This document shows, one piece after another, positions 1 to 64,000 of a stretch of 64,000 nt of DNA. The stretch comes from Anaerobacillus isosaccharinicus (lineage in GTDB: Bacteria > Bacillota > Bacilli > Bacillales > Anaerobacillaceae). A model generated the notes under the pieces. The model was not told where the DNA came from. It worked only from the letters and a program-made list of their open reading frames with translations, and searched no databases. The position numbers were made by a program, and so were the translations under genes. Location: positions 2,222,164 to 2,286,163 of the forward strand of contig NZ_CP063356.1 in the NCBI RefSeq assembly GCF_001866075.3, in the 5' to 3' direction. Numbering within the stretch: position 1 is the stretch's first letter; each line of letters opens with the position of its first letter.

Positions 1-2
1 TA

Positions 3-332
3 TTCTTCTTTATTATAACATCTACTATTGAATGGTTTACGTGGTATGAGCCATTAACAATGGGAGCAGGGTTTGCTATGGTTTTTATTACTCCTTTCCA
101 AATTGTTATAACACCTATACTTTGGATGTTCTACGAAAGTTCGATAGTTTATAAGAGGATTGCAATTACATCAACAATTCATTTATGTTTAATTTTATTT
201 AATTTAATTTTTACTTTAATCAACGGAAACTTTGTTACGTTTATTTCCATTGGGACGGTTTTATTACAACCGTTAATTTCACTCATATTTATCGTTAGCT
301 TAATCGTCTTCTTACGGAAGCCAAAGCAATAA
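3..332 (+). CDS. Membrane protein, C-terminal part (5' end outside window)
   Basis: The reading frame is open from the first bases of the window, so this is the end of a longer gene; an internal ATG at 60 is not a convincing start. About 109 residues are visible, almost all hydrophobic, with three probable membrane helices and a short basic tail (RKPKQ). I do not recognise a family. A cassette-type hairpin repeat follows the stop codon, as for the other small membrane protein genes in this window. Confidence 0.7.
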   Translation, partial: FFFIITSTIEWFTWYEPLTMGAGFAMVFITPFQIVITPILWMFYESSIVYKRIAITSTIHLCLILFNLIFTLINGNFVTFISIGTVLLQPLISLIFIVSLIVFLRKPKQ

Positions 333-360
333 TACTAAATGTACATTTAATGATGCAAGT

Positions 361-387
361 AACGGAAGCTTATATATAGTATCCGTT
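361..387 (+). repeat. Cassette hairpin repeat (short form)
   Basis: Arms AACGGA (361-366) and TCCGTT (382-387) enclose an AT-rich loop. It lies just after a stop codon. The same AGCTTATATA-type loop recurs at 11948-11976. Confidence 0.55.
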
Positions 388-569
388 CAAAAACATAACG
401 ATCTTGTTAATCAAAAATACCCTTCCTCTTTAAGTACATTAAATGCGTAAAATTACCGACTGTATTAATCACAGTCATTTTTTGTCCAGGTATTGGAAAA
501 AGGTTAAACTAAAGAGCGAATACTTAAAGAAGAGGAGTCTTCCTTAACAAGGAAAAAAGGAGAGGAAAT

Positions 570-818
570 ATGAATCAAAACAAGTCTTATCTTATTGGTT
601 CTATGTTAATTTTATCGGGTACAATTTTGTTAGGTTTTATGCATCTCGCAATGGCAACATACATTCCTAATATGACAGGTTGGGGCAGTCCTCCTGGAAA
701 GTTTGCTACTGTGCTCAATGGAATAATGGGATGGTTCCCATACATTCTAAGTATTGTTCAAATTGGAACTGGGGCATTATTAGTTTGGAATTCAATTTTT
801 AATCATAAGCAAAGTTAG
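570..818 (+). CDS. Small membrane protein, 82 aa
   Basis: ATG start preceded by AAAGGAGAGG. There are two predicted membrane helices (about residues 7-29 and 50-72) joined by a loop rich in Gly, Pro and Trp (TGWGSPPGK). The N-terminus and the last residues are polar. No family recognised. It stands alone between two repeat copies, so it is probably its own transcription unit. Confidence 0.75.
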   Translation: MNQNKSYLIGSMLILSGTILLGFMHLAMATYIPNMTGWGSPPGKFATVLNGIMGWFPYILSIVQIGTGALLVWNSIFNHKQS

Positions 819-830
819 TAACTCGTTCTT

Positions 831-858
831 GCACTAAAGGGAGCAATAGTTGAAAACG
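831..858 (+). repeat. Cassette hairpin repeat, degenerate
   Basis: Contains the left-half signature GGAGCAATAGTTGAA found after many genes in this window. The right arm is not clear. It lies between the 570-818 gene and the start of the interrupted gene at 891. Confidence 0.5.
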
Positions 859-1027
859 AATTCTGAAAGAAAACATAAATGAGGTGAAATATGGATAAAA
901 ACAATTTGTATAAAAAACTTTTTTTTCTATCATTGTTCGTAATTTTTGTATTAAGTTTAAGTCTTTATTCATATGTAAGCGTCAAATAATGCCCACCTAG
1001 TTTTTCAGGTGGGCATTAGTGTATTCT

Positions 1028-2623
1028 TTATTTAAGTTTAGCAGGGATCCTGCATTCATTTGGAATGGACTTTGACCACGGAAGGAATTGGTCAAGTGCT
1101 TCCTGATCATCTAGGTCTATTTGTGGTAAGTGTTCAAAAAGATAAGTTAAATAATTTAATGGATTTAATTGATTCTCTTTGGCAGTTTCGACAATGCTGT
1201 AGATGACCGCACTGGCGGTTGCTCCTTTCATCGATTGGGCAAACAACCATGCTTTTCTTCCCATAACGAATGGTTTAATTGAACGTTCTGCTCTATTATT
1301 ATCGAGTTCAAGTCGCCCGTCTTTCATAAAGACAATGAGTTTTGACCATTGGTTTAAACTATAATTTATGGCATCGCCTAATTTGCTTTTAGGTGGAACT
1401 TGAGGGCGTTTGGATTTTAGCCATGCCAAATAAGCGTCCAACACAGGTTGACTACGTTTTTGACGTTCTTCTTTTCGCTGTTCAGGACTACAATTTTCAA
1501 ATTCCTCTTCTATCTGTTTTTCAATTTTAAATAATTGCGTACAGAAGTGAAGACCTTCAGCTGCGAGACTCGTAGATTTATCTACACTTGCAGGCAAAGA
1601 TTTGAGCGTTTCGTCGTATTTACGGCGTGAATGCGCCCAACAGCCAACTAACTCCACATCCTTCATATCATGGTAACCTGCATAACCATCGACATGAAGA
1701 TAGCCCGCAAATCCTTTTAGAAAGGCTTTCGGGTGTTTACTATGGCGAGAAGTTTGATAGTCATATAAGACAATCGGTGAAACATCCCGACCAGATCGAT
1801 ACAACCACATATAGGATTTGGAAGTTGCTAATTTATCAGGTTCTGCTAAAACTTGAACGGTTGTTTCATCTGCGTGCAGACGGTCAAGATGAAGCAGTAA
1901 CTCATGCAGGCGATTGTATAACGGTGAGAGCCACTTTGTTGCACCATATATTACCCAATTGGCAATCGTTTGGCGTGATAGAAAGACACCCAGCCGTTCA
2001 AATTGTTTTTCGATTCGGTACAACGGCATTCCTTCTACGTATTTTTGATTCATGATATATGCCATTGCAGAAGGAGAAGCGAGACTTTTTGGAAAGACTG
2101 CCGCAGGCATTTTAGCTGTGACAACCGGCGTTTCTATTCCTTCGCGTTCACATTGACGGCAACTGTATATATGTCGAACATGTTCAACGACTGTTACTTG
2201 AGCAGGAATAATTTTTAGCTCACGTCTTGTTTGCGTACTCATTTCATGTACAGTTTCACCGCAACACAAACAGACCTGCTCTTCTTCGGATAAACGATAA
2301 TGGATCGTTTCCGTAGGCAAGTTTTCAAGCTTCGCATCTCGTTGTCCTACATGCTTCTTTCGATTATAAGTAATCGTTTCAAGTGTAGGTTCTTCCATTT
2401 TTACATCCGCTGTGATTTCAGCTTCATTAAAAAGAGGAAGTTCGATTTGATCCGGATTTGTTTTTTCACTCGAAGCCCCGAATTTCTTTTGTTGGCTTAG
2501 TCGGAATTGCTCTTCCAACCATTTGATTTTTGCCTCTAGGACTTCTTTTTGTTTTTCCAAATCCGCATTTTTCGCTGCGAGTTCTTCAATTGTATCTAGT
2601 AGTTCATTCGTCGTTTTTCTCAT
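1028..2623 (-). CDS. tnpC: IS66 transposase TnpC
   Basis: 531 aa, full length for the family. It has an N-terminal coiled coil (first ~50 residues), then a zinc-binding segment with CLCCGE and CRQCE motifs (about residues 118-160), then the DDE catalytic domain. Likely acidic residues are in [15 protein letters not shown] and the conserved [11 protein letters not shown] motif. A short C-terminal tail follows. Its protein is identical to those at 14445-16040 and 58202-59797, so the copies spread recently. Confidence 0.97.
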
Positions 2624-2670
2624 ATAAATAGAATAACATATAGAGAGGTGTCGTGGTTGATCAATTCTCT

Positions 2671-3027
2671 CTATATGATAAATTTTGCACTCATTTTTGG
2701 ATGGGCTTGTTTTTGTTCAAGTGGAAGTCCATCCAAGAGCCAGTTGAATTGGCGAGGACTGATCGATAGCGGCTTAGTAGTTTGTTCATCTGGCCATTGA
2801 AAAACGCCTTTTTCCAGTCGGCGATAATATAACCAAAACCCATTATGATCCCAATGAAGGATCTTTAGTTTATCTCGTTTGCGATTACAGAACACAAATA
2901 GATTGGAAGAGAAAGGATCCAATTGGAAACTCATTTGAACAATCGCTGCCAAACCATCAATCGACTTTCTCAGATCTGTTGCACCCGCCGCTAAATAGAC
3001 TCGTTGAATAGGTGTTTTACTTAACAT
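2671..3027 (-). CDS. tnpB: IS66 accessory protein TnpB
   Basis: 118 aa starting at MLSKTP. It has the family signature [15 protein letters not shown] and the [18 protein letters not shown] core typical of IS66 Orf2 proteins. The chosen ATG overlaps the end of tnpA, suggesting translational coupling. An upstream ATG at 3054 is possible but gives an unusual extension. TnpB is needed for transposition in IS66 elements, but its exact role is unsettled. Confidence 0.93.
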
Positions 3028-3340
3028 GGGATTGAAGAACCTGAAGTACTTCATTTAAAAGTGAATGGCTGAAGCCTTCTTTAATTTCGATTGAAACATC
3101 GCCTACCTTAACTGTTAAAGTAGCTGTTTCTTCAATCGAGTTGGATGAATCAATGGCAACCCATTGTGTAAGAGGATAAGCGACGTGAGTCGGCTCAGTT
3201 TCCAATCTTTTCATCCAGCTATACATACTTTGAACACCTACTTGATTTTGTTCACACCAAGCTTTGACACTTGGCACTCCACTGGATCTGTAGGCGTCGA
3301 TGCGATCTTCCCACATTTGTTTACGTTCATCTACTGACAT
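3017..3340 (-). CDS. tnpA: IS66 accessory protein TnpA
   Basis: 107 aa from the ATG preceded by TTAGGAGG. It is a helix-turn-helix protein: the N-terminal half (VDERKQMWEDRIDAYRSSG, then VKAWCEQNQV) resembles the DNA-binding part of IS66 Orf1 proteins. It is the first gene of the element and lies next to the left terminal repeat. Confidence 0.9.
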   Translation of the reverse strand: MSVDERKQMWEDRIDAYRSSGVPSVKAWCEQNQVGVQSMYSWMKRLETEPTHVAYPLTQWVAIDSSNSIEETATLTVKVGDVSIEIKEGFSHSLLNEVLQVLQSHVK

Positions 3341-3881
3341 AAAAAACCTCCTAACAATTGATGTTAATGTGATTATCACAAAACACGGTAATTATTAGAA
3401 GGTGTGGAGTATTTGACGCTTACATTCATATAAAAATGTTGCTCAAACTAAAGAAATGAATGATAGGGTTTCAATATTACAAGCTTCAACAACGGTCTTA
3501 TATAATTTAAGTAGAAATATGAAGTCAGATGATATAAATTCTGAGTATTTAGTAGAGCAGTCGGCACTATTTATAACTTTTGGTAGTTTAATACCTGAAT
3601 ATGCTCAATTAGCACAACCACTTTCTGATTTAATAGGAGCTATCAATTTAAATAAGATAAGCAATCAAGAAATTAATGTAATAGGTGAAACGTTGAATTT
3701 AAAAGTCAGAGAATTATTAGAAATATTAAATCTTCCGTCTAATTTTAAATCAATTGATGAATTACTTGAAAAATATAATGCAGAATTTACTGAGCTTAAC
3801 AATATTCCCCCCTGTGTTAGGATAGATGTCGTAAAGGACTTTTAGTGTTATAATTATAAAAAACACAGAGGAGATAACGAC

Positions 3882-4394
3882 ATGAAAGCACAGCCTGGAA
3901 AAACATACTCAAAAGAATTTAAAGAGGCAATAGTTAAACGCATGATGCCACCTAACAACGAACCAGTCAAGTCACTAAGCGAGGAAACAGGCGTAACGGA
4001 AGTCACCTTATATAAATGGCGTAGAGATTCTCGAAGCAACGGTAACGCTACTCCAGGGGATGGACAAGGGTCTGAGAGATGGAACAGCGAAGATAAGTTT
4101 CTAGTTGTGATGGAAACCTACTCTATGAATCAAGCAGAATTAGCAGAGTATTGCCGTAAGAAAGGTTTGTATAAAGAACAGATTGAAGTTTGGAGATCGG
4201 CTTGTTTAAGTGCAAATGGTCGTGAATCTGATCAAACCAAGTTGTTGAGCCAAGAGTTAAAAGAAGAAAAGAAACGCACAAAAACAATAGAGCAGGACTT
4301 AAGAAAAAAGGAGAAAGCGCTTGCCGAAGCAGCAGCGTTATTACTACTTAGAAAAAAGGCCCAAGCGGTCTGGGGGGATCCCGAGGAAGAATGA
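3882..4394 (+). CDS. IS3-family OrfA
   Basis: 170 aa DNA-binding subunit. It has an N-terminal helix-turn-helix (EETGVTEVTLYKWRR), a second similar motif in the middle (MNQAELAEYCRKKGLY) and a basic coiled-coil end (about residues 120-165). ATG preceded by GAGGAGAT. It overlaps OrfB. Near its end a slippery heptamer allows a -1 frameshift that would fuse it to OrfB. Confidence 0.92.
   Translation: MKAQPGKTYSKEFKEAIVKRMMPPNNEPVKSLSEETGVTEVTLYKWRRDSRSNGNATPGDGQGSERWNSEDKFLVVMETYSMNQAELAEYCRKKGLYKEQIEVWRSACLSANGRESDQTKLLSQELKEEKKRTKTIEQDLRKKEKALAEAAALLLLRKKAQAVWGDPEEE
4352..4358 (+). promoter_or_regulatory. Programmed -1 frameshift site of IS3
   Basis: A_AAA_AAG in the OrfA reading frame. The OrfB frame is the -1 frame and has been open since 4352, just after a TAG at 4349-4351. 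That is the arrangement known to produce the OrfAB transposase in IS3 elements. A GC-rich stretch follows within 15 bases. Confidence 0.7.
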
Positions 4395-5428
4395 TTAGCC
4401 CGTCAGATCGCGCATTAGCAGTCGAACTCATCCAAGAAGCCAACCAAAATGGTGCGCGATTGACCGAAGCCTGTAAAGAGTTGAATATAAGTGTACGAAC
4501 ATATGAACGTTGGGTAGCTGATGGCGGAGTCAAGGAGGATCAACGTCCACTTGCCAAACGTCCGGAGCCGAAAAATAAACTAACTCCTGAAGAAAGACAG
4601 GAAATCATTGAAGTAGTTAAGAAAGAAGAGTTTGAGAACTTACCACCTTCTCAAATTGTACCTAAATTGGCGGATCAGTCGATCTATATTGCGTCAGAAT
4701 CTACCTTTTATCGAGTATTGCGAATGGAGTCGATGCAAAACCATCGTGGTAGGAGTAAAAGGCCACAATGGAAATTGCCAGAGAGCTATTTAGCCATAAA
4801 ACCAAATGAAGTGTGGACATGGGACATTACATGGCTTCCGGGTCCTATTAAAGGTGCCTATTTTAGGCTATACATGGTGATTGATATATTTAGTAGAATG
4901 CCAGTTGGTTGGGAAGTGTGGGAACATGAGGATGCCTTGTATGCGGAAGAGTTGATTAAAAAGTCCATTATCAGTGAAAAAATTGCAGGTAAACCGTTAG
5001 TTTTACATTCTGATAACGGAAGCCCAATGAAAGCCGCAACATTTCAGGCGCTATTAGAGAAACTAGGAATTACAAAATCCTATTCAAGACCGCGTGTAAG
5101 TAATGATAATCCTTATTCTGAAGCCATGTTTCGGACGATGAAGTATCGGCCAGAATACCCTCATCAAGGGTTTAAATCACTAGAAGCAGCACGAGAATGG
5201 GCAGGGAAGTTTGTCCGTTGGTATGCTTATGAACATCAGCATAGTGGACTAAACTTTGTAACTCCACATCAATGCCATACAGGGGAATATATCAAAATTC
5301 TTGAGAAGCGAAAAGAAGTCTATGAGCAAGCAAAATCCAAACATCCAGAACGTTGGTCGCGATCAACACGAGATTGGTCTGCTCACAAATCAGTAGCACT
5401 AAATCCAATTAAAGATCAACTAGAATAG
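4391..5428 (+). CDS. IS3-family OrfB transposase
   Basis: 345 aa if started at the ATG overlapping the OrfA stop (ATGA); it is also reachable by frameshift from 4352. The N-terminus carries a helix-turn-helix (ELNISVRTYERW). The integrase-like catalytic core follows, with Asp in WTWDITWL, Asp in HSDNGSP and Glu in NPYSEAMF, so the DDE triad is complete. The C-terminal HxHSGL region and tail are intact, so the enzyme looks functional. Confidence 0.95.
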   Translation: MISPSDRALAVELIQEANQNGARLTEACKELNISVRTYERWVADGGVKEDQRPLAKRPEPKNKLTPEERQEIIEVVKKEEFENLPPSQIVPKLADQSIYIASESTFYRVLRMESMQNHRGRSKRPQWKLPESYLAIKPNEVWTWDITWLPGPIKGAYFRLYMVIDIFSRMPVGWEVWEHEDALYAEELIKKSIISEKIAGKPLVLHSDNGSPMKAATFQALLEKLGITKSYSRPRVSNDNPYSEAMFRTMKYRPEYPHQGFKSLEAAREWAGKFVRWYAYEHQHSGLNFVTPHQCHTGEYIKILEKRKEVYEQAKSKHPERWSRSTRDWSAHKSVALNPIKDQLE

Positions 5429-5441
5429 TCAAATATATTAC

Positions 5442-5489
5442 CCTCTTCATCAAGGATTAGTTTGTAAAAGGTAATCTTTGATGAAGAGG
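5442..5489 (+). terminator. Hairpin inside the IS3 right end
   Basis: 18-bp arms, 5442-5459 and 5472-5489 (CCTCTTCATC pairing with GATGAAGAGG, with mismatches only near the loop). No long T-run follows. It probably ends IS transcription or blocks read-through. Confidence 0.6.
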
Positions 5490-5674
5490 CCACCAAGCGA
5501 TAGCGCGGTAGGATTTCGAATAATTTTTTGAAAGTAAAAAAACGACAACTTTCTTGACAAACACCGATTCTGAATAAGTATAATGAAAAATAAATTTTAT
5601 GAAATTGGTTATTACAAGAAAGGACTAATAAACTTTGTCGGCTAATGTAACAAAGATTGTGAGAAGTTGTACTT

Positions 5675-5723
5675 AAACAAAGGAGTGCAAGAAGCCGTAA
5701 TTGTGCTCATGAAGCAGTTTGTT
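5675..5723 (+). repeat. Cassette hairpin repeat
   Basis: Shows AAACAAAGGAGTGCAAGAAG, then the right-half signature GAAGCAGTTTGTTA. It lies upstream of the VanZ-like gene. The bases 5578-5674 hold nothing else I can identify. Confidence 0.55.
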
Positions 5724-5757
5724 ATTTGAACTAAAAAACGGTATGGAGAGATAGATA

Positions 5758-6429
5758 ATGAAAAAATACATTTTATTAGTTTTTCCACTCATCTTTTACG
5801 GGGAAAGCCTGTGGTTTTATTTCAGAGATGTGCATTATTATTTACCTCTTATTATCCAAATTATCGTACATTTAATTATTATTTCAGTTTGCATGATTTT
5901 CCTATTAAAACTTACTATATTACAAAATGTATTTGATTGGTTAATTGGTATCTGTTTCTCAGTTTATTTTTGCATTCTGTATCAGAATACGATTGAATTT
6001 ATGCTCTTTTTGGAAAATGCACATTACTCATTAAAGAACTTAAGATACATAGTTAATTCTGTAAATATTATTCCCATTAAAGGGATTATAGATGTCCTTC
6101 GTTACAATCCATCTGCTTCATTTCAAATTTTCGGAAATTTAATTATGCTTGCTCCATTTGCATTTGCTATGCTTTATTTCAAGTGGGCAAAGAGTATCAA
6201 ACAAGCTATTTGGTACTCATTTCTCTGTACGTTTGGAATTGAACTCGTACAGTTATTACAAAGAATTCTAGGTTTAGTGTTTGATATAGGGATAGGCAGA
6301 AGTTTTGATATTGATGATGTCATCTTAAATACAATAGGGGCTCCGATTGGCGTTGGTTGTTATTTACTTTGGAGGAAAGTTGAAGAGTTATTTCTTCAAA
6401 TCAGAAAAAAGTCTTCAGTAACTATTTAA
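5758..6429 (+). CDS. VanZ-family membrane protein
   Basis: 223 aa with five or six predicted membrane helices. The VanZ signature is in the C-terminal half: FGNLIMLAPF, then FGIELVQLLQR, then SFDIDDVILNTIGAPIG. The polar residues in the membrane-embedded E..Q, DIDD and N..G motifs define the family. VanZ proteins give low-level teicoplanin resistance in enterococci, but most chromosomal relatives have no assigned role. ATG preceded by GGAGAGAT. No vancomycin-type genes are nearby; it stands as a single-gene unit. Confidence 0.85.
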   Translation: MKKYILLVFPLIFYGESLWFYFRDVHYYLPLIIQIIVHLIIISVCMIFLLKLTILQNVFDWLIGICFSVYFCILYQNTIEFMLFLENAHYSLKNLRYIVNSVNIIPIKGIIDVLRYNPSASFQIFGNLIMLAPFAFAMLYFKWAKSIKQAIWYSFLCTFGIELVQLLQRILGLVFDIGIGRSFDIDDVILNTIGAPIGVGCYLLWRKVEELFLQIRKKSSVTI

Positions 6430-6681
6430 TTAGAAAGCCAACGATATTCTAAAACAATTAAACAACTTTGCATTAGGAATTGTTTATTTTGGAATTGCAG
6501 GTACTTTCAGTTTATTAGGAGTAAAATATGATTCTTTAAATTAGCTAAATAGTGCGTTTTCGACTCGAGTCTTTGACAAAATGCCAAATTTTAAACTATG
6601 CGTATAAACTTTTGAATAATATAGCTCTTCAAGTACCTGATAGTGATGTGGTCTTTATTTTAAGTTATAGGGGGAGTTTTA
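6430..6681 (+). other. Intergenic stretch with possible gene remnant
   Basis: Includes a short open frame ending at a TAG near 6544 whose translation (FALGIVYFGIAGTFSLLGV) looks like the last helix of a membrane protein, but it has no credible start. I read it as the decayed end of a lost unit. No clear repeat is present here. Confidence 0.35.
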
Positions 6682-6954
6682 ATGGTTGAGAAAACTAAAA
6701 CAAATAGCAATTCTGTAATTTCTTTAACTATGGGTATTTTATCTATACTTATACCAATCATTGGACTGTTTCTTGGTATTATCGGAGTTGTGGCATCAAG
6801 AAAAGCTATAAGAGAAATAGAAAAAACAAGTGAAGATGGTAGAGGTTTAGCAACTTCAGGTTTAATTTGTAGCTCAGTTGGAATAGTTATTCAACTGCTC
6901 GGAGTGTTAGGATTTATTGCTTATTACTCTGTTTCGAATGGGCCCGTAGGATAA
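6682..6954 (+). CDS. DUF4190-like membrane protein, 90 aa
   Basis: ATG preceded by AGGGGGAG. There are two membrane helices (about 14-38 and 62-84) around a cytoplasmic loop, KAIREIEKTSEDGRGLATSG. This spacing, with the Gly-rich helices and the conserved GRGLA, matches small DUF4190-type proteins. Function unknown. A hairpin terminator follows. Confidence 0.75.
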   Translation: MVEKTKTNSNSVISLTMGILSILIPIIGLFLGIIGVVASRKAIREIEKTSEDGRGLATSGLICSSVGIVIQLLGVLGFIAYYSVSNGPVG

Positions 6955-6967
6955 AGGAATTATCTTA

Positions 6968-7022
6968 AACTAAACGGAGTAATAGTAAAATAACGGGCTG
7001 TTATGCAGCCCGTTATTTTATG
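6968..7022 (+). terminator. Cassette left half plus strong terminator
   Basis: The left-half repeat signature AACTAAACGGAGTAATAG is followed by perfect 11-bp arms ATAACGGGCTG (6990-7000) and CAGCCCGTTAT (7006-7016), then TTTTA. It should terminate the 6682 gene. Confidence 0.75.
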
Positions 7023-7062
7023 TCCTTTATACTGGGAAATTATGTTAGACTGAATAGTGAGA
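7023..7062 (+). promoter_or_regulatory. Recurrent promoter-like block
   Basis: TATACTGGGAAATTATGTTA matches a block repeated at 28769-28806 and 41952-41989. Each lies just after a hairpin and within about 30-80 bases of the next start codon. TTGTNT-like and ATGTTA-like hexamers are 17-18 bases apart in the best copies. The promoter role is inferred. Confidence 0.4.
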
Positions 7063-7132
7063 GTTTAACAAAAATGAAATAATTTAATAATTTCTCGCAG
7101 CTATTATGTAATTTTTAAGGCGGTGGAGTTCT

Positions 7133-7495
7133 TTGAGGCTTAAAAAGTACATTATTATAATTCCATTACTGCTATTTTTGTTAGGTTTCATCTATTCACT
7201 ATCATACACCGCCAACTTTAATAGGGTTATTAATGCTATTGATTTCAACAATGAAGTGTATAGTTCAACATCATTAAAATATCGGGATTTATCTACTAAT
7301 GCAAGAAAATATATTACAAAAGAAGAATTCGACAAATGGAATGCTTGGCAAGATATAGAAAAGAGTTTCTTGAAATTTAATAACCAAAGAGAAGATGCGG
7401 ATTTCATCTTTCATGGTCGAGACGCGGTTATTTGTATTTTTTATCAAAAATCTATTACTGGTTATAAGATAAATTATCTAGAATTTCATAAATAA
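7133..7495 (+). CDS. Signal-anchored protein, 120 aa
   Basis: TTG start after GGCGGTGGAG. It has a hydrophobic N-terminal helix (about residues 5-22) with no lipobox, then a soluble domain outside the membrane. That domain contains a Trp-rich helical middle (KWNAWQDIEKSFLKF) and beta-like C-terminus. I do not recognise it. Followed directly by a clear cassette repeat. Confidence 0.7.
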   Translation: MRLKKYIIIIPLLLFLLGFIYSLSYTANFNRVINAIDFNNEVYSSTSLKYRDLSTNARKYITKEEFDKWNAWQDIEKSFLKFNNQREDADFIFHGRDAVICIFYQKSITGYKINYLEFHK

Positions 7496-7508
7496 TATCC
7501 GTTGAATT

Positions 7509-7570
7509 AACGAGGCAATAGCTGAATAAAGGTTATCGCTTCTTATAGAAGAATTGAACAGGTTACTTTA
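7509..7570 (+). repeat. Cassette hairpin repeat
   Basis: AACGAGGCAATAG and GGTTATCGCTTC form the stem. The right half GAATTGAACAGGTTACTTT follows. Confidence 0.75.
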
Positions 7571-7615
7571 AGATAGGGCTAGAATTGAGGAGTTTGATTT
7601 TGGAGAGATGAACAA

Positions 7616-7852
7616 ATGATTTTAGCAATAGTAGGAGTAGTAGCATCTTTTTTGTTACTCCTATCAATAATCGGTTTTTTTAAAGAGATTAAAACTTTAT
7701 TGTGGCTAAGCATTATAGTCCTTGCAGCATATATTGTTTATATAATAGGTGCCCTAATTTGGTCATTCACGCCAGCAACAGTTACATTTTATCTAGCTGC
7801 AATCGTTGTTGCTTTAACAATAGTTAATATCATAGTTATTTATAGGATATAA
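7616..7852 (+). CDS. Small membrane protein, 78 aa
   Basis: ATG preceded by GGAGAG. Three closely packed hydrophobic helices cover almost the whole protein, with a single charged turn (FKEIKT) after the first. No family recognised. It is flanked by repeats on both sides. Confidence 0.7.
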   Translation: MILAIVGVVASFLLLLSIIGFFKEIKTLLWLSIIVLAAYIVYIIGALIWSFTPATVTFYLAAIVVALTIVNIIVIYRI

Positions 7853-7920
7853 GACAAGTTGAATGTTCTTTAACGAGCAAGTTAACAACTTTACTTTATT
7901 GGAAGTGGATAAGGTTTTTA

Positions 7921-7964
7921 ATTGGAATCAAAAGAGAAAAAAAGAATTACTTTTCTCTTCCAAT
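7921..7964 (+). terminator. Hairpin, probable terminator
   Basis: ATTGGAATCAAAAGAGAAAA (7921-7940) pairs with TTTTCTCTTCCAAT (7951-7964). It lies between the membrane protein genes at 7616 and 8041. Confidence 0.55.
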
Positions 7965-7967
7965 ACA

Positions 7968-8002
7968 GCGGTTCGATAACTGAATACAGATTATCGTTTA
8001 CT
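7968..8002 (+). repeat. Cassette hairpin repeat
   Basis: CGATAACTGAATACAGATTATCG: arms CGATAA and TTATCG, the same loop type as the copies at 7509 and 9715. Confidence 0.65.
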
Positions 8003-8040
8003 TTTTGCAATCATGAATAAAATACAAAGGAGTAGTTATT

Positions 8041-8283
8041 GTGTTAATTAATATAATGACTGGAATTTTTGTCTTAGGAGTGAGCTTATTTTTTTTAGCC
8101 GGGTGGTTAATTTTTATCGCTTCATTTCATCCTGTAATATTAATTCCGATAACGGCGATTTTAGTTTGGATCTTAGCTGTTTTCGGAGAAAGAAAGATAG
8201 TTAAATATAGAAGAGGCTTTAGAGTTGTACAAATCCTCCTTGCCACTTTAGCTTTGATTTATTTGATTGTCATTAATATATGA
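8041..8283 (+). CDS. Small membrane protein, 80 aa
   Basis: GTG start after AAAGGAGTAG. Three hydrophobic segments; between the second and third is a basic loop (GERKIVKYRRGFR) that should face the cytoplasm. Unknown family. Confidence 0.7.
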   Translation: MLINIMTGIFVLGVSLFFLAGWLIFIASFHPVILIPITAILVWILAVFGERKIVKYRRGFRVVQILLATLALIYLIVINI

Positions 8284-8362
8284 AGTTAAATACACCAGAT
8301 ATTTGTAACGTTTTTGACTTAATGTAACGGGTTGCATTAGCAATTGTATGGGAGGTGGAATT

Positions 8363-8575
8363 GTGAATAAACCCTTTTGGAATCCGTTATTAGCATCATT
8401 TGGAACGATGATATTACTATATACAATAGGTTTTATAGCTGATATTAATTTCCTCAAAATTAAAATTTCACCCTCATATACTGAAATTTCTTTCCTACCA
8501 GTCATTGTCGGTTTATTGATAGGATTTATTACTGAACGCATGATAGACTACAAATCTAAAAAGTTTGAACTCTAA
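8363..8575 (+). CDS. Small membrane protein, 70 aa
   Basis: I place the start at GTG 8363 because GGAGGTGG lies 5 bases upstream. An ATG at 8348 would put this binding site inside the gene. Two helices (about 6-27 and 45-62) and a basic C-terminus (DYKSKKFEL). Unknown family. Confidence 0.7.
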   Translation: MNKPFWNPLLASFGTMILLYTIGFIADINFLKIKISPSYTEISFLPVIVGLLIGFITERMIDYKSKKFEL

Positions 8576-8689
8576 ATCTTGTAGTGCTAACCGAGAGATC
8601 GCGATAGGATAATAATCTGTTTCCATTAAAGGTATGAAAAGAACCATAATAAAAAAAAGTCCTAAAAATATTTAGCGGGAGGTATTTAT

Positions 8690-9151
8690 TTGAAAGTATT
8701 ATTTACAGTGTTGTTATTGTTGTTGTCAATGACAACAGGTTGTATTAGTACGCAGAGTGAAGAAAGAATGGAAGCAACCTTAGAAAATAAGTCATTGAAT
8801 GACCTTATATCGAGTCATTCTGATTTTTATATGTTGTATGCTGTTGCAGGTAAGGAAAAAGAATTTCAACATGTAAACGAAGTGATAGAGTTTTATAATA
8901 TAGATTTCAACGAACTACTAAGTGAAGAAAGTAAAGATACCCTTTTATTTGGATCATTCATTTGGTTATATTCTGGGGAAAGAGGATATGAATATGTTGA
9001 AACTCTGGAACTAAGCGAAACTCCATCATTCATTATTTTTAATTCAGAGCAGTTAGTTTTTAAATCATCAAATATAGAGGAAGTGGATAAATTTCTTTCA
9101 ACAAGAGAGGAAACTGAGTTAATAAGAAAGAGAAGAGAGCAAAGACAATAG
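8690..9151 (+). CDS. Lipoprotein, thioredoxin-like without catalytic Cys
   Basis: TTG start after GGGAGGT. Signal peptide with lipobox (MTTGC), so probably a lipid-anchored surface protein of 153 aa. The C-terminal half, with ETPSFIIFNSEQLVFKSSN followed by a helix, resembles the cis-Pro strand and final helix of thioredoxin folds, but there is no CXXC. Its neighbour at 9261 has the same layout (EFPTFIVFDKEGIVLRTTD), so the two are paralogues. The fold is inferred; function unknown. Confidence 0.7.
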   Translation: MKVLFTVLLLLLSMTTGCISTQSEERMEATLENKSLNDLISSHSDFYMLYAVAGKEKEFQHVNEVIEFYNIDFNELLSEESKDTLLFGSFIWLYSGERGYEYVETLELSETPSFIIFNSEQLVFKSSNIEEVDKFLSTREETELIRKRREQRQ

Positions 9152-9260
9152 AGTTGAACAACATTGATTAACTATTATTCTTACTAGTTAAACCAATGGA
9201 TGCTGTGCTTTATGAAGGATTAAACGTTTTTAAGTAATTAAGGTTATAGGGGATGAAATA

Positions 9261-9695
9261 GTGAGGCTTACTTTTATGATTGTTATAGTGACTTTGATAT
9301 TAACAGCTTGTTCTTTTGGAGCTAACTTAACCAAGATGAGCGAAAATAGAATACTAAGCAAAATGAAGGCTAAAGAAGAAAATCAATATCATCTATATTC
9401 ATTTTGGACATCATTTCCTTATAGCAATTGGGAAGAAACAGAAATAGACGATGAGCTAAAGCATGAGTTTGAAATCTATTCCTATAAATTCGACTATTCA
9501 AGAGTTGATACAAATATTGTTCGCCTCCTTTCTTTTCATCAAACTGATAGTGAATATATAGAATTATTAAAAATTACCGAATTCCCTACATTCATTGTTT
9601 TCGATAAAGAAGGTATTGTATTAAGAACAACAGATGTAAACGAAATAAATGAATTTTTAAATGATTTTCAATTGGAAAAATTTAAAGAGGAATAG
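9261..9695 (+). CDS. Lipoprotein, paralogue of 8690 gene
   Basis: GTG start after GGGGATG. Lipobox LTAC (mature Cys near residue 17), 144 aa. A charged helical region comes first, then a thioredoxin-like end with FPTFIVFDKEG. No catalytic cysteines. It shares domain order and length with the preceding gene, but 109 bases and a weak repeat separate them, so they are two units rather than one operon. Confidence 0.7.
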   Translation: MRLTFMIVIVTLILTACSFGANLTKMSENRILSKMKAKEENQYHLYSFWTSFPYSNWEETEIDDELKHEFEIYSYKFDYSRVDTNIVRLLSFHQTDSEYIELLKITEFPTFIVFDKEGIVLRTTDVNEINEFLNDFQLEKFKEE

Positions 9696-9714
9696 ATATG
9701 GTTTGTACTTCTTA

Positions 9715-9750
9715 GGTGCGATAGCTGAATACAGGTTATCGCTTTTTTTT
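9715..9750 (+). terminator. Cassette hairpin acting as intrinsic terminator
   Basis: GCGATA and TATCGC arms around a GCTGAATACAGGT-type loop, followed by eight T. It shows that some copies of the repeat family can work as terminators. Confidence 0.8.
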
Positions 9751-10024
9751 GAAGTAATGAAAAATAGTCCCATACTCTGTAGCAAATAAGTAACCAACCA
9801 ACTGCTCGGCTCATAGATACGAATAGTTTAACAATTCTTTTCACACCCAATTTGTTATTTTCTGGTATATTCATTTAAGGAGACCCTTTTTGTTTTGAAG
9901 GGTTTCACTTAAATTAAGAAAGCATTTATGTTGAAGGAGTGGAGCATTGATTTCTAAAAACAAAACATGTATGAAACCCATTTTCCATTCAGATTCGTCT
10001 GTTCTATAAAAAGGGGGATTTCTA
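9751..10024 (+). other. Intergenic stretch, no gene
   Basis: Between the 9261 and 10025 genes I see a TTAAGGAGACCC-type hairpin (about 9878-9910) and a possible 18-codon frame from a TTG at about 9948 with a good binding site (GAAGGAGTGG). The latter could be a leader or the start of a lost gene. Nothing else is supported. Confidence 0.35.
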
Positions 10025-10573
10025 TTGGTAAATAAAAGAGAGAAGTTATTATTATTTTTTTCGAGTCTAACACTCTTAACATTAGTTTTTTTTTATCAAC
10101 CTGCTCTTACATCAGCTTGTAATTGTGACGTTCCTGACAATGCAACAGAAGCATTAGATAAAGCAAATGCGGTTTTTAAAGGGAAAGTAATAAAACTAAA
10201 AGAGGAAACGATTGACGGAGAAAAGTACGATGTCGCTTTAATTTCAGTATCTGAAACTTGGAAAGGTATTAAGAATTCGCAAGTTAAAGTATATACAGAT
10301 TGGACCAGTTGTCAATTTGAATTGGAAGAGGAAAAAGAATACTTGCTGTTTCCTTATAAATATCATGATAGGTTAATAGTGATAAACTGTGGCAGAAGTA
10401 CCGAAATTAAATATGCTCAAGAAGACTTATTAGAGCTTGGGGAAGGAAACGAGCCAACTATTAAAGTGCAGTTAGAAGATGACTTCAAAAATGGAAAGTC
10501 AGTGATAAAAATAAGCTTTGCACTGCTATTAATCATAAATTTGGTTTTAATATTTCTAAGAAAAAAGAGTTGA
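10025..10573 (+). CDS. Secreted TIMP-like protein with C-terminal anchor
   Basis: 182 aa, TTG start after GGGGGAT. The signal peptide ends near SACNCDVP. The mature N-terminus CNC plus the NATEALDKANAVFKGKV strand-helix pattern, then a WTSCQF cysteine and a CGRS cysteine, resembles the netrin/TIMP-like OB-fold proteins found in Bacillus. A C-terminal membrane helix (about 158-176) with a basic tail should anchor it outside the cell. Function in bacteria is unknown; protease inhibition is not established. Confidence 0.65.
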   Translation: MVNKREKLLLFFSSLTLLTLVFFYQPALTSACNCDVPDNATEALDKANAVFKGKVIKLKEETIDGEKYDVALISVSETWKGIKNSQVKVYTDWTSCQFELEEEKEYLLFPYKYHDRLIVINCGRSTEIKYAQEDLLELGEGNEPTIKVQLEDDFKNGKSVIKISFALLLIINLVLIFLRKKS

Positions 10574-10623
10574 AAATTTTTTCATAGGAGTTTGCCAAGA
10601 AAGTGAATCAATATAAGCTATTT

Positions 10624-10660
10624 AACAAACGGCTGCTTTAGTTGAACAGCCGTAGTAAAG
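10624..10660 (+). repeat. Cassette hairpin repeat
   Basis: AACAAACGGCTG and CAGCCG arms (10630-10635 and 10647-10652) around a TTAGTTGAA loop. Confidence 0.7.
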
Positions 10661-10756
10661 CTTTTGTTGAAGTATTGAACAAAGTACTTAAATAATATTT
10701 ATAAAATTTTATGGTAATTTATATTGTGTGATATTGATCAAAACAGGGGGGCAGAT

Positions 10757-11305
10757 ATGTCAAAACGCATAAAAGTAAGTTTAGTTATATTAGGTTTAAT
10801 AATTGTAGTTTATAGCTTTATGGCGTTCAAGGAGACCACTAGCCTTAGTTATAATAGTGTTGATGAAGCTTTTAATGACTTTTTAGTTAAGAAACACGGT
10901 ATTGAAGACCCTAGTGATAATGAGTTAGGAGAAATAGCACATTATGAGGTTAATAATTATGTTTTCGTTGCCTATTTAATAAACAATAATCTATCATTGG
11001 CACAATTTGAAAAAGGTAAGCATGGATGGCAATGGCGAAATGTCTCCAATAATATGAATGCTAATGAATCTTCTAAATATACCAAAGTGGACCATTTGAA
11101 AAATGAAATAATAATGTATGGAATCATTCCAGAAAAAATTATAGAAAATGTACAGCAGGTAAAAGTTGATAGTTTTGATGCAAGTATCATTAGTCTTAAT
11201 GAGAAAATAGGCCTTTGGATATTGGTTTCAACTAGTAATTTTCATTCAATAAATAATATTAATATAGAGTATTTCAGTAGCAGTGGAAGTGCAATTCAAT
11301 TTTAG
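10757..11305 (+). CDS. Signal-anchored protein of the SxxEA family
   Basis: Start set at ATG 10757, which follows AGGGGGGC; an upstream ATG at 10724 would include this site. 182 aa with one N-terminal helix (about 6-25) and an external domain. It begins YNSVDEAFNDFLVKK, the same pattern as FSSKEEALDSFIEK in the 16325 gene and YSSLEDALKAE in the 55596 gene, so these three appear related. Function unknown. Confidence 0.7.
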   Translation: MSKRIKVSLVILGLIIVVYSFMAFKETTSLSYNSVDEAFNDFLVKKHGIEDPSDNELGEIAHYEVNNYVFVAYLINNNLSLAQFEKGKHGWQWRNVSNNMNANESSKYTKVDHLKNEIIMYGIIPEKIIENVQQVKVDSFDASIISLNEKIGLWILVSTSNFHSINNINIEYFSSSGSAIQF

Positions 11306-11431
11306 ACTTTACCATTAGTGAGTTATTTTAATTATTATTCAAGTAATGGGTAGTGTTTCTACAGTAAGTGGAGAAGTATTTGTCTAAAGTAAATTAACAT
11401 AGCAAGAAGTAGGTATAGAAGGGGTTTTTTA

Positions 11432-11605
11432 ATGAATAACCAATTTTCTTATATTTTAGCACTACTAATTGTATCATTCTTAGTTTTTTTCTTTGGTCTT
11501 ACTTTATTAGGGGGAACTGATACACCTTATACTGATTTTATTTTGACAGTCATTGCTGTTCAATTAATTATGACAAAGTTAATTCAGTTAAATAAAAGTG
11601 AGTAA
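11432..11605 (+). CDS. Small membrane protein, 57 aa
   Basis: ATG preceded by GAAGGGG. Two hydrophobic helices (about 6-27 and 36-50) with the loop GGTDTPYTD and a basic tail. It is followed by a repeat within 15 bases, like the other genes here, which supports it as real despite its size. Confidence 0.6.
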   Translation: MNNQFSYILALLIVSFLVFFFGLTLLGGTDTPYTDFILTVIAVQLIMTKLIQLNKSE

Positions 11606-11616
11606 TGTATGAGAAC

Positions 11617-11662
11617 TAGCTTAACAAACTGTTGCTGCGGTTGTAGGTTAAAAACGGGCAGC
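11617..11662 (+). repeat. Cassette hairpin repeat
   Basis: AGCTTAACAAACTGTTGCTG, then GTAGGTTAAAAACGGGCAG. The left arm is diverged; the right-half GGCAG is retained. Confidence 0.5.
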
Positions 11663-11701
11663 TATATTTGGTAAGAGGTAAGAAATACATATGAAAAGGC
11701 G

Positions 11702-11938
11702 ATGGTCTATATAAAAAATTTATCGAGCTTACTAACTGTCTTTGGAATTTTACTAACATTTGTTGGATTAATACCTTATATTGTTCAATTTCCAAATAGT
11801 GACCTGACAGCATCGGGACCAAGGAATTTGTGGGAGGTAATAATTTATTTCGCTTATGATGGCAAAAGTTTGTTTTTATCTATTGGTTTAATAATGTTGA
11901 TACTAGGTTTGTTTTCATTATACAAAATAAAAAAGTGA
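11702..11938 (+). CDS. Small membrane protein, 78 aa
   Basis: ATG with only a weak AAAGGCG binding site. Two helices (about 8-27 and 54-72) separated by a polar loop (FPNSDLTASGPRNLW). Unknown family. The gene-less, structured unit follows it. Confidence 0.65.
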   Translation: MVYIKNLSSLLTVFGILLTFVGLIPYIVQFPNSDLTASGPRNLWEVIIYFAYDGKSLFLSIGLIMLILGLFSLYKIKK

Positions 11939-11947
11939 TTTCTTCTT

Positions 11948-11976
11948 GAAGTAAAGGGAGCTTATATACAGTACCA
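11948..11976 (+). repeat. Cassette repeat bordering a gene-less unit
   Basis: GGGAGCTTATATACAGTACC. The core TTATATACAGTA reappears inverted at 12178-12191 and at about 12260. Confidence 0.5.
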
Positions 11977-12014
11977 GCCACAAAACATTGATATGGTGCA
12001 CCTTTTATCTTTGT

Positions 12015-12165
12015 TTACATGTAAACGTAGCAAGTGGTTAAAGACTTGACTTGGTGCCTCTGTGGACATGATTGGTCTTGAAAGGCTGAGGCTAAGGTTT
12101 CATCAAGCGAACGAGCCTATCATACCCACCTCTCCAAGTAAAGTCCTATCGTTGTTTACGTTGAA
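12015..12165. ncRNA. Candidate structured RNA, family unknown
   Basis: No credible gene lies here, but nested complementary segments do. GTAAAC (12021-12026) pairs with GTTTAC (12154-12159). GACTTGACTTGG (12043-12054) pairs with CCAAGTAAAGTC (12134-12145) with a single mismatch. GTGG (12062-12065) pairs with CCAC (12126-12129), ATGAT (12068-12072) with ATCAT (12119-12123), and AGGCT (12089-12093) with AGCCT (12114-12118). All are collinear and nested, leaving a purine-rich terminal loop. The strand is undetermined. I do not recognise it as a known RNA class. It could also be DNA structure or a protein-binding palindrome set. Confidence 0.5.
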
Positions 12166-12257
12166 AACTATAATTTCCTACTGTATATAACAAGTAAGCA
12201 AAGATAGAAAATAGACTGTTTTAGTATCTTTATTAACGATGAATACGGTCATTTACC

Positions 12258-12288
12258 ATACTGTATATAATAGCAGAATAGTTGAAGA
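12258..12288 (+). repeat. Cassette repeat, right border of gene-less unit
   Basis: ATACTGTATATAATAGCAG, then AATAGTTGAAGAAGG. The ISL3 element inserted six bases after this repeat. Confidence 0.5.
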
Positions 12289-12391
12289 AGGATAAAATAT
12301 TGCTTCCTCGCTAATTAGTATTTGTTTATAGATTAAAAGACCTGACCATACTAGATAAAAAGTCTAATAAAACGGTCAGGAGTGTGTAAGA

Positions 12392-13630
12392 ATGCAAGAT
12401 TTCGAAAAAGAATACCGTCTATTTCAAGAGGCATTAGATATCCAAGATCCATGGTATATTGAAGACTACAAATTAGTAAAAAGTTCAGATCAGTTTCATG
12501 TCTTTTTAGATTTCAAACGTGGAGCTAAGTTCCCATGTCCACATTGTGGAAATGAACATAATGGTGTTCATGATATCGCAAATGACGACAGGATGTGGCG
12601 TCATAAGGATTTCTGGCAATACCAGACATATCTACATGCAAGGTTACCAAGAATAAAATGTGATATTTGCGATAAGGTTCTAACTGTGCAAGTTGATTGG
12701 TCTCGACCAAAAGCTGGGTTCACATGGCTATTCGAAGCCCAAGTTATGCAGTTAATGAAAGAAATGCCTGTTGCCGCAGTTGCTCGTGAAGTAAATGAAC
12801 ATGATACGAGATTGTGGAGAGTCTTCCATTATTATGTACAAAAAAATATGGATGAGCTTGATCTCTCAAACATAACTCGTATTGCAGTTGATGAAACTTC
12901 AAGCAGACGAGGCCATCGCTATGTGACGTTATTTGTAGATGTTGATTCTAAACGTGTCATTTTCGCCATTGAAGGTAAAGATGCCTCTGTGATCCAATCA
13001 TTCAAGCAACACCTTGAAAATAAAGGAATAGAAGCGACTTCAATCCTGGAGTGCTGTTGCGATATGTCACCGGCTTTTATTAAAGGTATTGAAGAAGCTT
13101 TTCCAAAGGCACACATTACGTTCGATAAATTTCACGTTATGAAATTAGTCAACGAAGCTGTCGATAAGGTTCGCAGACAGGAACAGAATGATGAGCCATT
13201 GCTAAAAAAAACACGTTATTTATGGTTGAAGAACTCACAAAACCTATCCCAGTCTCAACATGAAAAACTTATGAAGTTAAAAGATAGCCATTTAAATACA
13301 GCTAAGGCTTATCGGTTGAGATTAGCTCTACAAGGACTTTGGTCAACTAGCCAAATGTTTTCAGGTTGGTATTTTGATGATTGGTACAATTGGGCAATAC
13401 GTTCACGTTTAGAGCCAATAGTTGATGTTGCTCGGACACTCAAAAGACATGAAAAAGGTATATTACGTTGGTTCGCTTCAAGAATGACCAATGGTTTACT
13501 TGAAGGAATTAATAGCCTTGTTCAAGCATCAAAGCGGAAAGCAAGAGGCTACCGATCAATTGAAAACTTTATTGCCATGATCTACGCAACGGCTAATAAG
13601 TTTACTTTACGAGTGAAGCCTCATGCTTAG
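12392..13630 (+). CDS. ISL3-family transposase
   Basis: 412 aa, complete. The N-terminal zinc ribbon has CPHCGN and CDICDK motifs (about residues 48-95), followed by helix-turn-helix and the catalytic domain. Acidic residues lie in AVDETSSRRGHRY (about 168), CDMSPAF (about 228) and LLEGINSLVQ (Glu near 372). The HxxYxNxW region in the insertion domain and C-terminal helices are intact. ATG is preceded by a weak GGAGTG. IS66 copy B inserted 14 bases after its stop, so the reading frame is untouched. Confidence 0.96.
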   Translation: MQDFEKEYRLFQEALDIQDPWYIEDYKLVKSSDQFHVFLDFKRGAKFPCPHCGNEHNGVHDIANDDRMWRHKDFWQYQTYLHARLPRIKCDICDKVLTVQVDWSRPKAGFTWLFEAQVMQLMKEMPVAAVAREVNEHDTRLWRVFHYYVQKNMDELDLSNITRIAVDETSSRRGHRYVTLFVDVDSKRVIFAIEGKDASVIQSFKQHLENKGIEATSILECCCDMSPAFIKGIEEAFPKAHITFDKFHVMKLVNEAVDKVRRQEQNDEPLLKKTRYLWLKNSQNLSQSQHEKLMKLKDSHLNTAKAYRLRLALQGLWSTSQMFSGWYFDDWYNWAIRSRLEPIVDVARTLKRHEKGILRWFASRMTNGLLEGINSLVQASKRKARGYRSIENFIAMIYATANKFTLRVKPHA

Positions 13631-13727
13631 ATTATCTCCTTCTCGTAAGCGTCAAATACTCCACACCTTCTAATAATTACCGTGTTTTGTGATAATCACA
13701 TTAACATCAATTGTTAGGAGGTTTTTT

Positions 13728-14051
13728 ATGTCAGTAGATGAACGTAAACAAATGTGGGAAGATCGCATCGACGCCTACAGATCCAGTGGAGTGCCAAGTG
13801 TCAAAGCTTGGTGTGAACAAAATCAAGTAGGTGTTCAAAGTATGTATAGCTGGATGAAAAGATTGGAAACTGAGCCGACTCACGTCGCTTATCCTCTTAC
13901 ACAATGGGTTGCCATTGATTCATCCAACTCGATTGAAGAAACAGCTACTTTAACAGTTAAGGTAGGCGATGTTTCAATCGAAATTAAAGAAGGCTTCAGC
14001 CATTCACTTTTAAATGAAGTACTTCAGGTTCTTCAATCCCATGTTAAGTAA
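13728..14051 (+). CDS. tnpA: IS66 accessory protein TnpA
   Basis: Identical in protein sequence to the copy at 3017-3340; ATG after TTAGGAGG. Confidence 0.9.
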   Translation: MSVDERKQMWEDRIDAYRSSGVPSVKAWCEQNQVGVQSMYSWMKRLETEPTHVAYPLTQWVAIDSSNSIEETATLTVKVGDVSIEIKEGFSHSLLNEVLQVLQSHVK

Positions 14052-14397
14052 AACACCTATTCAACGAGTCTATTTAGCGGCGGGTGCAACAGATCTGAGA
14101 AAGTCGATTGATGGTTTGGCAGCGATTGTTCAAATGAGTTTCCAATTGGATCCTTTCTCTTCCAATCTATTTGTGTTCTGTAATCGCAAACGAGATAAAC
14201 TAAAGATCCTTCATTGGGATCATAATGGGTTTTGGTTATATTATCGCCGACTGGAAAAAGGCGTTTTTCAATGGCCAGATGAACAAACTACTAAGCCGCT
14301 ATCGATCAGTCCTCGCCAATTCAACTGGCTCTTGGATGGACTTCCACTTGAACAAAAACAAGCCCATCCAAAAATGAGTGCAAAATTTATCATATAG
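14041..14397 (+). CDS. tnpB: IS66 accessory protein TnpB
   Basis: Identical in protein sequence to 2671-3027. The ATG at 14041 lies inside the last codons of tnpA; an alternative ATG at 14014 would add nine residues. Confidence 0.93.
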
Positions 14398-14444
14398 AGA
14401 GAATTGATCAACCACGACACCTCTCTATATGTTATTCTATTTAT

Positions 14445-16040
14445 ATGAGAAAAACGACGAATGAACTACTAGATACAATTGAAGAACTCGCAGCGAAAAA
14501 TGCGGATTTGGAAAAACAAAAAGAAGTCCTAGAGGCAAAAATCAAATGGTTGGAAGAGCAATTCCGACTAAGCCAACAAAAGAAATTCGGGGCTTCGAGT
14601 GAAAAAACAAATCCGGATCAAATCGAACTTCCTCTTTTTAATGAAGCTGAAATCACAGCGGATGTAAAAATGGAAGAACCTACACTTGAAACGATTACTT
14701 ATAATCGAAAGAAGCATGTAGGACAACGAGATGCGAAGCTTGAAAACTTGCCTACGGAAACGATCCATTATCGTTTATCCGAAGAAGAGCAGGTCTGTTT
14801 GTGTTGCGGTGAAACTGTACATGAAATGAGTACGCAAACAAGACGTGAGCTAAAAATTATTCCTGCTCAAGTAACAGTCGTTGAACATGTTCGACATATA
14901 TACAGTTGCCGTCAATGTGAACGCGAAGGAATAGAAACGCCGGTTGTCACAGCTAAAATGCCTGCGGCAGTCTTTCCAAAAAGTCTCGCTTCTCCTTCTG
15001 CAATGGCATATATCATGAATCAAAAATACGTAGAAGGAATGCCGTTGTACCGAATCGAAAAACAATTTGAACGGCTGGGTGTCTTTCTATCACGCCAAAC
15101 GATTGCCAATTGGGTAATATATGGTGCAACAAAGTGGCTCTCACCGTTATACAATCGCCTGCATGAGTTACTGCTTCATCTTGACCGTCTGCACGCAGAT
15201 GAAACAACCGTTCAAGTTTTAGCAGAACCTGATAAATTAGCAACTTCCAAATCCTATATGTGGTTGTATCGATCTGGTCGGGATGTTTCACCGATTGTCT
15301 TATATGACTATCAAACTTCTCGCCATAGTAAACACCCGAAAGCCTTTCTAAAAGGATTTGCGGGCTATCTTCATGTCGATGGTTATGCAGGTTACCATGA
15401 TATGAAGGATGTGGAGTTAGTTGGCTGTTGGGCGCATTCACGCCGTAAATACGACGAAACGCTCAAATCTTTGCCTGCAAGTGTAGATAAATCTACGAGT
15501 CTCGCAGCTGAAGGTCTTCACTTCTGTACGCAATTATTTAAAATTGAAAAACAGATAGAAGAGGAATTTGAAAATTGTAGTCCTGAACAGCGAAAAGAAG
15601 AACGTCAAAAACGTAGTCAACCTGTGTTGGACGCTTATTTGGCATGGCTAAAATCCAAACGCCCTCAAGTTCCACCTAAAAGCAAATTAGGCGATGCCAT
15701 AAATTATAGTTTAAACCAATGGTCAAAACTCATTGTCTTTATGAAAGACGGGCGACTTGAACTCGATAATAATAGAGCAGAACGTTCAATTAAACCATTC
15801 GTTATGGGAAGAAAAGCATGGTTGTTTGCCCAATCGATGAAAGGAGCAACCGCCAGTGCGGTCATCTACAGCATTGTCGAAACTGCCAAAGAGAATCAAT
15901 TAAATCCATTAAATTATTTAACTTATCTTTTTGAACACTTACCACAAATAGACCTAGATGATCAGGAAGCACTTGACCAATTCCTTCCGTGGTCAAAGTC
16001 CATTCCAAATGAATGCAGGATCCCTGCTAAACTTAAATAA
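14445..16040 (+). CDS. tnpC: IS66 transposase TnpC
   Basis: 531 aa, identical in protein sequence to the copies at 1028-2623 and 58202-59797; DDE motifs and zinc-binding cysteines intact. Confidence 0.97.
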
Positions 16041-16117
16041 AGAATACACTAATGCCCACCTGAAAAACTAGGTGGGCATTATTTGACGCTTACTCCTTCT
16101 CAACCTAACTATGCACT

Positions 16118-16174
16118 TTCATACTTAAAATCGTCGGTCAAGTGGTTTCCTTGACGGTCGATTTTAAGTATGAA
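16118..16174 (+). other. Large hairpin in ISL3 right end
   Basis: Perfect 16-bp arms (16118-16133 and 16159-16174; TTCATACTTA pairing with TAAGTATGAA). Inside is a second stem, GTCAAG with CTTGAC. It lies between the transposase and the right terminal repeat of ISL3, so it is probably the element's terminator or a transposase-binding site. Confidence 0.6.
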
Positions 16175-16324
16175 AACCTAGTAAAAGTTGAGAAGATTAC
16201 TAGACTATTATTCTTAATGAAATCTCGTGTACCAATAGAAATTAGCGAAGAGCCAAAATATTTTTGTGGAAAAAAATACAGGTGGAAAATCATTTAATTT
16301 TTATCCAAATATTAGGTGGAAGTG

Positions 16325-16807
16325 GTGATTATCATTAAGAAATTTGGATTGATTTTGATGGTCTTGGCAGTTTTTTTTATATCAGCTTGTTCTGGAAAAG
16401 AGGTTGAACATTTCTCCTCTAAAGAAGAAGCCTTGGATTCTTTTATTGAAAAGGAAGATATTAAAGGGAATATTGATTTAATTTTAACAACAAGAGGGGA
16501 AAAATTATTAGTAGTACAGTCGAGAGAGGATGTATTTTTTGTCGCAGAATTAATTGAAGATAAAGAAGGGTATTACGCAGAGAGAATATCAGACAGTGTT
16601 GTATTAGGCATAGGGGCCAGTTGGGGATTAAATACAGTGGATAAAAATAAGTACACTATTTTTTTAAATAAGAACAAAGAAGATTTGAATTATACATCTT
16701 TCTCAAATGGAGAATATGATATGTCACTTGTAGAAGGACATACAATTACTAAAAACACAACGGAATTTACAAATGCGATAAAAGAGGTTGAAGTAATTAA
16801 AGATTAA
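16325..16807 (+). CDS. Lipoprotein of the SxxEA family
   Basis: GTG start placed at 16325, four bases after AGGTGGA; GTG codons at 16316 and 16322 overlap the binding site. Lipobox ISAC gives a lipid-anchored protein of about 160 aa. The mature part begins EHFSSKEEALDSFIEKE, then beta-rich sequence. Related in layout to the 10757 and 55596 genes. Its upstream region was cut by ISL3 at 12302-16254, so its original promoter may be lost. Confidence 0.7.
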   Translation: MIIIKKFGLILMVLAVFFISACSGKEVEHFSSKEEALDSFIEKEDIKGNIDLILTTRGEKLLVVQSREDVFFVAELIEDKEGYYAERISDSVVLGIGASWGLNTVDKNKYTIFLNKNKEDLNYTSFSNGEYDMSLVEGHTITKNTTEFTNAIKEVEVIKD

Positions 16808-16813
16808 ATTTAA

Positions 16814-16876
16814 TTAACGAAAGAGATAGTTGAACTAAGTTGTCGTATCTGTTGTTGTGCTAACAAGCAGTTCAGT
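16814..16876 (+). repeat. Cassette hairpin repeat, near-consensus
   Basis: TTAACGAAAGAGATAGTTGA, then AGTTGTCGTATCTGTT and the right half GTTGTGCTAACAAGCAG. One of the clearest copies. Confidence 0.85.
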
Positions 16877-16921
16877 GGGAAAAGCCTTTGAAAGAGTAAA
16901 AGATTCGGAGGGGTATCTTGA

Positions 16922-17173
16922 ATGGGAAATTTCAAAAAAGAATTTAGTGAATTTATAGTCTCAATAGAAAAGTACAAAAAGTGTGGTAAATATTTATTTA
17001 TTTTCTTTGGGATACAAATTCTAAGTTTTGTTGCCTTTCTTATACTTAGAGATGATTTCAAGTGGAGAAATGACGAAAGAACGATATATAGCTTCGGTAC
17101 TGTAACAGTTGTGCTGTTGTCTTATTTAATTGCACAAGTTTATTACCTTATAGATTTAGTGAAGAAGAATTAA
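16922..17173 (+). CDS. Small membrane protein, 83 aa
   Basis: ATG 8 bases after GGAGGGG; a TTG at 16919 is an alternative start. The N-terminal amphipathic part (KEFSEFIVSIEKYKK) is followed by two helices (about 22-42 and 57-78) with a charged loop between them. Unknown family. Confidence 0.7.
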   Translation: MGNFKKEFSEFIVSIEKYKKCGKYLFIFFGIQILSFVAFLILRDDFKWRNDERTIYSFGTVTVVLLSYLIAQVYYLIDLVKKN

Positions 17174-17185
17174 TCACTATTCAAT

Positions 17186-17250
17186 AAACGGATGCAAGAG
17201 TTGAACTAAGCTATCTTCGTGTTCTGGTGCTAACGAGACAGAAGAGTTGA
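17186..17250 (+). repeat. Cassette hairpin repeat, near-consensus
   Basis: AAACGGATGCAAGAGTTGAA, then GCTATCTTCGTGTT and GGTGCTAACGAGACAG. Confidence 0.85.
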
Positions 17251-17314
17251 AGAACGAATTTATATTTTGTCCAGTAATTTGAAATTTGTAGTCTAATAAC
17301 AAAGGGGGAATTTT

Positions 17315-17677
17315 ATGTTTAAGAAAGAGCTTTTCTTTTCTAATATATTGCTTTTATTTATGACTTTACTCGGTGGTTGTAGTAGTTCTCCTTCCAAAGA
17401 GATTTCATATGCATCTATATTGATAGCAAATGGAACGGAATATTACTTGCAAGGAGAAATTAAAGATAATGAATTTACTCTTGGTGAAAAAATTGGAGAA
17501 GTACAAAAAAAGGTAGCGATAGAAGTCCTGCCTAAAGAGGACTTTTCATCTAACTTTTTAGAAGTAGGTGAAGAAATATACTCTTCTAACGAAGATAGTA
17601 AGGTTATTATCGTAAAAAGAGAAAATGCCGCTTACCAAAAGTTCACAGAAAAAGATTACTATACAAATAAGGACTAA
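17315..17677 (+). CDS. Lipoprotein, paralogue of 39908 gene
   Basis: ATG after AAAGGGGG. Lipobox LGGC (Cys near 22), 120 aa. The mature domain has YASILIANGTEYYLQGEI, EFTLGEKIGEVQ and VGEEIYSSNEDSKVIIVK; the same blocks recur in the intact gene at 39908 and the broken copy at 37750. It probably forms a small beta domain; the lipoprotein at 39394 shares the GEEIG and final beta pattern. Function unknown. The stop is followed by CGTTGTTAAAGTAACGAAG, the same downstream bases as its paralogues. Confidence 0.75.
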   Translation: MFKKELFFSNILLLFMTLLGGCSSSPSKEISYASILIANGTEYYLQGEIKDNEFTLGEKIGEVQKKVAIEVLPKEDFSSNFLEVGEEIYSSNEDSKVIIVKRENAAYQKFTEKDYYTNKD

Positions 17678-17687
17678 CCGTTGTTAA

Positions 17688-17728
17688 AGTAACGAAGAGC
17701 GAATGTGGAACAAGCAGTGAAGAGTTTT
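17688..17728 (+). repeat. Cassette repeat, left half plus degenerate right half
   Basis: TTAAAGTAACGAAGAGCGAA, then GGAACAAGCAG. The left half matches those after the paralogous genes at 37750 and 39908. Confidence 0.65.
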
Positions 17729-17839
17729 AGAAAAAGTGACTAATACAGATTTAATGAAAGCCGTATTTCGGTCGTTGAATTTGAGTTTGTATATCATTAA
17801 TAAATATAGGCGCATTTTTTCATGATATGGAGGTGCAAA

Positions 17840-18364
17840 ATGCATAAAAAGCTTTATATTATTCTAGCAATTTCAATTGGCCTAACGATAATTTTTGGCA
17901 TAAATTCATACCAAAAAACTCTTAAATTCAACTCTTTGCAACAAGATACATATTGGTGGCATGCCATAACTCAACATCGGGCAATAGAAGATATTGATTT
18001 AGCTTTAGCTCAAGTTAATAATCCGAACGATGCTATACTTCAATTATTAATGGCTTCAGAAACAACTAATCAAAGCTACATAATGACAGGGAATGGAACT
18101 TATATAGGTGCTCATGTCCCTTTTCCTTATTCCGTCTTTGTCTTCCATCAGAAACTAAGTTCTGTTTTATGGGAAGCTATTAATGAGCTCCTTATAGATG
18201 GATTTATTAAAGAAAACACATTAAATTTACTATTGGAATACAGAGAAATACTTGTAATGATGACAGAGCAATACGATGTTGAAAATCACAAAATAAAAAC
18301 CTTAAATGGAAAACAGAAAATCGAAAAGATTGGTGAGTTTATCGAAAATAAATATATGAAATAG
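17840..18364 (+). CDS. Signal-anchored helical protein, 174 aa
   Basis: Start at ATG 17840, eight bases after GGAGGTG; an ATG at 17822 precedes the binding site. One N-terminal helix (about 4-21), then an external, mainly helical domain with Trp- and Gln-rich segments. Same topology as the genes at 18951 and 59851-60224, but I cannot show common ancestry. Function unknown. Confidence 0.7.
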   Translation: MHKKLYIILAISIGLTIIFGINSYQKTLKFNSLQQDTYWWHAITQHRAIEDIDLALAQVNNPNDAILQLLMASETTNQSYIMTGNGTYIGAHVPFPYSVFVFHQKLSSVLWEAINELLIDGFIKENTLNLLLEYREILVMMTEQYDVENHKIKTLNGKQKIEKIGEFIENKYMK

Positions 18365-18484
18365 AGACAAGCTGGTTAATAAAAATGAGAAGTTTGTTCA
18401 TCAAGTAACCAATTCTTCATTTCTAACTTATTCAACAGCGTTAGTAAAATTACGTTACTTCAGTACGGGCTAAGAAGGAGAAGT

Positions 18485-18739
18485 ATGTTGAGACTGTTAT
18501 TATCTAAAAATGCTATTTGGATTTATAGCTTAATTATTTTCGGTGTTATTGGTTTAGCTTTAGACATTGCTACTATCGGGGCGGAGGAATATGCGTTATT
18601 TGAAAATAATAATATAGATGCTGCTAATTATGCTAGTTTCTTACGGAATATAAATACCTTTTATTTTCCCGTAGTAATATTAATTCATTTTGTTGTACTT
18701 TTCATATTCAGTTTTAAGTATTTTAAAAGATCAATGTAA
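18485..18739 (+). CDS. Small membrane protein, 84 aa
   Basis: ATG after AAGGAGAAG. Two helices (about 10-30 and 57-78) with an acidic loop (GAEEYALFENNNIDAANY). A truncated paralogue lies at 52457-52564, and the two share their upstream half-repeat as well as the first ~35 codons. Confidence 0.75.
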   Translation: MLRLLLSKNAIWIYSLIIFGVIGLALDIATIGAEEYALFENNNIDAANYASFLRNINTFYFPVVILIHFVVLFIFSFKYFKRSM

Positions 18740-18797
18740 ATTCTCCTGCAAAAAAGTTGTGAGATGTTAGACTTAAAGATGTCAAATAGTAAAATCG

Positions 18798-18826
18798 CGA
18801 GCTGTGATTGATGCAGCTCGTTTTTT
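18798..18826 (+). terminator. Intrinsic terminator
   Basis: CGAGCTG (18798-18804) pairs with CAGCTCG (18814-18820), then six T. It ends the 18485 gene. Confidence 0.8.
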
Positions 18827-18950
18827 ACCAAACTGTTAGTAACAACATGGAAGAGACAGTACATAACTTCGTTATTGAGCGAAGTTGATTTGGAAAAAAG
18901 GGCAATGAAGTTATATTTTAATAAATTTTACTGAAATAGGAGGTGAAGTA

Positions 18951-19655
18951 ATGAAACAAAAAGTAGCAGGAGTATTCTTGTTAGTAGCTATTATTATAAT
19001 TAGTACTTGGGGATTTAATCAATATTTAGAAAAGCAAAGATATGAGAGGTACTTATCATTACAAATAGCTAATAACATCTCTACACTAATATCATCTGTA
19101 ACGGGAAACCAAAGGATTTATAACGATATTATTAGTTCAAACACGATATCATTAGAACAAGCGGAAACACTTTATGAAAATAATTATTCTATCGTCAGGA
19201 TTACTCAGGATTATCAACATTTGGCTATTGATTTAAAGAGATTAGACAGAGATGCTGTGAATAATTTACCAGCTAATAATGCAAGTAATATTGGCCATTA
19301 CTATCAACTATTAATCTGGGATATTGCTGAAAAAGAAGGATTTGATAAACAAAATAGAACACCCCATTTTCCTTACCAATTAACACACACAAGTAAATTT
19401 GAGGTCGAGCAAAATGAAATAAAAAAAATAGAAATGATTCGAGAATTAAATGAACTATGGTTAACTGCTATCGTTGATAACGTAATTGGTGTTGTAGATA
19501 ACGGTGACCTTAATCCAGATGTTTATTTTGATACTTATAGAGATGCAATAAAATCGGACTACTGGGTAAAACTTGTTACGGAAATGGATAGTTACACAAA
19601 AGAATATCTTATAAATAATGATCATTTAAATGAAATTGGAACTATTTTATATTAA
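18951..19655 (+). CDS. Signal-anchored helical protein, 234 aa
   Basis: ATG after AGGAGGTG. N-terminal helix (about 5-23), then an external, nearly all-helical domain with an acidic C-terminus. No motif recognised. It resembles the 17840 product in layout, about 60 residues longer. Confidence 0.7.
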   Translation: MKQKVAGVFLLVAIIIISTWGFNQYLEKQRYERYLSLQIANNISTLISSVTGNQRIYNDIISSNTISLEQAETLYENNYSIVRITQDYQHLAIDLKRLDRDAVNNLPANNASNIGHYYQLLIWDIAEKEGFDKQNRTPHFPYQLTHTSKFEVEQNEIKKIEMIRELNELWLTAIVDNVIGVVDNGDLNPDVYFDTYRDAIKSDYWVKLVTEMDSYTKEYLINNDHLNEIGTILY

Positions 19656-20195
19656 TTTTAATTAAAACTTATTAAACAAATCTGCCTTTACTTCAATTGC
19701 GCTAGAGAATATCCTCATATATATGGAGAATTAAACCTTAATTCTGTTGTTCAAATTTAATCATTTTTAAGTAACCAATAGGGTGATTTTATTTTAAATG
19801 AAGAGTTAGTTAATTATTGTTAAACCTTAAATTATTATATAGTCATTAAACTGCTGGAAGAGCGTTTGATTTGCGTAGTTTTTACTTAGGAATGAGTGGA
19901 TTAATGAATAATTTAGACGTGTGGACTTGGCTAGAAAACCAGGTCCTTTTATTTTTCTTGAAAAAATGCATTTATACGTATGGAAGATAATGTTAATATA
20001 AACTTATTCAGTTAGTGAGCAGGTTAATTAAACAATTTAGAAGAGTCAGTTGTTAAAATTGACGGTCAAAAGGTTATCATAAATTACATAGAATCTGTTT
20101 TTTGATTATGACTGTTTCGGTAATGGGAAATTGCTTAAATGAAGGATTTCGTTTCATACTATCGTCTGATATTTTTATTCTTTGAGGAAGGGAGC
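19656..20195 (+). other. Intergenic stretch with terminator and decayed units
   Basis: No convincing gene. GGACTTGG (19923-19930) pairs with CCAGGTCC (19939-19946) followed by T-rich DNA: a terminator similar to the one at 61577. A short open frame ending near 20113 (VVKIDGQKVIINYIESVF) looks like a gene fragment without a start. Repeat-like pieces (AGCAGGTTAATTAAAC at about 20018) suggest collapsed cassettes. Confidence 0.4.
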
Positions 20196-20414
20196 TTGAA
20201 CCAATTAATGAATATAGAAATTAAGAAAATTTTACTTTGGTTTTTTGGGATAACTGCGGTAATTAGTCTTGCTAATGTACTATATGTTCCTTACATGTCA
20301 TTACAACACTCTGGAGAGTTGCAATTTAATTGGTCTTCTTTGTTAACATTTATGTTACTTCTTTTAAATTTTTTCTGTATCCAACGAGGATATTTTGATA
20401 GCTTGTTTAAGTAA
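20196..20414 (+). CDS. Small membrane protein
   Basis: I favour TTG 20196, just after GGAAGGGAG; ATG 20139 or ATG 20208 are alternatives. From 20196 it is 72 aa, with two helices (about 12-33 and 44-64). Unknown family. Confidence 0.55.
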   Translation: MNQLMNIEIKKILLWFFGITAVISLANVLYVPYMSLQHSGELQFNWSSLLTFMLLLLNFFCIQRGYFDSLFK

Positions 20415-20466
20415 CAAAGAAGATAGTTGTCAACAGTTGCGGTTCTTGTTATTATGCGTTGTTTGG
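20413..20466 (+). repeat. Cassette hairpin repeat, diverged
   Basis: AACAAAGAAGATAGTTGTCA, then CAGTTGCGGTTCTTGTT and a GCGTTG right half. Confidence 0.55.
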
Positions 20467-20478
20467 AGGAGGAACTTA

Positions 20479-20787
20479 GTGAGGAACACAAATAAAGCAA
20501 ACAAAAGTCCAGGAGATCTGTCGATTGAGGAGCAACAAGAATTAAGCAAAATAAAGAAACAGAACTCATATGGAATGATAGTTTTGACAATGGGACTCAT
20601 TTCGTTTCTATTCGGTCCGCGTTTTGTGGTTATTCCTGTTATAACTATTTTGTTAGGGCTATTAACTATTAGAACATTTGATAAGGCAACCGAGGATAAC
20701 CCTTGGACCTTTTATATTGGACTGGGATTAGCGGCTTATGGCTTATATTTATTTATAATGGGTTACGTACACGAAGTAATAATATAG
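20479..20787 (+). CDS. Membrane protein, 102 aa
   Basis: GTG 20479 follows GGAGGAGG at 6 bases and is preferred over upstream in-frame starts that would cross the repeat. The cytoplasmic N-terminus (about 30 residues, charged, with SIEEQQELSKIKK) is followed by three helices. Unknown family. Confidence 0.65.
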   Translation: MRNTNKANKSPGDLSIEEQQELSKIKKQNSYGMIVLTMGLISFLFGPRFVVIPVITILLGLLTIRTFDKATEDNPWTFYIGLGLAAYGLYLFIMGYVHEVII

Positions 20788-20883
20788 TCAATTATTCACT
20801 CAAGGTAAGCTTAATTTAGGAGTTGTGATAGCCGTTCTTATTGTAGATGAAGTAACTGGTAGGATATTAATGGGGGAGATTTT

Positions 20884-21525
20884 TTGAGTACAATAATTTA
20901 TATGGTGAGACACGGGGAAGCGCCCAAAAAAGGGAATGAAAGGACAAGAGGTTTAACGGAGAAAGGTTTTTTAGATGCTCAACTAGTAACTGAAATATTG
21001 ATAGATGAAGAGATTGATGCAGTTATATCAAGTCCATATAAACGTTCAATTTTAACTGTAAAGAAATTAGCAGAAAAAATCAAAAAAGAAGTAATAGTGT
21101 ATGAAGATTTGAAAGAAAGAATTTTTTCTTCCGAAGACAATCGAATTTCTGATAAGAAATTAATTCCGCTGTTGGAAAAATCATTTATGGAACCATACTT
21201 CGCATTAGAAGGTGGAGAATCTAATGCTGATTGTCAAAAAAGAGCTATAAAAGTTCTGATAGAACTTTTAAATATTTTTAGAGATAAAAAAATAGTAGTA
21301 GGTACTCACGGCGCTGTTATGACCTTAATGATGAGATATTTCGATAGCAAGTATGACTTAAATTTTTTAAATAGCACATCAAAACCTGATATTTATAGAA
21401 TGGAATTTAATGAACAGAAATTAGTATGTGTTCAAAGAATATGGCGTGTTATGTTGGGGGTCACCTCCAACGTCGTAATTGGTAAAATTTTAGCTGCCTT
21501 TTTTGTCGCAAAAAATATAATATAA
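20884..21525 (+). CDS. Histidine phosphatase family protein, 3' end altered by a transposon
   Basis: TTG start after GGGGGAG. The phosphoglycerate-mutase-like domain has RHGE (residues 9-12), the ISSPYKRSILT arginine motif, a Glu-rich middle and the second catalytic His in VVGTHGAVMT (about 142). So it is likely a cytosolic phosphatase of unknown substrate. The transposon at 21452 replaced the last codons: the present 213-aa product carries a 25-residue foreign tail. Removing the element joins CGT-GTT to AAC-AAA-TAA at 28379-28386, giving an end of ...RVNK. Confidence 0.85.
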   Translation: MSTIIYMVRHGEAPKKGNERTRGLTEKGFLDAQLVTEILIDEEIDAVISSPYKRSILTVKKLAEKIKKEVIVYEDLKERIFSSEDNRISDKKLIPLLEKSFMEPYFALEGGESNADCQKRAIKVLIELLNIFRDKKIVVGTHGAVMTLMMRYFDSKYDLNFLNSTSKPDIYRMEFNEQKLVCVQRIWRVMLGVTSNVVIGKILAAFFVAKNII

Positions 21526-21580
21526 GAGCCGTCAACTCTAACGACCATAGTATAATGGTCGTTAGAGTTGACGGCTCTTA
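21523..21580. terminator. 58-bp palindrome, bidirectional terminator-like
   Basis: Two perfect 26-bp arms (21523-21548 and 21555-21580) around a 6-base centre. It lies near the left end of the transposon, where it would stop read-through from the phosphatase gene into the element. Confidence 0.75.
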
Positions 21581-21597
21581 AACTTTAGAAAAGGAAA

Positions 21598-21639
21598 AGG
21601 TCATTTGTCTCAATAGCTTGGCGGCTGGACAAATGACCT
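21598..21639. other. 12-bp inverted repeat in transposon left end
   Basis: AGGTCATTTGTC (21598-21609) and GACAAATGACCT (21628-21639), separated by 18 bases. It lies just upstream of the zinc-ribbon gene; a candidate operator or RNA hairpin. Confidence 0.5.
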
Positions 21640-21648
21640 CTAACAACT

Positions 21649-22245
21649 ATGATTATTTTACTAGATTCGCCTCGTTCTATCAAGAAGTATAATGATTCCA
21701 TTAATAAGTATGATGTTGAATTACGATGTCCGTGCTGCGGTAGAAGAATGAAAAAACACGGCAAATATAAAAGATGGGTTCATATGAAACACCAGTCCTC
21801 GATAATCTTTGTGTTAAGAAGGCGTTGTGGTTCTTGTGATCGTACGTTTTCGTTACTCCCTTGTTTTCTTACTCCTTGGTCTCGTTTTTCAAATGTTTTT
21901 CGTGAATTTATTGCACGGTGGTTGTTAATGGGAGTTCCGTTAACGCATCTCACTAAGCGACTTTCTCATTGTACAGTCCCAATCATTTCCTTACGGACTT
22001 TACGTCGTTGGAAAATGAAATTAACCTCTCGCTTTAATCAGTGGATTGCCAAGCAACGTGTTAGATTGGCGCATGATTACCAAGCAGGTGATGATTTACT
22101 TGAACTTTACCGTAAGGGAATTAGTCTTATCCAAGAGTGTGAGCTTTACTTCAAGATTTTGTTTCATGGAAAAAAACATATTCCTGGAAAAGGAAAGTTA
22201 TTCTCATCACTCAATCTTCGTCAACACAAAGGGTTATTCTGGTAG
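21649..22245 (+). CDS. Zinc-ribbon protein of the transposon (DUF6431-like)
   Basis: 198 aa. Two CxxC pairs (CPCCGRRMKKHG and CGSCD, residues about 27-65) form a probable zinc ribbon. The helix-turn-helix-like segment LTHLTKRLSHCTVPIISLRTL follows. Proteins of this type accompany this transposase/ATPase pair in other Firmicutes, to my knowledge under the DUF6431 name. The role is probably DNA binding or regulation of transposition. ATG has no strong binding site. Confidence 0.65.
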   Translation: MIILLDSPRSIKKYNDSINKYDVELRCPCCGRRMKKHGKYKRWVHMKHQSSIIFVLRRRCGSCDRTFSLLPCFLTPWSRFSNVFREFIARWLLMGVPLTHLTKRLSHCTVPIISLRTLRRWKMKLTSRFNQWIAKQRVRLAHDYQAGDDLLELYRKGISLIQECELYFKILFHGKKHIPGKGKLFSSLNLRQHKGLFW

Positions 22246-23077
22246 CCACCAGGAATGTCGTTTCAATTGCATAAAATTGGTTTCTACCCCTTTTTTTACT
22301 ACACAAAATATGTCTGTTTTCCTTTCCTTAAAAACAGAAGAAAATTAAGAGTGTTTACATTTGTAAAAAAGGAGAGGAAAACGAGTGGATGAAAATTTAC
22401 GCAATGAAATCGCAGCATTTCGTTTTGGGTTAATTGCCCAAGTTGTTCAGCGAAAGCTTAATGCTGGGGAGAAATATAACCTTTTAAAGGAGATTGCAGC
22501 ACAAAGATATTCCATCCCAGGCAGTGAGAAAACCACAATTAGCCTTAGATCATTAGAAAGATATTTGAAAAACTATGAAAAAGATGGATTTGATGCATTA
22601 AAGCCTCAAAAAAGAGAGAAAAAGGGAAGTCTTCAATATGTGGACCACTCTATATTGAAACGAGCTGTGGAATTAAGAAAAGAACTTCCTAGCCGTAGTG
22701 TGGAACAGGTAATTCGAATTTTGGAATTAGAAGAACGTGTTCCGGTTGGTGTCCTCAAAACACGTACGCTCTCAAGATATTTTCAAGAACAGGGTTGGAG
22801 TAAGCGAGATATTTACCGTGCGGTAAAGAAAGAATTTCAACATTTCGAACACGCAGCTCCTAATGATTGTTGGCAAGCAGATACACAACATGCCCTTTAT
22901 TTACCCGATCCAAATCATTCGGGGCGAAGAAAGAAAGCATACTTAATAGCAATTATTGATGATTATAGTCGTCGGATTATGCACGCTGAATTCTTTTTTG
23001 AAGAACGTTATCCACGTCTTGAAAGATGTGTTCAAAAAGCGGTATTAAAGTATGGTGTGCCCCATTTGTTTTTCTGT

Positions 23078-23164
23078 GACTATACCGAAAAAAATACTAT
23101 GCCGAATAAACTTATAAATCCTTCATAAATAAACAGTTTACGAAGGATTTTCGGCATAGTGTTT
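23078..23164 (+). repeat. RIT terminal inverted repeat, left
   Basis: 87 bp, perfect inverse of 26461-26547. It contains nested palindromes: ACTATGCCGAA pairs with TTCGGCATAGT, and inside them ATCCTTC pairs with GAAGGAT. Probable recombinase binding sites. Confidence 0.9.
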
Positions 23165-23169
23165 AGCTT

Positions 23170-24213
23170 TTAGTCCAGACTATAAATCAGTTTTCTTATA
23201 TCCTTGGTTTTCCAAAGCGGGGATTCTTCCACTGCCTCAGGGCTTGTTTTCTTTATGGCTTCATGAATCATATCCAACGTTGCAAAAGCATAGAAGTTTG
23301 ATGTTGTTGAAAGACTTTCATGACCAAGCATTTCCATGATGACTGTGAGGGGCATACCTTTTCGGTATAACGTCATAGCTCTTGTTTTCCTGATTAAGTG
23401 GCAGTGAACATGCCGTGGGATTTCAGGACAAATCATTCTTGCCTGGTTTGCATATTGACCTAAAAGGAGATTTATCGTATCCGTAGACAAGGCATGAGGC
23501 TTCCCATCCCTCATCGAATAGAACAATGGAGCCCCGCCATCTGTGTTTGGATGCGGATGGAATTCCTGAAGATAACGCTTGATGTGAGCAACAGTTTTCT
23601 CCATCAGGGGCACATTACGACTTTTGTTGCCTTTACCGGTTAGCGTAACGAAAGGTGTTTTGACGTTGATAATGTGCAGATCCCGAAGGGTAATATCTAC
23701 AAGTTCCTGCGCTCTGGCAGCCGTATCATACAACATAATGAACATCATGCGATTGCGTCTTCCCTTTTGTGTATCTGTTTTAGGCGTTTTTAATAATGCT
23801 TCAATAGCTTCATTTGTCATATATAATATGGACTTTTTGTGTTCCTTCATTCCGCGAACGCTACGAACATCGTTGTATATTGCAACAAGCGTAATATCCT
23901 CGTCTGCGCAATACTCCATGAACGATTTTAGTGCAGTCAATCGAAGGTTGCATGTTTTGGCTGCTAGATTTTGCACTTCATTCATCCAGACAAAATAATC
24001 TTTAATGTGTTTCCTATTTAGAAAGTCAAACGTAATGTCCTGTCGTTCAATCCCTTTTTGGATTTCCAAGTAATCAATAAAGTAACTCATGGACTTCTTA
24101 TACGAATTTATTGTGTTTTGGCTAAGGTTTCTTACCTTGGGCAGGTATACATGAAGGAAGCTACGAGCATAATGCCAAAATTCGGGCTCAATCTGCTTTC
24201 TACTCTTCATCAT
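23170..24213 (-). CDS. RIT tyrosine recombinase, third gene
   Basis: 347 aa from the ATG after GGAGGTGG (longer upstream starts exist). It has an N-terminal SAM-like core-binding domain and a catalytic domain with the first Arg in AARAQELVDITL, the H-x-x-R box HLIRKTRAM, LGHESLSTT and the nucleophile in SNFYAF. It overlaps the end of the second recombinase gene by about 14 bases, so the three are cotranscribed and translationally coupled. Confidence 0.92.
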   Translation of the reverse strand: MMKSRKQIEPEFWHYARSFLHVYLPKVRNLSQNTINSYKKSMSYFIDYLEIQKGIERQDITFDFLNRKHIKDYFVWMNEVQNLAAKTCNLRLTALKSFMEYCADEDITLVAIYNDVRSVRGMKEHKKSILYMTNEAIEALLKTPKTDTQKGRRNRMMFIMLYDTAARAQELVDITLRDLHIINVKTPFVTLTGKGNKSRNVPLMEKTVAHIKRYLQEFHPHPNTDGGAPLFYSMRDGKPHALSTDTINLLLGQYANQARMICPEIPRHVHCHLIRKTRAMTLYRKGMPLTVIMEMLGHESLSTTSNFYAFATLDMIHEAIKKTSPEAVEESPLWKTKDIRKLIYSLD

Positions 24214-25171
24214 AATCCACCTCCGGAAGCAACCCTTCAAGTATTTTAGTTTTTTCGGAGAAAGTAGAAAAAAACTCAGGCACAAGATGAAGATAGTAGT
24301 AGGTGCTTTCCAAACAGGCATGTCCCATGTAACGCACCAAATATGGAAGCATGGAATTCACATCGGATTCTTCCTTAAGCCATTGATTGAGTTTGTCGAA
24401 GGCAAAATGATGGCGAAAATCATATGCTCTTGCCTTCGAGCCTGACTCATGCCCCAAACCAGCCGCCTTCCATATCTTATTGAAATTCGATCCAATAGAC
24501 GTACTCTGGTAACAACTATGGGATTTTACCGGAAAGAAATACGTTCGATCTGGAAATATATTATCTATGACAGCATCGTATTTCAAATATAGTTGTTTAA
24601 GGTCTTCCGGAAGAAACAACCTTCGGTCTTTAGGGCCTTTTGAATGGATTACATCGATATAGCCAGTATGAAGGTTAACGTTTTTTCGCAGAAGCAACCG
24701 CGCTTCACTTGTTCTCAATCCACAACAATAAAGCAATCTAAAGTACATGGGTAGGACAAGATGGCGGACAGGATTTTCCTTGCGAGGGCCTAGTGTGTCG
24801 CAAGCATCGAAAAATCGGATAATTTCTTCATCTGTGAAAAAATGTGGTATCGTTCGGATTTGCTTTCGACAGATTTTGTTGGTGACAACATATGCATCTG
24901 AGTATCCAGAATGTTGCAGGTATTTGCCAAACTCACGAATAGGTGCCACACGTACTCGTTGGGTGTTTGGGCATTCGTTATCCCGTAAGATAACCCAACC
25001 TTTAACAATCTCGTTCAATAAAACCTCTTCGGATTCGCGTTTTGCACAATAGCGATCAAACTCGTGGAGATAGTATTCGCTTGTTTTATACTTCCAGCCT
25101 AGTGAGTGTTTAAACGCTACAAAAGACTCCATGAAAGAAGCTAGTTTACTAACATATGCCTTCTCCATCAT
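24200..25171 (-). CDS. RIT tyrosine recombinase, second gene
   Basis: 323 aa. The start ATG overlaps the stop of the first gene (ATGA). Catalytic residues: Arg in CGLRTSEARLL, the YDFRHHFAF box, YMGHACLES and the Tyr in TYYYLHL. The motif spacing differs from the other two, as expected for the middle member of a RIT. Confidence 0.92.
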   Translation of the reverse strand: MMEKAYVSKLASFMESFVAFKHSLGWKYKTSEYYLHEFDRYCAKRESEEVLLNEIVKGWVILRDNECPNTQRVRVAPIREFGKYLQHSGYSDAYVVTNKICRKQIRTIPHFFTDEEIIRFFDACDTLGPRKENPVRHLVLPMYFRLLYCCGLRTSEARLLLRKNVNLHTGYIDVIHSKGPKDRRLFLPEDLKQLYLKYDAVIDNIFPDRTYFFPVKSHSCYQSTSIGSNFNKIWKAAGLGHESGSKARAYDFRHHFAFDKLNQWLKEESDVNSMLPYLVRYMGHACLESTYYYLHLVPEFFSTFSEKTKILEGLLPEVDYDEE

Positions 25172-26400
25172 TTGAGCCCCTTCACTTTCATAGGAATGAC
25201 GGCTAAGGTTAATGCACAATCACGCATCTTTTCTTCGTCAGTAGACAGATAAACGTCGGCTGAGTTTGGGTTGACATGCCCAAGTGTTGATGAAATTGTT
25301 TGTATGGCAACCCCATTTTTTAACATTTTTGAGGCGACATGATGTCTAAGGAGGCGGGTGCCTTTAAGTTCGTTGTTAACTCTTACTCCTGCACATGTAA
25401 ATATTTTTCTTACTATGGTGTAACAACTCGAATGTTCTTTCAACGGTACATGTGGGGCATTTCGAGATAAAAATACGCACGATGAATCTGATTTAGGACG
25501 GTCATTCGTGAGATACCTTACTAATGCATTGCCGATTGCAGGAAGAAGGGGTAAAACTAAAGGCTCATTCGTCTTCTGTTGGACTATGTTAATAACATCC
25601 CCTTGCCAATCTATATCTTTTAACCTTAAGTTCAAAATATCCACGGCCCTGATTCCAGTAAGAAGCGATAATAATATAATAGCTTTGTCCCTTGAAGATA
25701 CAGCATCGGTTTGTAATACATCCCATACAGCCCGTTCTTCCTCCTCCGTTAATACGGGAATAATTGTCCTTTTTCTCAGGAGTTTATCAGGAACGGCTGC
25801 AATAAGTCTGTTTCCACCTTCTGCAAAACGCAAAAATGATCTTAATCCGGAGGCCGCCGTTCGAAGACTTCCAGAGTCCCAGGTTTCTCTTAGTTCATCA
25901 AAAAACTTATAGATTGATTTAAGAGGGACAGCTTTCAACTCGGTATAGCCCAATTTTTCAATAAAAATAAGGAACTTGCAGGAAGTATTTCGATACGATT
26001 CTATAGTATTTTTACTTTTTTTCTCCTCTTGTAGAAACGCTAGAAAATGGATATGAAGGTCCTGGAATTTAATAGTTGAGGGCTTATCGACCTTACTATC
26101 CCTGCTTGGTTGCCAGCCAAAATAGCCTCTTTCTTCATATTCCCTTAATTTTCTTATGCATGAAGTGTGTAGCTTTTTACGTGAATGGCAGTATTGTCCT
26201 GTCCTTCTGTCTGCAGAATCATTCACGAAATGCTCAACCAATTCTTGAGTTAAAGTTTCTGTCCCCATGATAGCGGCAGACTTCAACAGTCTTTCATATA
26301 CCCTTTTGAAACTATGAATCGTTGATTGACAATAACCTGCTTTTTCAAGCGCTTCAAGTACCATTTTTACACTACTTTCCACAGTTGGTTTCTTTACCAT
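25168..26400 (-). CDS. RIT tyrosine recombinase, first gene
   Basis: 410 aa from the ATG after AGGAGGAATT. The N-terminal ~100 residues form an extra helical region, then core-binding (about 125-200) and catalytic domains. Catalytic residues: Arg in TGIRAVDILNL, Lys in a beta-hairpin, the GTRLLRHHVASKML box, LGHVNPNSAD and Tyr in VYLST. Its promoter should lie between here and the right inverted repeat. Confidence 0.92.
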   Translation of the reverse strand: MVKKPTVESSVKMVLEALEKAGYCQSTIHSFKRVYERLLKSAAIMGTETLTQELVEHFVNDSADRRTGQYCHSRKKLHTSCIRKLREYEERGYFGWQPSRDSKVDKPSTIKFQDLHIHFLAFLQEEKKSKNTIESYRNTSCKFLIFIEKLGYTELKAVPLKSIYKFFDELRETWDSGSLRTAASGLRSFLRFAEGGNRLIAAVPDKLLRKRTIIPVLTEEEERAVWDVLQTDAVSSRDKAIILLSLLTGIRAVDILNLRLKDIDWQGDVINIVQQKTNEPLVLPLLPAIGNALVRYLTNDRPKSDSSCVFLSRNAPHVPLKEHSSCYTIVRKIFTCAGVRVNNELKGTRLLRHHVASKMLKNGVAIQTISSTLGHVNPNSADVYLSTDEEKMRDCALTLAVIPMKVKGLK

Positions 26401-26460
26401 AGTAATTCCTCCTAAAAATAGTTTGGACGTTAGTCCACTTCTATTATGGAAAAAATAGCA

Positions 26461-26547
26461 AAACACTATGCCGAAAATCCTTCGTAAACTGTTTATTTAT
26501 GAAGGATTTATAAGTTTATTCGGCATAGTATTTTTTTCGGTATAGTC
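26461..26547 (-). repeat. RIT terminal inverted repeat, right
   Basis: 87 bp, perfect inverse of 23078-23164; same nested palindromes. Confidence 0.9.
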
Positions 26548-26549
26548 GA

Positions 26550-26573
26550 CATTATGACGAATTCGTCATAATG
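26550..26573. repeat. 24-bp perfect palindrome next to RIT right end
   Basis: Arms CATTATGACGAA and TTCGTCATAATG meet without a spacer. It lies between the right terminal repeat and the resumed transposase codons and has no counterpart on the left. It was probably brought in by the RIT (attachment core), because the repaired gene has no room for it. Confidence 0.75.
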
Positions 26574-27264
26574 CCGATAATGGCTCTGTTTATAGCGCAA
26601 AACAGTTTAAAGTGATTTGCGCGCGTATGGGGACGAAGTTAATCCATGCAAGCCCGTACTCGCCAGAATCAAAAGGCAAGGTTGAAAAGTTTTTCCAATA
26701 TGTTGATTCAAGCTTTACCGGTGAAGCAAATCTTCTCATTAATCAAGGCAAGTTGACGACATTAAAATCGTTAAATGAGTACTTGCGATCATGGTTGGAT
26801 GCCTACGATCATCGGGTTCACCGCGGGACTGGACAAACACCAAAAAAGCGATATGAAGCGAAACAAGAGGAACAACGGTTTCTTTCTCCTGAAGAGTTAA
26901 AAGAAATCTTTTTATGGGAAGAAGACCGTTCAGTTAGAAAAACAGCGGTGATTGAATTAGAGGGAAATCTTTACGATGTAGATTCGTCTTTACGGGGTAA
27001 AAAAATTATCGTTCGTTATAACCCATTTGATTTATCCTATGTACAGGTTTGGAAAGATGACTTGCGCTACCCAGATGCAAAACCAGCTGAACTGCGAAAT
27101 CAAAGTCATTCAAAACTTCATGAACCATATGATGAAAAGTCCTCACCAACGGCTGTATCGGATTATTTAGATCGGTTGAAAAAACAGCAGGATGAGGAAA
27201 AGCGAAAACAACTAGGAACCACAAGTTTTGTCCAATGGAAAGAAAAATCAAGGGGGCGTAGCGA

Positions 27265-28056
27265 ATGTTAGATTTCTTCGAAATGAAAGGTGTTCCATTT
27301 ACTCGTGAGATTTTAATTGAACAACTATATAGCTCATCTAGCTACAATGAAGCAACAGCTCGATTAGAGTACGCTGCTGAAAATCGACAGTTTTGCTTAT
27401 TAACTGGTGAGGCTGGTATGGGAAAATCAACGGCTGTAAGATCATTAGTACAAAAACTAGATCGTACAAAATACCGTTATTTATATTTATGTGACTCTGA
27501 ACTAACTCCTAAACTATTTTATCGAGAAGTTTTACAAAACTTTGGAATTCACCCTGCATTTCGATCAACCGAAGCGAAACGACAGTACCAATCTTTAATG
27601 TTAGATATTTATGAGAATGAGAGAAAAACACCAGTTATTGTTATTGATGAAGCACACCATTTCTCGGAGCCGATGTTGCAAGAGTTACGCTTCATACTTA
27701 ACTTTAAAGAAGATTCTATGTCTCCTCTTACCCTTATTGTCGTTGGGCAACCTAGTCTACGAAATCAATTAAAAGTGAAGCACCTAGAAGCTATCGATCA
27801 AAGGATACAAATGCGATACCAAGTAACAGGGCTAACTGAGCAAGAAACAAAAGCTTACATTAAACATCAATTGATAGTAGTTGAAACACCATATGAGATT
27901 TTTTCAGAAGAAGCCATTCAGGCAATTCATAACTTTAGCCAGGGGATTCCGAGAAAAATTAATACTCTATGTAGTCAAAGTCTTTTAGATGCATTTCTTC
28001 AAGGAAATAAAGTTGTAGGAGAATCCCACATTCACCGTGTAATCAATGAATTATAA
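27265..28056 (+). CDS. ExeA/TniB-like AAA ATPase of the transposon
   Basis: 263 aa. Walker A GEAGMGKST (about 48-56), Walker B VIVIDEAHH, sensor Asn/Gln region IVVGQPSLR, and an Arg-rich C-terminal lid (GIPRKINTLCSQSL). It should choose or hold target DNA for the DDE transposase, as TniB, TnsC or MuB do. ATG overlaps the transposase stop by 7 bases after AGGGGGCG, so translation is coupled. Confidence 0.88.
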   Translation: MLDFFEMKGVPFTREILIEQLYSSSSYNEATARLEYAAENRQFCLLTGEAGMGKSTAVRSLVQKLDRTKYRYLYLCDSELTPKLFYREVLQNFGIHPAFRSTEAKRQYQSLMLDIYENERKTPVIVIDEAHHFSEPMLQELRFILNFKEDSMSPLTLIVVGQPSLRNQLKVKHLEAIDQRIQMRYQVTGLTEQETKAYIKHQLIVVETPYEIFSEEAIQAIHNFSQGIPRKINTLCSQSLLDAFLQGNKVVGESHIHRVINEL

Positions 28057-28243
28057 GGGGAAAGTAACATCGAAGATGATTAATAACTTAGAAGATTATA
28101 AGAACCAGCTTGAAGATGGGATCGGCGAAATGGAGACTATGGTTGATCAATTAAGAGCTGAAATACACGATTTATTGGAGAAAAAGGTAGCATTAGAAAA
28201 AGTAGTTGAAGTGTTTAAAAACGATCTTAGAAATTTCATCTAG
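28046..28243 (+). CDS. Small coiled-coil protein of the transposon
   Basis: 65 aa from ATG 28046, overlapping the ATPase stop; ATG 28076 is an alternative. Highly charged heptad-like sequence (about residues 15-60) predicts one coiled coil. It is the last gene before the right end. Function unknown. Confidence 0.5.
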   Translation: MNYKGKVTSKMINNLEDYKNQLEDGIGEMETMVDQLRAEIHDLLEKKVALEKVVEVFKNDLRNFI

Positions 28244-28372
28244 GTTCTTCCGCTTTGGATGCGCCAAATTAAGTGACTAAATCAATCGCCAGTGGCAATG
28301 AGTGTGACTCTACATAACAAGCCACGTCAATGTCACTGGCAGTTAATATGACAATTTTCGAGACTGCGGACA
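28244..28372 (+). other. Transposon right end with repeated blocks
   Basis: No gene. Blocks of the form ATTGnCATnTTAACTGCCAGT and CATTGCCACTGGCGATTG recur, in keeping with several transposase-binding sites before the terminal ...GCGGACA. Confidence 0.6.
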
Positions 28373-28378
28373 GTGTTA

Positions 28379-28833
28379 ACAAATAACAGATTTTCTTTTA
28401 GAAGCGGTAAAGCTCTTATTTTATATAAGGATAATAACATGATGGTTTCAAATAACATGATAGTCCTATCGTATATGAAACAGGAAGAAAATTAAAATTT
28501 ACATATATTTTTGTTGGAAAATAGGATAGGGAAGGTAGATGGCTGGTAAAAAAAGCCAAAGGATTGTTATGTTATTACATAAGATGCTTTGCTGACTATT
28601 TAATAATCATAAAAAGTAATAGTTTCGAGCATGCTTGAATGTGACGGAAAACACCAGTCAATTTAAAAATAGACCTACATTAAGAAGGAGCTTGTGAAGT
28701 GGCAAACTTAAAGTAACACGAGGTGTTAATAAATTTCGAGTTGCAATGTTGCAGCTCATTTTTTGTTTGTCTATAAACTGGAAAATGATGTTAAACTAGA
28801 AGTGGCTTAGTACAAAAAAGGAGGTAAGGATAA
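28379..28833 (+). other. Intergenic stretch after the transposon
   Basis: After the last codons of the original phosphatase gene (28379-28386) there is no credible gene. The region holds repeat-like pieces, a terminator with arms GAGTTGC and GCAGCTC followed by six T (28738-28763), and the recurrent promoter-like block at 28769-28806 (TATAAACTGGAAAATGATG, then TTAAACTA). Confidence 0.5.
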
Positions 28834-29010
28834 GTGAAGTATTCCTTATATGCCACAATTTCTTTGGTCATATTATTATTTGTTCTAAATTTATTAAATT
28901 ATGATGCTTTTTACTTTATTGGTGGGTCTATTGAATGGGCAACAAGATATGTGCTGCCTTGGATAGCATTATATTGGTTTGTTAAATTTGTAAAAACCAA
29001 AAAGGAATAG
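28834..29010 (+). CDS. Small membrane protein, 58 aa
   Basis: GTG start after AAGGAGGTAAGG. Two helices (about 5-21 and 35-52) with the loop YDAFYFIGGSIEWATR and a basic C-terminus (KFVKTKKE). Strong binding site and an upstream promoter-like block support it. Confidence 0.7.
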   Translation: MKYSLYATISLVILLFVLNLLNYDAFYFIGGSIEWATRYVLPWIALYWFVKFVKTKKE

Positions 29011-29251
29011 AAGCTTATTCAACATTTATTATTCGACTATTCTTGATATTGAAGGAAGTAAGTCAAGCTCAGGTTATTATAGAAATAGCAATGGTATTAA
29101 TGCTGGAATTTTATACCCCTAATCCTTTGAATACAGAAGATGAATTTCGAAGGTTATTTATAATAAAAGGCTTTGTATATGATTTTGTACTTCTTTAATA
29201 TAAGGGTTTTTGGTTATAAGAAATTATACCGTTTAAGAGAAGGTGTAGGTA
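29011..29251 (+). other. Intergenic stretch with possible decayed gene
   Basis: A frame ending at a TAA near 29200 reads as plausible protein (LEFYTPNPLNTEDEFRRL), but its only starts are internal and it has no binding site. Probably a remnant. Confidence 0.3.
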
Positions 29252-29740
29252 TTGAACGTCAAAACTAAAAAACTACTTAAACTAGTATTATTAATATTAG
29301 TATTATTTTTAGCTATAAATGTGTTTGATAATTTAATTATTCAATCACCGAAGGACGTTGTAGAGAAAACATTAAGAGAATTTAATTCTGGTAATCTTGT
29401 AAACGGTCTTACAGAAGTTCATTCCGAAAAACTAATAGAGTTATTAGAAGCCCCAAAAGCGTTTGGGTTACCATTAGTTGATTTGAACCTGCAATTAAAT
29501 CATCAACTACGACAAAATTTGATGCAACATACACGCATATATGAAATAGATATCGTCTATGGAAAGTATAGTGTATTGGTAAATTTTCAATTGTTAAAGT
29601 ATCCACCAGGACCAATTGAAGATTACGGAGGTTCAGCCTTATTTCTGCTAGAAAAAATAGGTTGGAATAGTTGGGAAATTATTGATGTGAAAACAAGTGA
29701 ATTTGGTGAAGCAGGAAAGAAGGATGGAACATGGAATTAG
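29252..29740 (+). CDS. Signal-anchored protein, NTF2-like candidate, 162 aa
   Basis: TTG start after GAAGGTG. N-terminal helix (about 8-28), then SPKDVVEKTLREFNSGN and a beta-rich end with SWEIIDVKTSE. That helix-then-beta-sheet plan is typical of extracellular NTF2-like (DUF4878-type) domains in Bacillus, but the match is by layout only. Confidence 0.6.
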   Translation: MNVKTKKLLKLVLLILVLFLAINVFDNLIIQSPKDVVEKTLREFNSGNLVNGLTEVHSEKLIELLEAPKAFGLPLVDLNLQLNHQLRQNLMQHTRIYEIDIVYGKYSVLVNFQLLKYPPGPIEDYGGSALFLLEKIGWNSWEIIDVKTSEFGEAGKKDGTWN

Positions 29741-29821
29741 ATACACTTACTTAATTAAAAGGCTTTGTGACTATTAAGCCTGAAGAGTTTGATAAAAACT
29801 GTACGAAGGGTAGGGGGAACT

Positions 29822-30103
29822 ATGGCGTTAGAAGTTGCGATTGGAAGTCTAGCAATATCATTAATCGTATGTTTAGCGTTAAGCATCGGAATGTTTAAAG
29901 ACAAGAAATATATTGTTTGGGGTATATTTACAATGTTTGTATTTTCACCTTTACTAACGTGGATTGTTTCTACATTATACGGAATAAGTGTGGGCGATGG
30001 ATTTGCAGCAGTTGCACTTATGATGGTAATGTTCCCTTCACTGTTTTTGGTAGGAATTGTTATTCTTCTTGTGGGAATTTATAGATTTAAAGCCAAATGT
30101 TAA
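29822..30103 (+). CDS. Membrane protein, 93 aa
   Basis: ATG after TAGGGGGAAC; an upstream ATG at 29789 precedes the binding site. Three helices fill the protein, with short charged turns (KDKK). Unknown family. Confidence 0.7.
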   Translation: MALEVAIGSLAISLIVCLALSIGMFKDKKYIVWGIFTMFVFSPLLTWIVSTLYGISVGDGFAAVALMMVMFPSLFLVGIVILLVGIYRFKAKC

Positions 30104-30132
30104 TGGTAATATTTCACTTATTTAAATTTTTT

Positions 30133-30190
30133 TAACGATAAGCAATAGCGGAACAGAGCTTTTATTTCTTTAACTATTGAGTTTAGTCCA
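30133..30190 (+). repeat. Cassette hairpin repeat
   Basis: AACGATAAGCAATAGCGGAA, then CAGAGCTTTTATTTC and ACTATTGAGTTTAGT. Confidence 0.65.
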
Positions 30191-30237
30191 ATAAGAGTGG
30201 ATAAGTTGTTTAAAATTATTGTGTGAGAGGTGTTTTA

Positions 30238-30753
30238 ATGCGAAGAGTTGAGGTTTTACCATATTGCGAGGAATGGTTAGAAATGTTTTGGGAGGAAAGT
30301 GAGAAACTTAAAATTTTGTTTGAAAACAAAATTTTAAATGTCTATCATATTGGAAGCACAGCAATTCCAAATATTAAAGCTAAACCAGTAATCGATATTA
30401 TGGTTGAGGTTTCTAACATTAGTGAGGTTGATAAGTTTAATAACAGGATGGAACAATTAGGATATGAAGTGATGGGTGAATACGGAATTCCAAAGAGGCG
30501 TTTTTTTAGTAAGGGTGGCGATAAAAGAACTCACCATGTTCATTTTTATGAAAAAGGAAATGAAGAAATTGTTCGTCACTTAGCATTTAGAGATTATATG
30601 ATTGCACATCCAGAGGAAGCTAAGAAGTACAGCGAATTAAAACAAACATTGGCAGAGAAATTCCCTACAAATATTGCTAAGTATATAGAAGGCAAAAACG
30701 ATTATATAAGAGAAATTGATAATAAAACAAAGGCATGGAGAAGACCTAACTAA
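30238..30753 (+). CDS. GrpB-like nucleotidyltransferase-fold protein
   Basis: 171 aa; ATG after GAGAGGTG. Matches the GrpB/UPF0157 family: VYHIGSTAIPNIKAKPVIDIMVEV carries the GS...(D)xD-type nucleotidyltransferase motif, and THHVHFYEKG and RHLAFRDYMIAHPE are conserved downstream. Cytosolic. Some members are fused to CoaE, but the substrate of stand-alone members is unknown. Confidence 0.85.
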   Translation: MRRVEVLPYCEEWLEMFWEESEKLKILFENKILNVYHIGSTAIPNIKAKPVIDIMVEVSNISEVDKFNNRMEQLGYEVMGEYGIPKRRFFSKGGDKRTHHVHFYEKGNEEIVRHLAFRDYMIAHPEEAKKYSELKQTLAEKFPTNIAKYIEGKNDYIREIDNKTKAWRRPN

Positions 30754-30970
30754 TTCTACTAATGTGACCTTTGTTAGCAAAAGAAGTTTTTTGCTACGGA
30801 TGTACAAATTTTTAGTGAATTAAAATAATAAGGAGTTTTAGTAAAAGTTGTTTCGGTAGCTATTATTTTTTAGCACAGGAAGTACTAAATCAGGTTAGTG
30901 AAATAAAAGAGGAGGATTTTCCGTAGGACGTATTGAAGTATTAAGTTATAAAAAAATGAGGAGATATAGA

Positions 30971-31405
30971 ATGACACTACATATTACTAAAGAATTAAAT
31001 AAAAGCGATAAACAATATATTGACGACGAACTTTACAAGTTCAATTTAAAGCATTTTCCAAAAGATTTGGGAGGTAGATATGAAGAAATCAATTTAGTTC
31101 TTAAGGATGAAAACGGCAATGTTCGTGGTGGAATACTAAGTGCGGTATGTTGGAATTGGTTGGAGATTTATAGTTTTTTCTTAAATGAGGATATAAGGCA
31201 CTCAGGATATGGGACTAAATTATTATCAAAGATAGAGAAAATAGCGTTAGAGAAAAAATGTGATTTCATAAAAGTAGATACCTTAAGTTTCCAGGCTTTA
31301 GATTTTTATAAAAAGAATGGTTATCAAGTGTTTGGTAGCATAGATAATGTAGGTAGAGATTTTGAACATTATTATTTAAAAAAGGTATTGAATGTTAAAT
31401 CATAG
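30971..31405 (+). CDS. GNAT-family N-acetyltransferase
   Basis: 144 aa from ATG 30971, seven bases after GAGGAG. Acetyl-CoA binding motif A is EDIRHSGYGTKLLSKIEKIA; motif B is SFQALDFYKKNGYQVFG. Complete single-domain enzyme. Acyl acceptor unknown. Confidence 0.85.
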   Translation: MTLHITKELNKSDKQYIDDELYKFNLKHFPKDLGGRYEEINLVLKDENGNVRGGILSAVCWNWLEIYSFFLNEDIRHSGYGTKLLSKIEKIALEKKCDFIKVDTLSFQALDFYKKNGYQVFGSIDNVGRDFEHYYLKKVLNVKS

Positions 31406-31488
31406 TTGATACGTAAGGAATACAATAGTTTAATAACTAACATGCGTTTGCTCGATGTGACTGCTTCGGTGGTCCTTTTTTTGTTCAA

Positions 31489-31547
31489 CAAACGGAAGCA
31501 ATAGTTTAGTAAACTTTTATGTTGTTACTGTGCTAAATAGCAGAATT
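31489..31547 (+). repeat. Cassette hairpin repeat
   Basis: AACAAACGGAAGCAATAG, then GTTGTTACTGTGCTAAATAG and CAG. Full-length copy with a diverged loop. Confidence 0.75.
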
Positions 31548-31584
31548 TTATGAAACTAAATTAAAAAATATGGGGGTTGGGGTT

Positions 31585-31965
31585 TTGGATGTGAACTTAA
31601 AGGAACATATAAAAGAATTGGAAGAAAGGCACACAGGACTTGAAGTTCGTAAAAGTCGTGAAGAACTAGATAAAATACTTGCAGATGATTTCTTTGAAAT
31701 AGGTAGTTCTGGTTATATGTTTGATAAAAAGGAGTGTCTCGAATCTGGAGTTGTGCTAACTGAGATGTCACTACATAATCACGAGATATATCCGTTATCA
31801 TCAGACGTTGTTTTATCTACTTATTTTGTAGTTGATAAAACTAGAAAACGGAATACACTTCGCAGCTCCATATGGAAATTTATAGATGGTAGATGGCAAT
31901 TGTATTTCCACCAAGGTACAATATCGCCATTACAATTAAACGATGTTCTCAAAGGATCCAATTGA
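31585..31965 (+). CDS. NTF2-like (DUF4440-type) protein
   Basis: About 126 aa. The start is uncertain: TTG 31585 or GTG 31591 after GGGGGTTGGGG; ATG 31570 overlaps the binding site. LEERHTGLEVRKSREELDKILADDFFEIGSSG is the usual helical start of this fold, and WKFIDGRWQLYFHQGT is its C-terminal strand pair. A cytosolic, probably dimeric cone-shaped domain; activity unknown. Confidence 0.75.
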   Translation: MDVNLKEHIKELEERHTGLEVRKSREELDKILADDFFEIGSSGYMFDKKECLESGVVLTEMSLHNHEIYPLSSDVVLSTYFVVDKTRKRNTLRSSIWKFIDGRWQLYFHQGTISPLQLNDVLKGSN

Positions 31966-31980
31966 AAATATGTGCTAAAA

Positions 31981-32050
31981 GTGACGAATAGTTGAGTGGC
32001 TGTTGTAGCAACGTTTTCACCTCTTATAGAACTATTCAGCAGGTTAACAC
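31981..32050 (+). repeat. Cassette hairpin repeat, long form
   Basis: GTGACGAATAGTTGAGTGG, then GTTGTAGCAACG and the right half ATTCAGCAGGTTAAC. Confidence 0.6.
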
Positions 32051-32117
32051 AGTATTGACGAAACCATAATAATCCAATTTAAATTGTTTAAAAATTTAAG
32101 AGAAGGAATGATTTTAG

Positions 32118-32510
32118 TTGAAAATTTCTCGAAATCCAGAAACAGTACATAAACCAGTAGCACCATATGTGCATCAAATAGAGGTAACAGGTTCTAATAA
32201 ATGGCTTACATTGTCTGGTCAATTAGGTATGGAAGTTAATGGAACAGTACCAGAAAGTCCATTAGAGCAGCTACAATTAGCTCTTGAAAATATTAAAAGA
32301 AATCTTAAATCAGCTAATATGAACGTAGAAGATTTAACTAAGATGGTGTTTTATTTAGTAGGTGATTTTGATGCGGAAAAGAGAAGGAAAATTATTGGTG
32401 ATTTTTTAGGTGAACACCTTCCTTGTATGACTATGATTTATGTAGTGGCATTAGCAACGCCATTATTTAAAGTAGAGGTGGATGCTTGGGCATGCAAGGG
32501 AATTGATTGA
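32118..32510 (+). CDS. RidA/YjgF-family protein, atypical active site
   Basis: 130 aa; TTG start after AGAAGGAATG. RidA features: LTLSGQLGM near residue 35, EQLQLALENIKRNLKSA, MVFYLVGDFD and a final KVEVDAWA strand. In RidA deaminases an arginine near the LP.R..V segment binds the imine carboxylate; here that region reads LPCMTMIYVVAL, without Arg. It is therefore probably not a canonical 2-aminoacrylate deaminase. Confidence 0.8.
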   Translation: MKISRNPETVHKPVAPYVHQIEVTGSNKWLTLSGQLGMEVNGTVPESPLEQLQLALENIKRNLKSANMNVEDLTKMVFYLVGDFDAEKRRKIIGDFLGEHLPCMTMIYVVALATPLFKVEVDAWACKGID

Positions 32511-33008
32511 GTCTTCAAAATTAACTAGAAGGTATTGTGCCAACTTTTTTATATTTAAGGGGTGGCTACTTCATTTAAGGATGCTACAACCGAAGTGCAA
32601 AAGGGAAGAAGAGAAGTGAAACGTGATGCCAAATAACGAAGGAGTTGCTATGTTACTAACGGGTTCCGTTACCTATCGCAAACAAAGAAAATGTAGAGTA
32701 ATTTGCCTATCAAATTGTTAGTTAATTTGATAGGTATTTTATATTGGTATAAATGGGTGTTTCTTAATTTATGTTGGCTTTTTATTATGTATTGGAGGTG
32801 AAGTTAATACGCATTCGGAGATTTTAGCGCAACAGCACCTGACAGGAAGGTGTATTTTTTATACCTATAAACTGGATATATATGGTATTATTGTAAGGGC
32901 GATGTTCAACTAACGAGAAGTTATGTTCAATAAGGAAAAATTGATTATTAGTTTGAAGTTTTAACAATAAGATATAAAAAAAAAAACAGAGCATGGGCAG
33001 GGAGGTTT
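32511..33008 (+). other. Intergenic stretch, repeats and terminator only
   Basis: No gene seen. At 32655-32745 there is a segment that recurs inverted at 60905-60990 (AACGGGTTCCGTTA, CGCAAACA, AATGTAGAGTAATTTGCC), including a terminator with arms CCTATCAAATT and AATTTGATAGG (about 32706-32738). Further on are a TATAAACTGGATATAT block at 32870 and a CAACTAACGAGAAG right-half piece. Confidence 0.5.
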
Positions 33009-33506
33009 ATGGAATCTAAGTTAATTATCTTACGAGGCAATTCGGGGAGTGGAAAAACTACGATAGCGAAATGTCTTCAAAATCATTTAGGTCATGGAAC
33101 GCTTTTGGTTTCTCAGGATGTCGTTCGTCGTGATATGTTGAAGGTTCACGATAGAGATGGAAATCTTTCAATTGATTTGATTCGCCAAATTGCGGAATAT
33201 GGTAAAGGTAAGTGTGAATTTGTCATTGTGGAAGGAATTTTAAATAAAAGCCGTTATGGTGAAATGCTTAAGGACTTAATCAAGTTCTATAACCAAGAGG
33301 CATATACTTATTATTTTGATTTAACCTTTGAAGAAACAGTCATACGTCATAACTCTCGTGCTAAAAAGATGGAATTTGGAGAAGACTCTTTACGTGCCTG
33401 GTGGAATTCGAACGATTACCTTGAAGTGCAGGGAGAAACACTATTTACTAATGATATGTCGCAAAATGATGTATTGAAACAGATTTTAAATCAACTTCAA
33501 AAGTAA
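33009..33506 (+). CDS. P-loop kinase-like protein (AAA_33 type)
   Basis: 165 aa; ATG after GGGAGG. Walker A GNSGSGKTT (residues 10-18), then SQDVVRRDML and a Walker-B-like FVIVEGIL. C-terminal FDLTFEETVIRHNSR resembles the lid of small-molecule kinases. Cytosolic; substrate unknown. Related folds include zeta toxins, but no antitoxin gene is adjacent. Confidence 0.8.
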   Translation: MESKLIILRGNSGSGKTTIAKCLQNHLGHGTLLVSQDVVRRDMLKVHDRDGNLSIDLIRQIAEYGKGKCEFVIVEGILNKSRYGEMLKDLIKFYNQEAYTYYFDLTFEETVIRHNSRAKKMEFGEDSLRAWWNSNDYLEVQGETLFTNDMSQNDVLKQILNQLQK

Positions 33507-33618
33507 TTATCCTTTTGGCTTCTTCAGGAGCAGTATAGTTTAAGAAATAGTATGGATTTAAAGGTATTTCAAGAATGGGTAAAATCTTTAATTTAAAAAT
33601 ACAAAGGAAGGTTTTAAT

Positions 33619-34353
33619 ATGGGACTTATAAATAATTGGGTTAAAATTCAAGGGATTAATATCCACTTTATTGAAACTAGCCTGGAGACAACAAATAATG
33701 AAATACCTCTAGTAATTATTCCAGGACTCTCTGAATCTGCAGAGGATTATATACATATAATGGAGGCATTGTTACCTCGAAAATGTGTTGCTATAACTCT
33801 TAGAGGTAGAGGTAAAAGTGACGCTCCACAGATTGGTTATACCTTAGAAGATCATATTGGTGATATTGAATCAGTTGTCAACCATCTTGATTTGAAAGAA
33901 TTTATACTTATGGGTTTTTCAAGAGGTGTTTCTTACGCTCTAGGTTTTACATTTGCTAATTTAAACTTAGTAAAAGGGCTTGTGTTAGGAGATTATCCTG
34001 CATTTCATTCACAACTTCCCATTGGATGGGTAGAGTTTTTTTCTGGTTTACCACCTTGGAGAGGAAAAGAATTAAATGAAAGAATGACAACAAATTCATT
34101 AAAAGCACTACAAAATGAGTCTAGGCAAGTATTGTTTTGGGATGAACTTACATCAATAAAATTTCCAGTTCTTATTATTCGTGGAGGGCAACAAGGGGCA
34201 GTCTTATCAAAGGAAGATGGAGATAGATATATTGAAATGATTCCAAATTCAAAACTTGTTTTATTCGATGAATCTAATCATAATATTTTCGAACCAAGCC
34301 TTGAAAAATTTATTATTACAATAAAGGATTTCTTTGAAACAGTAGAGGGTTAA
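33619..34353 (+). CDS. Alpha/beta hydrolase
   Basis: 244 aa; ATG after AAAGGAAGG. Oxyanion region VIIPGLSES, LRGRGKSDAP, nucleophile elbow GFSRGV (Ser near 97), and final His in SNHNIFEP (about 218), so the triad is likely complete. No signal peptide. Substrate unknown. Confidence 0.87.
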   Translation: MGLINNWVKIQGINIHFIETSLETTNNEIPLVIIPGLSESAEDYIHIMEALLPRKCVAITLRGRGKSDAPQIGYTLEDHIGDIESVVNHLDLKEFILMGFSRGVSYALGFTFANLNLVKGLVLGDYPAFHSQLPIGWVEFFSGLPPWRGKELNERMTTNSLKALQNESRQVLFWDELTSIKFPVLIIRGGQQGAVLSKEDGDRYIEMIPNSKLVLFDESNHNIFEPSLEKFIITIKDFFETVEG

Positions 34354-34357
34354 TTCA

Positions 34358-34382
34358 AGTAACGGAGGCGATAGTTTAAGTT
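34358..34382 (+). repeat. Cassette repeat, left half
   Basis: GTAACGGAGGCGATAGTTTA follows the hydrolase stop within 6 bases; the right half is degenerate. Confidence 0.6.
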
Positions 34383-34420
34383 AAAAACATACATTACAAA
34401 TTAAAAAGGGGGCTAGGGTA

Positions 34421-34642
34421 GTGTGGGAGTTTCTTGTAGCAAGAATAACGGTACTAATTACATTGGGTATTGGTACACTACTGGTTGTATTATTCCCTTT
34501 GATAAATAAAGAGAATAGATATTTTGCATGGCTTAGTTTAACAATCGGTGTTTTTATTATCACAATTCTTTTATATTGGGTTTTAGGTGACGAAGGTTAT
34601 AGAGGACAGTTTTTGGGTTTAGAAAATATAAACTCTTATTAA
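34421..34642 (+). CDS. Small membrane protein, 73 aa
   Basis: GTG start after AGGGGGCTAGGG. Two helices (about 5-27 and 34-55), then a polar tail GDEGYRGQFLGLEN. Unknown family. Confidence 0.7.
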   Translation: MWEFLVARITVLITLGIGTLLVVLFPLINKENRYFAWLSLTIGVFIITILLYWVLGDEGYRGQFLGLENINSY

Positions 34643-34718
34643 ACAAACGGAAGCAATAGTTGAAGAATAGGAGTTGTCGATGCGATAACTCCTATCGCCT
34701 ATTGAAGTAAAGAAACAG
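34643..34718 (+). repeat. Cassette hairpin repeat with long secondary stem
   Basis: AACAAACGGAAGCAATAG, then ATAGGAGTT and AACTCCTAT arms and TATTGAAGTAAAGAAACAG. Confidence 0.75.
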
Positions 34719-35057
34719 TTTTTTTGAATAATAAATGTAAGAAAATATACATAATTTGGTATGGGATTGAATTCATTGAGGTTTATAATTTGTTTAATAT
34801 TTCCTTTTTGGGAGGGCTACAAAATGAATGAAATCGAGTGTTGGTATGATACTGAATACGACGAATGGGAAAGATTAGAGCGTCATAAAATTGAGTTTGA
34901 TATTACCAAACGGTTCCTTGATGATTTTATTAAAGAGCATTCCTGTTAGAAGTATTTTCGGGGACTTGAACAAAAAAGAGCCTTCTTGGTATGATACGGG
35001 GTGTCAAATCGTCTGCCGAGATGACCCCTAACTTAGTTAACCAAGGAGGACTCCATA

Positions 35058-36335
35058 ATGAATTTTAAACAAAACGAAAAAATAAATCAAGTCACTGAAA
35101 AGACACTCGTTGTTGGAATGGACATTGCGAAACGAACTCATTTCGCTTGTTTTACCGATGATCGTGGACGCGTGCTCCAAAAATCATTTCCTGTTTCTCA
35201 ATCACATGATGGCTTTGAACAATTTTATCAGAAAATTTTAGCGGCACTAAGAGAACATGATAAATCGGAAGTCATCGTCGGTATTGAGCCTACAGGGCAT
35301 TATTGGCTTAATCTAGCCTACTTTCTAGAGGATCTTGGTATTTCTCTTGTCATGACCAATCCGATGCATGTGAAACGATCAAAAGAGTTGGATGACAACC
35401 TTCCAACAAAGCATGATCGTAAAGATGCGTTAGTGATTGCCCGCTTGGTCAAAGATGGCCGTTTCAGCTACCCAAGAATATTAAAAGATATGGAAGCTGA
35501 GCTTCGTGCAGGTTCGACTTTTAGAAGTAAATTGACAGAGGAGTTGGGTGCTGTCAAAAATATGATGATTCGCTGGTTAGATCGTTATTTTCCTGAGTTT
35601 ACACAAGTGTTTCCCTCGTTTGGGAAAATGGCGTTAGCAGTACTGGAATGTACACCATTTCCAAGTGATCTTCATGAGAGACAACTTGAAGAGGTAATGA
35701 CTCTTTATCGAGAGGTTGATGGGATAAAATCTCCTCAGAAACCGAAAGCTATGCGCCTAATTGAAGTCGCTGCAAATTCAATTGGAATAACTGAAGGACG
35801 TCAGATGGCCCGTTATGAAATCACCACACTCGTTCAACGTTATCACCAATTAGAAAAAAAAATCGATGACATCACACAACAATTAGTAGAACTCGTACAA
35901 ACTTCTGTAGAATACGAATCGCTCAAGACGGTTCCGGGTCTTGGAGACTCGACAATCGTTGACCTTCTAGCTGAAATCGGTAGCTTTTCACACTATGAAG
36001 ATCCACGCCAACTTATCAAACTAGCGGGACTTACATTACGTGAAAATTCATCGGGGCAGCACAAAGGCCAAAAACGTATTTCTAAACGAGGAAGAAGGAA
36101 GTTACGAGCACTCCTATTTCGTGTCATGATGCCGATGCTCCGTCACAATGAAGCATTTCGTAAACTACATGAATATTACACGAATCGCTCGATCAATCCG
36201 TTACGTAAGAAGCAGTCAATTGTGGTCCTTTGCGGAAAACTACTAAAAGTTTTACATGGAATTAGTACAAAGCACAAAGCATTCGATGCACAGCGAATGA
36301 TGAGGGATATCCCTAGTCTCGTAGAGGCTGTATAA
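35058..36335 (+). CDS. IS110-family transposase (DEDD recombinase)
   Basis: 425 aa. The RuvC-like N-terminal domain has Asp in VGMDIAKRTH, Glu in VGIEPTGHYW and Asp in KHDRKDALVIARL. A coiled-coil linker follows. The C-terminal Tnp domain has VPGLGDSTIVDLLAEIG and ENSSGQHKGQKRISKRG, including the serine nucleophile region. ATG after AGGAGG. Protein identical to 49777-51054. Enzymes of this family use a bridge RNA made from the element's non-coding end. Confidence 0.95.
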   Translation: MNFKQNEKINQVTEKTLVVGMDIAKRTHFACFTDDRGRVLQKSFPVSQSHDGFEQFYQKILAALREHDKSEVIVGIEPTGHYWLNLAYFLEDLGISLVMTNPMHVKRSKELDDNLPTKHDRKDALVIARLVKDGRFSYPRILKDMEAELRAGSTFRSKLTEELGAVKNMMIRWLDRYFPEFTQVFPSFGKMALAVLECTPFPSDLHERQLEEVMTLYREVDGIKSPQKPKAMRLIEVAANSIGITEGRQMARYEITTLVQRYHQLEKKIDDITQQLVELVQTSVEYESLKTVPGLGDSTIVDLLAEIGSFSHYEDPRQLIKLAGLTLRENSSGQHKGQKRISKRGRRKLRALLFRVMMPMLRHNEAFRKLHEYYTNRSINPLRKKQSIVVLCGKLLKVLHGISTKHKAFDAQRMMRDIPSLVEAV

Positions 36336-36714
36336 AACCCTACACCCTTTTAATAGACCTAGATAACAGGATGACACGGAGAAGCTGGCACTATTTTCAC
36401 CATTCGACCTAGAGTCCCTAAAGGAGCTTCGCTAGCCTCTGCCTTATGACTAGACCGAACGAAGGAATGTAGGCACATAGATGCCCAGAGACATGGGAGG
36501 GTACGTCATCATAAGCTACGCAGAGATCCATTGTGCATCATATAATTCTTAGCACTACTTACCATTAAAATCCAGTAGTGACCGCGTAGCGCACCCACCA
36601 ATTGGTATAGTTTCACATATTATAAAAATAATGTTAGTGGTCGTGTCGAAAAATATTTTTTTGGCACTTCAACGACGGCTCAAACCGTTGATATATCAAT
36701 ATTTATAGAGGGAG
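36336..36714 (+). ncRNA. IS110 3' non-coding end, candidate bridge RNA
   Basis: 379 bp without a gene, nearly identical in the other copy. Several complementary pieces can be seen (for example CTAGGTCTATT-type segments near 36350 and GCTTCGCTAGCC at 36426). In IS1111-type members the bridge RNA lies downstream of the transposase; the longer 3' end suggests that here, but the 120-bp 5' end cannot be excluded. Confidence 0.45.
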
Positions 36715-37390
36715 GAGAATTTAGAAATATTCGATATTGGTGGGGGACCAGGCAGATATGCTATGTACTTAGCAGAAAGAGGACATAAAGTAACTCTTTT
36801 GGACCTATCGAAAAAAAATATTGAAGTAGCAAAAAGAAAGTCCTTTGAAAAAGGTATTACTTTACAGGGATATATACACGGCAATGCCTTGGAGTTGGGT
36901 GAATTTGAGTGGCAATATGATGTTATCCTTCTAATGGGACCGTTATACCATTTGATAAAAGAATCTGATAGGAGAAAGGCGGTCGAAGGTGCATTAAAAT
37001 TATTAAAACCAAATGGAATTATAATTGTTACTTTTATCTCCAGTTATGCTCCAATACAAGATAATTTATTGCACTTATATCCGATTGAATTTGTTGAAGA
37101 TTTACTTGGTTATTTAGAAAATGGAGAAAATAAAGAAGGAAAAGGTTTTACAACTGCATATTTTATTAATCCTAATGAAGCAAAAGAATTTATGAATAGC
37201 CACGGATTACAGGAGGTAACATTTGCGGGGATTGAAAACATTTTAGGTTGCAAGGAAAAAGAGATAAATTTATTAGATGAAAGTGAGTACAGGAAGTGGA
37301 TAGAAATCGGGTATCGTCTAAGTACTGATGAAAGTTTAATTGGTACAAGTCAACATTTGTTGTATATTGGTCGTAAAGTGTGAACTTGAA

Positions 37391-37425
37391 GGTGCATTAA
37401 TCCCAAAAGGATTGATGCCTTTTTG
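37391..37425 (+). terminator. Cassette hairpin acting as terminator
   Basis: GGTGCATTAATC and GATTGATGCC arms with CCAAAAG loop, then TTTTT. It follows the methyltransferase stop. The rest of 37426-37749 holds two repeat copies and duplicated DNA but no gene. Confidence 0.7.
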
Positions 37426-37519
37426 TAGGAGTGAAATCTTTATTTAAGTAGCAGTATTCCTATGATACTGATAATGCAAAACGCCATAAAAATAGTATAG
37501 TTTGTAAAATATTGCACTT

Positions 37520-37567
37520 AAACAAACGAAGTGCGTTAATTCAAGAAGGATTAACGCTATTTTTGTG
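37520..37567 (+). repeat. Cassette hairpin repeat
   Basis: AACAAACGAAGTGCGTTAAT and ATTAACGC arms; nearly the same as 38731-38776, including the following TATTTTTGTGGAA. Confidence 0.75.
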
Positions 37568-37627
37568 GAAAGAAATTGTTTACCATGTACTTTTAGAAGG
37601 ATAATTATTAGGTACTTCCTTCCACTA

Positions 37628-37688
37628 TTGAGAGCGATAGCACAAGAAGGCTATCGCTTCTGTTGCTATTGAAGCAGTTTAGCACAAC
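37628..37688 (+). repeat. Cassette hairpin repeat (duplicate of 39783-39845)
   Basis: GAGCGATAG and CTATCGCTTC arms with a CACAAGAAGG loop, then TTGAAGCAGTTTAGCAC. Confidence 0.85.
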
Positions 37689-37749
37689 AAGACATGATAA
37701 TTGAAACTGTTCGATAACTTTTTGCCAAATTACTAAAGGGGGAATTTTT

Positions 37750-38117
37750 ATGTTAAAGAAAGGGCTTTTTTTGCTAATATACCGCTTTTAGTTTTGATTT
37801 TTATCGGTGGTTGTAGTAATTCTTCTTCAACAAACGGTTCATATGCAGCTATTTTAATGGCTAATGGAAAGGAATATTACTAGCAAGGTATAATTAAAGA
37901 TAATGAATTTACCCTTGGTGAAAAAATAGGTGAAGTACAAAAAATAATAGCAAAAGAGGACGTGCCAAAAGAGAATTTTTCATCTAACTTTTTAGGTTTA
38001 AATGTAGGTGAAGAGATACACTCTTCCAACGAAGATAGTAAGGTTATTATAGTAAAAAAAGAAAATGGTGATTACCTAAAGTTTACCGAAAAGGGCTACT
38101 ACAAAGATAAAGACTAA
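37750..38117 (+). pseudogene. Broken copy of the 39908 lipoprotein
   Basis: Almost the same DNA as 39908-40276. Seven T instead of eight near codon 8 shifts the frame, and the Trp codon TGG of the intact copy is TAG here (EYY*QG). The duplicated block runs from 37569 to 38142, matching 39728 to 40302. Confidence 0.93.
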
Positions 38118-38125
38118 TCGTTGTT

Positions 38126-38166
38126 AAAGTAACGAAGGCAATAGCTGAAAAAAGGTTATGGCATTT
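38126..38166 (+). repeat. Cassette hairpin repeat
   Basis: GTAACGAAGGCAATAGCTGA, then AGGTTATGGC. It shares its left half with the copy after 39908 and then diverges. Confidence 0.75.
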
Positions 38167-38215
38167 TTCTTATTAAAGTACCCGATAGGATAGTAAGGAT
38201 GGAGGGCTAAAAGTA

Positions 38216-38722
38216 ATGATTATATTAGAAACCGAAAGATTGATATTAAGACAGCTAAAAGATGAAGATATACCTTCTCTTTATTCTATCTTTTCTGATG
38301 CTGAAACAATGAAGTATTACCCAGCCCCGTTTAGTTATGAGAAAACACAAAATTGGGTGAAGGTAAGTCAAGAAAGGTATAAGGAAGATGGCTTTGGATT
38401 ATGGGCAGTTTGCCTGAAGGAAAATAACGAATTAATAGGTGATTGTGGGCTTGTTAAACAACAAGTAGACGGTAAAACAGAAGTTGAGGTCGGCTACCAT
38501 ATTAAAAAAGATTTTTGGTCAAATGGGTACGGTTCTGAAGCTGCTAATGCCTGTAAGGAATACGGTTTTAATAAGTTAGGTTTAAATAAGTTAATTAGTA
38601 TTATTGACCCAAAGAATATACCGTCAATTCGTGTGGCAGAAAAAGTTGGTTTTAGTAAGGAAAAAGAAGTTTTTATTTTTAATAAAAATCATTTTATTTA
38701 CTCGTGCATTGAGAAGTTATAA
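38216..38722 (+). CDS. GNAT acetyltransferase, RimJ/RimL type
   Basis: 168 aa; ATG after GGAGGG. LETERLILRQLKDEDIPSL is the usual start. The acetyl-CoA motif is HIKKDFWSNGYGSEAANACK; the end is IPSIRVAEKVGFSKEKE. Complete. Acceptor unknown; relatives acetylate protein N-termini or small molecules. Confidence 0.87.
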   Translation: MIILETERLILRQLKDEDIPSLYSIFSDAETMKYYPAPFSYEKTQNWVKVSQERYKEDGFGLWAVCLKENNELIGDCGLVKQQVDGKTEVEVGYHIKKDFWSNGYGSEAANACKEYGFNKLGLNKLISIIDPKNIPSIRVAEKVGFSKEKEVFIFNKNHFIYSCIEKL

Positions 38723-38730
38723 GTTATTCT

Positions 38731-38776
38731 AATGCAAATAACGAAAGCGTTAATTCAAGAAGGATTAACGCTATTT
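38731..38776 (+). repeat. Cassette hairpin repeat
   Basis: AAATAACGAAAGCGTTAATT, loop CAAGAAGG, then ATTAACGC and TATTTTTGTGG. Confidence 0.75.
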
Positions 38777-38841
38777 TTGTGGAATTTATTAACAATTAGC
38801 ATTGCTTTAAAGGTTTAAAAATGAATATAAGGGGATGGAAG

Positions 38842-39255
38842 ATGGAGGATTGTATCTTTTGTAAAATAATCTCTAAAACCGTAGATGCATATATGATTTA
38901 TGAGAATGAATATGTTTGTTGCTTTTTGGACAAATACCCTATTAACAAGGGACACATCCTTGTTGTTCCTAAGAAACATTATCAAGAGTTTAGAGAAGTT
39001 GACCAAGAAAGTTTGAGCAAAATTAGCCACGCCTCTCAACAAGTAGCGACTGCTTTGGAAGGGTTATTAAGCACAGATGGAATTACGATAATGCAAAACA
39101 ACGGAATATTTAAGGATATTGAGCATTATCATATGCACGTTATTCCACGTTTTAAAAATGATGGTTTTTCTTGGATAGAGCCAAAGATTGAAGTTACCAA
39201 AGAAGAATTTATTTCTTTAAGTGCTAAATTAGGAAAAGTTCTTAAAAAGAATTAA
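38842..39255 (+). CDS. HIT-family hydrolase
   Basis: 137 aa from ATG 38842, after AGGGGATGG. The N-terminal CIFCKII zinc-type motif, the NKGHILVVPKKH strand and the catalytic histidine triad HYHMHVIP (about 98-105) are all present. Cytosolic nucleotide hydrolase or transferase, probably acting on adenosine-linked dinucleotides; exact substrate unknown. Confidence 0.9.
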   Translation: MEDCIFCKIISKTVDAYMIYENEYVCCFLDKYPINKGHILVVPKKHYQEFREVDQESLSKISHASQQVATALEGLLSTDGITIMQNNGIFKDIEHYHMHVIPRFKNDGFSWIEPKIEVTKEEFISLSAKLGKVLKKN

Positions 39256-39257
39256 AG

Positions 39258-39318
39258 TAAACGGATGCGATAGCGGAACTGAGCTGTCGCTTTTCAACTA
39301 TCGAGCAGTTTACTACAA
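39258..39318 (+). repeat. Cassette hairpin repeat, near-consensus
   Basis: AAACGGATGCGATAG and CTGTCGC arms with CGGAACTGAG loop, then ACTATCGAGCAGTTTACT. Confidence 0.85.
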
Positions 39319-39393
39319 CAACGGTAATGCTCTTTTTTATTCAAAAAGAAGAAACATAGTAAAAGATTTTCTTGTCTAATACAGGAGGTGTAT

Positions 39394-39762
39394 ATGAGAT
39401 ACTTAGCTATTAGTCTAATAATATTAGTTCTTCTTTCAGGATGTTCAAAGAGTATTGGTAATCCAACAGCTAGTGACATTTTAAGAAACGATACTGATGC
39501 AGATATATTTCAATGGAATGATGGTCTAGTTTATTCTAATGCTAGTAATTTAGAGGGAATACAGGATAAAGACATAAAAAAAGGTGAGGAAATAGGGGGA
39601 ATTACCAGAAAGACAAAAAATCGATGGTTTTTTAAAGATGGGGCTGCGACTAAATTGCCAGTTGGAACAAAAATTTATAAGACAAATGATGATGATATTT
39701 ACATGCTAATTATTGAATTAGAGGGCGAAGAAATTGTTTACCATGTACTTTTAGAAGGATAA
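39394..39762 (+). CDS. Lipoprotein, 122 aa
   Basis: ATG 39394, four bases after AGGAGGTG. Lipobox LSGC. The mature part has DADIFQWNDGLVYSNA, KGEEIGGITRKT and KLPVGTKIYKTNDD, then a final EGEEIVYHVLLEG. This pattern is common to a Bacillus lipoprotein group of unknown function. Its last 30 bases have been copied to 37569 together with the next cassette. Confidence 0.75.
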   Translation: MRYLAISLIILVLLSGCSKSIGNPTASDILRNDTDADIFQWNDGLVYSNASNLEGIQDKDIKKGEEIGGITRKTKNRWFFKDGAATKLPVGTKIYKTNDDDIYMLIIELEGEEIVYHVLLEG

Positions 39763-39782
39763 TTAATAGGCACTTCCTTCCA

Positions 39783-39845
39783 CTATTGAGAGCGATAGCA
39801 CAAGAAGGCTATCGCTTCTGTTGCTATTGAAGCAGTTTAGCACAA
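39783..39845 (+). repeat. Cassette hairpin repeat
   Basis: GAGCGATAG and CTATCGCTTC arms, CACAAGAAGG loop, then the right half GAAGCAGTTTAGCAC. Confidence 0.85.
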
Positions 39846-39907
39846 CAAGACATGATAATTGAAATTGTTCGATAACCTTTTTCCAAATGACTAAAGGGGC
39901 AGTTTTT

Positions 39908-40276
39908 ATGTTAAAGAAAGGGCTTTTTTTTGCAAATATACTGCTTTTAGTTTTGATTTTTATCGGTGGTTGTAGTAATTCTTCTTCAACAAACGGTTCA
40001 TATGCAGCTATTTTAATGGCTAATGGAAAGGAATATTACTGGCAAGGTATAATTAAAGATAATGAATTTACCCTTGGTGAAAAAATAGGTGAAGTACAAA
40101 AAATAATAGCAAAAGAGGACGTGCCAAAAGAGAATTTTTTATCTAACTTTCTAGGTTTAAATGTAGGTGAAGAGATACACTCTTCCAACGAAGATAGTAA
40201 GGTCATTATAGTAAAAAAAGAAAATGGTGATTACCTAAAGTTTACCGAAAAGGGCTACTACAAAGATAAAGACTAA
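39908..40276 (+). CDS. Lipoprotein, intact copy, 122 aa
   Basis: ATG 39908 after AAGGGGCAG; an ATG at 39887 precedes the binding site. Lipobox IGGC. Blocks YAAILMANGKEYYWQGII, EFTLGEKIGEVQ and GEEIHSSNEDSKVIIVKK are shared with the 17315 gene. Intact counterpart of the pseudogene at 37750. Confidence 0.78.
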   Translation: MLKKGLFFANILLLVLIFIGGCSNSSSTNGSYAAILMANGKEYYWQGIIKDNEFTLGEKIGEVQKIIAKEDVPKENFLSNFLGLNVGEEIHSSNEDSKVIIVKKENGDYLKFTEKGYYKDKD

Positions 40277-40285
40277 TCGTTGTTA

Positions 40286-40352
40286 AAGTAACTAAGGCAA
40301 TACTTTAACAAGCTGTTGCTTCCGTAGTGGTGCTAACTGGCAGGTTAGTAGA
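40286..40352 (+). repeat. Cassette hairpin repeat, near-consensus
   Basis: TAACTAAGGCAATACTTTAA, then GCTGTTGCTTCCGTAG and GGTGCTAACTGGCAGGTTAG. Confidence 0.85.
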
Positions 40353-40383
40353 CTTACAATTCCAAATGAAAGAGGGCATGGTA

Positions 40384-40896
40384 ATGAATGCTTTATTTCT
40401 ACTCCGCTTCAAAGCTTTCATGATTGATTACATCTTTATTCTCATTTATTTATTCGCAGTCTTTATATTTAGTGTATTTTTATTTCCATCTATACAGGGA
40501 TTTTTCACTGGTTCACTTATTGTAGCTCAGTTTACAGGTTTTTTATTGGTGACCTTTCCCGTCTCACTTTATTTTATTATTTGCGATTCGAACATTGGTA
40601 AACAGTCTTTCGGAAAAAGGAAAGCTGGTATACGAGTTGTTGGAACGAATAGAGAGGCGCTATCAATGCTGCATGTAACTTTTCGGACCATCCTTAAGTT
40701 TTTGCCTTGGGAGTTGTCACATTTCCTAGTTTATCGACTGATTTATATAGGTGATGGTAAAGTACCAATCACACTTTCTTTACTAGGTGGACTCATATAT
40801 GCACTAATGCTTGCATATATATTGACAGCCATTTTTACGAAAAAGAAACAATCGCTTTACGATATATTGGCAAAAACACATGTGATAAAAGTCTGA
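40384..40896 (+). CDS. RDD-family membrane protein
   Basis: ATG 40384 (or 40378) after AGAGGG. About 170 aa with four helices. RFKAFMIDYIFILI carries the Arg and Asp that define RDD proteins; GKQSFGKRKAGIRVV is the conserved loop, and SLYDILAKTHV the conserved end. Some RDD proteins act as cation antiporters; the role here is unknown. Confidence 0.8.
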   Translation: MNALFLLRFKAFMIDYIFILIYLFAVFIFSVFLFPSIQGFFTGSLIVAQFTGFLLVTFPVSLYFIICDSNIGKQSFGKRKAGIRVVGTNREALSMLHVTFRTILKFLPWELSHFLVYRLIYIGDGKVPITLSLLGGLIYALMLAYILTAIFTKKKQSLYDILAKTHVIKV

Positions 40897-40988
40897 ATAA
40901 TGAACCTATGTGATATTCAAAAGTTTATTGCGCTAACGGAGCGTATAACAAACAATTTTTTTAATAACTAAATCATGAGGTGAGGGAA

Positions 40989-41762
40989 TTGAAGGATTCA
41001 GTTAGTGATTTTTATGATAACCTAGCAGAAGAGTACCATCTCATATTCGAAGATTGGCATAATGCAATTTCTTGGCAAGGAGAGGTTTTATCTAAATTGA
41101 TACTTTCTAAATTAAATGATCTAAACATCAATGATGTTTCTGTGTTGGATAGCTCTTGTGGAATTGGTACTCAGGCAATAGGTCTAGCGAAAAAGGGATA
41201 TACGGTTACTGCAACAGACATAAGTCCAGCATCAGTAGAAAGAGCAAGAAAAGAGGCAGAATCATTTGGGGTCGAAATTAATTTTGGAGTTGCTGACTTT
41301 CGTTCATTGGCAAATGATGTCTCTGGCTTTTTTAATGTAGTATTATCAGCGGATAATGCTATCTCACACCTTCTTACGAATCAAGATTTATTGTTAGCTG
41401 CACAAAATATATATAATAAACTTGAAGACAAAGGTATTATTATTGTTACCTTGAAAGATTACAATGAACTTATAATAGAGAAGCCAAGGGCTACACAACC
41501 AAGAATTTTAGATAATGGTAATCGTATTATTTTTCAGTTATGGGATTGGCACGACGGAACAAACGTTTATTCGCTAAATCACTTTATTATGCAACAAATT
41601 AATGGAGAATGGAAAACCAAACAAGATAAAACAAAATACCGAGCTTTATTACGAAGTGAGTTTAGTAAGATTTTGAGCGATGTTGGTTTTTCAGATATTG
41701 AATGGTATATGCCAGAAGAATCTGGTTATTATCAACCTCTTTTAATAGCAAAAAAGAATTGA
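40989..41762 (+). CDS. SAM-dependent methyltransferase
   Basis: 257 aa from TTG 40989 after GAGGTGAGGG. The class I fold has motif I VLDSSCGIGTQAIGLAKKG (about 46-64), TATDISPASVERA as motif II and VVLSADNAISHL as motif IV, plus a C-terminal beta domain typical of glycine/sarcosine-type methyltransferases. Substrate not identifiable. Confidence 0.85.
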   Translation: MKDSVSDFYDNLAEEYHLIFEDWHNAISWQGEVLSKLILSKLNDLNINDVSVLDSSCGIGTQAIGLAKKGYTVTATDISPASVERARKEAESFGVEINFGVADFRSLANDVSGFFNVVLSADNAISHLLTNQDLLLAAQNIYNKLEDKGIIIVTLKDYNELIIEKPRATQPRILDNGNRIIFQLWDWHDGTNVYSLNHFIMQQINGEWKTKQDKTKYRALLRSEFSKILSDVGFSDIEWYMPEESGYYQPLLIAKKN

Positions 41763-41993
41763 ATTATTTGTTCAACTAAAGAGCCTTTAGTTGAAGAAGC
41801 CGATCGATAATGGTCCAGTTCTTGAAACTCGACCATTTTTATATACAAAAAGCACCCCATTTTGCGGTGCAATTATGAGTGCATTTTATTGAGTAAATTA
41901 TAGTTTTGCGATAGTTAACGGAACCCGTTACTATGTTGCACCTCTTTTTTTGTATCAATAATCTGGAAAATGATGTTAAATTAAGGGGGAATT
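41763..41993 (+). other. Intergenic region with repeats and promoter-like block
   Basis: Contains a left-half repeat AACTAAAGAGCCTTTAGTTG, the hairpin GCACC...GGTGC (about 41852-41870), the segment GCGATAGTTAACGGAACCCG (related, inverted, to 32670), and at 41952-41989 the block TCTGGAAAATGATG then TTAAATTA that precedes the next gene. Confidence 0.5.
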
Positions 41994-42251
41994 ATGTTGG
42001 ATTTAATTATTACTATATTCTTTAAATTAATATGGTTAGCCATTTTTTATGGCTTTTTATTTTTACTTCAAAGGTTTTTATTCCAAAAGGGTTTTTACAT
42101 AGGTCAAATTTTGTTTTTATCTTATTATTTTTATACACAAAGTAAAATGGTTGACCGTTTCGCAATCCTTAGCATTGATGAGATGATTATTGTTTGGTTT
42201 GTAGCTTCTCTTATGTGTTTATTATCCATTATTGAGAAAAAGCGAGAGTGA
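41994..42251 (+). CDS. Small membrane protein, 85 aa
   Basis: ATG after AAGGGGG. Three hydrophobic helices and a basic end (EKKRE). Unknown family. It has its own promoter-like block upstream. Confidence 0.7.
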   Translation: MLDLIITIFFKLIWLAIFYGFLFLLQRFLFQKGFYIGQILFLSYYFYTQSKMVDRFAILSIDEMIIVWFVASLMCLLSIIEKKRE

Positions 42252-42357
42252 AATTAATTTCCTACCCCAATAGTTGAACAGTGGGAGCAGTTATATATAT
42301 GTCTACTCCTGTACAAATTTTTTTTTAGAGTAGGTTAATAAAAAATGAGGTGTTAAA

Positions 42358-42537
42358 ATGTTTGATAATATTAGTATCATTAATGCAGTGTATCAATTGA
42401 TTGTCATTGCTGTATGGATTGGATTTATTTTTTTAGTTGTTTCTTTTGTACGAAATAGTAGAGAGAATAAAAAAAGATTAAAAAGACTAGAGGAGAAAGT
42501 GGATTACTTAACTAAAAAAATTGATAAAAGTAACTAG
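42358..42537 (+). CDS. Membrane-anchored coiled-coil protein, 59 aa
   Basis: ATG after TGAGGTG. One helix (about 11-31), then a basic linker NSRENKKRLKR and a short heptad region (LEEKVDYLTKKI). It resembles small phage or cell-envelope anchors, but no function can be assigned. Confidence 0.7.
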   Translation: MFDNISIINAVYQLIVIAVWIGFIFLVVSFVRNSRENKKRLKRLEEKVDYLTKKIDKSN

Positions 42538-42573
42538 ACAAAGTCAGATTACAATTCAATTTAGGAGGTCATG

Positions 42574-43047
42574 ATGAAAATTATTAGGGATACAGGTAGA
42601 AGTTTTGATTTAGAAGAATTTCTTTCTATGCCATTAGTAGCTCATTTATCAACGGTGGTAGAAGATGCGCCAAGAGATTCACCCGTTTGGTTTTATTGGC
42701 GAGAAAAAAAGCTTTGGATAATAGGTACAGCATCTGATACATTTCCAGATAGAATAAGGAATAATCCAAAATGTGCTATTGGAATAGTAGATATCAACCA
42801 GCATACTGGTCTATTTTTACATGCAGGATTTAGAGGTACAGCAACTGTTGAGCCTTTTGACGAGATAATAGCTAATCAATTACTATCTCGTTATTTAGGA
42901 CCTGAAATCGAAAAATGGGACCCACGTTTTAAAAAATTAGATGATAGTAATGTTTTAATATGCTTTTCACCTGAAACAGTAGTAGTTCGTGACCAATCAT
43001 ATGTCCCTCCTAAAAGTGACGAAAAGTACGATTGCTCAAAAGAATAG
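42574..43047 (+). CDS. Pyridoxamine 5'-phosphate oxidase-like flavoprotein
   Basis: 157 aa; ATG 42574 is five bases from GGAGG (ATG 42571 is only two). The split-barrel FMN-binding fold shows LVAHLSTVVEDAPRDSPVWF, DTFPDRIRNNPKCAIGIVD and a GFRGTATVEP strand. Probably a cytosolic FMN- or F420-type oxidoreductase; true pyridoxine metabolism is unlikely. Confidence 0.8.
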   Translation: MKIIRDTGRSFDLEEFLSMPLVAHLSTVVEDAPRDSPVWFYWREKKLWIIGTASDTFPDRIRNNPKCAIGIVDINQHTGLFLHAGFRGTATVEPFDEIIANQLLSRYLGPEIEKWDPRFKKLDDSNVLICFSPETVVVRDQSYVPPKSDEKYDCSKE

Positions 43048-43056
43048 CCACTTAAT

Positions 43057-43120
43057 GTAACGAATACAATAGCGAACAAGGCTATCATTGCAGTTGTGGT
43101 TCTAACTGGGAGAATACTTT
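43057..43120 (+). repeat. Cassette hairpin repeat, near-consensus
   Basis: GTAACGAATACAATAGC, then GGCTATCATTG and GTTGTGGTTCTAACTGG. Confidence 0.85.
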
Positions 43121-43156
43121 ACACTAGGGTTAATTTAACTTAGGAGGTGAGCACTA

Positions 43157-43471
43157 ATCTACACAATTCATTTATTAATTAATTTGATTTTTTTAGGGTT
43201 ATTAATATTTGGTTTAATACAGTCTAAGAAATATTCTTTTTTAGCAGGGGTTTATAGCTTTCTAATTTTATTCTTCCTAAGACTTTATTCTCTAGTTGCT
43301 CCTTACACTATTAGGCCATTAATGGAAAATGTCTACCTCAGCAATAGTGAACCGCCATTTGGTATGAGCGTAGGTGAGTATGTTGCATTTATAAATCTTA
43401 TCCCTAGAACGCTAGAATTAATAGCATTTTCAATTTTAATAATCGGTTTATACCAAAGATTGAAAAAATAA
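43157..43471 (+). CDS. Membrane protein, start codon apparently ATC
   Basis: GGAGGTG (43143-43149) is ideally placed for a start at 43157, but that codon is ATC. The frame from there reads IYTIHLLINLIFLGLLIFG, a normal membrane protein start. The next usable start is TTG 43184, 35 bases from the site. 95-104 aa with three helices and a basic end. Either a rare AUC start or a point mutation that weakened the gene. Confidence 0.6.
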   Translation: MYTIHLLINLIFLGLLIFGLIQSKKYSFLAGVYSFLILFFLRLYSLVAPYTIRPLMENVYLSNSEPPFGMSVGEYVAFINLIPRTLELIAFSILIIGLYQRLKK

Positions 43472-43579
43472 CATATTATGAGTAATAATCAACTAGCCAG
43501 TGGGAAGCGTAAAATAACTCCCACCTTCTAACAAGTTAGGTATTTGAGACGATATCTCAACTAACAACATTGAAAAAAA

Positions 43580-43602
43580 CTCACTTGAAATCCTCAAGTG
43601 AG
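43580..43602 (-). terminator. Terminator of the repeat-domain protein gene
   Basis: CTCACTTGA and TCAAGTGAG arms; read on the - strand a run of seven T follows. It ends transcription of the 43614-45209 gene. Confidence 0.85.
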
Positions 43603-43613
43603 TGTAGAAAAGA

Positions 43614-45209
43614 TTATTTTGTTAAATAAAAGGTACCAGATGGATTTGATAAAGCATTTGAGTGGCCAACACCAGAAACACTCATAACGAATACTTTATA
43701 AACAACACTATTTTCAATTAAGTTTCCACTTACATCTCTCGCATTTGAAGCTAGAATTTGAGAGATGTTGCTTCCTTTTTTCGTGACAGTTGTATAATTT
43801 CCTACTGAAACTGCATTGGCTTTTGCTAGATCAAAAGAGTTTGCGTCGCTTGCTCTTACAACAAAAATACGGTATTCAGCAATTGGTGTTTCATCATTTA
43901 CTTTTGTAAATGAGACTTGTAGATCACGTCCATCGCCGAAGTTACTTACATCTGCAGCAGCTACATTAGTAACAGCTTCTGTTGACATATTATACCATAA
44001 TGTAATAGCAGCTGATGGATTTGATAACTCATTTGTGCCGTTTCCAACTGTCATCACGAACACTTGGTACGATTTATACATTTCTACTTTATTACCGTTA
44101 ACGTCATTGGCGTTTGAAGCTAAAGTTGTTACTAGATTTGCTCCAGCTTTTTTCACAGCTGTATAGTTAGTTCGAGTAACTAGGTTTGCCTTTTGAAGGG
44201 AAAAGTTATGAGCCTCATTCGTTGGTACGACCATCACTCGATACTCTACGACATTCGTTTCTACTCTTGGAACCGTAAATTCAACTTGAAGGTCACGGCC
44301 ATCTCCAAAATCAGCAACGTCCTTCACTAATATATTGGTCACTTTTAAATCTGCTACACTATTTTGTAGTGTTATTGCTGATGAAGGTAATGATAAAGCA
44401 TCACCATACCCTTCTTTTGCTACAGACATGACGAACACTTTGTAACTAACATCATTCTTGATTGTGTGTCCATCTGTATCTGTCGCGTTCCAGGCTAAGC
44501 TTTGAGCAATATTTGCACCTGTTTTGGCAATCGTCGTATAATGTTTGTTTTCTTTTGCCTGCTTTAGTTCAAAGTTTTGAGCTTTATCAGATTTAACGAC
44601 AAAAACGCGATATTCTGAGAGGTTTTTCTCTTCAGCAAGCTTCGAGAAACTTATGTGTAAATCACGGGCATTCCCATTGTTACTTATGTCTGCTACTTTT
44701 ACATCTATAACTGCTGGTAAGCTTTGTTCTGATCCACTTAACGTAATTTCTTTTTTAGCTTTTGAAAGAACATTTCCTTTTGTTTTCCCTTTATCTTTTA
44801 CTGACAAAACGAAAACAGTATAAGCAACATCATTTGTAATAAGATTTCCACCTGTATCCTTTGCGTCTTTCGCTAGCGTTTTTTTGATGTTTTTCCCACC
44901 AGAAACAGTTGTATGATGCTTATTAGAGTTAGCTGCATCTAAATCAAACTCACCAGCTTTTGAAGATCGAACAACAAAGATCCGGTATTCATCAAACTTT
45001 GACTTATCCCTTGCTACGTTAAAATGGACTTGTAAGTCGCGTCCGTCTCCATTATCCCCTATATCCTTTGCTGTGATATTGGGAATTAAGTCTGAATTCC
45101 CTTTTCCGTTCCCATTTCCAACTCCTTTAGCTGAGATCGAATGGGCCGGAAAGATGAACAATAACACCAAACCTAACAAGAGCAATTTCCTAACTAACTT
45201 CTTTGACAT
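43614..45209 (-). CDS. Secreted protein with four tandem ~120-residue domains
   Basis: 531 aa; ATG after AAGGAGG. Signal peptide with cleavage near HSISA-KG and a GNGNGKGN linker. Four repeats follow (about 42-160, 168-283, 291-405, 413-530), each with D(I/V)xxxGDGRDLQVxF, then EYR(I/V)xVV, later NYTT..K.G.N, LA.NA.D..GN and YKVFVMSV. They look like beta-sandwich (fibronectin III-like) units. No anchor motif at the C-terminus. Probably an exported adhesin or matrix protein. It is the only non-IS - strand gene before 52.5 kb and has no cassette repeat of its own, so it may be a different kind of insertion. Confidence 0.8.
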   Translation of the reverse strand: MSKKLVRKLLLLGLVLLFIFPAHSISAKGVGNGNGKGNSDLIPNITAKDIGDNGDGRDLQVHFNVARDKSKFDEYRIFVVRSSKAGEFDLDAANSNKHHTTVSGGKNIKKTLAKDAKDTGGNLITNDVAYTVFVLSVKDKGKTKGNVLSKAKKEITLSGSEQSLPAVIDVKVADISNNGNARDLHISFSKLAEEKNLSEYRVFVVKSDKAQNFELKQAKENKHYTTIAKTGANIAQSLAWNATDTDGHTIKNDVSYKVFVMSVAKEGYGDALSLPSSAITLQNSVADLKVTNILVKDVADFGDGRDLQVEFTVPRVETNVVEYRVMVVPTNEAHNFSLQKANLVTRTNYTAVKKAGANLVTTLASNANDVNGNKVEMYKSYQVFVMTVGNGTNELSNPSAAITLWYNMSTEAVTNVAAADVSNFGDGRDLQVSFTKVNDETPIAEYRIFVVRASDANSFDLAKANAVSVGNYTTVTKKGSNISQILASNARDVSGNLIENSVVYKVFVMSVSGVGHSNALSNPSGTFYLTK

Positions 45210-45534
45210 ATAAATCCTCCTTATTTTTTATTGAAAGATATATCTTTCTTTTAATCCTTACGAAGGTTAAGATGTTTTTCGAGGGGGTTAATTACCAAAT
45301 TAATTTAAAATAGTTATTTATTACCACCAAGAGGTTTTAACCAGAAATTAGGGGGTTACTTTAGGAATACGTGTGGGTACCTACTTAAGGTATTAATGAC
45401 CACGAGGATGATGAAGTAATGATCAGCAAGGTAAAAGTGAATAGAAAAGATGTACTTAATCGACTAGCTTGATAGCACAACAACAAGCTATCATTCACTT
45501 TAGACTTTAAACCAGCATTTCAGAGTGAAAGGAG
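45210..45534. other. Divergent intergenic region
   Basis: Holds the binding site and presumed promoter of the - strand secreted protein. It also has AT-rich palindromic DNA (AAAGATATATCTTT at 45233-45246) and, on the + side, a repeat-type hairpin TGATAG...CTATCA at 45469-45492. No gene seen. Confidence 0.5.
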
Positions 45535-45939
45535 ATGGTTAAAATAAAAAATTTGTGTAGGTTATTACTTATCACTCTTATATCAGTAATGCTTTTGGGG
45601 TGTTCGGTAAATGAAGTAATTCGTGTTGGTACTCCATTCAATGATAAAAGGGGTGAGGGCGTAGATTTTCATACAGAGGTTACTGATAGAGAAGCAATAA
45701 CAAAGGTGCGAACTATAATTAATAGCTTAGAGGAAATAGAAGAGCCACATTATTTAAAGGATATTCCTGATGCTTTTATATCGTTAGATAGATTAGCAGA
45801 AAGTGTTTCTGAAATAAGACGATATATTTGGTATCAAGATGATGGTAGCGCGATTTTAAATGTTGATGGAGGGTCAAAATTCTACAATATGACTAAGCAA
45901 CAACACAACGAGTTGAAAAGAATACTAGAGGAAAGTTAA
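45535..45939 (+). CDS. Lipoprotein, 134 aa
   Basis: ATG directly after AAAGGAG, unusually close; no better start exists. Lipobox LLGC. The mature domain REAITKVRTIINSLEE ... DGSAILNVDGGSKFYNMTKQQHNELKRIL follows the same helix-then-strand plan as the lipoproteins at 55097 and 61069. Function unknown. Confidence 0.65.
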   Translation: MVKIKNLCRLLLITLISVMLLGCSVNEVIRVGTPFNDKRGEGVDFHTEVTDREAITKVRTIINSLEEIEEPHYLKDIPDAFISLDRLAESVSEIRRYIWYQDDGSAILNVDGGSKFYNMTKQQHNELKRILEES

Positions 45940-46007
45940 TGTGTTCTTGTTAAGCTCAACAGATGTGCAATAGTTAAGGAACAGGAACTATATAGGTGGT
46001 GTTATTT

Positions 46008-46325
46008 TTGCAAGCATTTTTAAAAGATCTCGGTAGGTCAATTGAATTGTTTTTCTTTTTGGCTTTAGGTTTCTATTTAACTGTAAATATAGCAGGTAAT
46101 TTCTATGGAAAATATGGAATTGAATTTATGGGGAATATTTGGGTTAATTGGTTTGGGATTTCATATTTCCTTTTTGCAGTTTATACAGCAATTATGGGAT
46201 TTTTTATATTTAAGGGTGTTAAATTTTATAACCGACTTCTCACATCAAAGATTTTTTGGTTCTTATTTGTCGTTTCTATGTTTATAATATTAGTTCCCTT
46301 TTTCAAAGGCGAGAATCCATTCTAA
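46008..46325 (+). CDS. Membrane protein, 105 aa
   Basis: TTG 46008 placed eight bases after AGGTGG; a GTG at 45996 overlaps the site. Three helices, Phe- and Trp-rich, with a short polar end (KGENPF). Unknown family. Confidence 0.65.
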   Translation: MQAFLKDLGRSIELFFFLALGFYLTVNIAGNFYGKYGIEFMGNIWVNWFGISYFLFAVYTAIMGFFIFKGVKFYNRLLTSKIFWFLFVVSMFIILVPFFKGENPF

Positions 46326-46806
46326 TAAAAAAGTATTCAACAAACCAATGATTACTTTAAGTATCAACAGATGGAAAACTCGGCACCTCGACCGATCGTA
46401 TTTTTAAAATTAAAAATGGATTACGTTTTTTCTTAGTATTATTAAATTAAATTGGCAGGGAGTTGTAGTTATATGATGAGAACAGAAAAAGAGAAGATGT
46501 TGGCTGGAGAAATGTACAACCCAACTGACCCAGTATTATTAAAGGAACGTGAGGAGGCAAGACGAAAAGTTAGGTTATATAATCAAACATTAGAAACGGA
46601 AGGGGAAAAACGAAATAAATTATTAAAGGATTTAACTCGGTTCCACTGGAGAAAACGTATATATGGAACCAAATATACGTTTTGATTATGGGTATAACAC
46701 ACACGTAGGAGAAAACTGATTACAGCCACTCGAATTTACCACCCTCGCCATGTTTTTTACCACCGAATGCCAAGGATTTTACCATGTAACGCCAGTGTAT
46801 TTACCA

Positions 46807-46859
46807 TTGAATAAAAAAGTCCTACAGATTAATAGTTTTATAATCTTGTAGGACTTTTC
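46807..46859. terminator. Bidirectional terminator in IS21 left end
   Basis: AAAAAGTCCTACAGATTA pairs with TAATCTTGTAGGACTTTTC, with T-runs in both directions. It ends the istAB transcript. Confidence 0.85.
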
Positions 46860-46876
46860 TTTTGTGTTCAATTAGT

Positions 46877-47083
46877 TTATTTGTTTTTGAAGTACTCCAT
46901 GATCATCTTTCTGGAACCCTCCCAAATATCATGTTCGGTCCAGGTATAAGGTAAAGGCTCCTTTCCATAAACACTCAAAAGCTTTCCTTTTAGTTCTTTA
47001 GGAAATGGATACCAGTCATTGTAACCACTCCAATAATAGTACTCTTCTAATTTACGTAGTTCCTTTCTCGTTAAAGTGGCCAT
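46877..47083 (-). CDS. Small IS21 accessory protein, 68 aa
   Basis: Starts 7 bases after istB stops. Charged, aromatic-rich (EEYYYWSGYNDWYPFPKEL), no helix-turn-helix visible. Small third genes occur after istB in some Firmicute IS21 elements; function unknown. Confidence 0.6.
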   Translation of the reverse strand: MATLTRKELRKLEEYYYWSGYNDWYPFPKELKGKLLSVYGKEPLPYTWTEHDIWEGSRKMIMEYFKNK

Positions 47084-47090
47084 ATTAAAC

Positions 47091-47840
47091 TTAGCTACCT
47101 AATCCATGACGCTCACGCATAGATACTTCTCCGTCTATTAGAATTTGATATGAATCATGGATAATACGATCTAGAATAGCCTCCGCAATTGTTTCATTCC
47201 CCAATTTTATATGCCAACCACTAGGGTCAATTTGTGAACAGAAAATAGTCGAAGCTATCTTATGACGAGATTCTGTGATTTCTAATAGAATTGCTGCTTC
47301 ATTCGTTGATAAATCTGTTAGTAACCATTCATCAAGGATGAGTAGATCTACTTTCGTATACTTTTTAATCAATTTTCGATAGCTTCCATCTGCAGCTAAT
47401 TTTGCGAGAGACAGTTCATCTAATAATTCCGGTAAGCGAATGTATTTAACATTATAGAATTGTCGACAAGCAGATACTCCAAAGGCAGTTGCTAAAAATG
47501 TTTTTCCCGAACCAGTAGGTCCTTTCAATATGATATTGTGACTGTCATGGATATAGGTACCGCTGGCCAGTTTTAATATCAAATTTTTATCTAATCTTCG
47601 GTCTTCGTGATATTCCATATCTTCGATACAAGCATTTGAGTTTAAAAAAGTGGCTGTATTGATCAAGCGTTGAAGCTTATTACTCTTACGACGGGAATGT
47701 TCTAAATCGACAAGTAAACTAAAGCGTTCTTCGAAACTCAACTTTTGAAACTCTTTATTAGTTGATTGTTCCTTATAGGCTTCCGCCATTCCACTTAATT
47801 TCAATTCGTGTAGTTTGGTTAATGTCTGCTCATTCATCAT
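47091..47840 (-). CDS. istB: IS21 helper ATPase IstB
   Basis: 249 aa. Walker A GPTGSGKTFLA (about 105-115), Walker B LLILDEWLL, and an ATTSR-like ESRHKIASTIFCSQ region. It overlaps istA by 4 bases (ATGA). IstB is a DnaA/DnaC-like AAA+ protein that selects target DNA and activates IstA. Confidence 0.95.
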   Translation of the reverse strand: MMNEQTLTKLHELKLSGMAEAYKEQSTNKEFQKLSFEERFSLLVDLEHSRRKSNKLQRLINTATFLNSNACIEDMEYHEDRRLDKNLILKLASGTYIHDSHNIILKGPTGSGKTFLATAFGVSACRQFYNVKYIRLPELLDELSLAKLAADGSYRKLIKKYTKVDLLILDEWLLTDLSTNEAAILLEITESRHKIASTIFCSQIDPSGWHIKLGNETIAEAILDRIIHDSYQILIDGEVSMRERHGLGS

Positions 47841-49387
47841 TTATCCGTTCCTCCATAGTAAGAAGCTCCACGTGTGAAGCCATAATTATTTTTGCTAATA
47901 TCTGTTTGACGTTTCAATTCTTGTTCGGCATCACTTTTTTTGTTGTTCTTTAAGATCGTTTGAATACTTTTGACCGTAGGTCTTTTAGTCATAGAAACTA
48001 CCATTTTGCAAGCACGCTCAATCTCATATTTTGTGTAATTACGCTCAGACTTTTTCAAAGAAAATATAGACTGTAACGCTTGTTTTTCATTTTGCGAAGT
48101 ATCTAAAAGATAGCGAATAACGCTTAAGGTTGATGCACCAATACTTTCAGCCCATTCTATTGCAGTTTCTGGCGTTTGATCCACGTATAACTTATGATTA
48201 TCAGGCATGTGGTCACGAAGGGTGGAAGATTGTCCAAACTTCCCGTATAGTCGTTTATGTGATGCCACACGCATATGATTAAAAAAGATTTCAACGAGGT
48301 TATCGGAAAGTTTCACCTCGACTTCTCGATTAATATATTCGTACGGCACAGAATAAAACATGCTCTCGATAGAAAGATGATAGTCAGGGCGTACTTTTGT
48401 TTTTTTCCATTCAGACATTTTAAAATGTGCGATTGGAAGAGGAGAAAGCGCAAATTTCTCCTCTTCTTCAAATGCTGACAATCGAGAGCCTTTTTTTCGA
48501 GTAAAGGGACGGCGATTGAATTCATCTAATTTCTTCCAAACTTCCTCGTTCAATTCATCAATACTAAAGCAATGTGTATTTCTTAATGCTGCTATAATCC
48601 ATGTAGAGATAACACCAACGGAACCTTCAACACTTGCTTTATCTTTCGGAGTACGAACACGTGCAGGCATAACGACTGTATTATAGTATTCTGCCATTTC
48701 TCTGTAGGTAGGATTCAAAATCAATTCACGTGTGGTATGTTTTGTTACACTCGTTTTTAGGTTATCCGGTACAACAATTTGTGTAGATCCTCCAAAATAC
48801 TTATACGCACTATTGTGAGCATTAATCCATGACTGTGAATCCATTGATAAGCTTGCTTCCGCATAAGAGAATTGACTACAAGGCAAAGTCGCAACGAAAA
48901 TATAGGCTTTAACCTTCTCCCCAGTATCTCTATCAATGATAAAAGATGTGGAACCTGCCCAGTCAACTTCCATTATTTCACCTGGTTTTCTGCGAATACG
49001 CAATGTAGCTTTGTACTTGTCAGCGTACCTGCTATAGTGCCGCAAAAAACTACGGTATGAGTACGGTATTTTTTGACTGGCTCGACATTCAGCTTCATAC
49101 TCATGATGCAGAAGCGAAAGTGTCACATTAGGTTTGGCCAACTCTTCATGAATATAGTCAAAGTTCAATGGTTTTCGACCAGAAGCCTCCAAGCTCTTCT
49201 CTGGAAAAAGAAATTCCTCAATCCACTTATCCGTCATTTCTTCCTCTAATGGACAATCTAATCCTTTCTTTTCGGCTAGGGAAATAACCTCTGTTATTTT
49301 TTGGCGAGAGTGACCTGTACTGGCGGCAATGCCCCTAAGACTGATCCCCTCATCGTGCAATTCCAATATCTTTCGATAATGAATCAT
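47837..49387 (-). CDS. istA: IS21 transposase IstA
   Basis: 516 aa, full length. The N-terminal helix-turn-helix (GISLRGIAASTGHSRQKI) is followed by the integrase core with Asp in MEVDWAGST, Asp in VVPDNLKTS and Glu in DKASVEGSVGVI, then Mu-type C-terminal domains. Its binding site GGGAGG is partly contributed by the end of IS110 copy B. Confidence 0.95.
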   Translation of the reverse strand: MIHYRKILELHDEGISLRGIAASTGHSRQKITEVISLAEKKGLDCPLEEEMTDKWIEEFLFPEKSLEASGRKPLNFDYIHEELAKPNVTLSLLHHEYEAECRASQKIPYSYRSFLRHYSRYADKYKATLRIRRKPGEIMEVDWAGSTSFIIDRDTGEKVKAYIFVATLPCSQFSYAEASLSMDSQSWINAHNSAYKYFGGSTQIVVPDNLKTSVTKHTTRELILNPTYREMAEYYNTVVMPARVRTPKDKASVEGSVGVISTWIIAALRNTHCFSIDELNEEVWKKLDEFNRRPFTRKKGSRLSAFEEEEKFALSPLPIAHFKMSEWKKTKVRPDYHLSIESMFYSVPYEYINREVEVKLSDNLVEIFFNHMRVASHKRLYGKFGQSSTLRDHMPDNHKLYVDQTPETAIEWAESIGASTLSVIRYLLDTSQNEKQALQSIFSLKKSERNYTKYEIERACKMVVSMTKRPTVKSIQTILKNNKKSDAEQELKRQTDISKNNYGFTRGASYYGGTDK

Positions 49388-49396
49388 ACAAAAATA

Positions 49397-51174
49397 CCTC
49401 CCTCTATAAATATTGATATATCAACGGTTTGAGCCGTCGTTGAAGTGCCAAAAAAATATTTTTCGACACGACCACTAACATTATTTTTATAATATGTGAA
49501 ACTATACCAATTGGTGGGTGCGCTACGCGGTCACTACTGGATTTTAATGGTAAGTAGTGCTAAGAATTATATGATGCACAATGGATCTCTGCGTAGCTTA
49601 TGATGACGTACCCTCCCATGTCTCTGGGCATCTATGTGCCTACATTCCTTCGTTCGGTCTAGTCATAAGGCAGAGGCTAGCGAAGCTCCTTTAGGGACTC
49701 TAGGTCGAATGGTGAAAATAGTGCCAGCTTCTCCGTGTCATCCTGTTATCTAGGTCTATTAAAAGGGTGTAGGGTTTTATACAGCCTCTACGAGACTAGG
49801 GATATCCCTCATCATTCGCTGTGCATCGAATGCTTTGTGCTTTGTACTAATTCCATGTAAAACTTTTAGTAGTTTTCCGCAAAGGACCACAATTGACTGC
49901 TTCTTACGTAACGGATTGATCGAGCGATTCGTGTAATATTCATGTAGTTTACGAAATGCTTCATTGTGACGGAGCATCGGCATCATGACACGAAATAGGA
50001 GTGCTCGTAACTTCCTTCTTCCTCGTTTAGAAATACGTTTTTGGCCTTTGTGCTGCCCCGATGAATTTTCACGTAATGTAAGTCCCGCTAGTTTGATAAG
50101 TTGGCGTGGATCTTCATAGTGTGAAAAGCTACCGATTTCAGCTAGAAGGTCAACGATTGTCGAGTCTCCAAGACCCGGAACCGTCTTGAGCGATTCGTAT
50201 TCTACAGAAGTTTGTACGAGTTCTACTAATTGTTGTGTGATGTCATCGATTTTTTTTTCTAATTGGTGATAACGTTGAACGAGTGTGGTGATTTCATAAC
50301 GGGCCATCTGACGTCCTTCAGTTATTCCAATTGAATTTGCAGCGACTTCAATTAGGCGCATAGCTTTCGGTTTCTGAGGAGATTTTATCCCATCAACCTC
50401 TCGATAAAGAGTCATTACCTCTTCAAGTTGTCTCTCATGAAGATCACTTGGAAATGGTGTACATTCCAGTACTGCTAACGCCATTTTCCCAAACGAGGGA
50501 AACACTTGTGTAAACTCAGGAAAATAACGATCTAACCAGCGAATCATCATATTTTTGACAGCACCCAACTCCTCTGTCAATTTACTTCTAAAAGTCGAAC
50601 CTGCACGAAGCTCAGCTTCCATATCTTTTAATATTCTTGGGTAGCTGAAACGGCCATCTTTGACCAAGCGGGCAATCACTAACGCATCTTTACGATCATG
50701 CTTTGTTGGAAGGTTGTCATCCAACTCTTTTGATCGTTTCACATGCATCGGATTGGTCATGACAAGAGAAATACCAAGATCCTCTAGAAAGTAGGCTAGA
50801 TTAAGCCAATAATGCCCTGTAGGCTCAATACCGACGATGACTTCCGATTTATCATGTTCTCTTAGTGCCGCTAAAATTTTCTGATAAAATTGTTCAAAGC
50901 CATCATGTGATTGAGAAACAGGAAATGATTTTTGGAGCACGCGTCCACGATCATCGGTAAAACAAGCGAAATGAGTTCGTTTCGCAATGTCCATTCCAAC
51001 AACGAGTGTCTTTTCAGTGACTTGATTTATTTTTTCGTTTTGTTTAAAATTCATTATGGAGTCCTCCTTGGTTAACTAAGTTAGGGGTCATCTCGGCAGA
51101 CGATTTGACACCCCGTATCATACCAAGAAGGCTCTTTTTTGTTCAAGTCCCCGAAAATACTTCTAACAGGAATG
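49397..51174 (-). mobile_element. IS110-family element, copy B
   Basis: Inverted, nearly identical to copy A. It inserted between GAG and G of the istA ribosome binding site: without it the sequence reads ATAGGAGGTATTTTTGTATG. No target duplication. Confidence 0.88.
49777..51054 (-). CDS. IS110-family transposase (DEDD recombinase)
   Basis: 425 aa, protein identical to the 35058-36335 copy; all catalytic motifs present. 120 bp lie between its start and the element end. Confidence 0.95.
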   Translation of the reverse strand: MNFKQNEKINQVTEKTLVVGMDIAKRTHFACFTDDRGRVLQKSFPVSQSHDGFEQFYQKILAALREHDKSEVIVGIEPTGHYWLNLAYFLEDLGISLVMTNPMHVKRSKELDDNLPTKHDRKDALVIARLVKDGRFSYPRILKDMEAELRAGSTFRSKLTEELGAVKNMMIRWLDRYFPEFTQVFPSFGKMALAVLECTPFPSDLHERQLEEVMTLYREVDGIKSPQKPKAMRLIEVAANSIGITEGRQMARYEITTLVQRYHQLEKKIDDITQQLVELVQTSVEYESLKTVPGLGDSTIVDLLAEIGSFSHYEDPRQLIKLAGLTLRENSSGQHKGQKRISKRGRRKLRALLFRVMMPMLRHNEAFRKLHEYYTNRSINPLRKKQSIVVLCGKLLKVLHGISTKHKAFDAQRMMRDIPSLVEAV

Positions 51175-51717
51175 CTCCTATATAAAAAATGGCACACTCG
51201 AAGGTGTGCTCACTAATTATACAAAAGGCAAACTGGTAAACAGCGTGGCATTTACTGGTACATTCTTTGTCATTCGATGGTAAGAACTATGTCACTGATG
51301 GTACATTTCGTTGGCTGTAATCAAAAACTTCTATGCAAACTTTGACTGTACCATTTTAGATGTTTGTGAAGTGCGATTTGGGGATAATTGCATGCTTGCA
51401 CCTGGCGTACACATCTATACTGCAACACATCCACTTAATCCGGCTGAACGTAATTCAGGTAAAGAATACGCAAAACCAGTTATTTTTGGAAACAATGTAT
51501 GGATTGGTGGAAGCGCAGTAATAAATCCCGGAGTAAAAGTAGGGGACAATGTTGTAATTGCATCTGGTGCAGTAGTTACTAAAGATGTACCAGATAATGT
51601 TGTAGTGGGTGGGAATCCAGCAAAAATAATTAAACAGATTGAAATTTAAGTTAGAAAAGGCAATAGAATACGGATTACAACAAGCGGAGACCGACAAAAC
51701 CTCTATATTATCTATTG

Positions 51718-52039
51718 AAAAATTCAAGGGAGAAACTCTAGTGTCTATCAATATAATAACTCTTTAGGAGTAGCGAGCATTACTGAAAGTAAAAAAGGTT
51801 TTAGTTTCTTTAGAAATACTTCATACGTAGGGTTTGATGGAGACACCGCTCATACAACGTTAGGATTTGATTTCTAAACAAAATCAGGAGTGACTGTAAA
51901 TATTCTTGTAGGTAAGGCTTATAGTATAGATATTCTAAAAATGGAGGTAATAGGTTCCGAATATTCACGCCTATTTTATACTATTCACGAAGAACCATAC
52001 AGCTCACTTGATGTTATTCCAGTAACGACTAAGGAATAA
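51718..52039 (+). pseudogene. Decayed gene fragment
   Basis: One frame reads as continuous protein apart from a stop near 51877: ...NNSLGVASITESKKGFSFF ... TTLGFDF, stop, TKSGVTVNILVGKAYSIDIL ... SLDVIPVTTKE and a final stop at 52037-52039. No start or binding site remains. Polar, beta-rich composition. Family unknown. Confidence 0.55.
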
Positions 52040-52117
52040 AAAAATCACCATAAATTAAAGGAACTATTTTTTACTAACGATAGAGTTAGTGAAGAAGGCA
52101 TAAAGGGGGAGAATAAT

Positions 52118-52420
52118 GTGCGGGTATTGCTAGAACTACTAAGGATTATTTTCATTTTTGCTATTCTTGCAACACTATTAGGTGGAATACCTTATGCTAT
52201 TTATTCTAATATAGGTATCGATACTGACAAATATGGATGGACAGCTATGATTGGTGTTTTTATCTTAATCTTTGTTTTATATAGAAATAAACTTCAGTTC
52301 AGTGGATGGTACACAGGAAAAGGCAGAGAAAAACTACCTAGTGATGTTTCAAAAACGTTAATAATAAGTGCTATCATTTTATTATTATCTCCGCCAATTC
52401 TTCATTTCTTGTTGAGCTAA
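52118..52420 (+). CDS. Membrane protein, 100 aa
   Basis: GTG start after GGGGGAG. Three helices (about 8-28, 43-57, 80-98) and a basic loop GWYTGKGREK. Unknown family. Confidence 0.7.
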   Translation: MRVLLELLRIIFIFAILATLLGGIPYAIYSNIGIDTDKYGWTAMIGVFILIFVLYRNKLQFSGWYTGKGREKLPSDVSKTLIISAIILLLSPPILHFLLS

Positions 52421-52456
52421 CGTCGTTGGTACAACGTGCTAAGAAAGAGAAGTGTA

Positions 52457-52564
52457 ATGAGATTGTTATTATCTAAATATGTGATTTGGATTTTTAGTTT
52501 AATTATTTTCCTGGCTATTGGCGTAGTTTTAGACATTGCTACTATTGGAGCCGAAAACTACTGA
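52457..52564 (+). pseudogene. Truncated paralogue of the 18485 membrane protein
   Basis: The first 34 codons match the 18485 gene (RLLLSK, IIF, LDIATIGAE), and the sequence then runs into unrelated - strand DNA and stops. The upstream half-repeat (GCTAAGAAAGAGAAGT) is also shared. The break near 52555 coincides with the switch of gene orientation. Confidence 0.8.
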
Positions 52565-53048
52565 AATACTTCATTCCATAATTTTTCCCATTCTTCAAAG
52601 ATATGGAATGTATTTTTTCAAAGGTTTTTCCGTCGATATTTTGAACTGCTCCAATTCTTTCTTCTGCATCCATCGGTCCAGATATACCTCCAATAACATT
52701 TCCTTTAACGAAAAATAGACGCACTATTGAGGTGCCTAATTTTTCATCTGATGGATGATTACTTACAATAAATTCTTCAACAGTGACTGTTTTCCCGATG
52801 TATGTTTCTACACTTTCTGTATCCTGAACACTCCATTGAAGTTTATAAGGAATTTTAAGTACAGTTCGTTCTGTGAACTCATAACTTTCTATCTTCCCTT
52901 CATAAGAAACCACTTCATAGTCATTGTTCTCAAGAAACTTTTGTCCAATTTCTTCATGAGTTTTTTCATTACATGCTGATAAAATAATGATGATAAACAA
53001 TACGGCAAAAAATTGTTTTAGATATACCTTACCACCACTAAAACACAT
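52542..53048 (-). CDS. Lipoprotein, 168 aa
   Basis: Lipobox LSAC. ATG 53048 is 12 bases from GGGAGG; no better start is visible. The mature domain has EEIGQKFLENNDYEVVSYEGK, then a beta-rich middle, resembling DUF4830-type lipoproteins. Its last codons overlap the truncated + strand gene, so the C-terminus (SSFRLQ) may not be original. Confidence 0.65.
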   Translation of the reverse strand: MCFSGGKVYLKQFFAVLFIIIILSACNEKTHEEIGQKFLENNDYEVVSYEGKIESYEFTERTVLKIPYKLQWSVQDTESVETYIGKTVTVEEFIVSNHPSDEKLGTSIVRLFFVKGNVIGGISGPMDAEERIGAVQNIDGKTFEKIHSISLKNGKNYGMKYFSSFRLQ

Positions 53049-53072
53049 ACATTTTTTCTCCCTCCCTATTGC

Positions 53073-53138
53073 ACTAAACTCGTTAGCACCGTAACCGGAG
53101 CGACAGCTTACTTCACTATCGCTCTCCTTTACTTAAAC
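53073..53138 (-). repeat. Cassette hairpin repeat, near-consensus, inverted
   Basis: On the - strand: AAGGAGAGCGATAGTGAAG, then CTGTCGCTCCGGTT and GGTGCTAACGAG. Its orientation follows the - strand genes. Confidence 0.88.
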
Positions 53139-53308
53139 TACGATTTATCTTCTTTTTTCTTTTCTTTTTTATTGATTTGTAAAACTAAATAAATATTAAA
53201 AACAACTGAACATACTAAAAACGTATAAAGACCAAATTCAATACTTATTTGAATGGACATAATTGTAATCAAAAAAATAATTAGCGCAAAGACAATTCCG
53301 TAAAACAA
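53138..53308 (-). CDS. Small membrane protein, 56 aa
   Basis: TTG 53308 follows AGGGGAG by eight bases; an ATG at 53344 lies before the site. Two helices, then a strongly basic and acidic tail (NKKEKKKEDKS). Confidence 0.6.
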   Translation of the reverse strand: MFYGIVFALIIFLITIMSIQISIEFGLYTFLVCSVVFNIYLVLQINKKEKKKEDKS

Positions 53309-53500
53309 AATAAAATCTCCCCTAATAAAAATTAGTAGCATCAAAAGATATCGTTTAATTCCTTACCTAATCCTGAATTATTCATACTTCAAAGTTAAGT
53401 CATAACAGAAGCAAAAATCATGAAAGTCTCTCACATTAAAATCGAATAATATCAATTTGAACTACTTCATTTTTGATTTTAAAAGTATTTCTTGAAAATC

Positions 53501-54943
53501 ACCCATTTTTAGACAGACTACTCCCTTGGTTTAGAATGGAATTTCCAGAAATTAGTTAATTATTTAGGTTTACACTATTTTCAGTCTCTGAACTCGTTGA
53601 AGTACATTCCAAAAGAATTCTTGGTAAACGAAACTCGAAGCGAGCTTAAAGTACAGAGAACGTCCTGACTTCACTAGTTTACTGGCAACTTTAATAATTC
53701 GGGTGCGTATGGTCTCGATTTGCATGGTCTTTTGTCCTTCAGGAAAACAGAGGGTACGCAACCAGTTTGTTAAGTTATAAGCTAATAGACTCAACATCAT
53801 TTTTACTTCGTTTACTTGGAAAGAATGGCTATTCATTTTATCAAAACCGAACCCATTCTTGGCTTCCTTGATGTAGTTTTCCATCGTTCCTCTTTTTTGA
53901 TAAGTAAGAACGATTGCTTCAGGAGAAAAGGCATCTACTAAATTTGTCACAAAGAAGGAATGGGAAAACAGTAATTCGCCCGCTGGGCGTACCGATTTGA
54001 TAATTACTTTTCTAGGTTTCGACCAAGAGTTTGCTTGATAGATGGTTTCTTCATAATAAATTTCCGTCTTGGAAACATCGGAAATGATAGACGGAGGATG
54101 GAGTTCATCTGCGATTCGTTGCAGAATTGCATTTGATTTCAGACGAATAACGTAATAAACGCTCTCTCTTTCGCACAAATCATATAAAGCAGGGACAGCG
54201 AAACCACTATCACCCCGAAGAAAAGGTGTTGTCTCAGGAAACTTTTCGTTGTAATGCTCAATGAGTGGTTGAATAAAATCCACTACACCATTGGACGTAT
54301 ACACGTTTCCAGGTCGTAGCTTTGCTTTGAGGAAATCACCTGTTACACCATCAAAGGCAACTAATGGATGAAAACCGACTGTTCCATAATGAGTATTGTA
54401 AGCCGCAGCTTCTTGATCTCCATAAGTATCGGAATGTGTAGAATCCAAATCAAAAATGACTGCCTTCGACTCCCTGAGTTGGTGCACTTTATCAATAAGC
54501 TCTTGGTTGGCTTGATTCAATTCTTCCATAGATTGATCGTCGAAACGTCTAAAAAAGCGAGACAAACTCGGCTGAGAAGCCAATGCATTTGTACCAATGA
54601 TTTGAGTAAACACAGGATCTCTCGTTAATTGGTCGGCATTATCATCATCGGTATAACCAGCAATGATTTGATAAATCTTTTGACGAAGTAAATTTTCATT
54701 CGAATGAACATAGTAGCGTCTATTGTCTTTTAGGTTTAAAAAGCGTGCTAATGTAGAAGAAAAATTTATCTTTTCATCGAATTCTCTAAAAAGGAATTCT
54801 CCAGTATCGGATGAGAGTTCTCCTCCGTCGTTAGAAAGTTTAATTTTTCGATTGAAATCAAGTGTTAATTGAGGTAAAGTAGCCATTATAAGAACCCTTT
54901 CTGTCGGTTATTTGGTCGTACTTTTAACTTAACAGAAATGGGT
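53501..54943 (-). mobile_element. IS1380-family element
   Basis: About 1.44 kb. Candidate terminal repeats are ACCCATTTTTAGACA on the left and, read inward from the right, ACCCATTTCTGTTAA. I see no clear target duplication, so the ends are approximate. The flanks (53345-53500 and 54944-55096) hold no gene. Confidence 0.65.
53570..54886 (-). CDS. IS1380-family transposase
   Basis: 438 aa, full length. Family start QLTLDFNRKIKLSNDGGELS. Catalytic Asp in VIFDLDSTHSDTYG, Asp in LRGDSGFAVP and Glu in GTMENYIKEAKNGF, so the DDE triad is present. C-terminal YNLTNWLR motif retained. It looks functional. Confidence 0.96.
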   Translation of the reverse strand: MATLPQLTLDFNRKIKLSNDGGELSSDTGEFLFREFDEKINFSSTLARFLNLKDNRRYYVHSNENLLRQKIYQIIAGYTDDDNADQLTRDPVFTQIIGTNALASQPSLSRFFRRFDDQSMEELNQANQELIDKVHQLRESKAVIFDLDSTHSDTYGDQEAAAYNTHYGTVGFHPLVAFDGVTGDFLKAKLRPGNVYTSNGVVDFIQPLIEHYNEKFPETTPFLRGDSGFAVPALYDLCERESVYYVIRLKSNAILQRIADELHPPSIISDVSKTEIYYEETIYQANSWSKPRKVIIKSVRPAGELLFSHSFFVTNLVDAFSPEAIVLTYQKRGTMENYIKEAKNGFGFDKMNSHSFQVNEVKMMLSLLAYNLTNWLRTLCFPEGQKTMQIETIRTRIIKVASKLVKSGRSLYFKLASSFVYQEFFWNVLQRVQRLKIV

Positions 54944-55096
54944 TCTTTTTTCATTTATTTGATGCAAGTGAATTTAATAAAAAAGCTTATCAGATAGCCA
55001 TTAATAACCGATTAAAGATTTTCTATGAATAATTCAGGCTAATAGTTGTTTTAGTAAAGCTTACCGTTACAGTTAAATACTTCACGATAGGAAGTT

Positions 55097-55483
55097 TTAG
55101 TCAAAACTCTCTAAAAACTTACTTATTTCTAAGCTTACGTCTTTAGGTATCTCATAATATCCACCATTGTTACCTTCAATTTTTGCATAATTATCACCTT
55201 TGAATAGTCCAATGACAATATCATCATTGATTGCAACATATAAGTTAGGAGCTAATTTTAGATTCCATTTTTTCAGTTTTATCCACGCATCTAACTTTAT
55301 AAGTTCAATTACTGAATTTATACTGTCTTCGTCAGTAAACTCAATAGTTTTCGGTCCCGATAAATCCTCAACTGTAATTTTTGTTATAGGGTCTTGTAGG
55401 ATTTGATTAGAAACTTGTTTAGCACCGTTAGAGCAAGAAGTAAACATAAGCAATATAGTAAAAATAATAATAAATTTTTTCAA
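55097..55483 (-). CDS. Lipoprotein, 128 aa
   Basis: TTG 55483, seven bases after GGAGG; an ATG further upstream would put the site inside. Lipobox FTSC. The mature domain has ITVEDLSGPKTIEF, DSINSVIELIKLDAW and GGYYEIPKDVSLEISKFL. It shares this plan with the 61069 lipoprotein, so the two are likely distant paralogues. Function unknown. Confidence 0.7.
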   Translation of the reverse strand: MKKFIIIFTILLMFTSCSNGAKQVSNQILQDPITKITVEDLSGPKTIEFTDEDSINSVIELIKLDAWIKLKKWNLKLAPNLYVAINDDIVIGLFKGDNYAKIEGNNGGYYEIPKDVSLEISKFLESFD

Positions 55484-55595
55484 AAAAAGTCCTCCTAAAT
55501 ACTGAATTAGCCTGCTTGATACTTTCAATTTTAAAACTTTTTAGCTACAGTTCTACTCTTACTAAGTTCAAGATGGGTTGCTTATTTGTTTCAAG

Positions 55596-56168
55596 TTAAA
55601 ACTCTTCTACAATTTTCCCGTTGCCATCGACTAACTCATATTCTACTCGCACTGATTTTAAAAATAAGTTGTCTGGATCATTGATTAGGAAGAGATTATT
55701 ATTTTCTACTGGAGCTGTTACTGTTTTCAAAGTCTCACTATTCTCTTGCAGAATAGTAAATTTAATCACTACATACTTAACATCTTCCCTGCTTACCATA
55801 CCGTATAGATATTTATCGTCTGTGTCTGGATGGCTAAAATGATTCATTAAAATAGGAATAAACTCGCCAAAGTCTCCACCAAGTGCGAATGAACCCTCAC
55901 CTCTGCCAATATCCCGTTTATATCTCCCCGTTTTAACGTCATAGGTAACTAAGATTACGTCTCCAGCGTCTTTTTCATTCCGTTTCAAAAGATATACAAC
56001 CATTCTTTCTTCAGGTTTATCTAACATTATTTCAATTGTTCCTTCTCTGGTTTCAGCTTTTAGAGCGTCTTCCAAAGAGGAATAATATCCATCGCTATTT
56101 AGTAGTTCCCATGCCATTAATATAAAAGATAATAAAAGAATAATAAAAAGTATTAGTGCTCTTTTCAC
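55596..56168 (-). CDS. Signal-anchored protein of the SxxEA family
   Basis: GTG start after GAGGGAGG. 190 aa, one N-terminal helix (about 4-20), no lipobox. The external domain starts YYSSLEDALKAETREGTIEI, then alternates beta strands. Related in its start to the 10757 and 16325 products. Confidence 0.7.
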   Translation of the reverse strand: MKRALILFIILLLSFILMAWELLNSDGYYSSLEDALKAETREGTIEIMLDKPEERMVVYLLKRNEKDAGDVILVTYDVKTGRYKRDIGRGEGSFALGGDFGEFIPILMNHFSHPDTDDKYLYGMVSREDVKYVVIKFTILQENSETLKTVTAPVENNNLFLINDPDNLFLKSVRVEYELVDGNGKIVEEF

Positions 56169-56207
56169 TCTAAATTCCTCCCTCTAGTTCTTTAAGAAAC
56201 CTCCCTG

Positions 56208-56252
56208 ATTGTGGGGGAAGCGACAGCTAATTGTGCTATCGCATCCATATAA
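56208..56252 (-). repeat. Cassette hairpin repeat, inverted
   Basis: On the - strand: ATGGATGCGATAGCACAA, then AGCTGTCGCTTCC. Confidence 0.8.
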
Positions 56253-56292
56253 TAACAAAATGAAAAATGAGTATTATTTAGAAAACATTAGT

Positions 56293-56715
56293 TTATTTGC
56301 TTTCTTTATAATTCAACTCGTCAAAATTTTTGTCTGTTGAATAACTAATTTGGTAAATGGTATTCTTATCTACCGAATAATGATAAGTAACTTCTGGTTC
56401 ATTTTCGAAAACGACTCCAATTAGATAGGGATTAAGATGTTTGTAACCTGCTTTTCGATGGGGTACGGTTATTATTGTCCAAACTTCATTCGGAAACAGT
56501 TGTTCTAAATACGGTTCTAACAGTTCAACTTTTTTTTCAATTTGTGCGTCAATCCAATATGGACGTGCAATATACAATACACAAAATGATAAAAGTAGGA
56601 TAAAGGCTAATAACCATCCAAACTTTCTCCATTTACCTAAAAAGAATGAAATTATTACGATTCCTGCGACCGTTACCCCAACAACCATTAATTCTAAGAC
56701 CTCTTTTTGATGCAT
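56293..56715 (-). CDS. Membrane protein with external domain, 140 aa
   Basis: ATG after AGGAGG. Two helices (about 8-27 and 33-51), then about 90 external residues beginning IDAQIEKKVELLEPYLEQLF and ending in beta-rich sequence. Function unknown. Confidence 0.7.
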   Translation of the reverse strand: MHQKEVLELMVVGVTVAGIVIISFFLGKWRKFGWLLAFILLLSFCVLYIARPYWIDAQIEKKVELLEPYLEQLFPNEVWTIITVPHRKAGYKHLNPYLIGVVFENEPEVTYHYSVDKNTIYQISYSTDKNFDELNYKESK

Positions 56716-56745
56716 AAAATGCCTCCTAACGGTTATTTTGGTTTT

Positions 56746-56790
56746 TAATCAGCCGCTCGTTACCACCATACGGCAGCAACAACTTATTAA
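56746..56790 (-). repeat. Cassette repeat, right half, inverted
   Basis: On the - strand: GTTGTTGCTGCCGTATGG, then TGGTAACGAGCGG. Confidence 0.7.
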
Positions 56791-56840
56791 ACTTTGAGAA
56801 CGTTGCTTGAAGAGTGAAAAACGCTATTGTCATATGTAAC

Positions 56841-57062
56841 TCAATTAATATATTGAAGAAGTGTTTTAGTTAATTCTTTTGAAACAATGTAACCAGTACC
56901 AGTGTTTTTGACGTTTACGACCATACCTTGCCCTTCCATTACAATACTTATTTGCCCAGGTGACTTAACAACTTCTTGTATTTCAGATTCATTGTTTAGA
57001 CATCCAGCTAAAATTAGAAGTGCCCAAACAAATACTGAAAAAAACGCAAATTTGTACTTCAT
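56841..57062 (-). CDS. Small lipoprotein, 73 aa
   Basis: ATG after AAGGGGC. Lipobox LAGC (Cys near 21). The short mature part has SPGQISIVMEGQGMVVNVKN, then a helix. Function unknown. Confidence 0.7.
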   Translation of the reverse strand: MKYKFAFFSVFVWALLILAGCLNNESEIQEVVKSPGQISIVMEGQGMVVNVKNTGTGYIVSKELTKTLLQYIN

Positions 57063-57082
57063 TAATATGCCCCTTGGTTACG

Positions 57083-57150
57083 CTTGTTAGCTCTTCTGCT
57101 TAGTTACAATTAGCTATAGTAACTGTTAAACTATTGCTTCCGTTTATTGA
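57083..57150 (-). repeat. Cassette hairpin repeat, inverted
   Basis: On the - strand: AATAAACGGAAGCAATAG, then AGCTAATTGTAAC and the right half AGAAGAGCTAACAAG. Confidence 0.8.
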
Positions 57151-57312
57151 ATAAAACCAGTCTTACTCATTAAATAGTATAAGTTTATCTTTTAGTTCAT
57201 CTACGTTTGCTAAATATTCAATTTCATTCCAATCAAAAATGCTTCGTTCTTTATACTTTCCTGGTGTTTCTTCCCATTTTGAAAATGTGTAATAAATATG
57301 TGCTATATCATC

Positions 57313-57401
57313 GTAAGCGTCAAATACTCCACACCTTCTAATAATTACCGTGTTTTGTGATAATCACATTAACATCAATTGTTAGGAGGTTTTTTATGTC
57401 A
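57313..57401 (+). repeat. Extra 89-bp copy of the IS66 left end
   Basis: Runs from the terminal GTAAGCG to the fourth base after the tnpA ATG (ATGTCA), then the whole left end restarts at 57402. The junction shows a 3-base identity (GTA) between the tnpA sequence and the IS tip. Confidence 0.95.
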
Positions 57402-57484
57402 GTAAGCGTCAAATACTCCACACCTTCTAATAATTACCGTGTTTTGTGATAATCACATTAACATCAATTGTTAGGAGGTTTTTT

Positions 57485-57808
57485 ATGTCAGTAGATGAAC
57501 GTAAACAAATGTGGGAAGATCGCATCGACGCCTACAGATCCAGTGGAGTGCCAAGTGTCAAAGCTTGGTGTGAACAAAATCAAGTAGGTGTTCAAAGTAT
57601 GTATAGCTGGATGAAAAGATTGGAAACTGAGCCGACTCACGTCGCTTATCCTCTTACACAATGGGTTGCCATTGATTCATCCAACTCGATTGAAGAAACA
57701 GCTACTTTAACAGTTAAGGTAGGCGATGTTTCAATCGAAATTAAAGAAGGCTTCAGCCATTCACTTTTAAATGAAGTACTTCAGGTTCTTCAATCCCATG
57801 TTAAGTAA
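57485..57808 (+). CDS. tnpA: IS66 accessory protein TnpA
   Basis: Protein identical to the other two copies; it now has a second, truncated ribosome binding site and ATG 89 bases upstream. Confidence 0.9.
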   Translation: MSVDERKQMWEDRIDAYRSSGVPSVKAWCEQNQVGVQSMYSWMKRLETEPTHVAYPLTQWVAIDSSNSIEETATLTVKVGDVSIEIKEGFSHSLLNEVLQVLQSHVK

Positions 57809-58154
57809 AACACCTATTCAACGAGTCTATTTAGCGGCGGGTGCAACAGATCTGAGAAAGTCGATTGATGGTTTGGCAGCGATTGTTCAAATGAGTTTCC
57901 AATTGGATCCTTTCTCTTCCAATCTATTTGTGTTCTGTAATCGCAAACGAGATAAACTAAAGATCCTTCATTGGGATCATAATGGGTTTTGGTTATATTA
58001 TCGCCGACTGGAAAAAGGCGTTTTTCAATGGCCAGATGAACAAACTACTAAGCCGCTATCGATCAGTCCTCGCCAATTCAACTGGCTCTTGGATGGACTT
58101 CCACTTGAACAAAAACAAGCCCATCCAAAAATGAGTGCAAAATTTATCATATAG
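57798..58154 (+). CDS. tnpB: IS66 accessory protein TnpB
   Basis: Protein identical to 14041-14397. Confidence 0.93.
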
Positions 58155-58201
58155 AGAGAATTGATCAACCACGACACCTCTCTATATGTTATTCTATTTA
58201 T

Positions 58202-59797
58202 ATGAGAAAAACGACGAATGAACTACTAGATACAATTGAAGAACTCGCAGCGAAAAATGCGGATTTGGAAAAACAAAAAGAAGTCCTAGAGGCAAAAATC
58301 AAATGGTTGGAAGAGCAATTCCGACTAAGCCAACAAAAGAAATTCGGGGCTTCGAGTGAAAAAACAAATCCGGATCAAATCGAACTTCCTCTTTTTAATG
58401 AAGCTGAAATCACAGCGGATGTAAAAATGGAAGAACCTACACTTGAAACGATTACTTATAATCGAAAGAAGCATGTAGGACAACGAGATGCGAAGCTTGA
58501 AAACTTGCCTACGGAAACGATCCATTATCGTTTATCCGAAGAAGAGCAGGTCTGTTTGTGTTGCGGTGAAACTGTACATGAAATGAGTACGCAAACAAGA
58601 CGTGAGCTAAAAATTATTCCTGCTCAAGTAACAGTCGTTGAACATGTTCGACATATATACAGTTGCCGTCAATGTGAACGCGAAGGAATAGAAACGCCGG
58701 TTGTCACAGCTAAAATGCCTGCGGCAGTCTTTCCAAAAAGTCTCGCTTCTCCTTCTGCAATGGCATATATCATGAATCAAAAATACGTAGAAGGAATGCC
58801 GTTGTACCGAATCGAAAAACAATTTGAACGGCTGGGTGTCTTTCTATCACGCCAAACGATTGCCAATTGGGTAATATATGGTGCAACAAAGTGGCTCTCA
58901 CCGTTATACAATCGCCTGCATGAGTTACTGCTTCATCTTGACCGTCTGCACGCAGATGAAACAACCGTTCAAGTTTTAGCAGAACCTGATAAATTAGCAA
59001 CTTCCAAATCCTATATGTGGTTGTATCGATCTGGTCGGGATGTTTCACCGATTGTCTTATATGACTATCAAACTTCTCGCCATAGTAAACACCCGAAAGC
59101 CTTTCTAAAAGGATTTGCGGGCTATCTTCATGTCGATGGTTATGCAGGTTACCATGATATGAAGGATGTGGAGTTAGTTGGCTGTTGGGCGCATTCACGC
59201 CGTAAATACGACGAAACGCTCAAATCTTTGCCTGCAAGTGTAGATAAATCTACGAGTCTCGCAGCTGAAGGTCTTCACTTCTGTACGCAATTATTTAAAA
59301 TTGAAAAACAGATAGAAGAGGAATTTGAAAATTGTAGTCCTGAACAGCGAAAAGAAGAACGTCAAAAACGTAGTCAACCTGTGTTGGACGCTTATTTGGC
59401 ATGGCTAAAATCCAAACGCCCTCAAGTTCCACCTAAAAGCAAATTAGGCGATGCCATAAATTATAGTTTAAACCAATGGTCAAAACTCATTGTCTTTATG
59501 AAAGACGGGCGACTTGAACTCGATAATAATAGAGCAGAACGTTCAATTAAACCATTCGTTATGGGAAGAAAAGCATGGTTGTTTGCCCAATCGATGAAAG
59601 GAGCAACCGCCAGTGCGGTCATCTACAGCATTGTCGAAACTGCCAAAGAGAATCAATTAAATCCATTAAATTATTTAACTTATCTTTTTGAACACTTACC
59701 ACAAATAGACCTAGATGATCAGGAAGCACTTGACCAATTCCTTCCGTGGTCAAAGTCCATTCCAAATGAATGCAGGATCCCTGCTAAACTTAAATAA
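58202..59797 (+). CDS. tnpC: IS66 transposase TnpC
   Basis: 531 aa, protein identical to the other copies; intact. Confidence 0.97.
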
Positions 59798-60300
59798 AGA
59801 ATACACTAATGCCCACCTGAAAAACTAGGTGGGCATTATTTGACGCTTACATATCATCAATCATATTTTTATATTCTTCTTCAGTTGCTTCGTAGTCTTG
59901 AGCCAACCATTCAAGGAGAAGATCGCTGTAAAAAGTAATAACATTATCATCGCTCCGTATACCTACTTGAGGTTTGAAATACCAAAAAAACCTTGAAGCA
60001 CTATGCAAATCAGCATAGGCGTTTAATAAGTGTTCTTTTCCAAATCCATTCATAGCATTAATTAAATGGGTATTTGGATAAAGTCCCTCTTCGTAAGCCA
60101 TATAAAGAACATTTAAACGATGTTCAGATTCTGAACTTTTTTGAATAAACATATAAAATAAAGCCGCATTAAACAATAGAGATAAACTAAGGATTACCAC
60201 TATAAGCTTATTTTTCATTTTCACCCTCCCTCACCTCAATAAATGGTATAGAAATTGTTAAAGTTTGAAACTACATTTAATAACTTTACATGAGCATTTT

Positions 60301-60366
60301 CTTAAACTGCTTCAATAGTGAAATGAAAGCGTTCACTGCTATTGTTCCAGTAACGCTCGTCGTTAG
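60301..60366 (-). repeat. Cassette hairpin repeat, inverted
   Basis: On the - strand: AACGACGAGCGTTACTGG, AGTGAACGCTTTCATTT, then ATTGAAGCAGTTTAAG. Confidence 0.75.
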
Positions 60367-60381
60367 AATTTCTGTAGTGCG

Positions 60382-60627
60382 TTAATTTGAACTTTGAAAA
60401 AAAACGAGCCCCGTGTGAAGTGTTCTCCTGTGTGATTTTAACAACACAGTGAAATCATCCTTCTCTATATCCTCATAAAGTTCAGTTTTGATAGCAGTAT
60501 GATTTACAACAGACATATAATGAACTCCTATTTCTTTCTTTAATTCTCTATTTTCAGTAGAAAGATGAACGATAAATGTCACTAATAAGATAATTACTAC
60601 CCCAGCTGATATAATGATTTTTTTCAT
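60382..60627 (-). CDS. Small signal-anchored protein, possibly frameshifted at its end
   Basis: ATG 60627 after GAAAGGTG. 81 aa: one helix (about 4-22), then a charged domain (ENRELKKEIGVHY). Near SHRRTLHTG a second frame also reads as protein (KITQENTSHGARFF), so the true end is uncertain. Confidence 0.55.
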   Translation of the reverse strand: MKKIIISAGVVIILLVTFIVHLSTENRELKKEIGVHYMSVVNHTAIKTELYEDIEKDDFTVLLKSHRRTLHTGLVFFQSSN

Positions 60628-60636
60628 GTTTATCAC

Positions 60637-61068
60637 CTTTCTAATTTTATATTTCTAACTTTTTACATAAGTTGGTTTGATTAGTAATATTTTAACATAA
60701 AATTCCAATTGGCTCGTGGGTTTTTATTAAGGATTTAAGTTTGTTATTCAAATTGAGAATTGGAATGTAATATTTGAGTTTAACTGTACATAGATTTGTA
60801 CCATCATTTTCGTATGTACACTGGTGAATATACATACGAAAATCCATCCACATAATACATTACAAAGACCACAAATAGTTAAGGGGAAATCCCTTTATAG
60901 CAATAAAAAAGTTCCTACCAAATTAACTAACGATTTGATAGGCAAATTACTCTACATTTTCTATGTTTGCGATAGAATACGGAACCCATTATGTTTAACT
61001 GGAACTTTTTTTATGATAGAACGTCTAACATTGTATGTTGAAAAATAAAGAATAGTGGGGGCTAGCTA
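60637..61068. other. Divergent intergenic region between the - and + blocks
   Basis: No supported gene. Contains a 13-bp perfect inverted repeat ATTTTCGTATGTA / TACATACGAAAAT (60806-60818 and 60831-60843) and the inverted copy of the 32655-32745 segment at about 60905-60990. This is the second orientation switch of the array. Confidence 0.55.
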
Positions 61069-61533
61069 ATGAAGATTAATATTTATTTTATTTGTTTAGC
61101 GTTGTTATTCATTTTTACAATTACGGGGTGCATAAATGAAGGAAAAACAAAAGGGAGTTCTTTTGTAATCAATTTAGAAATTAACCCAGAAGAAACAATA
61201 ATAAATGTTCAGGAACGGGTTGGCGAAGAGAACGAATACAAAGTTTTTAAGGAAATTGAAAAAGAAGAACTACTTAAAAGTGTAATGGACATACTTAACG
61301 ATGCAACTTGGGAAGCTATAAAAGTTGAAATGGCACAACCGCCACATTATAAATTTAGCTTTATAAATAAAAGCACAGGGGAGCAAATTGAAACCTTTCT
61401 TGTTTGGGTTTCTCCTAATAAAGATAGATTAGAAGTCGTTAGAGATAAAGGCGGATATGCTAAGTTAACAAAGGCAAATTCAGATGATTTATTTGAGATT
61501 TTAACTGGTAATAAACTCACGGATTTACAATAG
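61069..61533 (+). CDS. Lipoprotein, 154 aa
   Basis: ATG after GTGGGGGC. Lipobox ITGC. The mature domain has EEELLKSVMDILNDATWEAIKV, a beta middle and GGYAKLTKANSDDLFEIL, the same plan as the 55097 protein. Function unknown. Confidence 0.75.
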   Translation: MKINIYFICLALLFIFTITGCINEGKTKGSSFVINLEINPEETIINVQERVGEENEYKVFKEIEKEELLKSVMDILNDATWEAIKVEMAQPPHYKFSFINKSTGEQIETFLVWVSPNKDRLEVVRDKGGYAKLTKANSDDLFEILTGNKLTDLQ

Positions 61534-61576
61534 ACATTGAAGTAACGTAAGAGCCTTAATGAATAATTTGGTAATC

Positions 61577-61610
61577 GGACTTGGTATCAAACTGGGTCCT
61601 TTTCTTTTTT
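61577..61610 (+). terminator. Terminator-like hairpin
   Basis: GGACTTGG and CTGGGTCC arms with T-rich DNA after; same type as 19923-19955, including the preceding AATGAATAATTT. Confidence 0.6.
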
Positions 61611-61751
61611 GAAAAAATTGTTCTTGCAACTGGTAATTAGTGTTAAAATTTATTTGAGTAAAAAACTGGGTAGTAAAAGAACGAAGCTCTATGTAAGCGT
61701 ACAAGAAGTTGGTTTTTAACGTTAGTCCATATTTAAATAGGAGGGTTTGAA

Positions 61752-62003
61752 TTGAGTAAACGTGGAACTGGTGTTGCATTTATCGCAATTTCTGCACTAT
61801 TAATATCATCAAAATATATAAGTGCTTCAATATTTGGTTCAGGAGTTGTTAGTTGGAATAAATCTTTATATGAAGCAATGTTAGGTTATGTTGGTAACAC
61901 TTTAAGTAATTTTAGTTTATTAGCTTTTATTACGGGAATAGCATACATCGTCTGGGAAGAGTATGAGGACTGGAAGAATAAAAACAAAAATTATAATAAC
62001 TAA
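61752..62003 (+). CDS. Small membrane protein, 83 aa
   Basis: TTG start after GGAGGG. Two hydrophobic segments (about 8-28 and 47-66) and a charged tail WEEYEDWKNKNKN. Unknown family. Confidence 0.7.
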   Translation: MSKRGTGVAFIAISALLISSKYISASIFGSGVVSWNKSLYEAMLGYVGNTLSNFSLLAFITGIAYIVWEEYEDWKNKNKNYNN

Positions 62004-62010
62004 TTTTTAT

Positions 62011-62085
62011 TAACTAAAGCTCCCAAGAGTGCATTAAGGAAGCAACGATTTCATAACTCCTATTGTGTTAAAGAGCAGTTTGATC
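62011..62085 (+). repeat. Cassette hairpin repeat, diverged
   Basis: TAACTAAAGCTCCCAAGAGT, then GGAAGCAACG and the right half TGTTAAAGAGCAGTTTGAT. Confidence 0.6.
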
Positions 62086-62141
62086 ATATTAGTAGCTTCC
62101 ATTTATTGGTGAATTTTTGAGAGCGATTGTTCAATAGGAGA

Positions 62142-62182
62142 TCGAATATTATAGCTCAAAACGATAAATAGGTAATATTCGA
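62142..62182. repeat. 10-bp inverted repeat
   Basis: TCGAATATTA (62142-62151) and TAATATTCGA (62173-62182), upstream of the Nudix gene. Possible operator or terminator. Confidence 0.45.
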
Positions 62183-62233
62183 TTATATAATATTTAACCT
62201 TCAGAGCTGTCCATTAATTAGAGGTGTAAAAAA

Positions 62234-62692
62234 ATGAAGATAGAATTTTCAAATATAGGTGCAGTTAGTGAAAGAGAATTAAAATTTGCTGTAATAAGTA
62301 CTACTTATAAGGGGAAATGGCTTTATGTTAAGCATAAAGACCGAAACTCTTGGGAAATCCCTGGTGGGCATAGAGAACCTGGAGAAATGATTGACGAAAC
62401 AGCGAAAAGAGAGTTATTTGAAGAAACAGGGTGCAAAGAAGTAGATTTAGTTCCCATTTGCGATTATTCAATGGACGATTCCGTTAATAAAATTTTTGGA
62501 AGGTTATACTTTGCAAGAATAAAGGAAATCGGTCAATTACCAATATCGGAAATTGGCGAAGTGAAACTATTCGATAAACTCCCCAAAAACCTTACTTATT
62601 TAGAGATTCAACCTAAATTACTTGAAAAGACACTTGCTTTTATTAAAGATTGTGAAGGTTTACAATATATATTCTTTGCAATGGATAATTAA
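62234..62692 (+). CDS. Nudix hydrolase
   Basis: 152 aa; ATG after AGAGGTG. Complete Nudix box: GGHREPGEMIDETAKREL then FEETG (about 44-67), with all metal-binding glutamates. WEIPGGH precedes it as usual. Cytosolic; substrate a nucleoside diphosphate derivative, not further identifiable. Last gene of the array. Confidence 0.9.
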   Translation: MKIEFSNIGAVSERELKFAVISTTYKGKWLYVKHKDRNSWEIPGGHREPGEMIDETAKRELFEETGCKEVDLVPICDYSMDDSVNKIFGRLYFARIKEIGQLPISEIGEVKLFDKLPKNLTYLEIQPKLLEKTLAFIKDCEGLQYIFFAMDN

Positions 62693-62727
62693 ATGCAATG
62701 TAACAAAAATATGGAACTTATTTTATT

Positions 62728-62755
62728 ACGCTCAGTTATTATGAGCGTTTTTTTG
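62728..62755 (+). terminator. Intrinsic terminator
   Basis: ACGCTCA and TGAGCGT arms followed by seven T; it ends the Nudix gene. Confidence 0.85.
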
Positions 62756-62886
62756 GTTCAAAACATTACCATAACTTGTGACTAGTTATTAGTAATGAAA
62801 AAATAACGAAAATATTCTTTTAAAAAAACCGAACGAAATGAAGATTTCTTACCAATATAAAGTATAGAAAAGAAGGAGGGGAGATT

Positions 62887-63465
62887 ATGGGTAACGCAAA
62901 TGATGAAATAAATCAGATGATTGACCACATTTTATCAGGGAATAAAAAGACTTTTGGAGATCTTTATGAAAAAACGATTCAAGATGTGTATACAACAATT
63001 CATTTTTTACTAGAAGATAAAACAGAAGTAGATGATATTGTTCAGGAAACGTATATTCAAGTCTATAAAAATCTTAGTAAGTTTGATAAAACGAGAGCTT
63101 TTAAACCTTGGATTATAGGAATTGCAATAAAACAAATGTACTCAACTCGAAGAAAGATTTGGAAGCGACTAATGCTTTTAAAGAAGGTTGAAAGAACAGA
63201 AATTTTAACTACCTACGATAAAACGGACGAACTTATTAATAAATATTCAAACAAGAAAATAGATGAGTTAGTGAATTTTCTGCCCTATAAACTGAAACAG
63301 GTTATTATATTACAGTATGTAAATGAACACTCACAAGAAGAGATTGCAAAAATTTTAAATATACCACTAGGAACAGTGAAATCAAGAATTAGCTCAGCAT
63401 TAAGAAAACTGCGGCAAAAAGGTTATGAAGATAATTATTTTTTTGAGAAAGTGAGGAAAGTGTAA
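62887..63465 (+). CDS. ECF-type RNA polymerase sigma factor
   Basis: 192 aa; ATG after AAGGAGGGG. Region 2 spans about 20-90 (DDIVQETYIQVYKNLSKFD, then FKPWIIGIAIKQM); region 4 is at about 125-180 with the helix-turn-helix HSQEEIAKILNIPLGTVKSRISSALRKLR. It should direct RNA polymerase to a small stress regulon, held inactive by the membrane protein encoded next. Confidence 0.93.
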   Translation: MGNANDEINQMIDHILSGNKKTFGDLYEKTIQDVYTTIHFLLEDKTEVDDIVQETYIQVYKNLSKFDKTRAFKPWIIGIAIKQMYSTRRKIWKRLMLLKKVERTEILTTYDKTDELINKYSNKKIDELVNFLPYKLKQVIILQYVNEHSQEEIAKILNIPLGTVKSRISSALRKLRQKGYEDNYFFEKVRKV

Positions 63466-64000
63466 TGAGTTTTGAAACGAAGGTAAAGCAGTCTTTAAAA
63501 GAAAAAAGTAAGCAAATCACTGCTCCACAAGAATTGAAGCAAAAAGTGATGAATAAAATTGAAAATATTGGTGTTGTCAGTAAAATGAAAAAACGAGTAG
63601 TAGCGGGTTTTATTGCAGTTGCTTTAATTATCCCAACGGGTGCCATTGCTTATCAAGCTTATTTAGCCGACGACTTATATGGTTCATTTGAAAATCTTAA
63701 GAAACATGTGACTTCTGGAACAGTAGACAGCTATATGTTATTTAATGCCAAATTAGCTCAAGCAAAGGGCGAGTTAGGACAGGAGGAATATGAACAATTT
63801 AAAGAGCTACTAAAGGTAATTACGAGTTCAAAACTGAAGTACGGTGACACATATGGAAATATTGATTATGACACGATTCCACAAGATAAAGTACAGGAAA
63901 TTAAAAATGCTATGATGGTGGTACAACCTTATTTTGATAAATTAAACGGAGCAGAGTCAAGTAAGGTTATTTTGCCGCCTCAAGAATATGATTTATATAT
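63465..64000 (+). CDS. Anti-sigma factor, DUF3600-like (3' end outside window)
   Basis: ATG overlaps the sigma stop (TAATG), so the two are translationally coupled. The frame is open to the window edge (178 codons seen). A cytosolic N-terminus (about 45 residues) should bind the sigma factor. One membrane helix follows (VVAGFIAVALIIPTGAIAY), then an external helical domain starting DDLYGSFENLKKHVTSG. This layout fits membrane anti-sigma proteins with a DUF3600 sensor domain. Confidence 0.8.
   Translation, partial: MSFETKVKQSLKEKSKQITAPQELKQKVMNKIENIGVVSKMKKRVVAGFIAVALIIPTGAIAYQAYLADDLYGSFENLKKHVTSGTVDSYMLFNAKLAQAKGELGQEEYEQFKELLKVITSSKLKYGDTYGNIDYDTIPQDKVQEIKNAMMVVQPYFDKLNGAESSKVILPPQEYDLY

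Follow-up and report, generated by a model that had tools for sequence, protein, structure and literature searches.

The window, i.e., the whole stretch of DNA that was analysed, covers 64,000 nt of Anaerobacillus isosaccharinicus (GCF_001866075.3; NZ_CP063356.1, positions 2,222,164 to 2,286,163 of the forward strand). It carries small genes separated by copies of one repeat family. The composite repeat, ~80 bp long, consists of two adjacent Xer/dif-like core sites, called A and B, and a variable stretch between them. The genes, mostly single, are placed from a B site to the next A site. The window is also rich in IS elements.

Repeats and cassettes in the window

A sequence-only model of the repeat (R1), seeded with 15 window copies, matched the window 19 times at E<0.01: the 15 seeds, one copy identical to a seed and three new ones. 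With a core-site matrix derived from other genomes, 26 matches above 10 bits were obtained. The number of detectable copies is thus about 19-26, and not 35, as a sequence-only reading of this DNA had counted. The family itself is real, with 89 places in the 5.23 Mb genome at E<=1, and 54 at E<=0.001 when filtered more strictly. Random genome-wide positions would have spoken against that reading; the copies are clustered at several chromosomal regions, at about 0.56, 0.90, 1.91, 2.21-2.29 (the window), 2.43, 3.60-3.69, 4.33 and 4.55-4.58 Mb.

All features up to 43 kb described here are on the plus strand. An A core site (TTGCACTAAA-GGGAGC-AATAGTTGAA, matrix 27.7, R1 E 0.028) lies at 829..854, past the gene 570-818, and a degenerate one (6965..6990, matrix 15.9) past the DUF4190 gene 6682-6954 (PF13828). 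The gene 7133-7495 is followed by a composite A+B repeat (7499..7576, R1 46.8 bits) and the gene 9261-9695 by a partial repeat (9716..9762, R1 22.4 bits). Two further A core sites, at 10621..10646 (TTTAACAAAC-GGCTGC-TTTAGTTGAA, matrix 27.2) and 11946..11971 (matrix 15.2), are found past the genes 10025-10573 and 11702-11938. Composite A+B repeats occur at 16805..16884 (R1 60 bits), 2 nt past the stop of gene 16316-16807, and at 17177..17258 (R1 54.5 bits), past gene 16922-17173. The B junction of the latter is the left border of a cassette in common with the 0.56 Mb array (L015:12406/window:17239). This cassette, delimited by array comparison, runs from the B junction to the next A arm (17239..17697; gene 17315-17677) and is 92-96% identical to cassettes of the 0.56 and 3.69 Mb arrays.

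Between the gene 29789-30103 and a cassette gene of the GrpB family (30223..30753, PF04229) lies a composite repeat (30125..30197, R1 38.2 bits). The GrpB gene recurs as 89% identical DNA, in another context, in another genome (G003:C17:342810-343369). A GNAT acetyltransferase gene (30956..31405, PF00583), a composite A+B repeat (31479..31559, R1 48.5 bits) and cassette genes for a DUF4440 protein (31570..31965, PF14534), a RidA/L-PSP family protein (32118..32510, PF01042) and an alpha/beta hydrolase (33619..34353, PF00561) come next. At 34350..34381 lies an A core site (TTCAAGTAAC-GGAGGC-GATAGTTTAA, matrix 28.4, R1 19.8 bits), and from there an A-to-A cassette with a small ORF (34421-34642) extends over 34361..34651, into a composite A+B repeat at 34635..34735 (R1 43.8 bits). 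In the cross-genome comparison, this cassette was found at 99% over 291 bp in G003, with other neighbours and with the A junctions as its edges.

A methyltransferase gene (36763..37383, PF08241) is separated from the preceding cassette by an IS110 element, absent between them in the 3.69 Mb array of the same genome and in G003. Own-genome comparison revealed a 575 bp block (37570..38143) duplicated at 39728-40302 (97%), with its right edge 26 nt inside the next repeat, at that repeat's A site. The two copies carry the composite repeats 37616..37693 and 39774..39851 (R1 45.2 bits each). Other composite repeats lie at 38120..38197 (45.9 bits), 39252..39324 (50.3 bits), 40279..40359 (58.8 bits, B half GCTAAC-TGGCAG-GTTAGT) and 43051..43127 (48.1 bits), the second of these directly 3' of the stop of a HIT family gene (38821..39255, PF01230), of which an 89% identical copy exists at 3.643 Mb. 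The cassette genes of this part also encode a GNAT acetyltransferase (38216..38722, PF13302) and a methyltransferase (40980..41762, PF13649). Near the end of the window, a cassette gene of the NUDIX family (62234..62692, +, PF00293) recurs at 85% identity in the 0.56 Mb array (L015:11882-12325).

At 53-57 kb, four composite repeats on the minus strand (53063..53137, R1 52.8 bits; 56185..56260, 35.7 bits; 56737..56814, 39.6 bits; 57082..57155, 40.9 bits) form an inverted block, in which the genes are reversed with them. The repeats follow gene orientation, as had been proposed, and do not always lie on the plus strand. A start within a few bases of a stop codon was likewise borne out in part: of the 15 A sites that score above 10 bits on the plus strand, compared with a hand-picked ORF list, ten have the left arm -3 to 16 nt from a stop codon and five have it 48-741 nt away. 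The IS elements of the window contain no R1 copy at E<=1, as had been claimed. Two matrix matches, 44275 (-, 11.9 bits) and 48697 (-, 9.4 bits), within ORFs of repeated mobile elements, look like chance.

Core sites and the dedicated recombinase

The core site has 10-bp inverted arms (TTnAACTAAC / GTTAGTTnAA) and a 6-7 bp spacer, which is GGnnGC in A (ideally GGGTGC) and GRGCAG in B (GGGCAG-like). According to the B consensus, the spacer is apparently 7 nt long in many copies. The sites have the dif/pdif layout of two 10-11 bp recombinase arms and a 6-bp spacer. A consensus search yielded 115 palindromic sites with at most two mismatches, and none in the Markov control. What the sequence-only reading took for one hairpin repeat is not a single attC-like hairpin but a pair of dif-like sites, whose outer arms show no compensatory change among 309 A-B composites (z -1.8 to 1.3). 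The inner arms of these composites are mixed (pairing z -2.5 to 2.9), with compensatory z up to 3.7 at single positions, and the outer stem was part of the predicted fold in 18 of 120 composites sampled. In the 120 composites, mean folding z was -1.18 on one strand and -1.29 on the other, which indicates no strong bottom-strand preference. Complete single core sites also exist, without an A-B hairpin and without a terminator.

In B-A segments of 150-1800 bp, the longest ORF is sense in 255/304 and antisense in 45/304. A stem with a T-rich tail was found in 69 of the 309 A-B segments (1-5 in five shuffles, 1 on the opposite strand). Terminators in part of the A-B segments suggest that many cassette genes have their own promoters.

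A dedicated tyrosine recombinase, XerA-like and 279 aa long, accompanies the arrays. In two other genera, homologues are situated within arrays or next to them and have an attI-like GGGCAG site that points away from the recombinase. A search for relatives yielded 409, of which 78 loci were retained. The recombinase is antisense between A and B in 41 of the 42 loci that have the two sites no more than 400 bp away (8 bits). At 11 bits and in array orientation, A stands before and B after it in 47 of the 69 loci with sites on both sides; the flanks of the other 22 are BB (12), AA (7) or BA (3). An attI-like B site lies within 300 bp upstream in 56/75 loci, and in some loci the array runs on at both sides. 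Matrix counts in the 78 loci, which also served to train the matrices, place 1044 of 1075 core sites (97%) on the strand opposite to the recombinase, against 12 sites in the Markov/shuffled control; by spacer class, the same holds for 208/212 sites. This consistency could be partly due to the common direction of the array genes. As a control, 25 other tyrosine-recombinase loci of 3.5-3.9 kb each, namely the genome's own XerC, XerD and XerS and 22 others, gave a single core site in all.

In the phylogenetic tree, the recombinases form one separate clade (support 100/100). They are often present in several copies per genome, plasmids included. Among proteins of solved structure, XerD and XerA are the closest to them in sequence, and a match to IntI4 spans only 80 residues. 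The integron integrase model TIGR02249 scores 84 bits on the 0.917 Mb copy of this genome, against a cut-off of 265. The window array has no recombinase, and two copies are located elsewhere in the genome. Both look damaged and non-functional, and the platform is probably dead in this genome, the arrays of which are old.

Shuffling and distribution of the cassettes

Comparison of the arrays of this genome revealed reshuffled cassettes, with edges at TAAC|G. Cassette order varies among these arrays and among species of the genus, as had been foreseen. The predicted location of block boundaries at the repeat was also recovered: near-identical blocks end at a site junction in 295/555 cases, versus 3.2% at random, and away from any recognised site in 260/555, these counts being of non-independent events, with the contigs L085/L157 and L083/L147 each a duplicate pair. 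Edges fall at A as well as at B. Paired block ends keep site orientation in 220/221 cases and site class in 200/221 (differing in 21/221). Single cassettes are common to different genera, with sharp edges at site junctions, and the recombinase module itself moves like a cassette. Group II introns are inserted exactly at A, and IS110-like elements adjoin sites.

The recombinase was found in 61 of 299 sampled Bacillales genomes and in 35 of 116 genera (fragments included). It co-occurs with the sites (Mann-Whitney p 1.3e-8). At least three A-pattern matches were present in 49/238 genomes without the recombinase, and none in 8/61 genomes with it, so that the link is incomplete: a distant tyrosine recombinase is tied to the repeat, as expected, but does not always accompany it. 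Two genomes with 28 (G005) and 18 (G056) repeats had no recombinase match above the Xer level (best E 4.6e-30 and 9.2e-30, respectively); a different recombinase could act there. R1 copies were detected in 29 of 61 genomes searched, among them 7/7 of the genus. No description of such a system was found in searches of open-access papers. The system is not confined to Bacillaceae, since it occurs in Sporosarcina (recorded as Planococcaceae). Long rows of apparently swappable single genes, with pairs of short recombination sites between them and a link to the dedicated recombinase, are found in many Bacillus relatives from soil and sea.

Comparison with integrons and dif modules

The window forms part of an array of gene cassettes, but by membership this array is not an integron. 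The proposed integron-like array of single-gene cassettes is supported by the recombinase link, the differences in order and the block edges on the repeat. It is highly probable that the window is one of several chromosomal mobile-cassette arrays with A/B sites of the Xer/dif type and a dedicated XerA-like recombinase. This recombinase would be the catalyst, acting on a double-stranded substrate with circles as intermediates, and the system would capture new genes.

With somewhat greater than even confidence, we propose a gene-capture system of its own kind, derived from Xer independently of integrons. Gene (B-A) and terminator/recombinase (A-B) segments would be exchanged separately by two spacer-coded classes of double-stranded sites, Bacillales-wide, on chromosomes and plasmids, with site-specific group II introns and IS elements as parasites. 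In the highly probable reading given first, an ideal array repeats the order A - terminator - B - gene. Joining would be mostly A x A and B x B, with strand exchange in the spacer beside TAAC. Excision and insertion, in one direction only, would involve B-to-A segments with a gene, A-to-B segments with a terminator or the recombinase, or the two together. Where an A-B segment has a terminator, the genes on its two sides would remain transcriptionally separate.

The textbook example of gene capture in bacteria is the integron. An IntI-type integrase has an extra insertion in the catalytic domain, and attC sites are imperfect palindromes of conserved structure with a GTTRRRY core, recombined as a folded bottom strand. 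Integron cassettes are promoterless and driven by Pc. Like integrons (sedentary chromosomal ones and CALIN), the present arrays consist of single-gene cassettes of exchangeable order, with diverse small genes in uniform orientation. They also share a recombinase antisense to the array, an attI-like site upstream of it with the array divergent, recombinase-free arrays and group II introns at the sites. They differ in the XerA-like recombinase, far below the IntI model cut-off, in the paired dif-like sites, the terminators, the cross-overs at both A and B, the array on both recombinase sides in some loci, and the Bacillales host. Neither an IntI-type integrase nor attC sites were recognised, the outer arms showing no covariation and GTTAGTT not fitting GTTRRRY. 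Group II introns have been reported at true attC sites (PMC9229058, PMC8876359).

The common parts would also suit a true but divergent integron, in which a divergent IntI acts on the A-B composite as a single-stranded, folded attC. The compensatory changes at single inner-arm positions point the same way, and A and B are presumably comparable to the left and right simple sites of attC. This explanation is unlikely, given the low TIGR02249 score, XerD and XerA as closest solved relatives, the short IntI4 match, the outer arms, the mixed inner arms, the rarely folded outer stem, the complete single sites and the block edges at A as well as B.

In Acinetobacter, dif-like pdif sites with a 6-bp spacer flank small accessory modules that shuffle, and spacer identity sets the recombination partners (PMC13141974). 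These pdif sites are targeted by IS (PMC10132070), and dif sites are chromosomal too (PMC12907356). The present arrays resemble pdif modules in all of site layout, shuffling and IS at sites. As described, pdif modules rely on host XerC/XerD, with C and D sites of alternating orientation on Rep_3 plasmids, whereas here nearly all sites point in one direction, with two spacer classes, a dedicated recombinase and large chromosomal arrays. Host XerC/XerD might recombine the A and B sites in the same way, with the dedicated recombinase as extra cargo, and the dif layout of the core site, the arrays in genomes without the recombinase and the cassette-like movement of its module are in line with this. 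We consider it less probable still, as the arms are near-identical inverted copies, in contrast to the distinct XerC and XerD half-sites described for pdif, the recombinase has a preferred place between A and B, nearly all sites point against it, and the XerC, XerD, XerS and other control loci held one site. Xer recombinases (XerD, XerA, XerH, XerS) are the nearest to the dedicated recombinase by sequence and fold, with the same short two-domain layout; the latter is set apart by its fully supported clade, its tie to cassette arrays, its frequent multiple copies and its presence on plasmids too.

Terminator-associated or REP/MITE-like repeats that transposed themselves, with genes shuffled by homologous recombination or IS, would fit the terminators in part of the A-B segments and the IS elements of the window, but are very improbable in view of the two core sites with two spacer classes, the simple sites without terminator, the edges within a 26-bp site, which is a short and diverged substrate for homologous recombination, and the kept orientation at block ends, where a mobile repeat unit would be oriented at random.

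Among bacteria that have hardly any known integrons, the system of A/B sites and dedicated recombinase seems to be the integron's counterpart. With IntegronFinder 2, a single complete integron and a few CALIN were reported from Firmicutes, in which integrons were described as extremely rare (PMC9024848). In our search, IntI was found in none of the 299 genomes of the order at E<=1e-60, a threshold at which the 14 control genomes were equally silent, so that this negative is no evidence of absence. A widespread Bacillales counterpart would account for a hidden reservoir of small accessory genes in bacilli of soil and sea, and would provide a second case for asking about the origin of cassette arrays. 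It would also bear on the question of whether integrons arose from a Xer/dif system, because dif-like double-stranded sites and two spacer codes seem to be used. The recombinase together with the A and B sites makes a search tool available.

The window also contains a trio of tyrosine recombinases, which we take to be a RIT (recombinase-in-trio) element. No core sites above 8 bits were found by the matrix at its location (20.1-31.4 kb). Although also tyrosine recombinases, its proteins share ~25% identity with the cassette-array family.

The repeat and its core sites

The closed 5.23-Mb genome of Anaerobacillus isosaccharinicus, in which the window occupies positions 2222164-2286163, was searched with a sequence-only model of the repeat, built from 15 window copies. 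At E<0.01, 19 copies were found in the window; genome-wide, the same model gives clustered copies, whose orientation is nearly uniform within each cluster. The sequence-only reading had described one hairpin repeat. The repeat family is upheld and the single hairpin is not: DNA folds of six window copies of the ~80-bp repeat are neither strong nor consistent (z -0.7 to -2.6), and the outer arms lack covariation across 309 composites, so that two sites are preferred. The inner arms of these composites gave mixed covariation values.

The repeat is resolved into two dif-like core sites, A and B, by the site layout in Jeotgalibacillus soli. In its locus L085, which lies on one contig with L157, an antisense recombinase is followed by a simple site, TTGAAGTAAC-GGGCAG-GATAGTTGAA, and then by site-separated genes; the sites of this array include one perfect TTCAACTAAC-GGGCAG-GTTAGTTGAA. 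The attC site of integrons is viewed as made of simple sites.

The one-genome-per-species scan found 409 relatives of the dedicated recombinase, of which 78 loci (1.32 Mb) were retained; their named source genera, which we take to be Bacillales, include one exception, a contig labelled Chryseobacterium. A search of these loci with the arm consensus yielded 115 palindromic sites with at most two mismatches, against none in Markov-shuffled sequence. Two spacer classes can be distinguished, GGGTGC and its variants for A and GGGCAG, TGGCAG or GAGCAG for B, and of the 212 oriented sites 208 have the opposite strand to the recombinase. At 12 bits, site matrices placed 1044 of 1075 sites on that strand (A 526, B 518) and 21 A and 10 B on the other, with 12 in the control; as the matrices were trained on the same 78 loci, the count is partly circular, which the strand bias and the control are not. 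The B matrix was made with a spacer condition; reversed A sites mimic B because the arms are symmetric. Only one site above 10 bits was present at 25 other tyrosine-recombinase loci of 3.5-3.9 kb each, a set from which L118 was left out because it holds a fragment of the recombinase family.

Neighbouring sites are paired as B-A (357), A-B (345), A-A (156) and B-B (143). Without a recombinase the A-B spacing has a median of 59 bp, and 240 of all 345 A-B pairs are closer than 150 bp. For B-A segments the median is 651 bp. In those of 150-1800 bp (n = 304) the longest ORF runs in the sense direction in 255 and antisense in 45, and four have no ORF; where a sense ORF of at least 150 nt is present (254 segments), the median distance from its end to the A arm is 26 nt. 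In the direction of the array, A precedes and B follows the recombinase in 47 of the 69 loci sited on both sides at 11 bits (the others are BB 12, AA 7 and BA 3), and in 41 of 42 loci with both sites within 400 bp at 8 bits. A stem of at least 6 bp with a T-rich tail occurs in 69 of 309 A-B segments; five shuffles gave 1-5, and one segment has the mirror arrangement. Given this excess, the A-B hairpin partly represents a terminator.

The cassette content claimed for the window (GNAT, methyltransferase, HIT, NUDIX and RidA genes) agrees with a Pfam scan of 40 of its ORFs at E<=1e-4. Twenty have no family, three are transposases (at 12392, 35058 and 53573) and one is a sigma factor (62887). The 16 others include GNAT (2), methyltransferase (2), HIT, NUDIX, RidA, GrpB, VanZ, RDD and DUF4440, as well as PNPOx_N at 42571, slightly below the family cut-off. 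Of 215 non-redundant cassette ORFs, 140 were scanned and gave 96 Pfam families, the commonest being GNAT with five members; anti-phage models gave eight matches, one member each.

The recombinase and its state in the host genome

Among the 51 tyrosine-recombinase matches in the genome, one family of 279 aa stands out. One copy, at 0.552 Mb, is close to the 0.56-Mb array and the other, at 0.917 Mb, to the 0.90-Mb array; relatives with 76-77% identity lie in or adjoining arrays of two other genera. The 0.917-Mb copy scores 209 bits with the XerA-type NCBIfam model (cut-off 220) and 84 with that of the integron integrase (cut-off 265). A PDB sequence search gives XerD at 2.9e-34, and IntI4 over 80 residues only. 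An AlphaFold model of mediocre quality (pLDDT 72, low at the C-terminus), used for fold neighbours only, places XerA and XerD first and IntI4 ninth. A tree of 57 recombinases unites all 29 members of the family in a single clade (100/100), whose sister group is unsure because the outer branches are long.

Other catalysts were considered. The paralogue at 1.03 Mb (41% identity) was rejected, core sites being almost absent at its locus and those of its relatives, and XerC, XerD and XerS were dismissed since their loci are nearly without core sites. No IntI-type integrase was found, and the control genomes were equally silent.

Both copies of the 279-aa family in the host genome are altered. The 0.917-Mb copy carries a leucine where all nine other aligned sequences have the HxxR arginine, presumably the tyrosine-recombinase motif residue, and the 0.552-Mb copy has its N-terminal piece ~1.7 kb away from the remainder. 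In our reading, the window is a relic array that corresponds to attC clusters without integrase. In the sister species G003, an uninterrupted recombinase with 92% identity (G003:C17:326962-327798) has the HxxR arginine. Given this uninterrupted gene, the genus may retain a live system.

Exchange of cassettes within and between genomes

The window was compared with nine other stretches of its own genome, 211 kb in all. The result is a mosaic of 200-800 bp segments with ~80-99% identity, reordered among the 0.56-, 2.2- and 3.6-Mb arrays. Identity ends at TTnAAnTAACG or a few bases beyond in nine of 14 listed right edges, the remaining five being out of register or ending elsewhere. Of 12 left edges, four are at this box, two at a second internal box, GCTAACGAG, and the others elsewhere or unclear.

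A fully conserved order among strains, held in advance to speak against an integron-like array, was not found. When 18.1 kb of the window was compared with the remaining six genomes of the genus, with 40 candidates scored in each, the listed matches, transposase stretches excluded, reached at most ~820 bp and were in changed order; one of the six had no match. The order in the window is GrpB, the cassette at 34.4 kb, the piece at 34.7 kb and the methyltransferase, while in G003 the counterparts of the 34.7 kb piece and the methyltransferase come first, followed by GrpB and then the cassette found at 34.4 kb in the window. The cassette at 34361-34651 has 99% identity in G003, and both its edges fall within A spacers. 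As judged from these sequence comparisons, cassettes move. In the same-species pairs of Paucisalibacillus globulus and Neobacillus niacini, the recombinase surroundings were too divergent for single insertions to be discernible.

Homologous blocks (at least 88% identity, 200-4000 bp) were collected from 112 loci, skipping 43 ends at locus edges. Of their ends, 295/555 fall between -10 and +20 nt from the TAAC|GGG junction, against 3.2% of random positions; these are non-independent events, and two contigs were counted twice. Blocks with both ends at sites are A-B (64), B-A (20), A-A (15) and B-B (2), and the recombinase is spanned by all 14 A-B blocks listed and by some A-A blocks. Where the ends are sited in both copies, orientation is kept in 220 and class in 200 of 221. 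Peribacillus block edges were excluded from these statistics, since group II introns and IS elements account for many of them. Blocks are also common to different genera: Jeotgalibacillus soli and Bacillus timonensis have one of 485 bp (93%), and Virgibacillus indicus and Paucisalibacillus globulus one of 425 bp (98.6%), each with edges at B and A.

Distribution, related systems and inserted elements

Of 299 genomes from the order, 61 have the recombinase at E<=1e-60, as do 35 of 116 genera; these counts take in fragments as well as two matches with 44% identity. The A pattern with one mismatch gave 738 matches, against 53 for the reversed pattern. A distant tyrosine recombinase had been expected always to accompany the repeat. 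The association was confirmed (median of three A-pattern matches per genome with recombinase versus one without; p 1.3e-8); its constancy was not, as 49 of 238 genomes without recombinase have at least three matches. Eight of the 61 genomes with recombinase have none.

Plasmids with the recombinase, for instance in Sporosarcina psychrophila and Peribacillus simplex, account for 14 records at E<=1e-40, eight of them at 60-80% identity. The 17 matches in phage records are all below 60% (~30-36% among the matches listed). The Bacillales-type recombinase (66% identity) is also carried by L129 (CP053689.1 115884-140663), a plasmid whose organism label, Arthrobacter citreus NEB 577, is probably wrong. 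Around it are ~20 small genes in antisense orientation, and the locus has 32 core sites scoring above 10 bits. For the contig labelled Chryseobacterium sp. ISL-80 (L208; 75% identity), contamination seems more likely than transfer.

A description of this system was not found among the open-licence PMC papers listed by the literature searches. By its sequence features, the cassette system resembles both integrons and dif modules in operation, yet where tested it lacks features that define each of them; the comparison draws on PMC9024848, PMC8138268, PMC13141974, PMC11089894, PMC10132070 and PMC12907356. Passages of PMC8876359 and PMC9229058 describe group IIC introns as targeting attC, and the latter also IS1111 elements.

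Several elements are inserted in the window array. An element with a 531-aa ORF occurs at 1028-2623 (minus strand), 14445-16040 and 58202-59797; in the own-genome comparison the three copies are identical across 2.45 kb, and a fourth ORF of this length (43614-45209, minus strand) shows no DNA likeness to them. IS110 elements lie at 34925-36715, with no clear core site where it is inserted, and at 49397-51187, an ISL3 element at 12392 and a DDE_Tnp_1_4 element at 53573. A trio of tyrosine-recombinase genes (23170-26466, minus strand), which we take to be a recombinase-in-trio element, belongs to a set with six listed copies in the genome; a second, distinct trio occurs four times.

Three Peribacillus genomes have 46-62 A matches each. 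Group II introns (RF02005) were detected in three of four Peribacillus loci scanned, with further copies by identity. All 14 copies read have the intron start, GTGTGCGG, immediately 3' of the A spacer, and in 13 a left arm can be recognised. IS110-like elements of three kinds, a name based on their translated starts rather than on a family scan, are carried in blocks whose edges (those of the blocks, not of the elements) are at or beside A or B. Several near-identical copies of a ~700-bp group II intron without a long ORF are found at A sites (L212:4338-5033 and L212:18284-18979; also L215, L216, L218 and L219), beside a ~1.96-kb relative with a 442-aa ORF; by their sequences, these are possibly the non-autonomous and autonomous forms.

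Replication direction was assigned from dnaA as origin and the midpoint as terminus, with a hand count of the listed A matches. Co-directional matches amount to 48/48 in G298 and 45/47 chromosomal ones in G185, which may partly be ordinary leading-strand bias. In A. isosaccharinicus, the 0.56- and 0.90-Mb arrays are oriented against replication.
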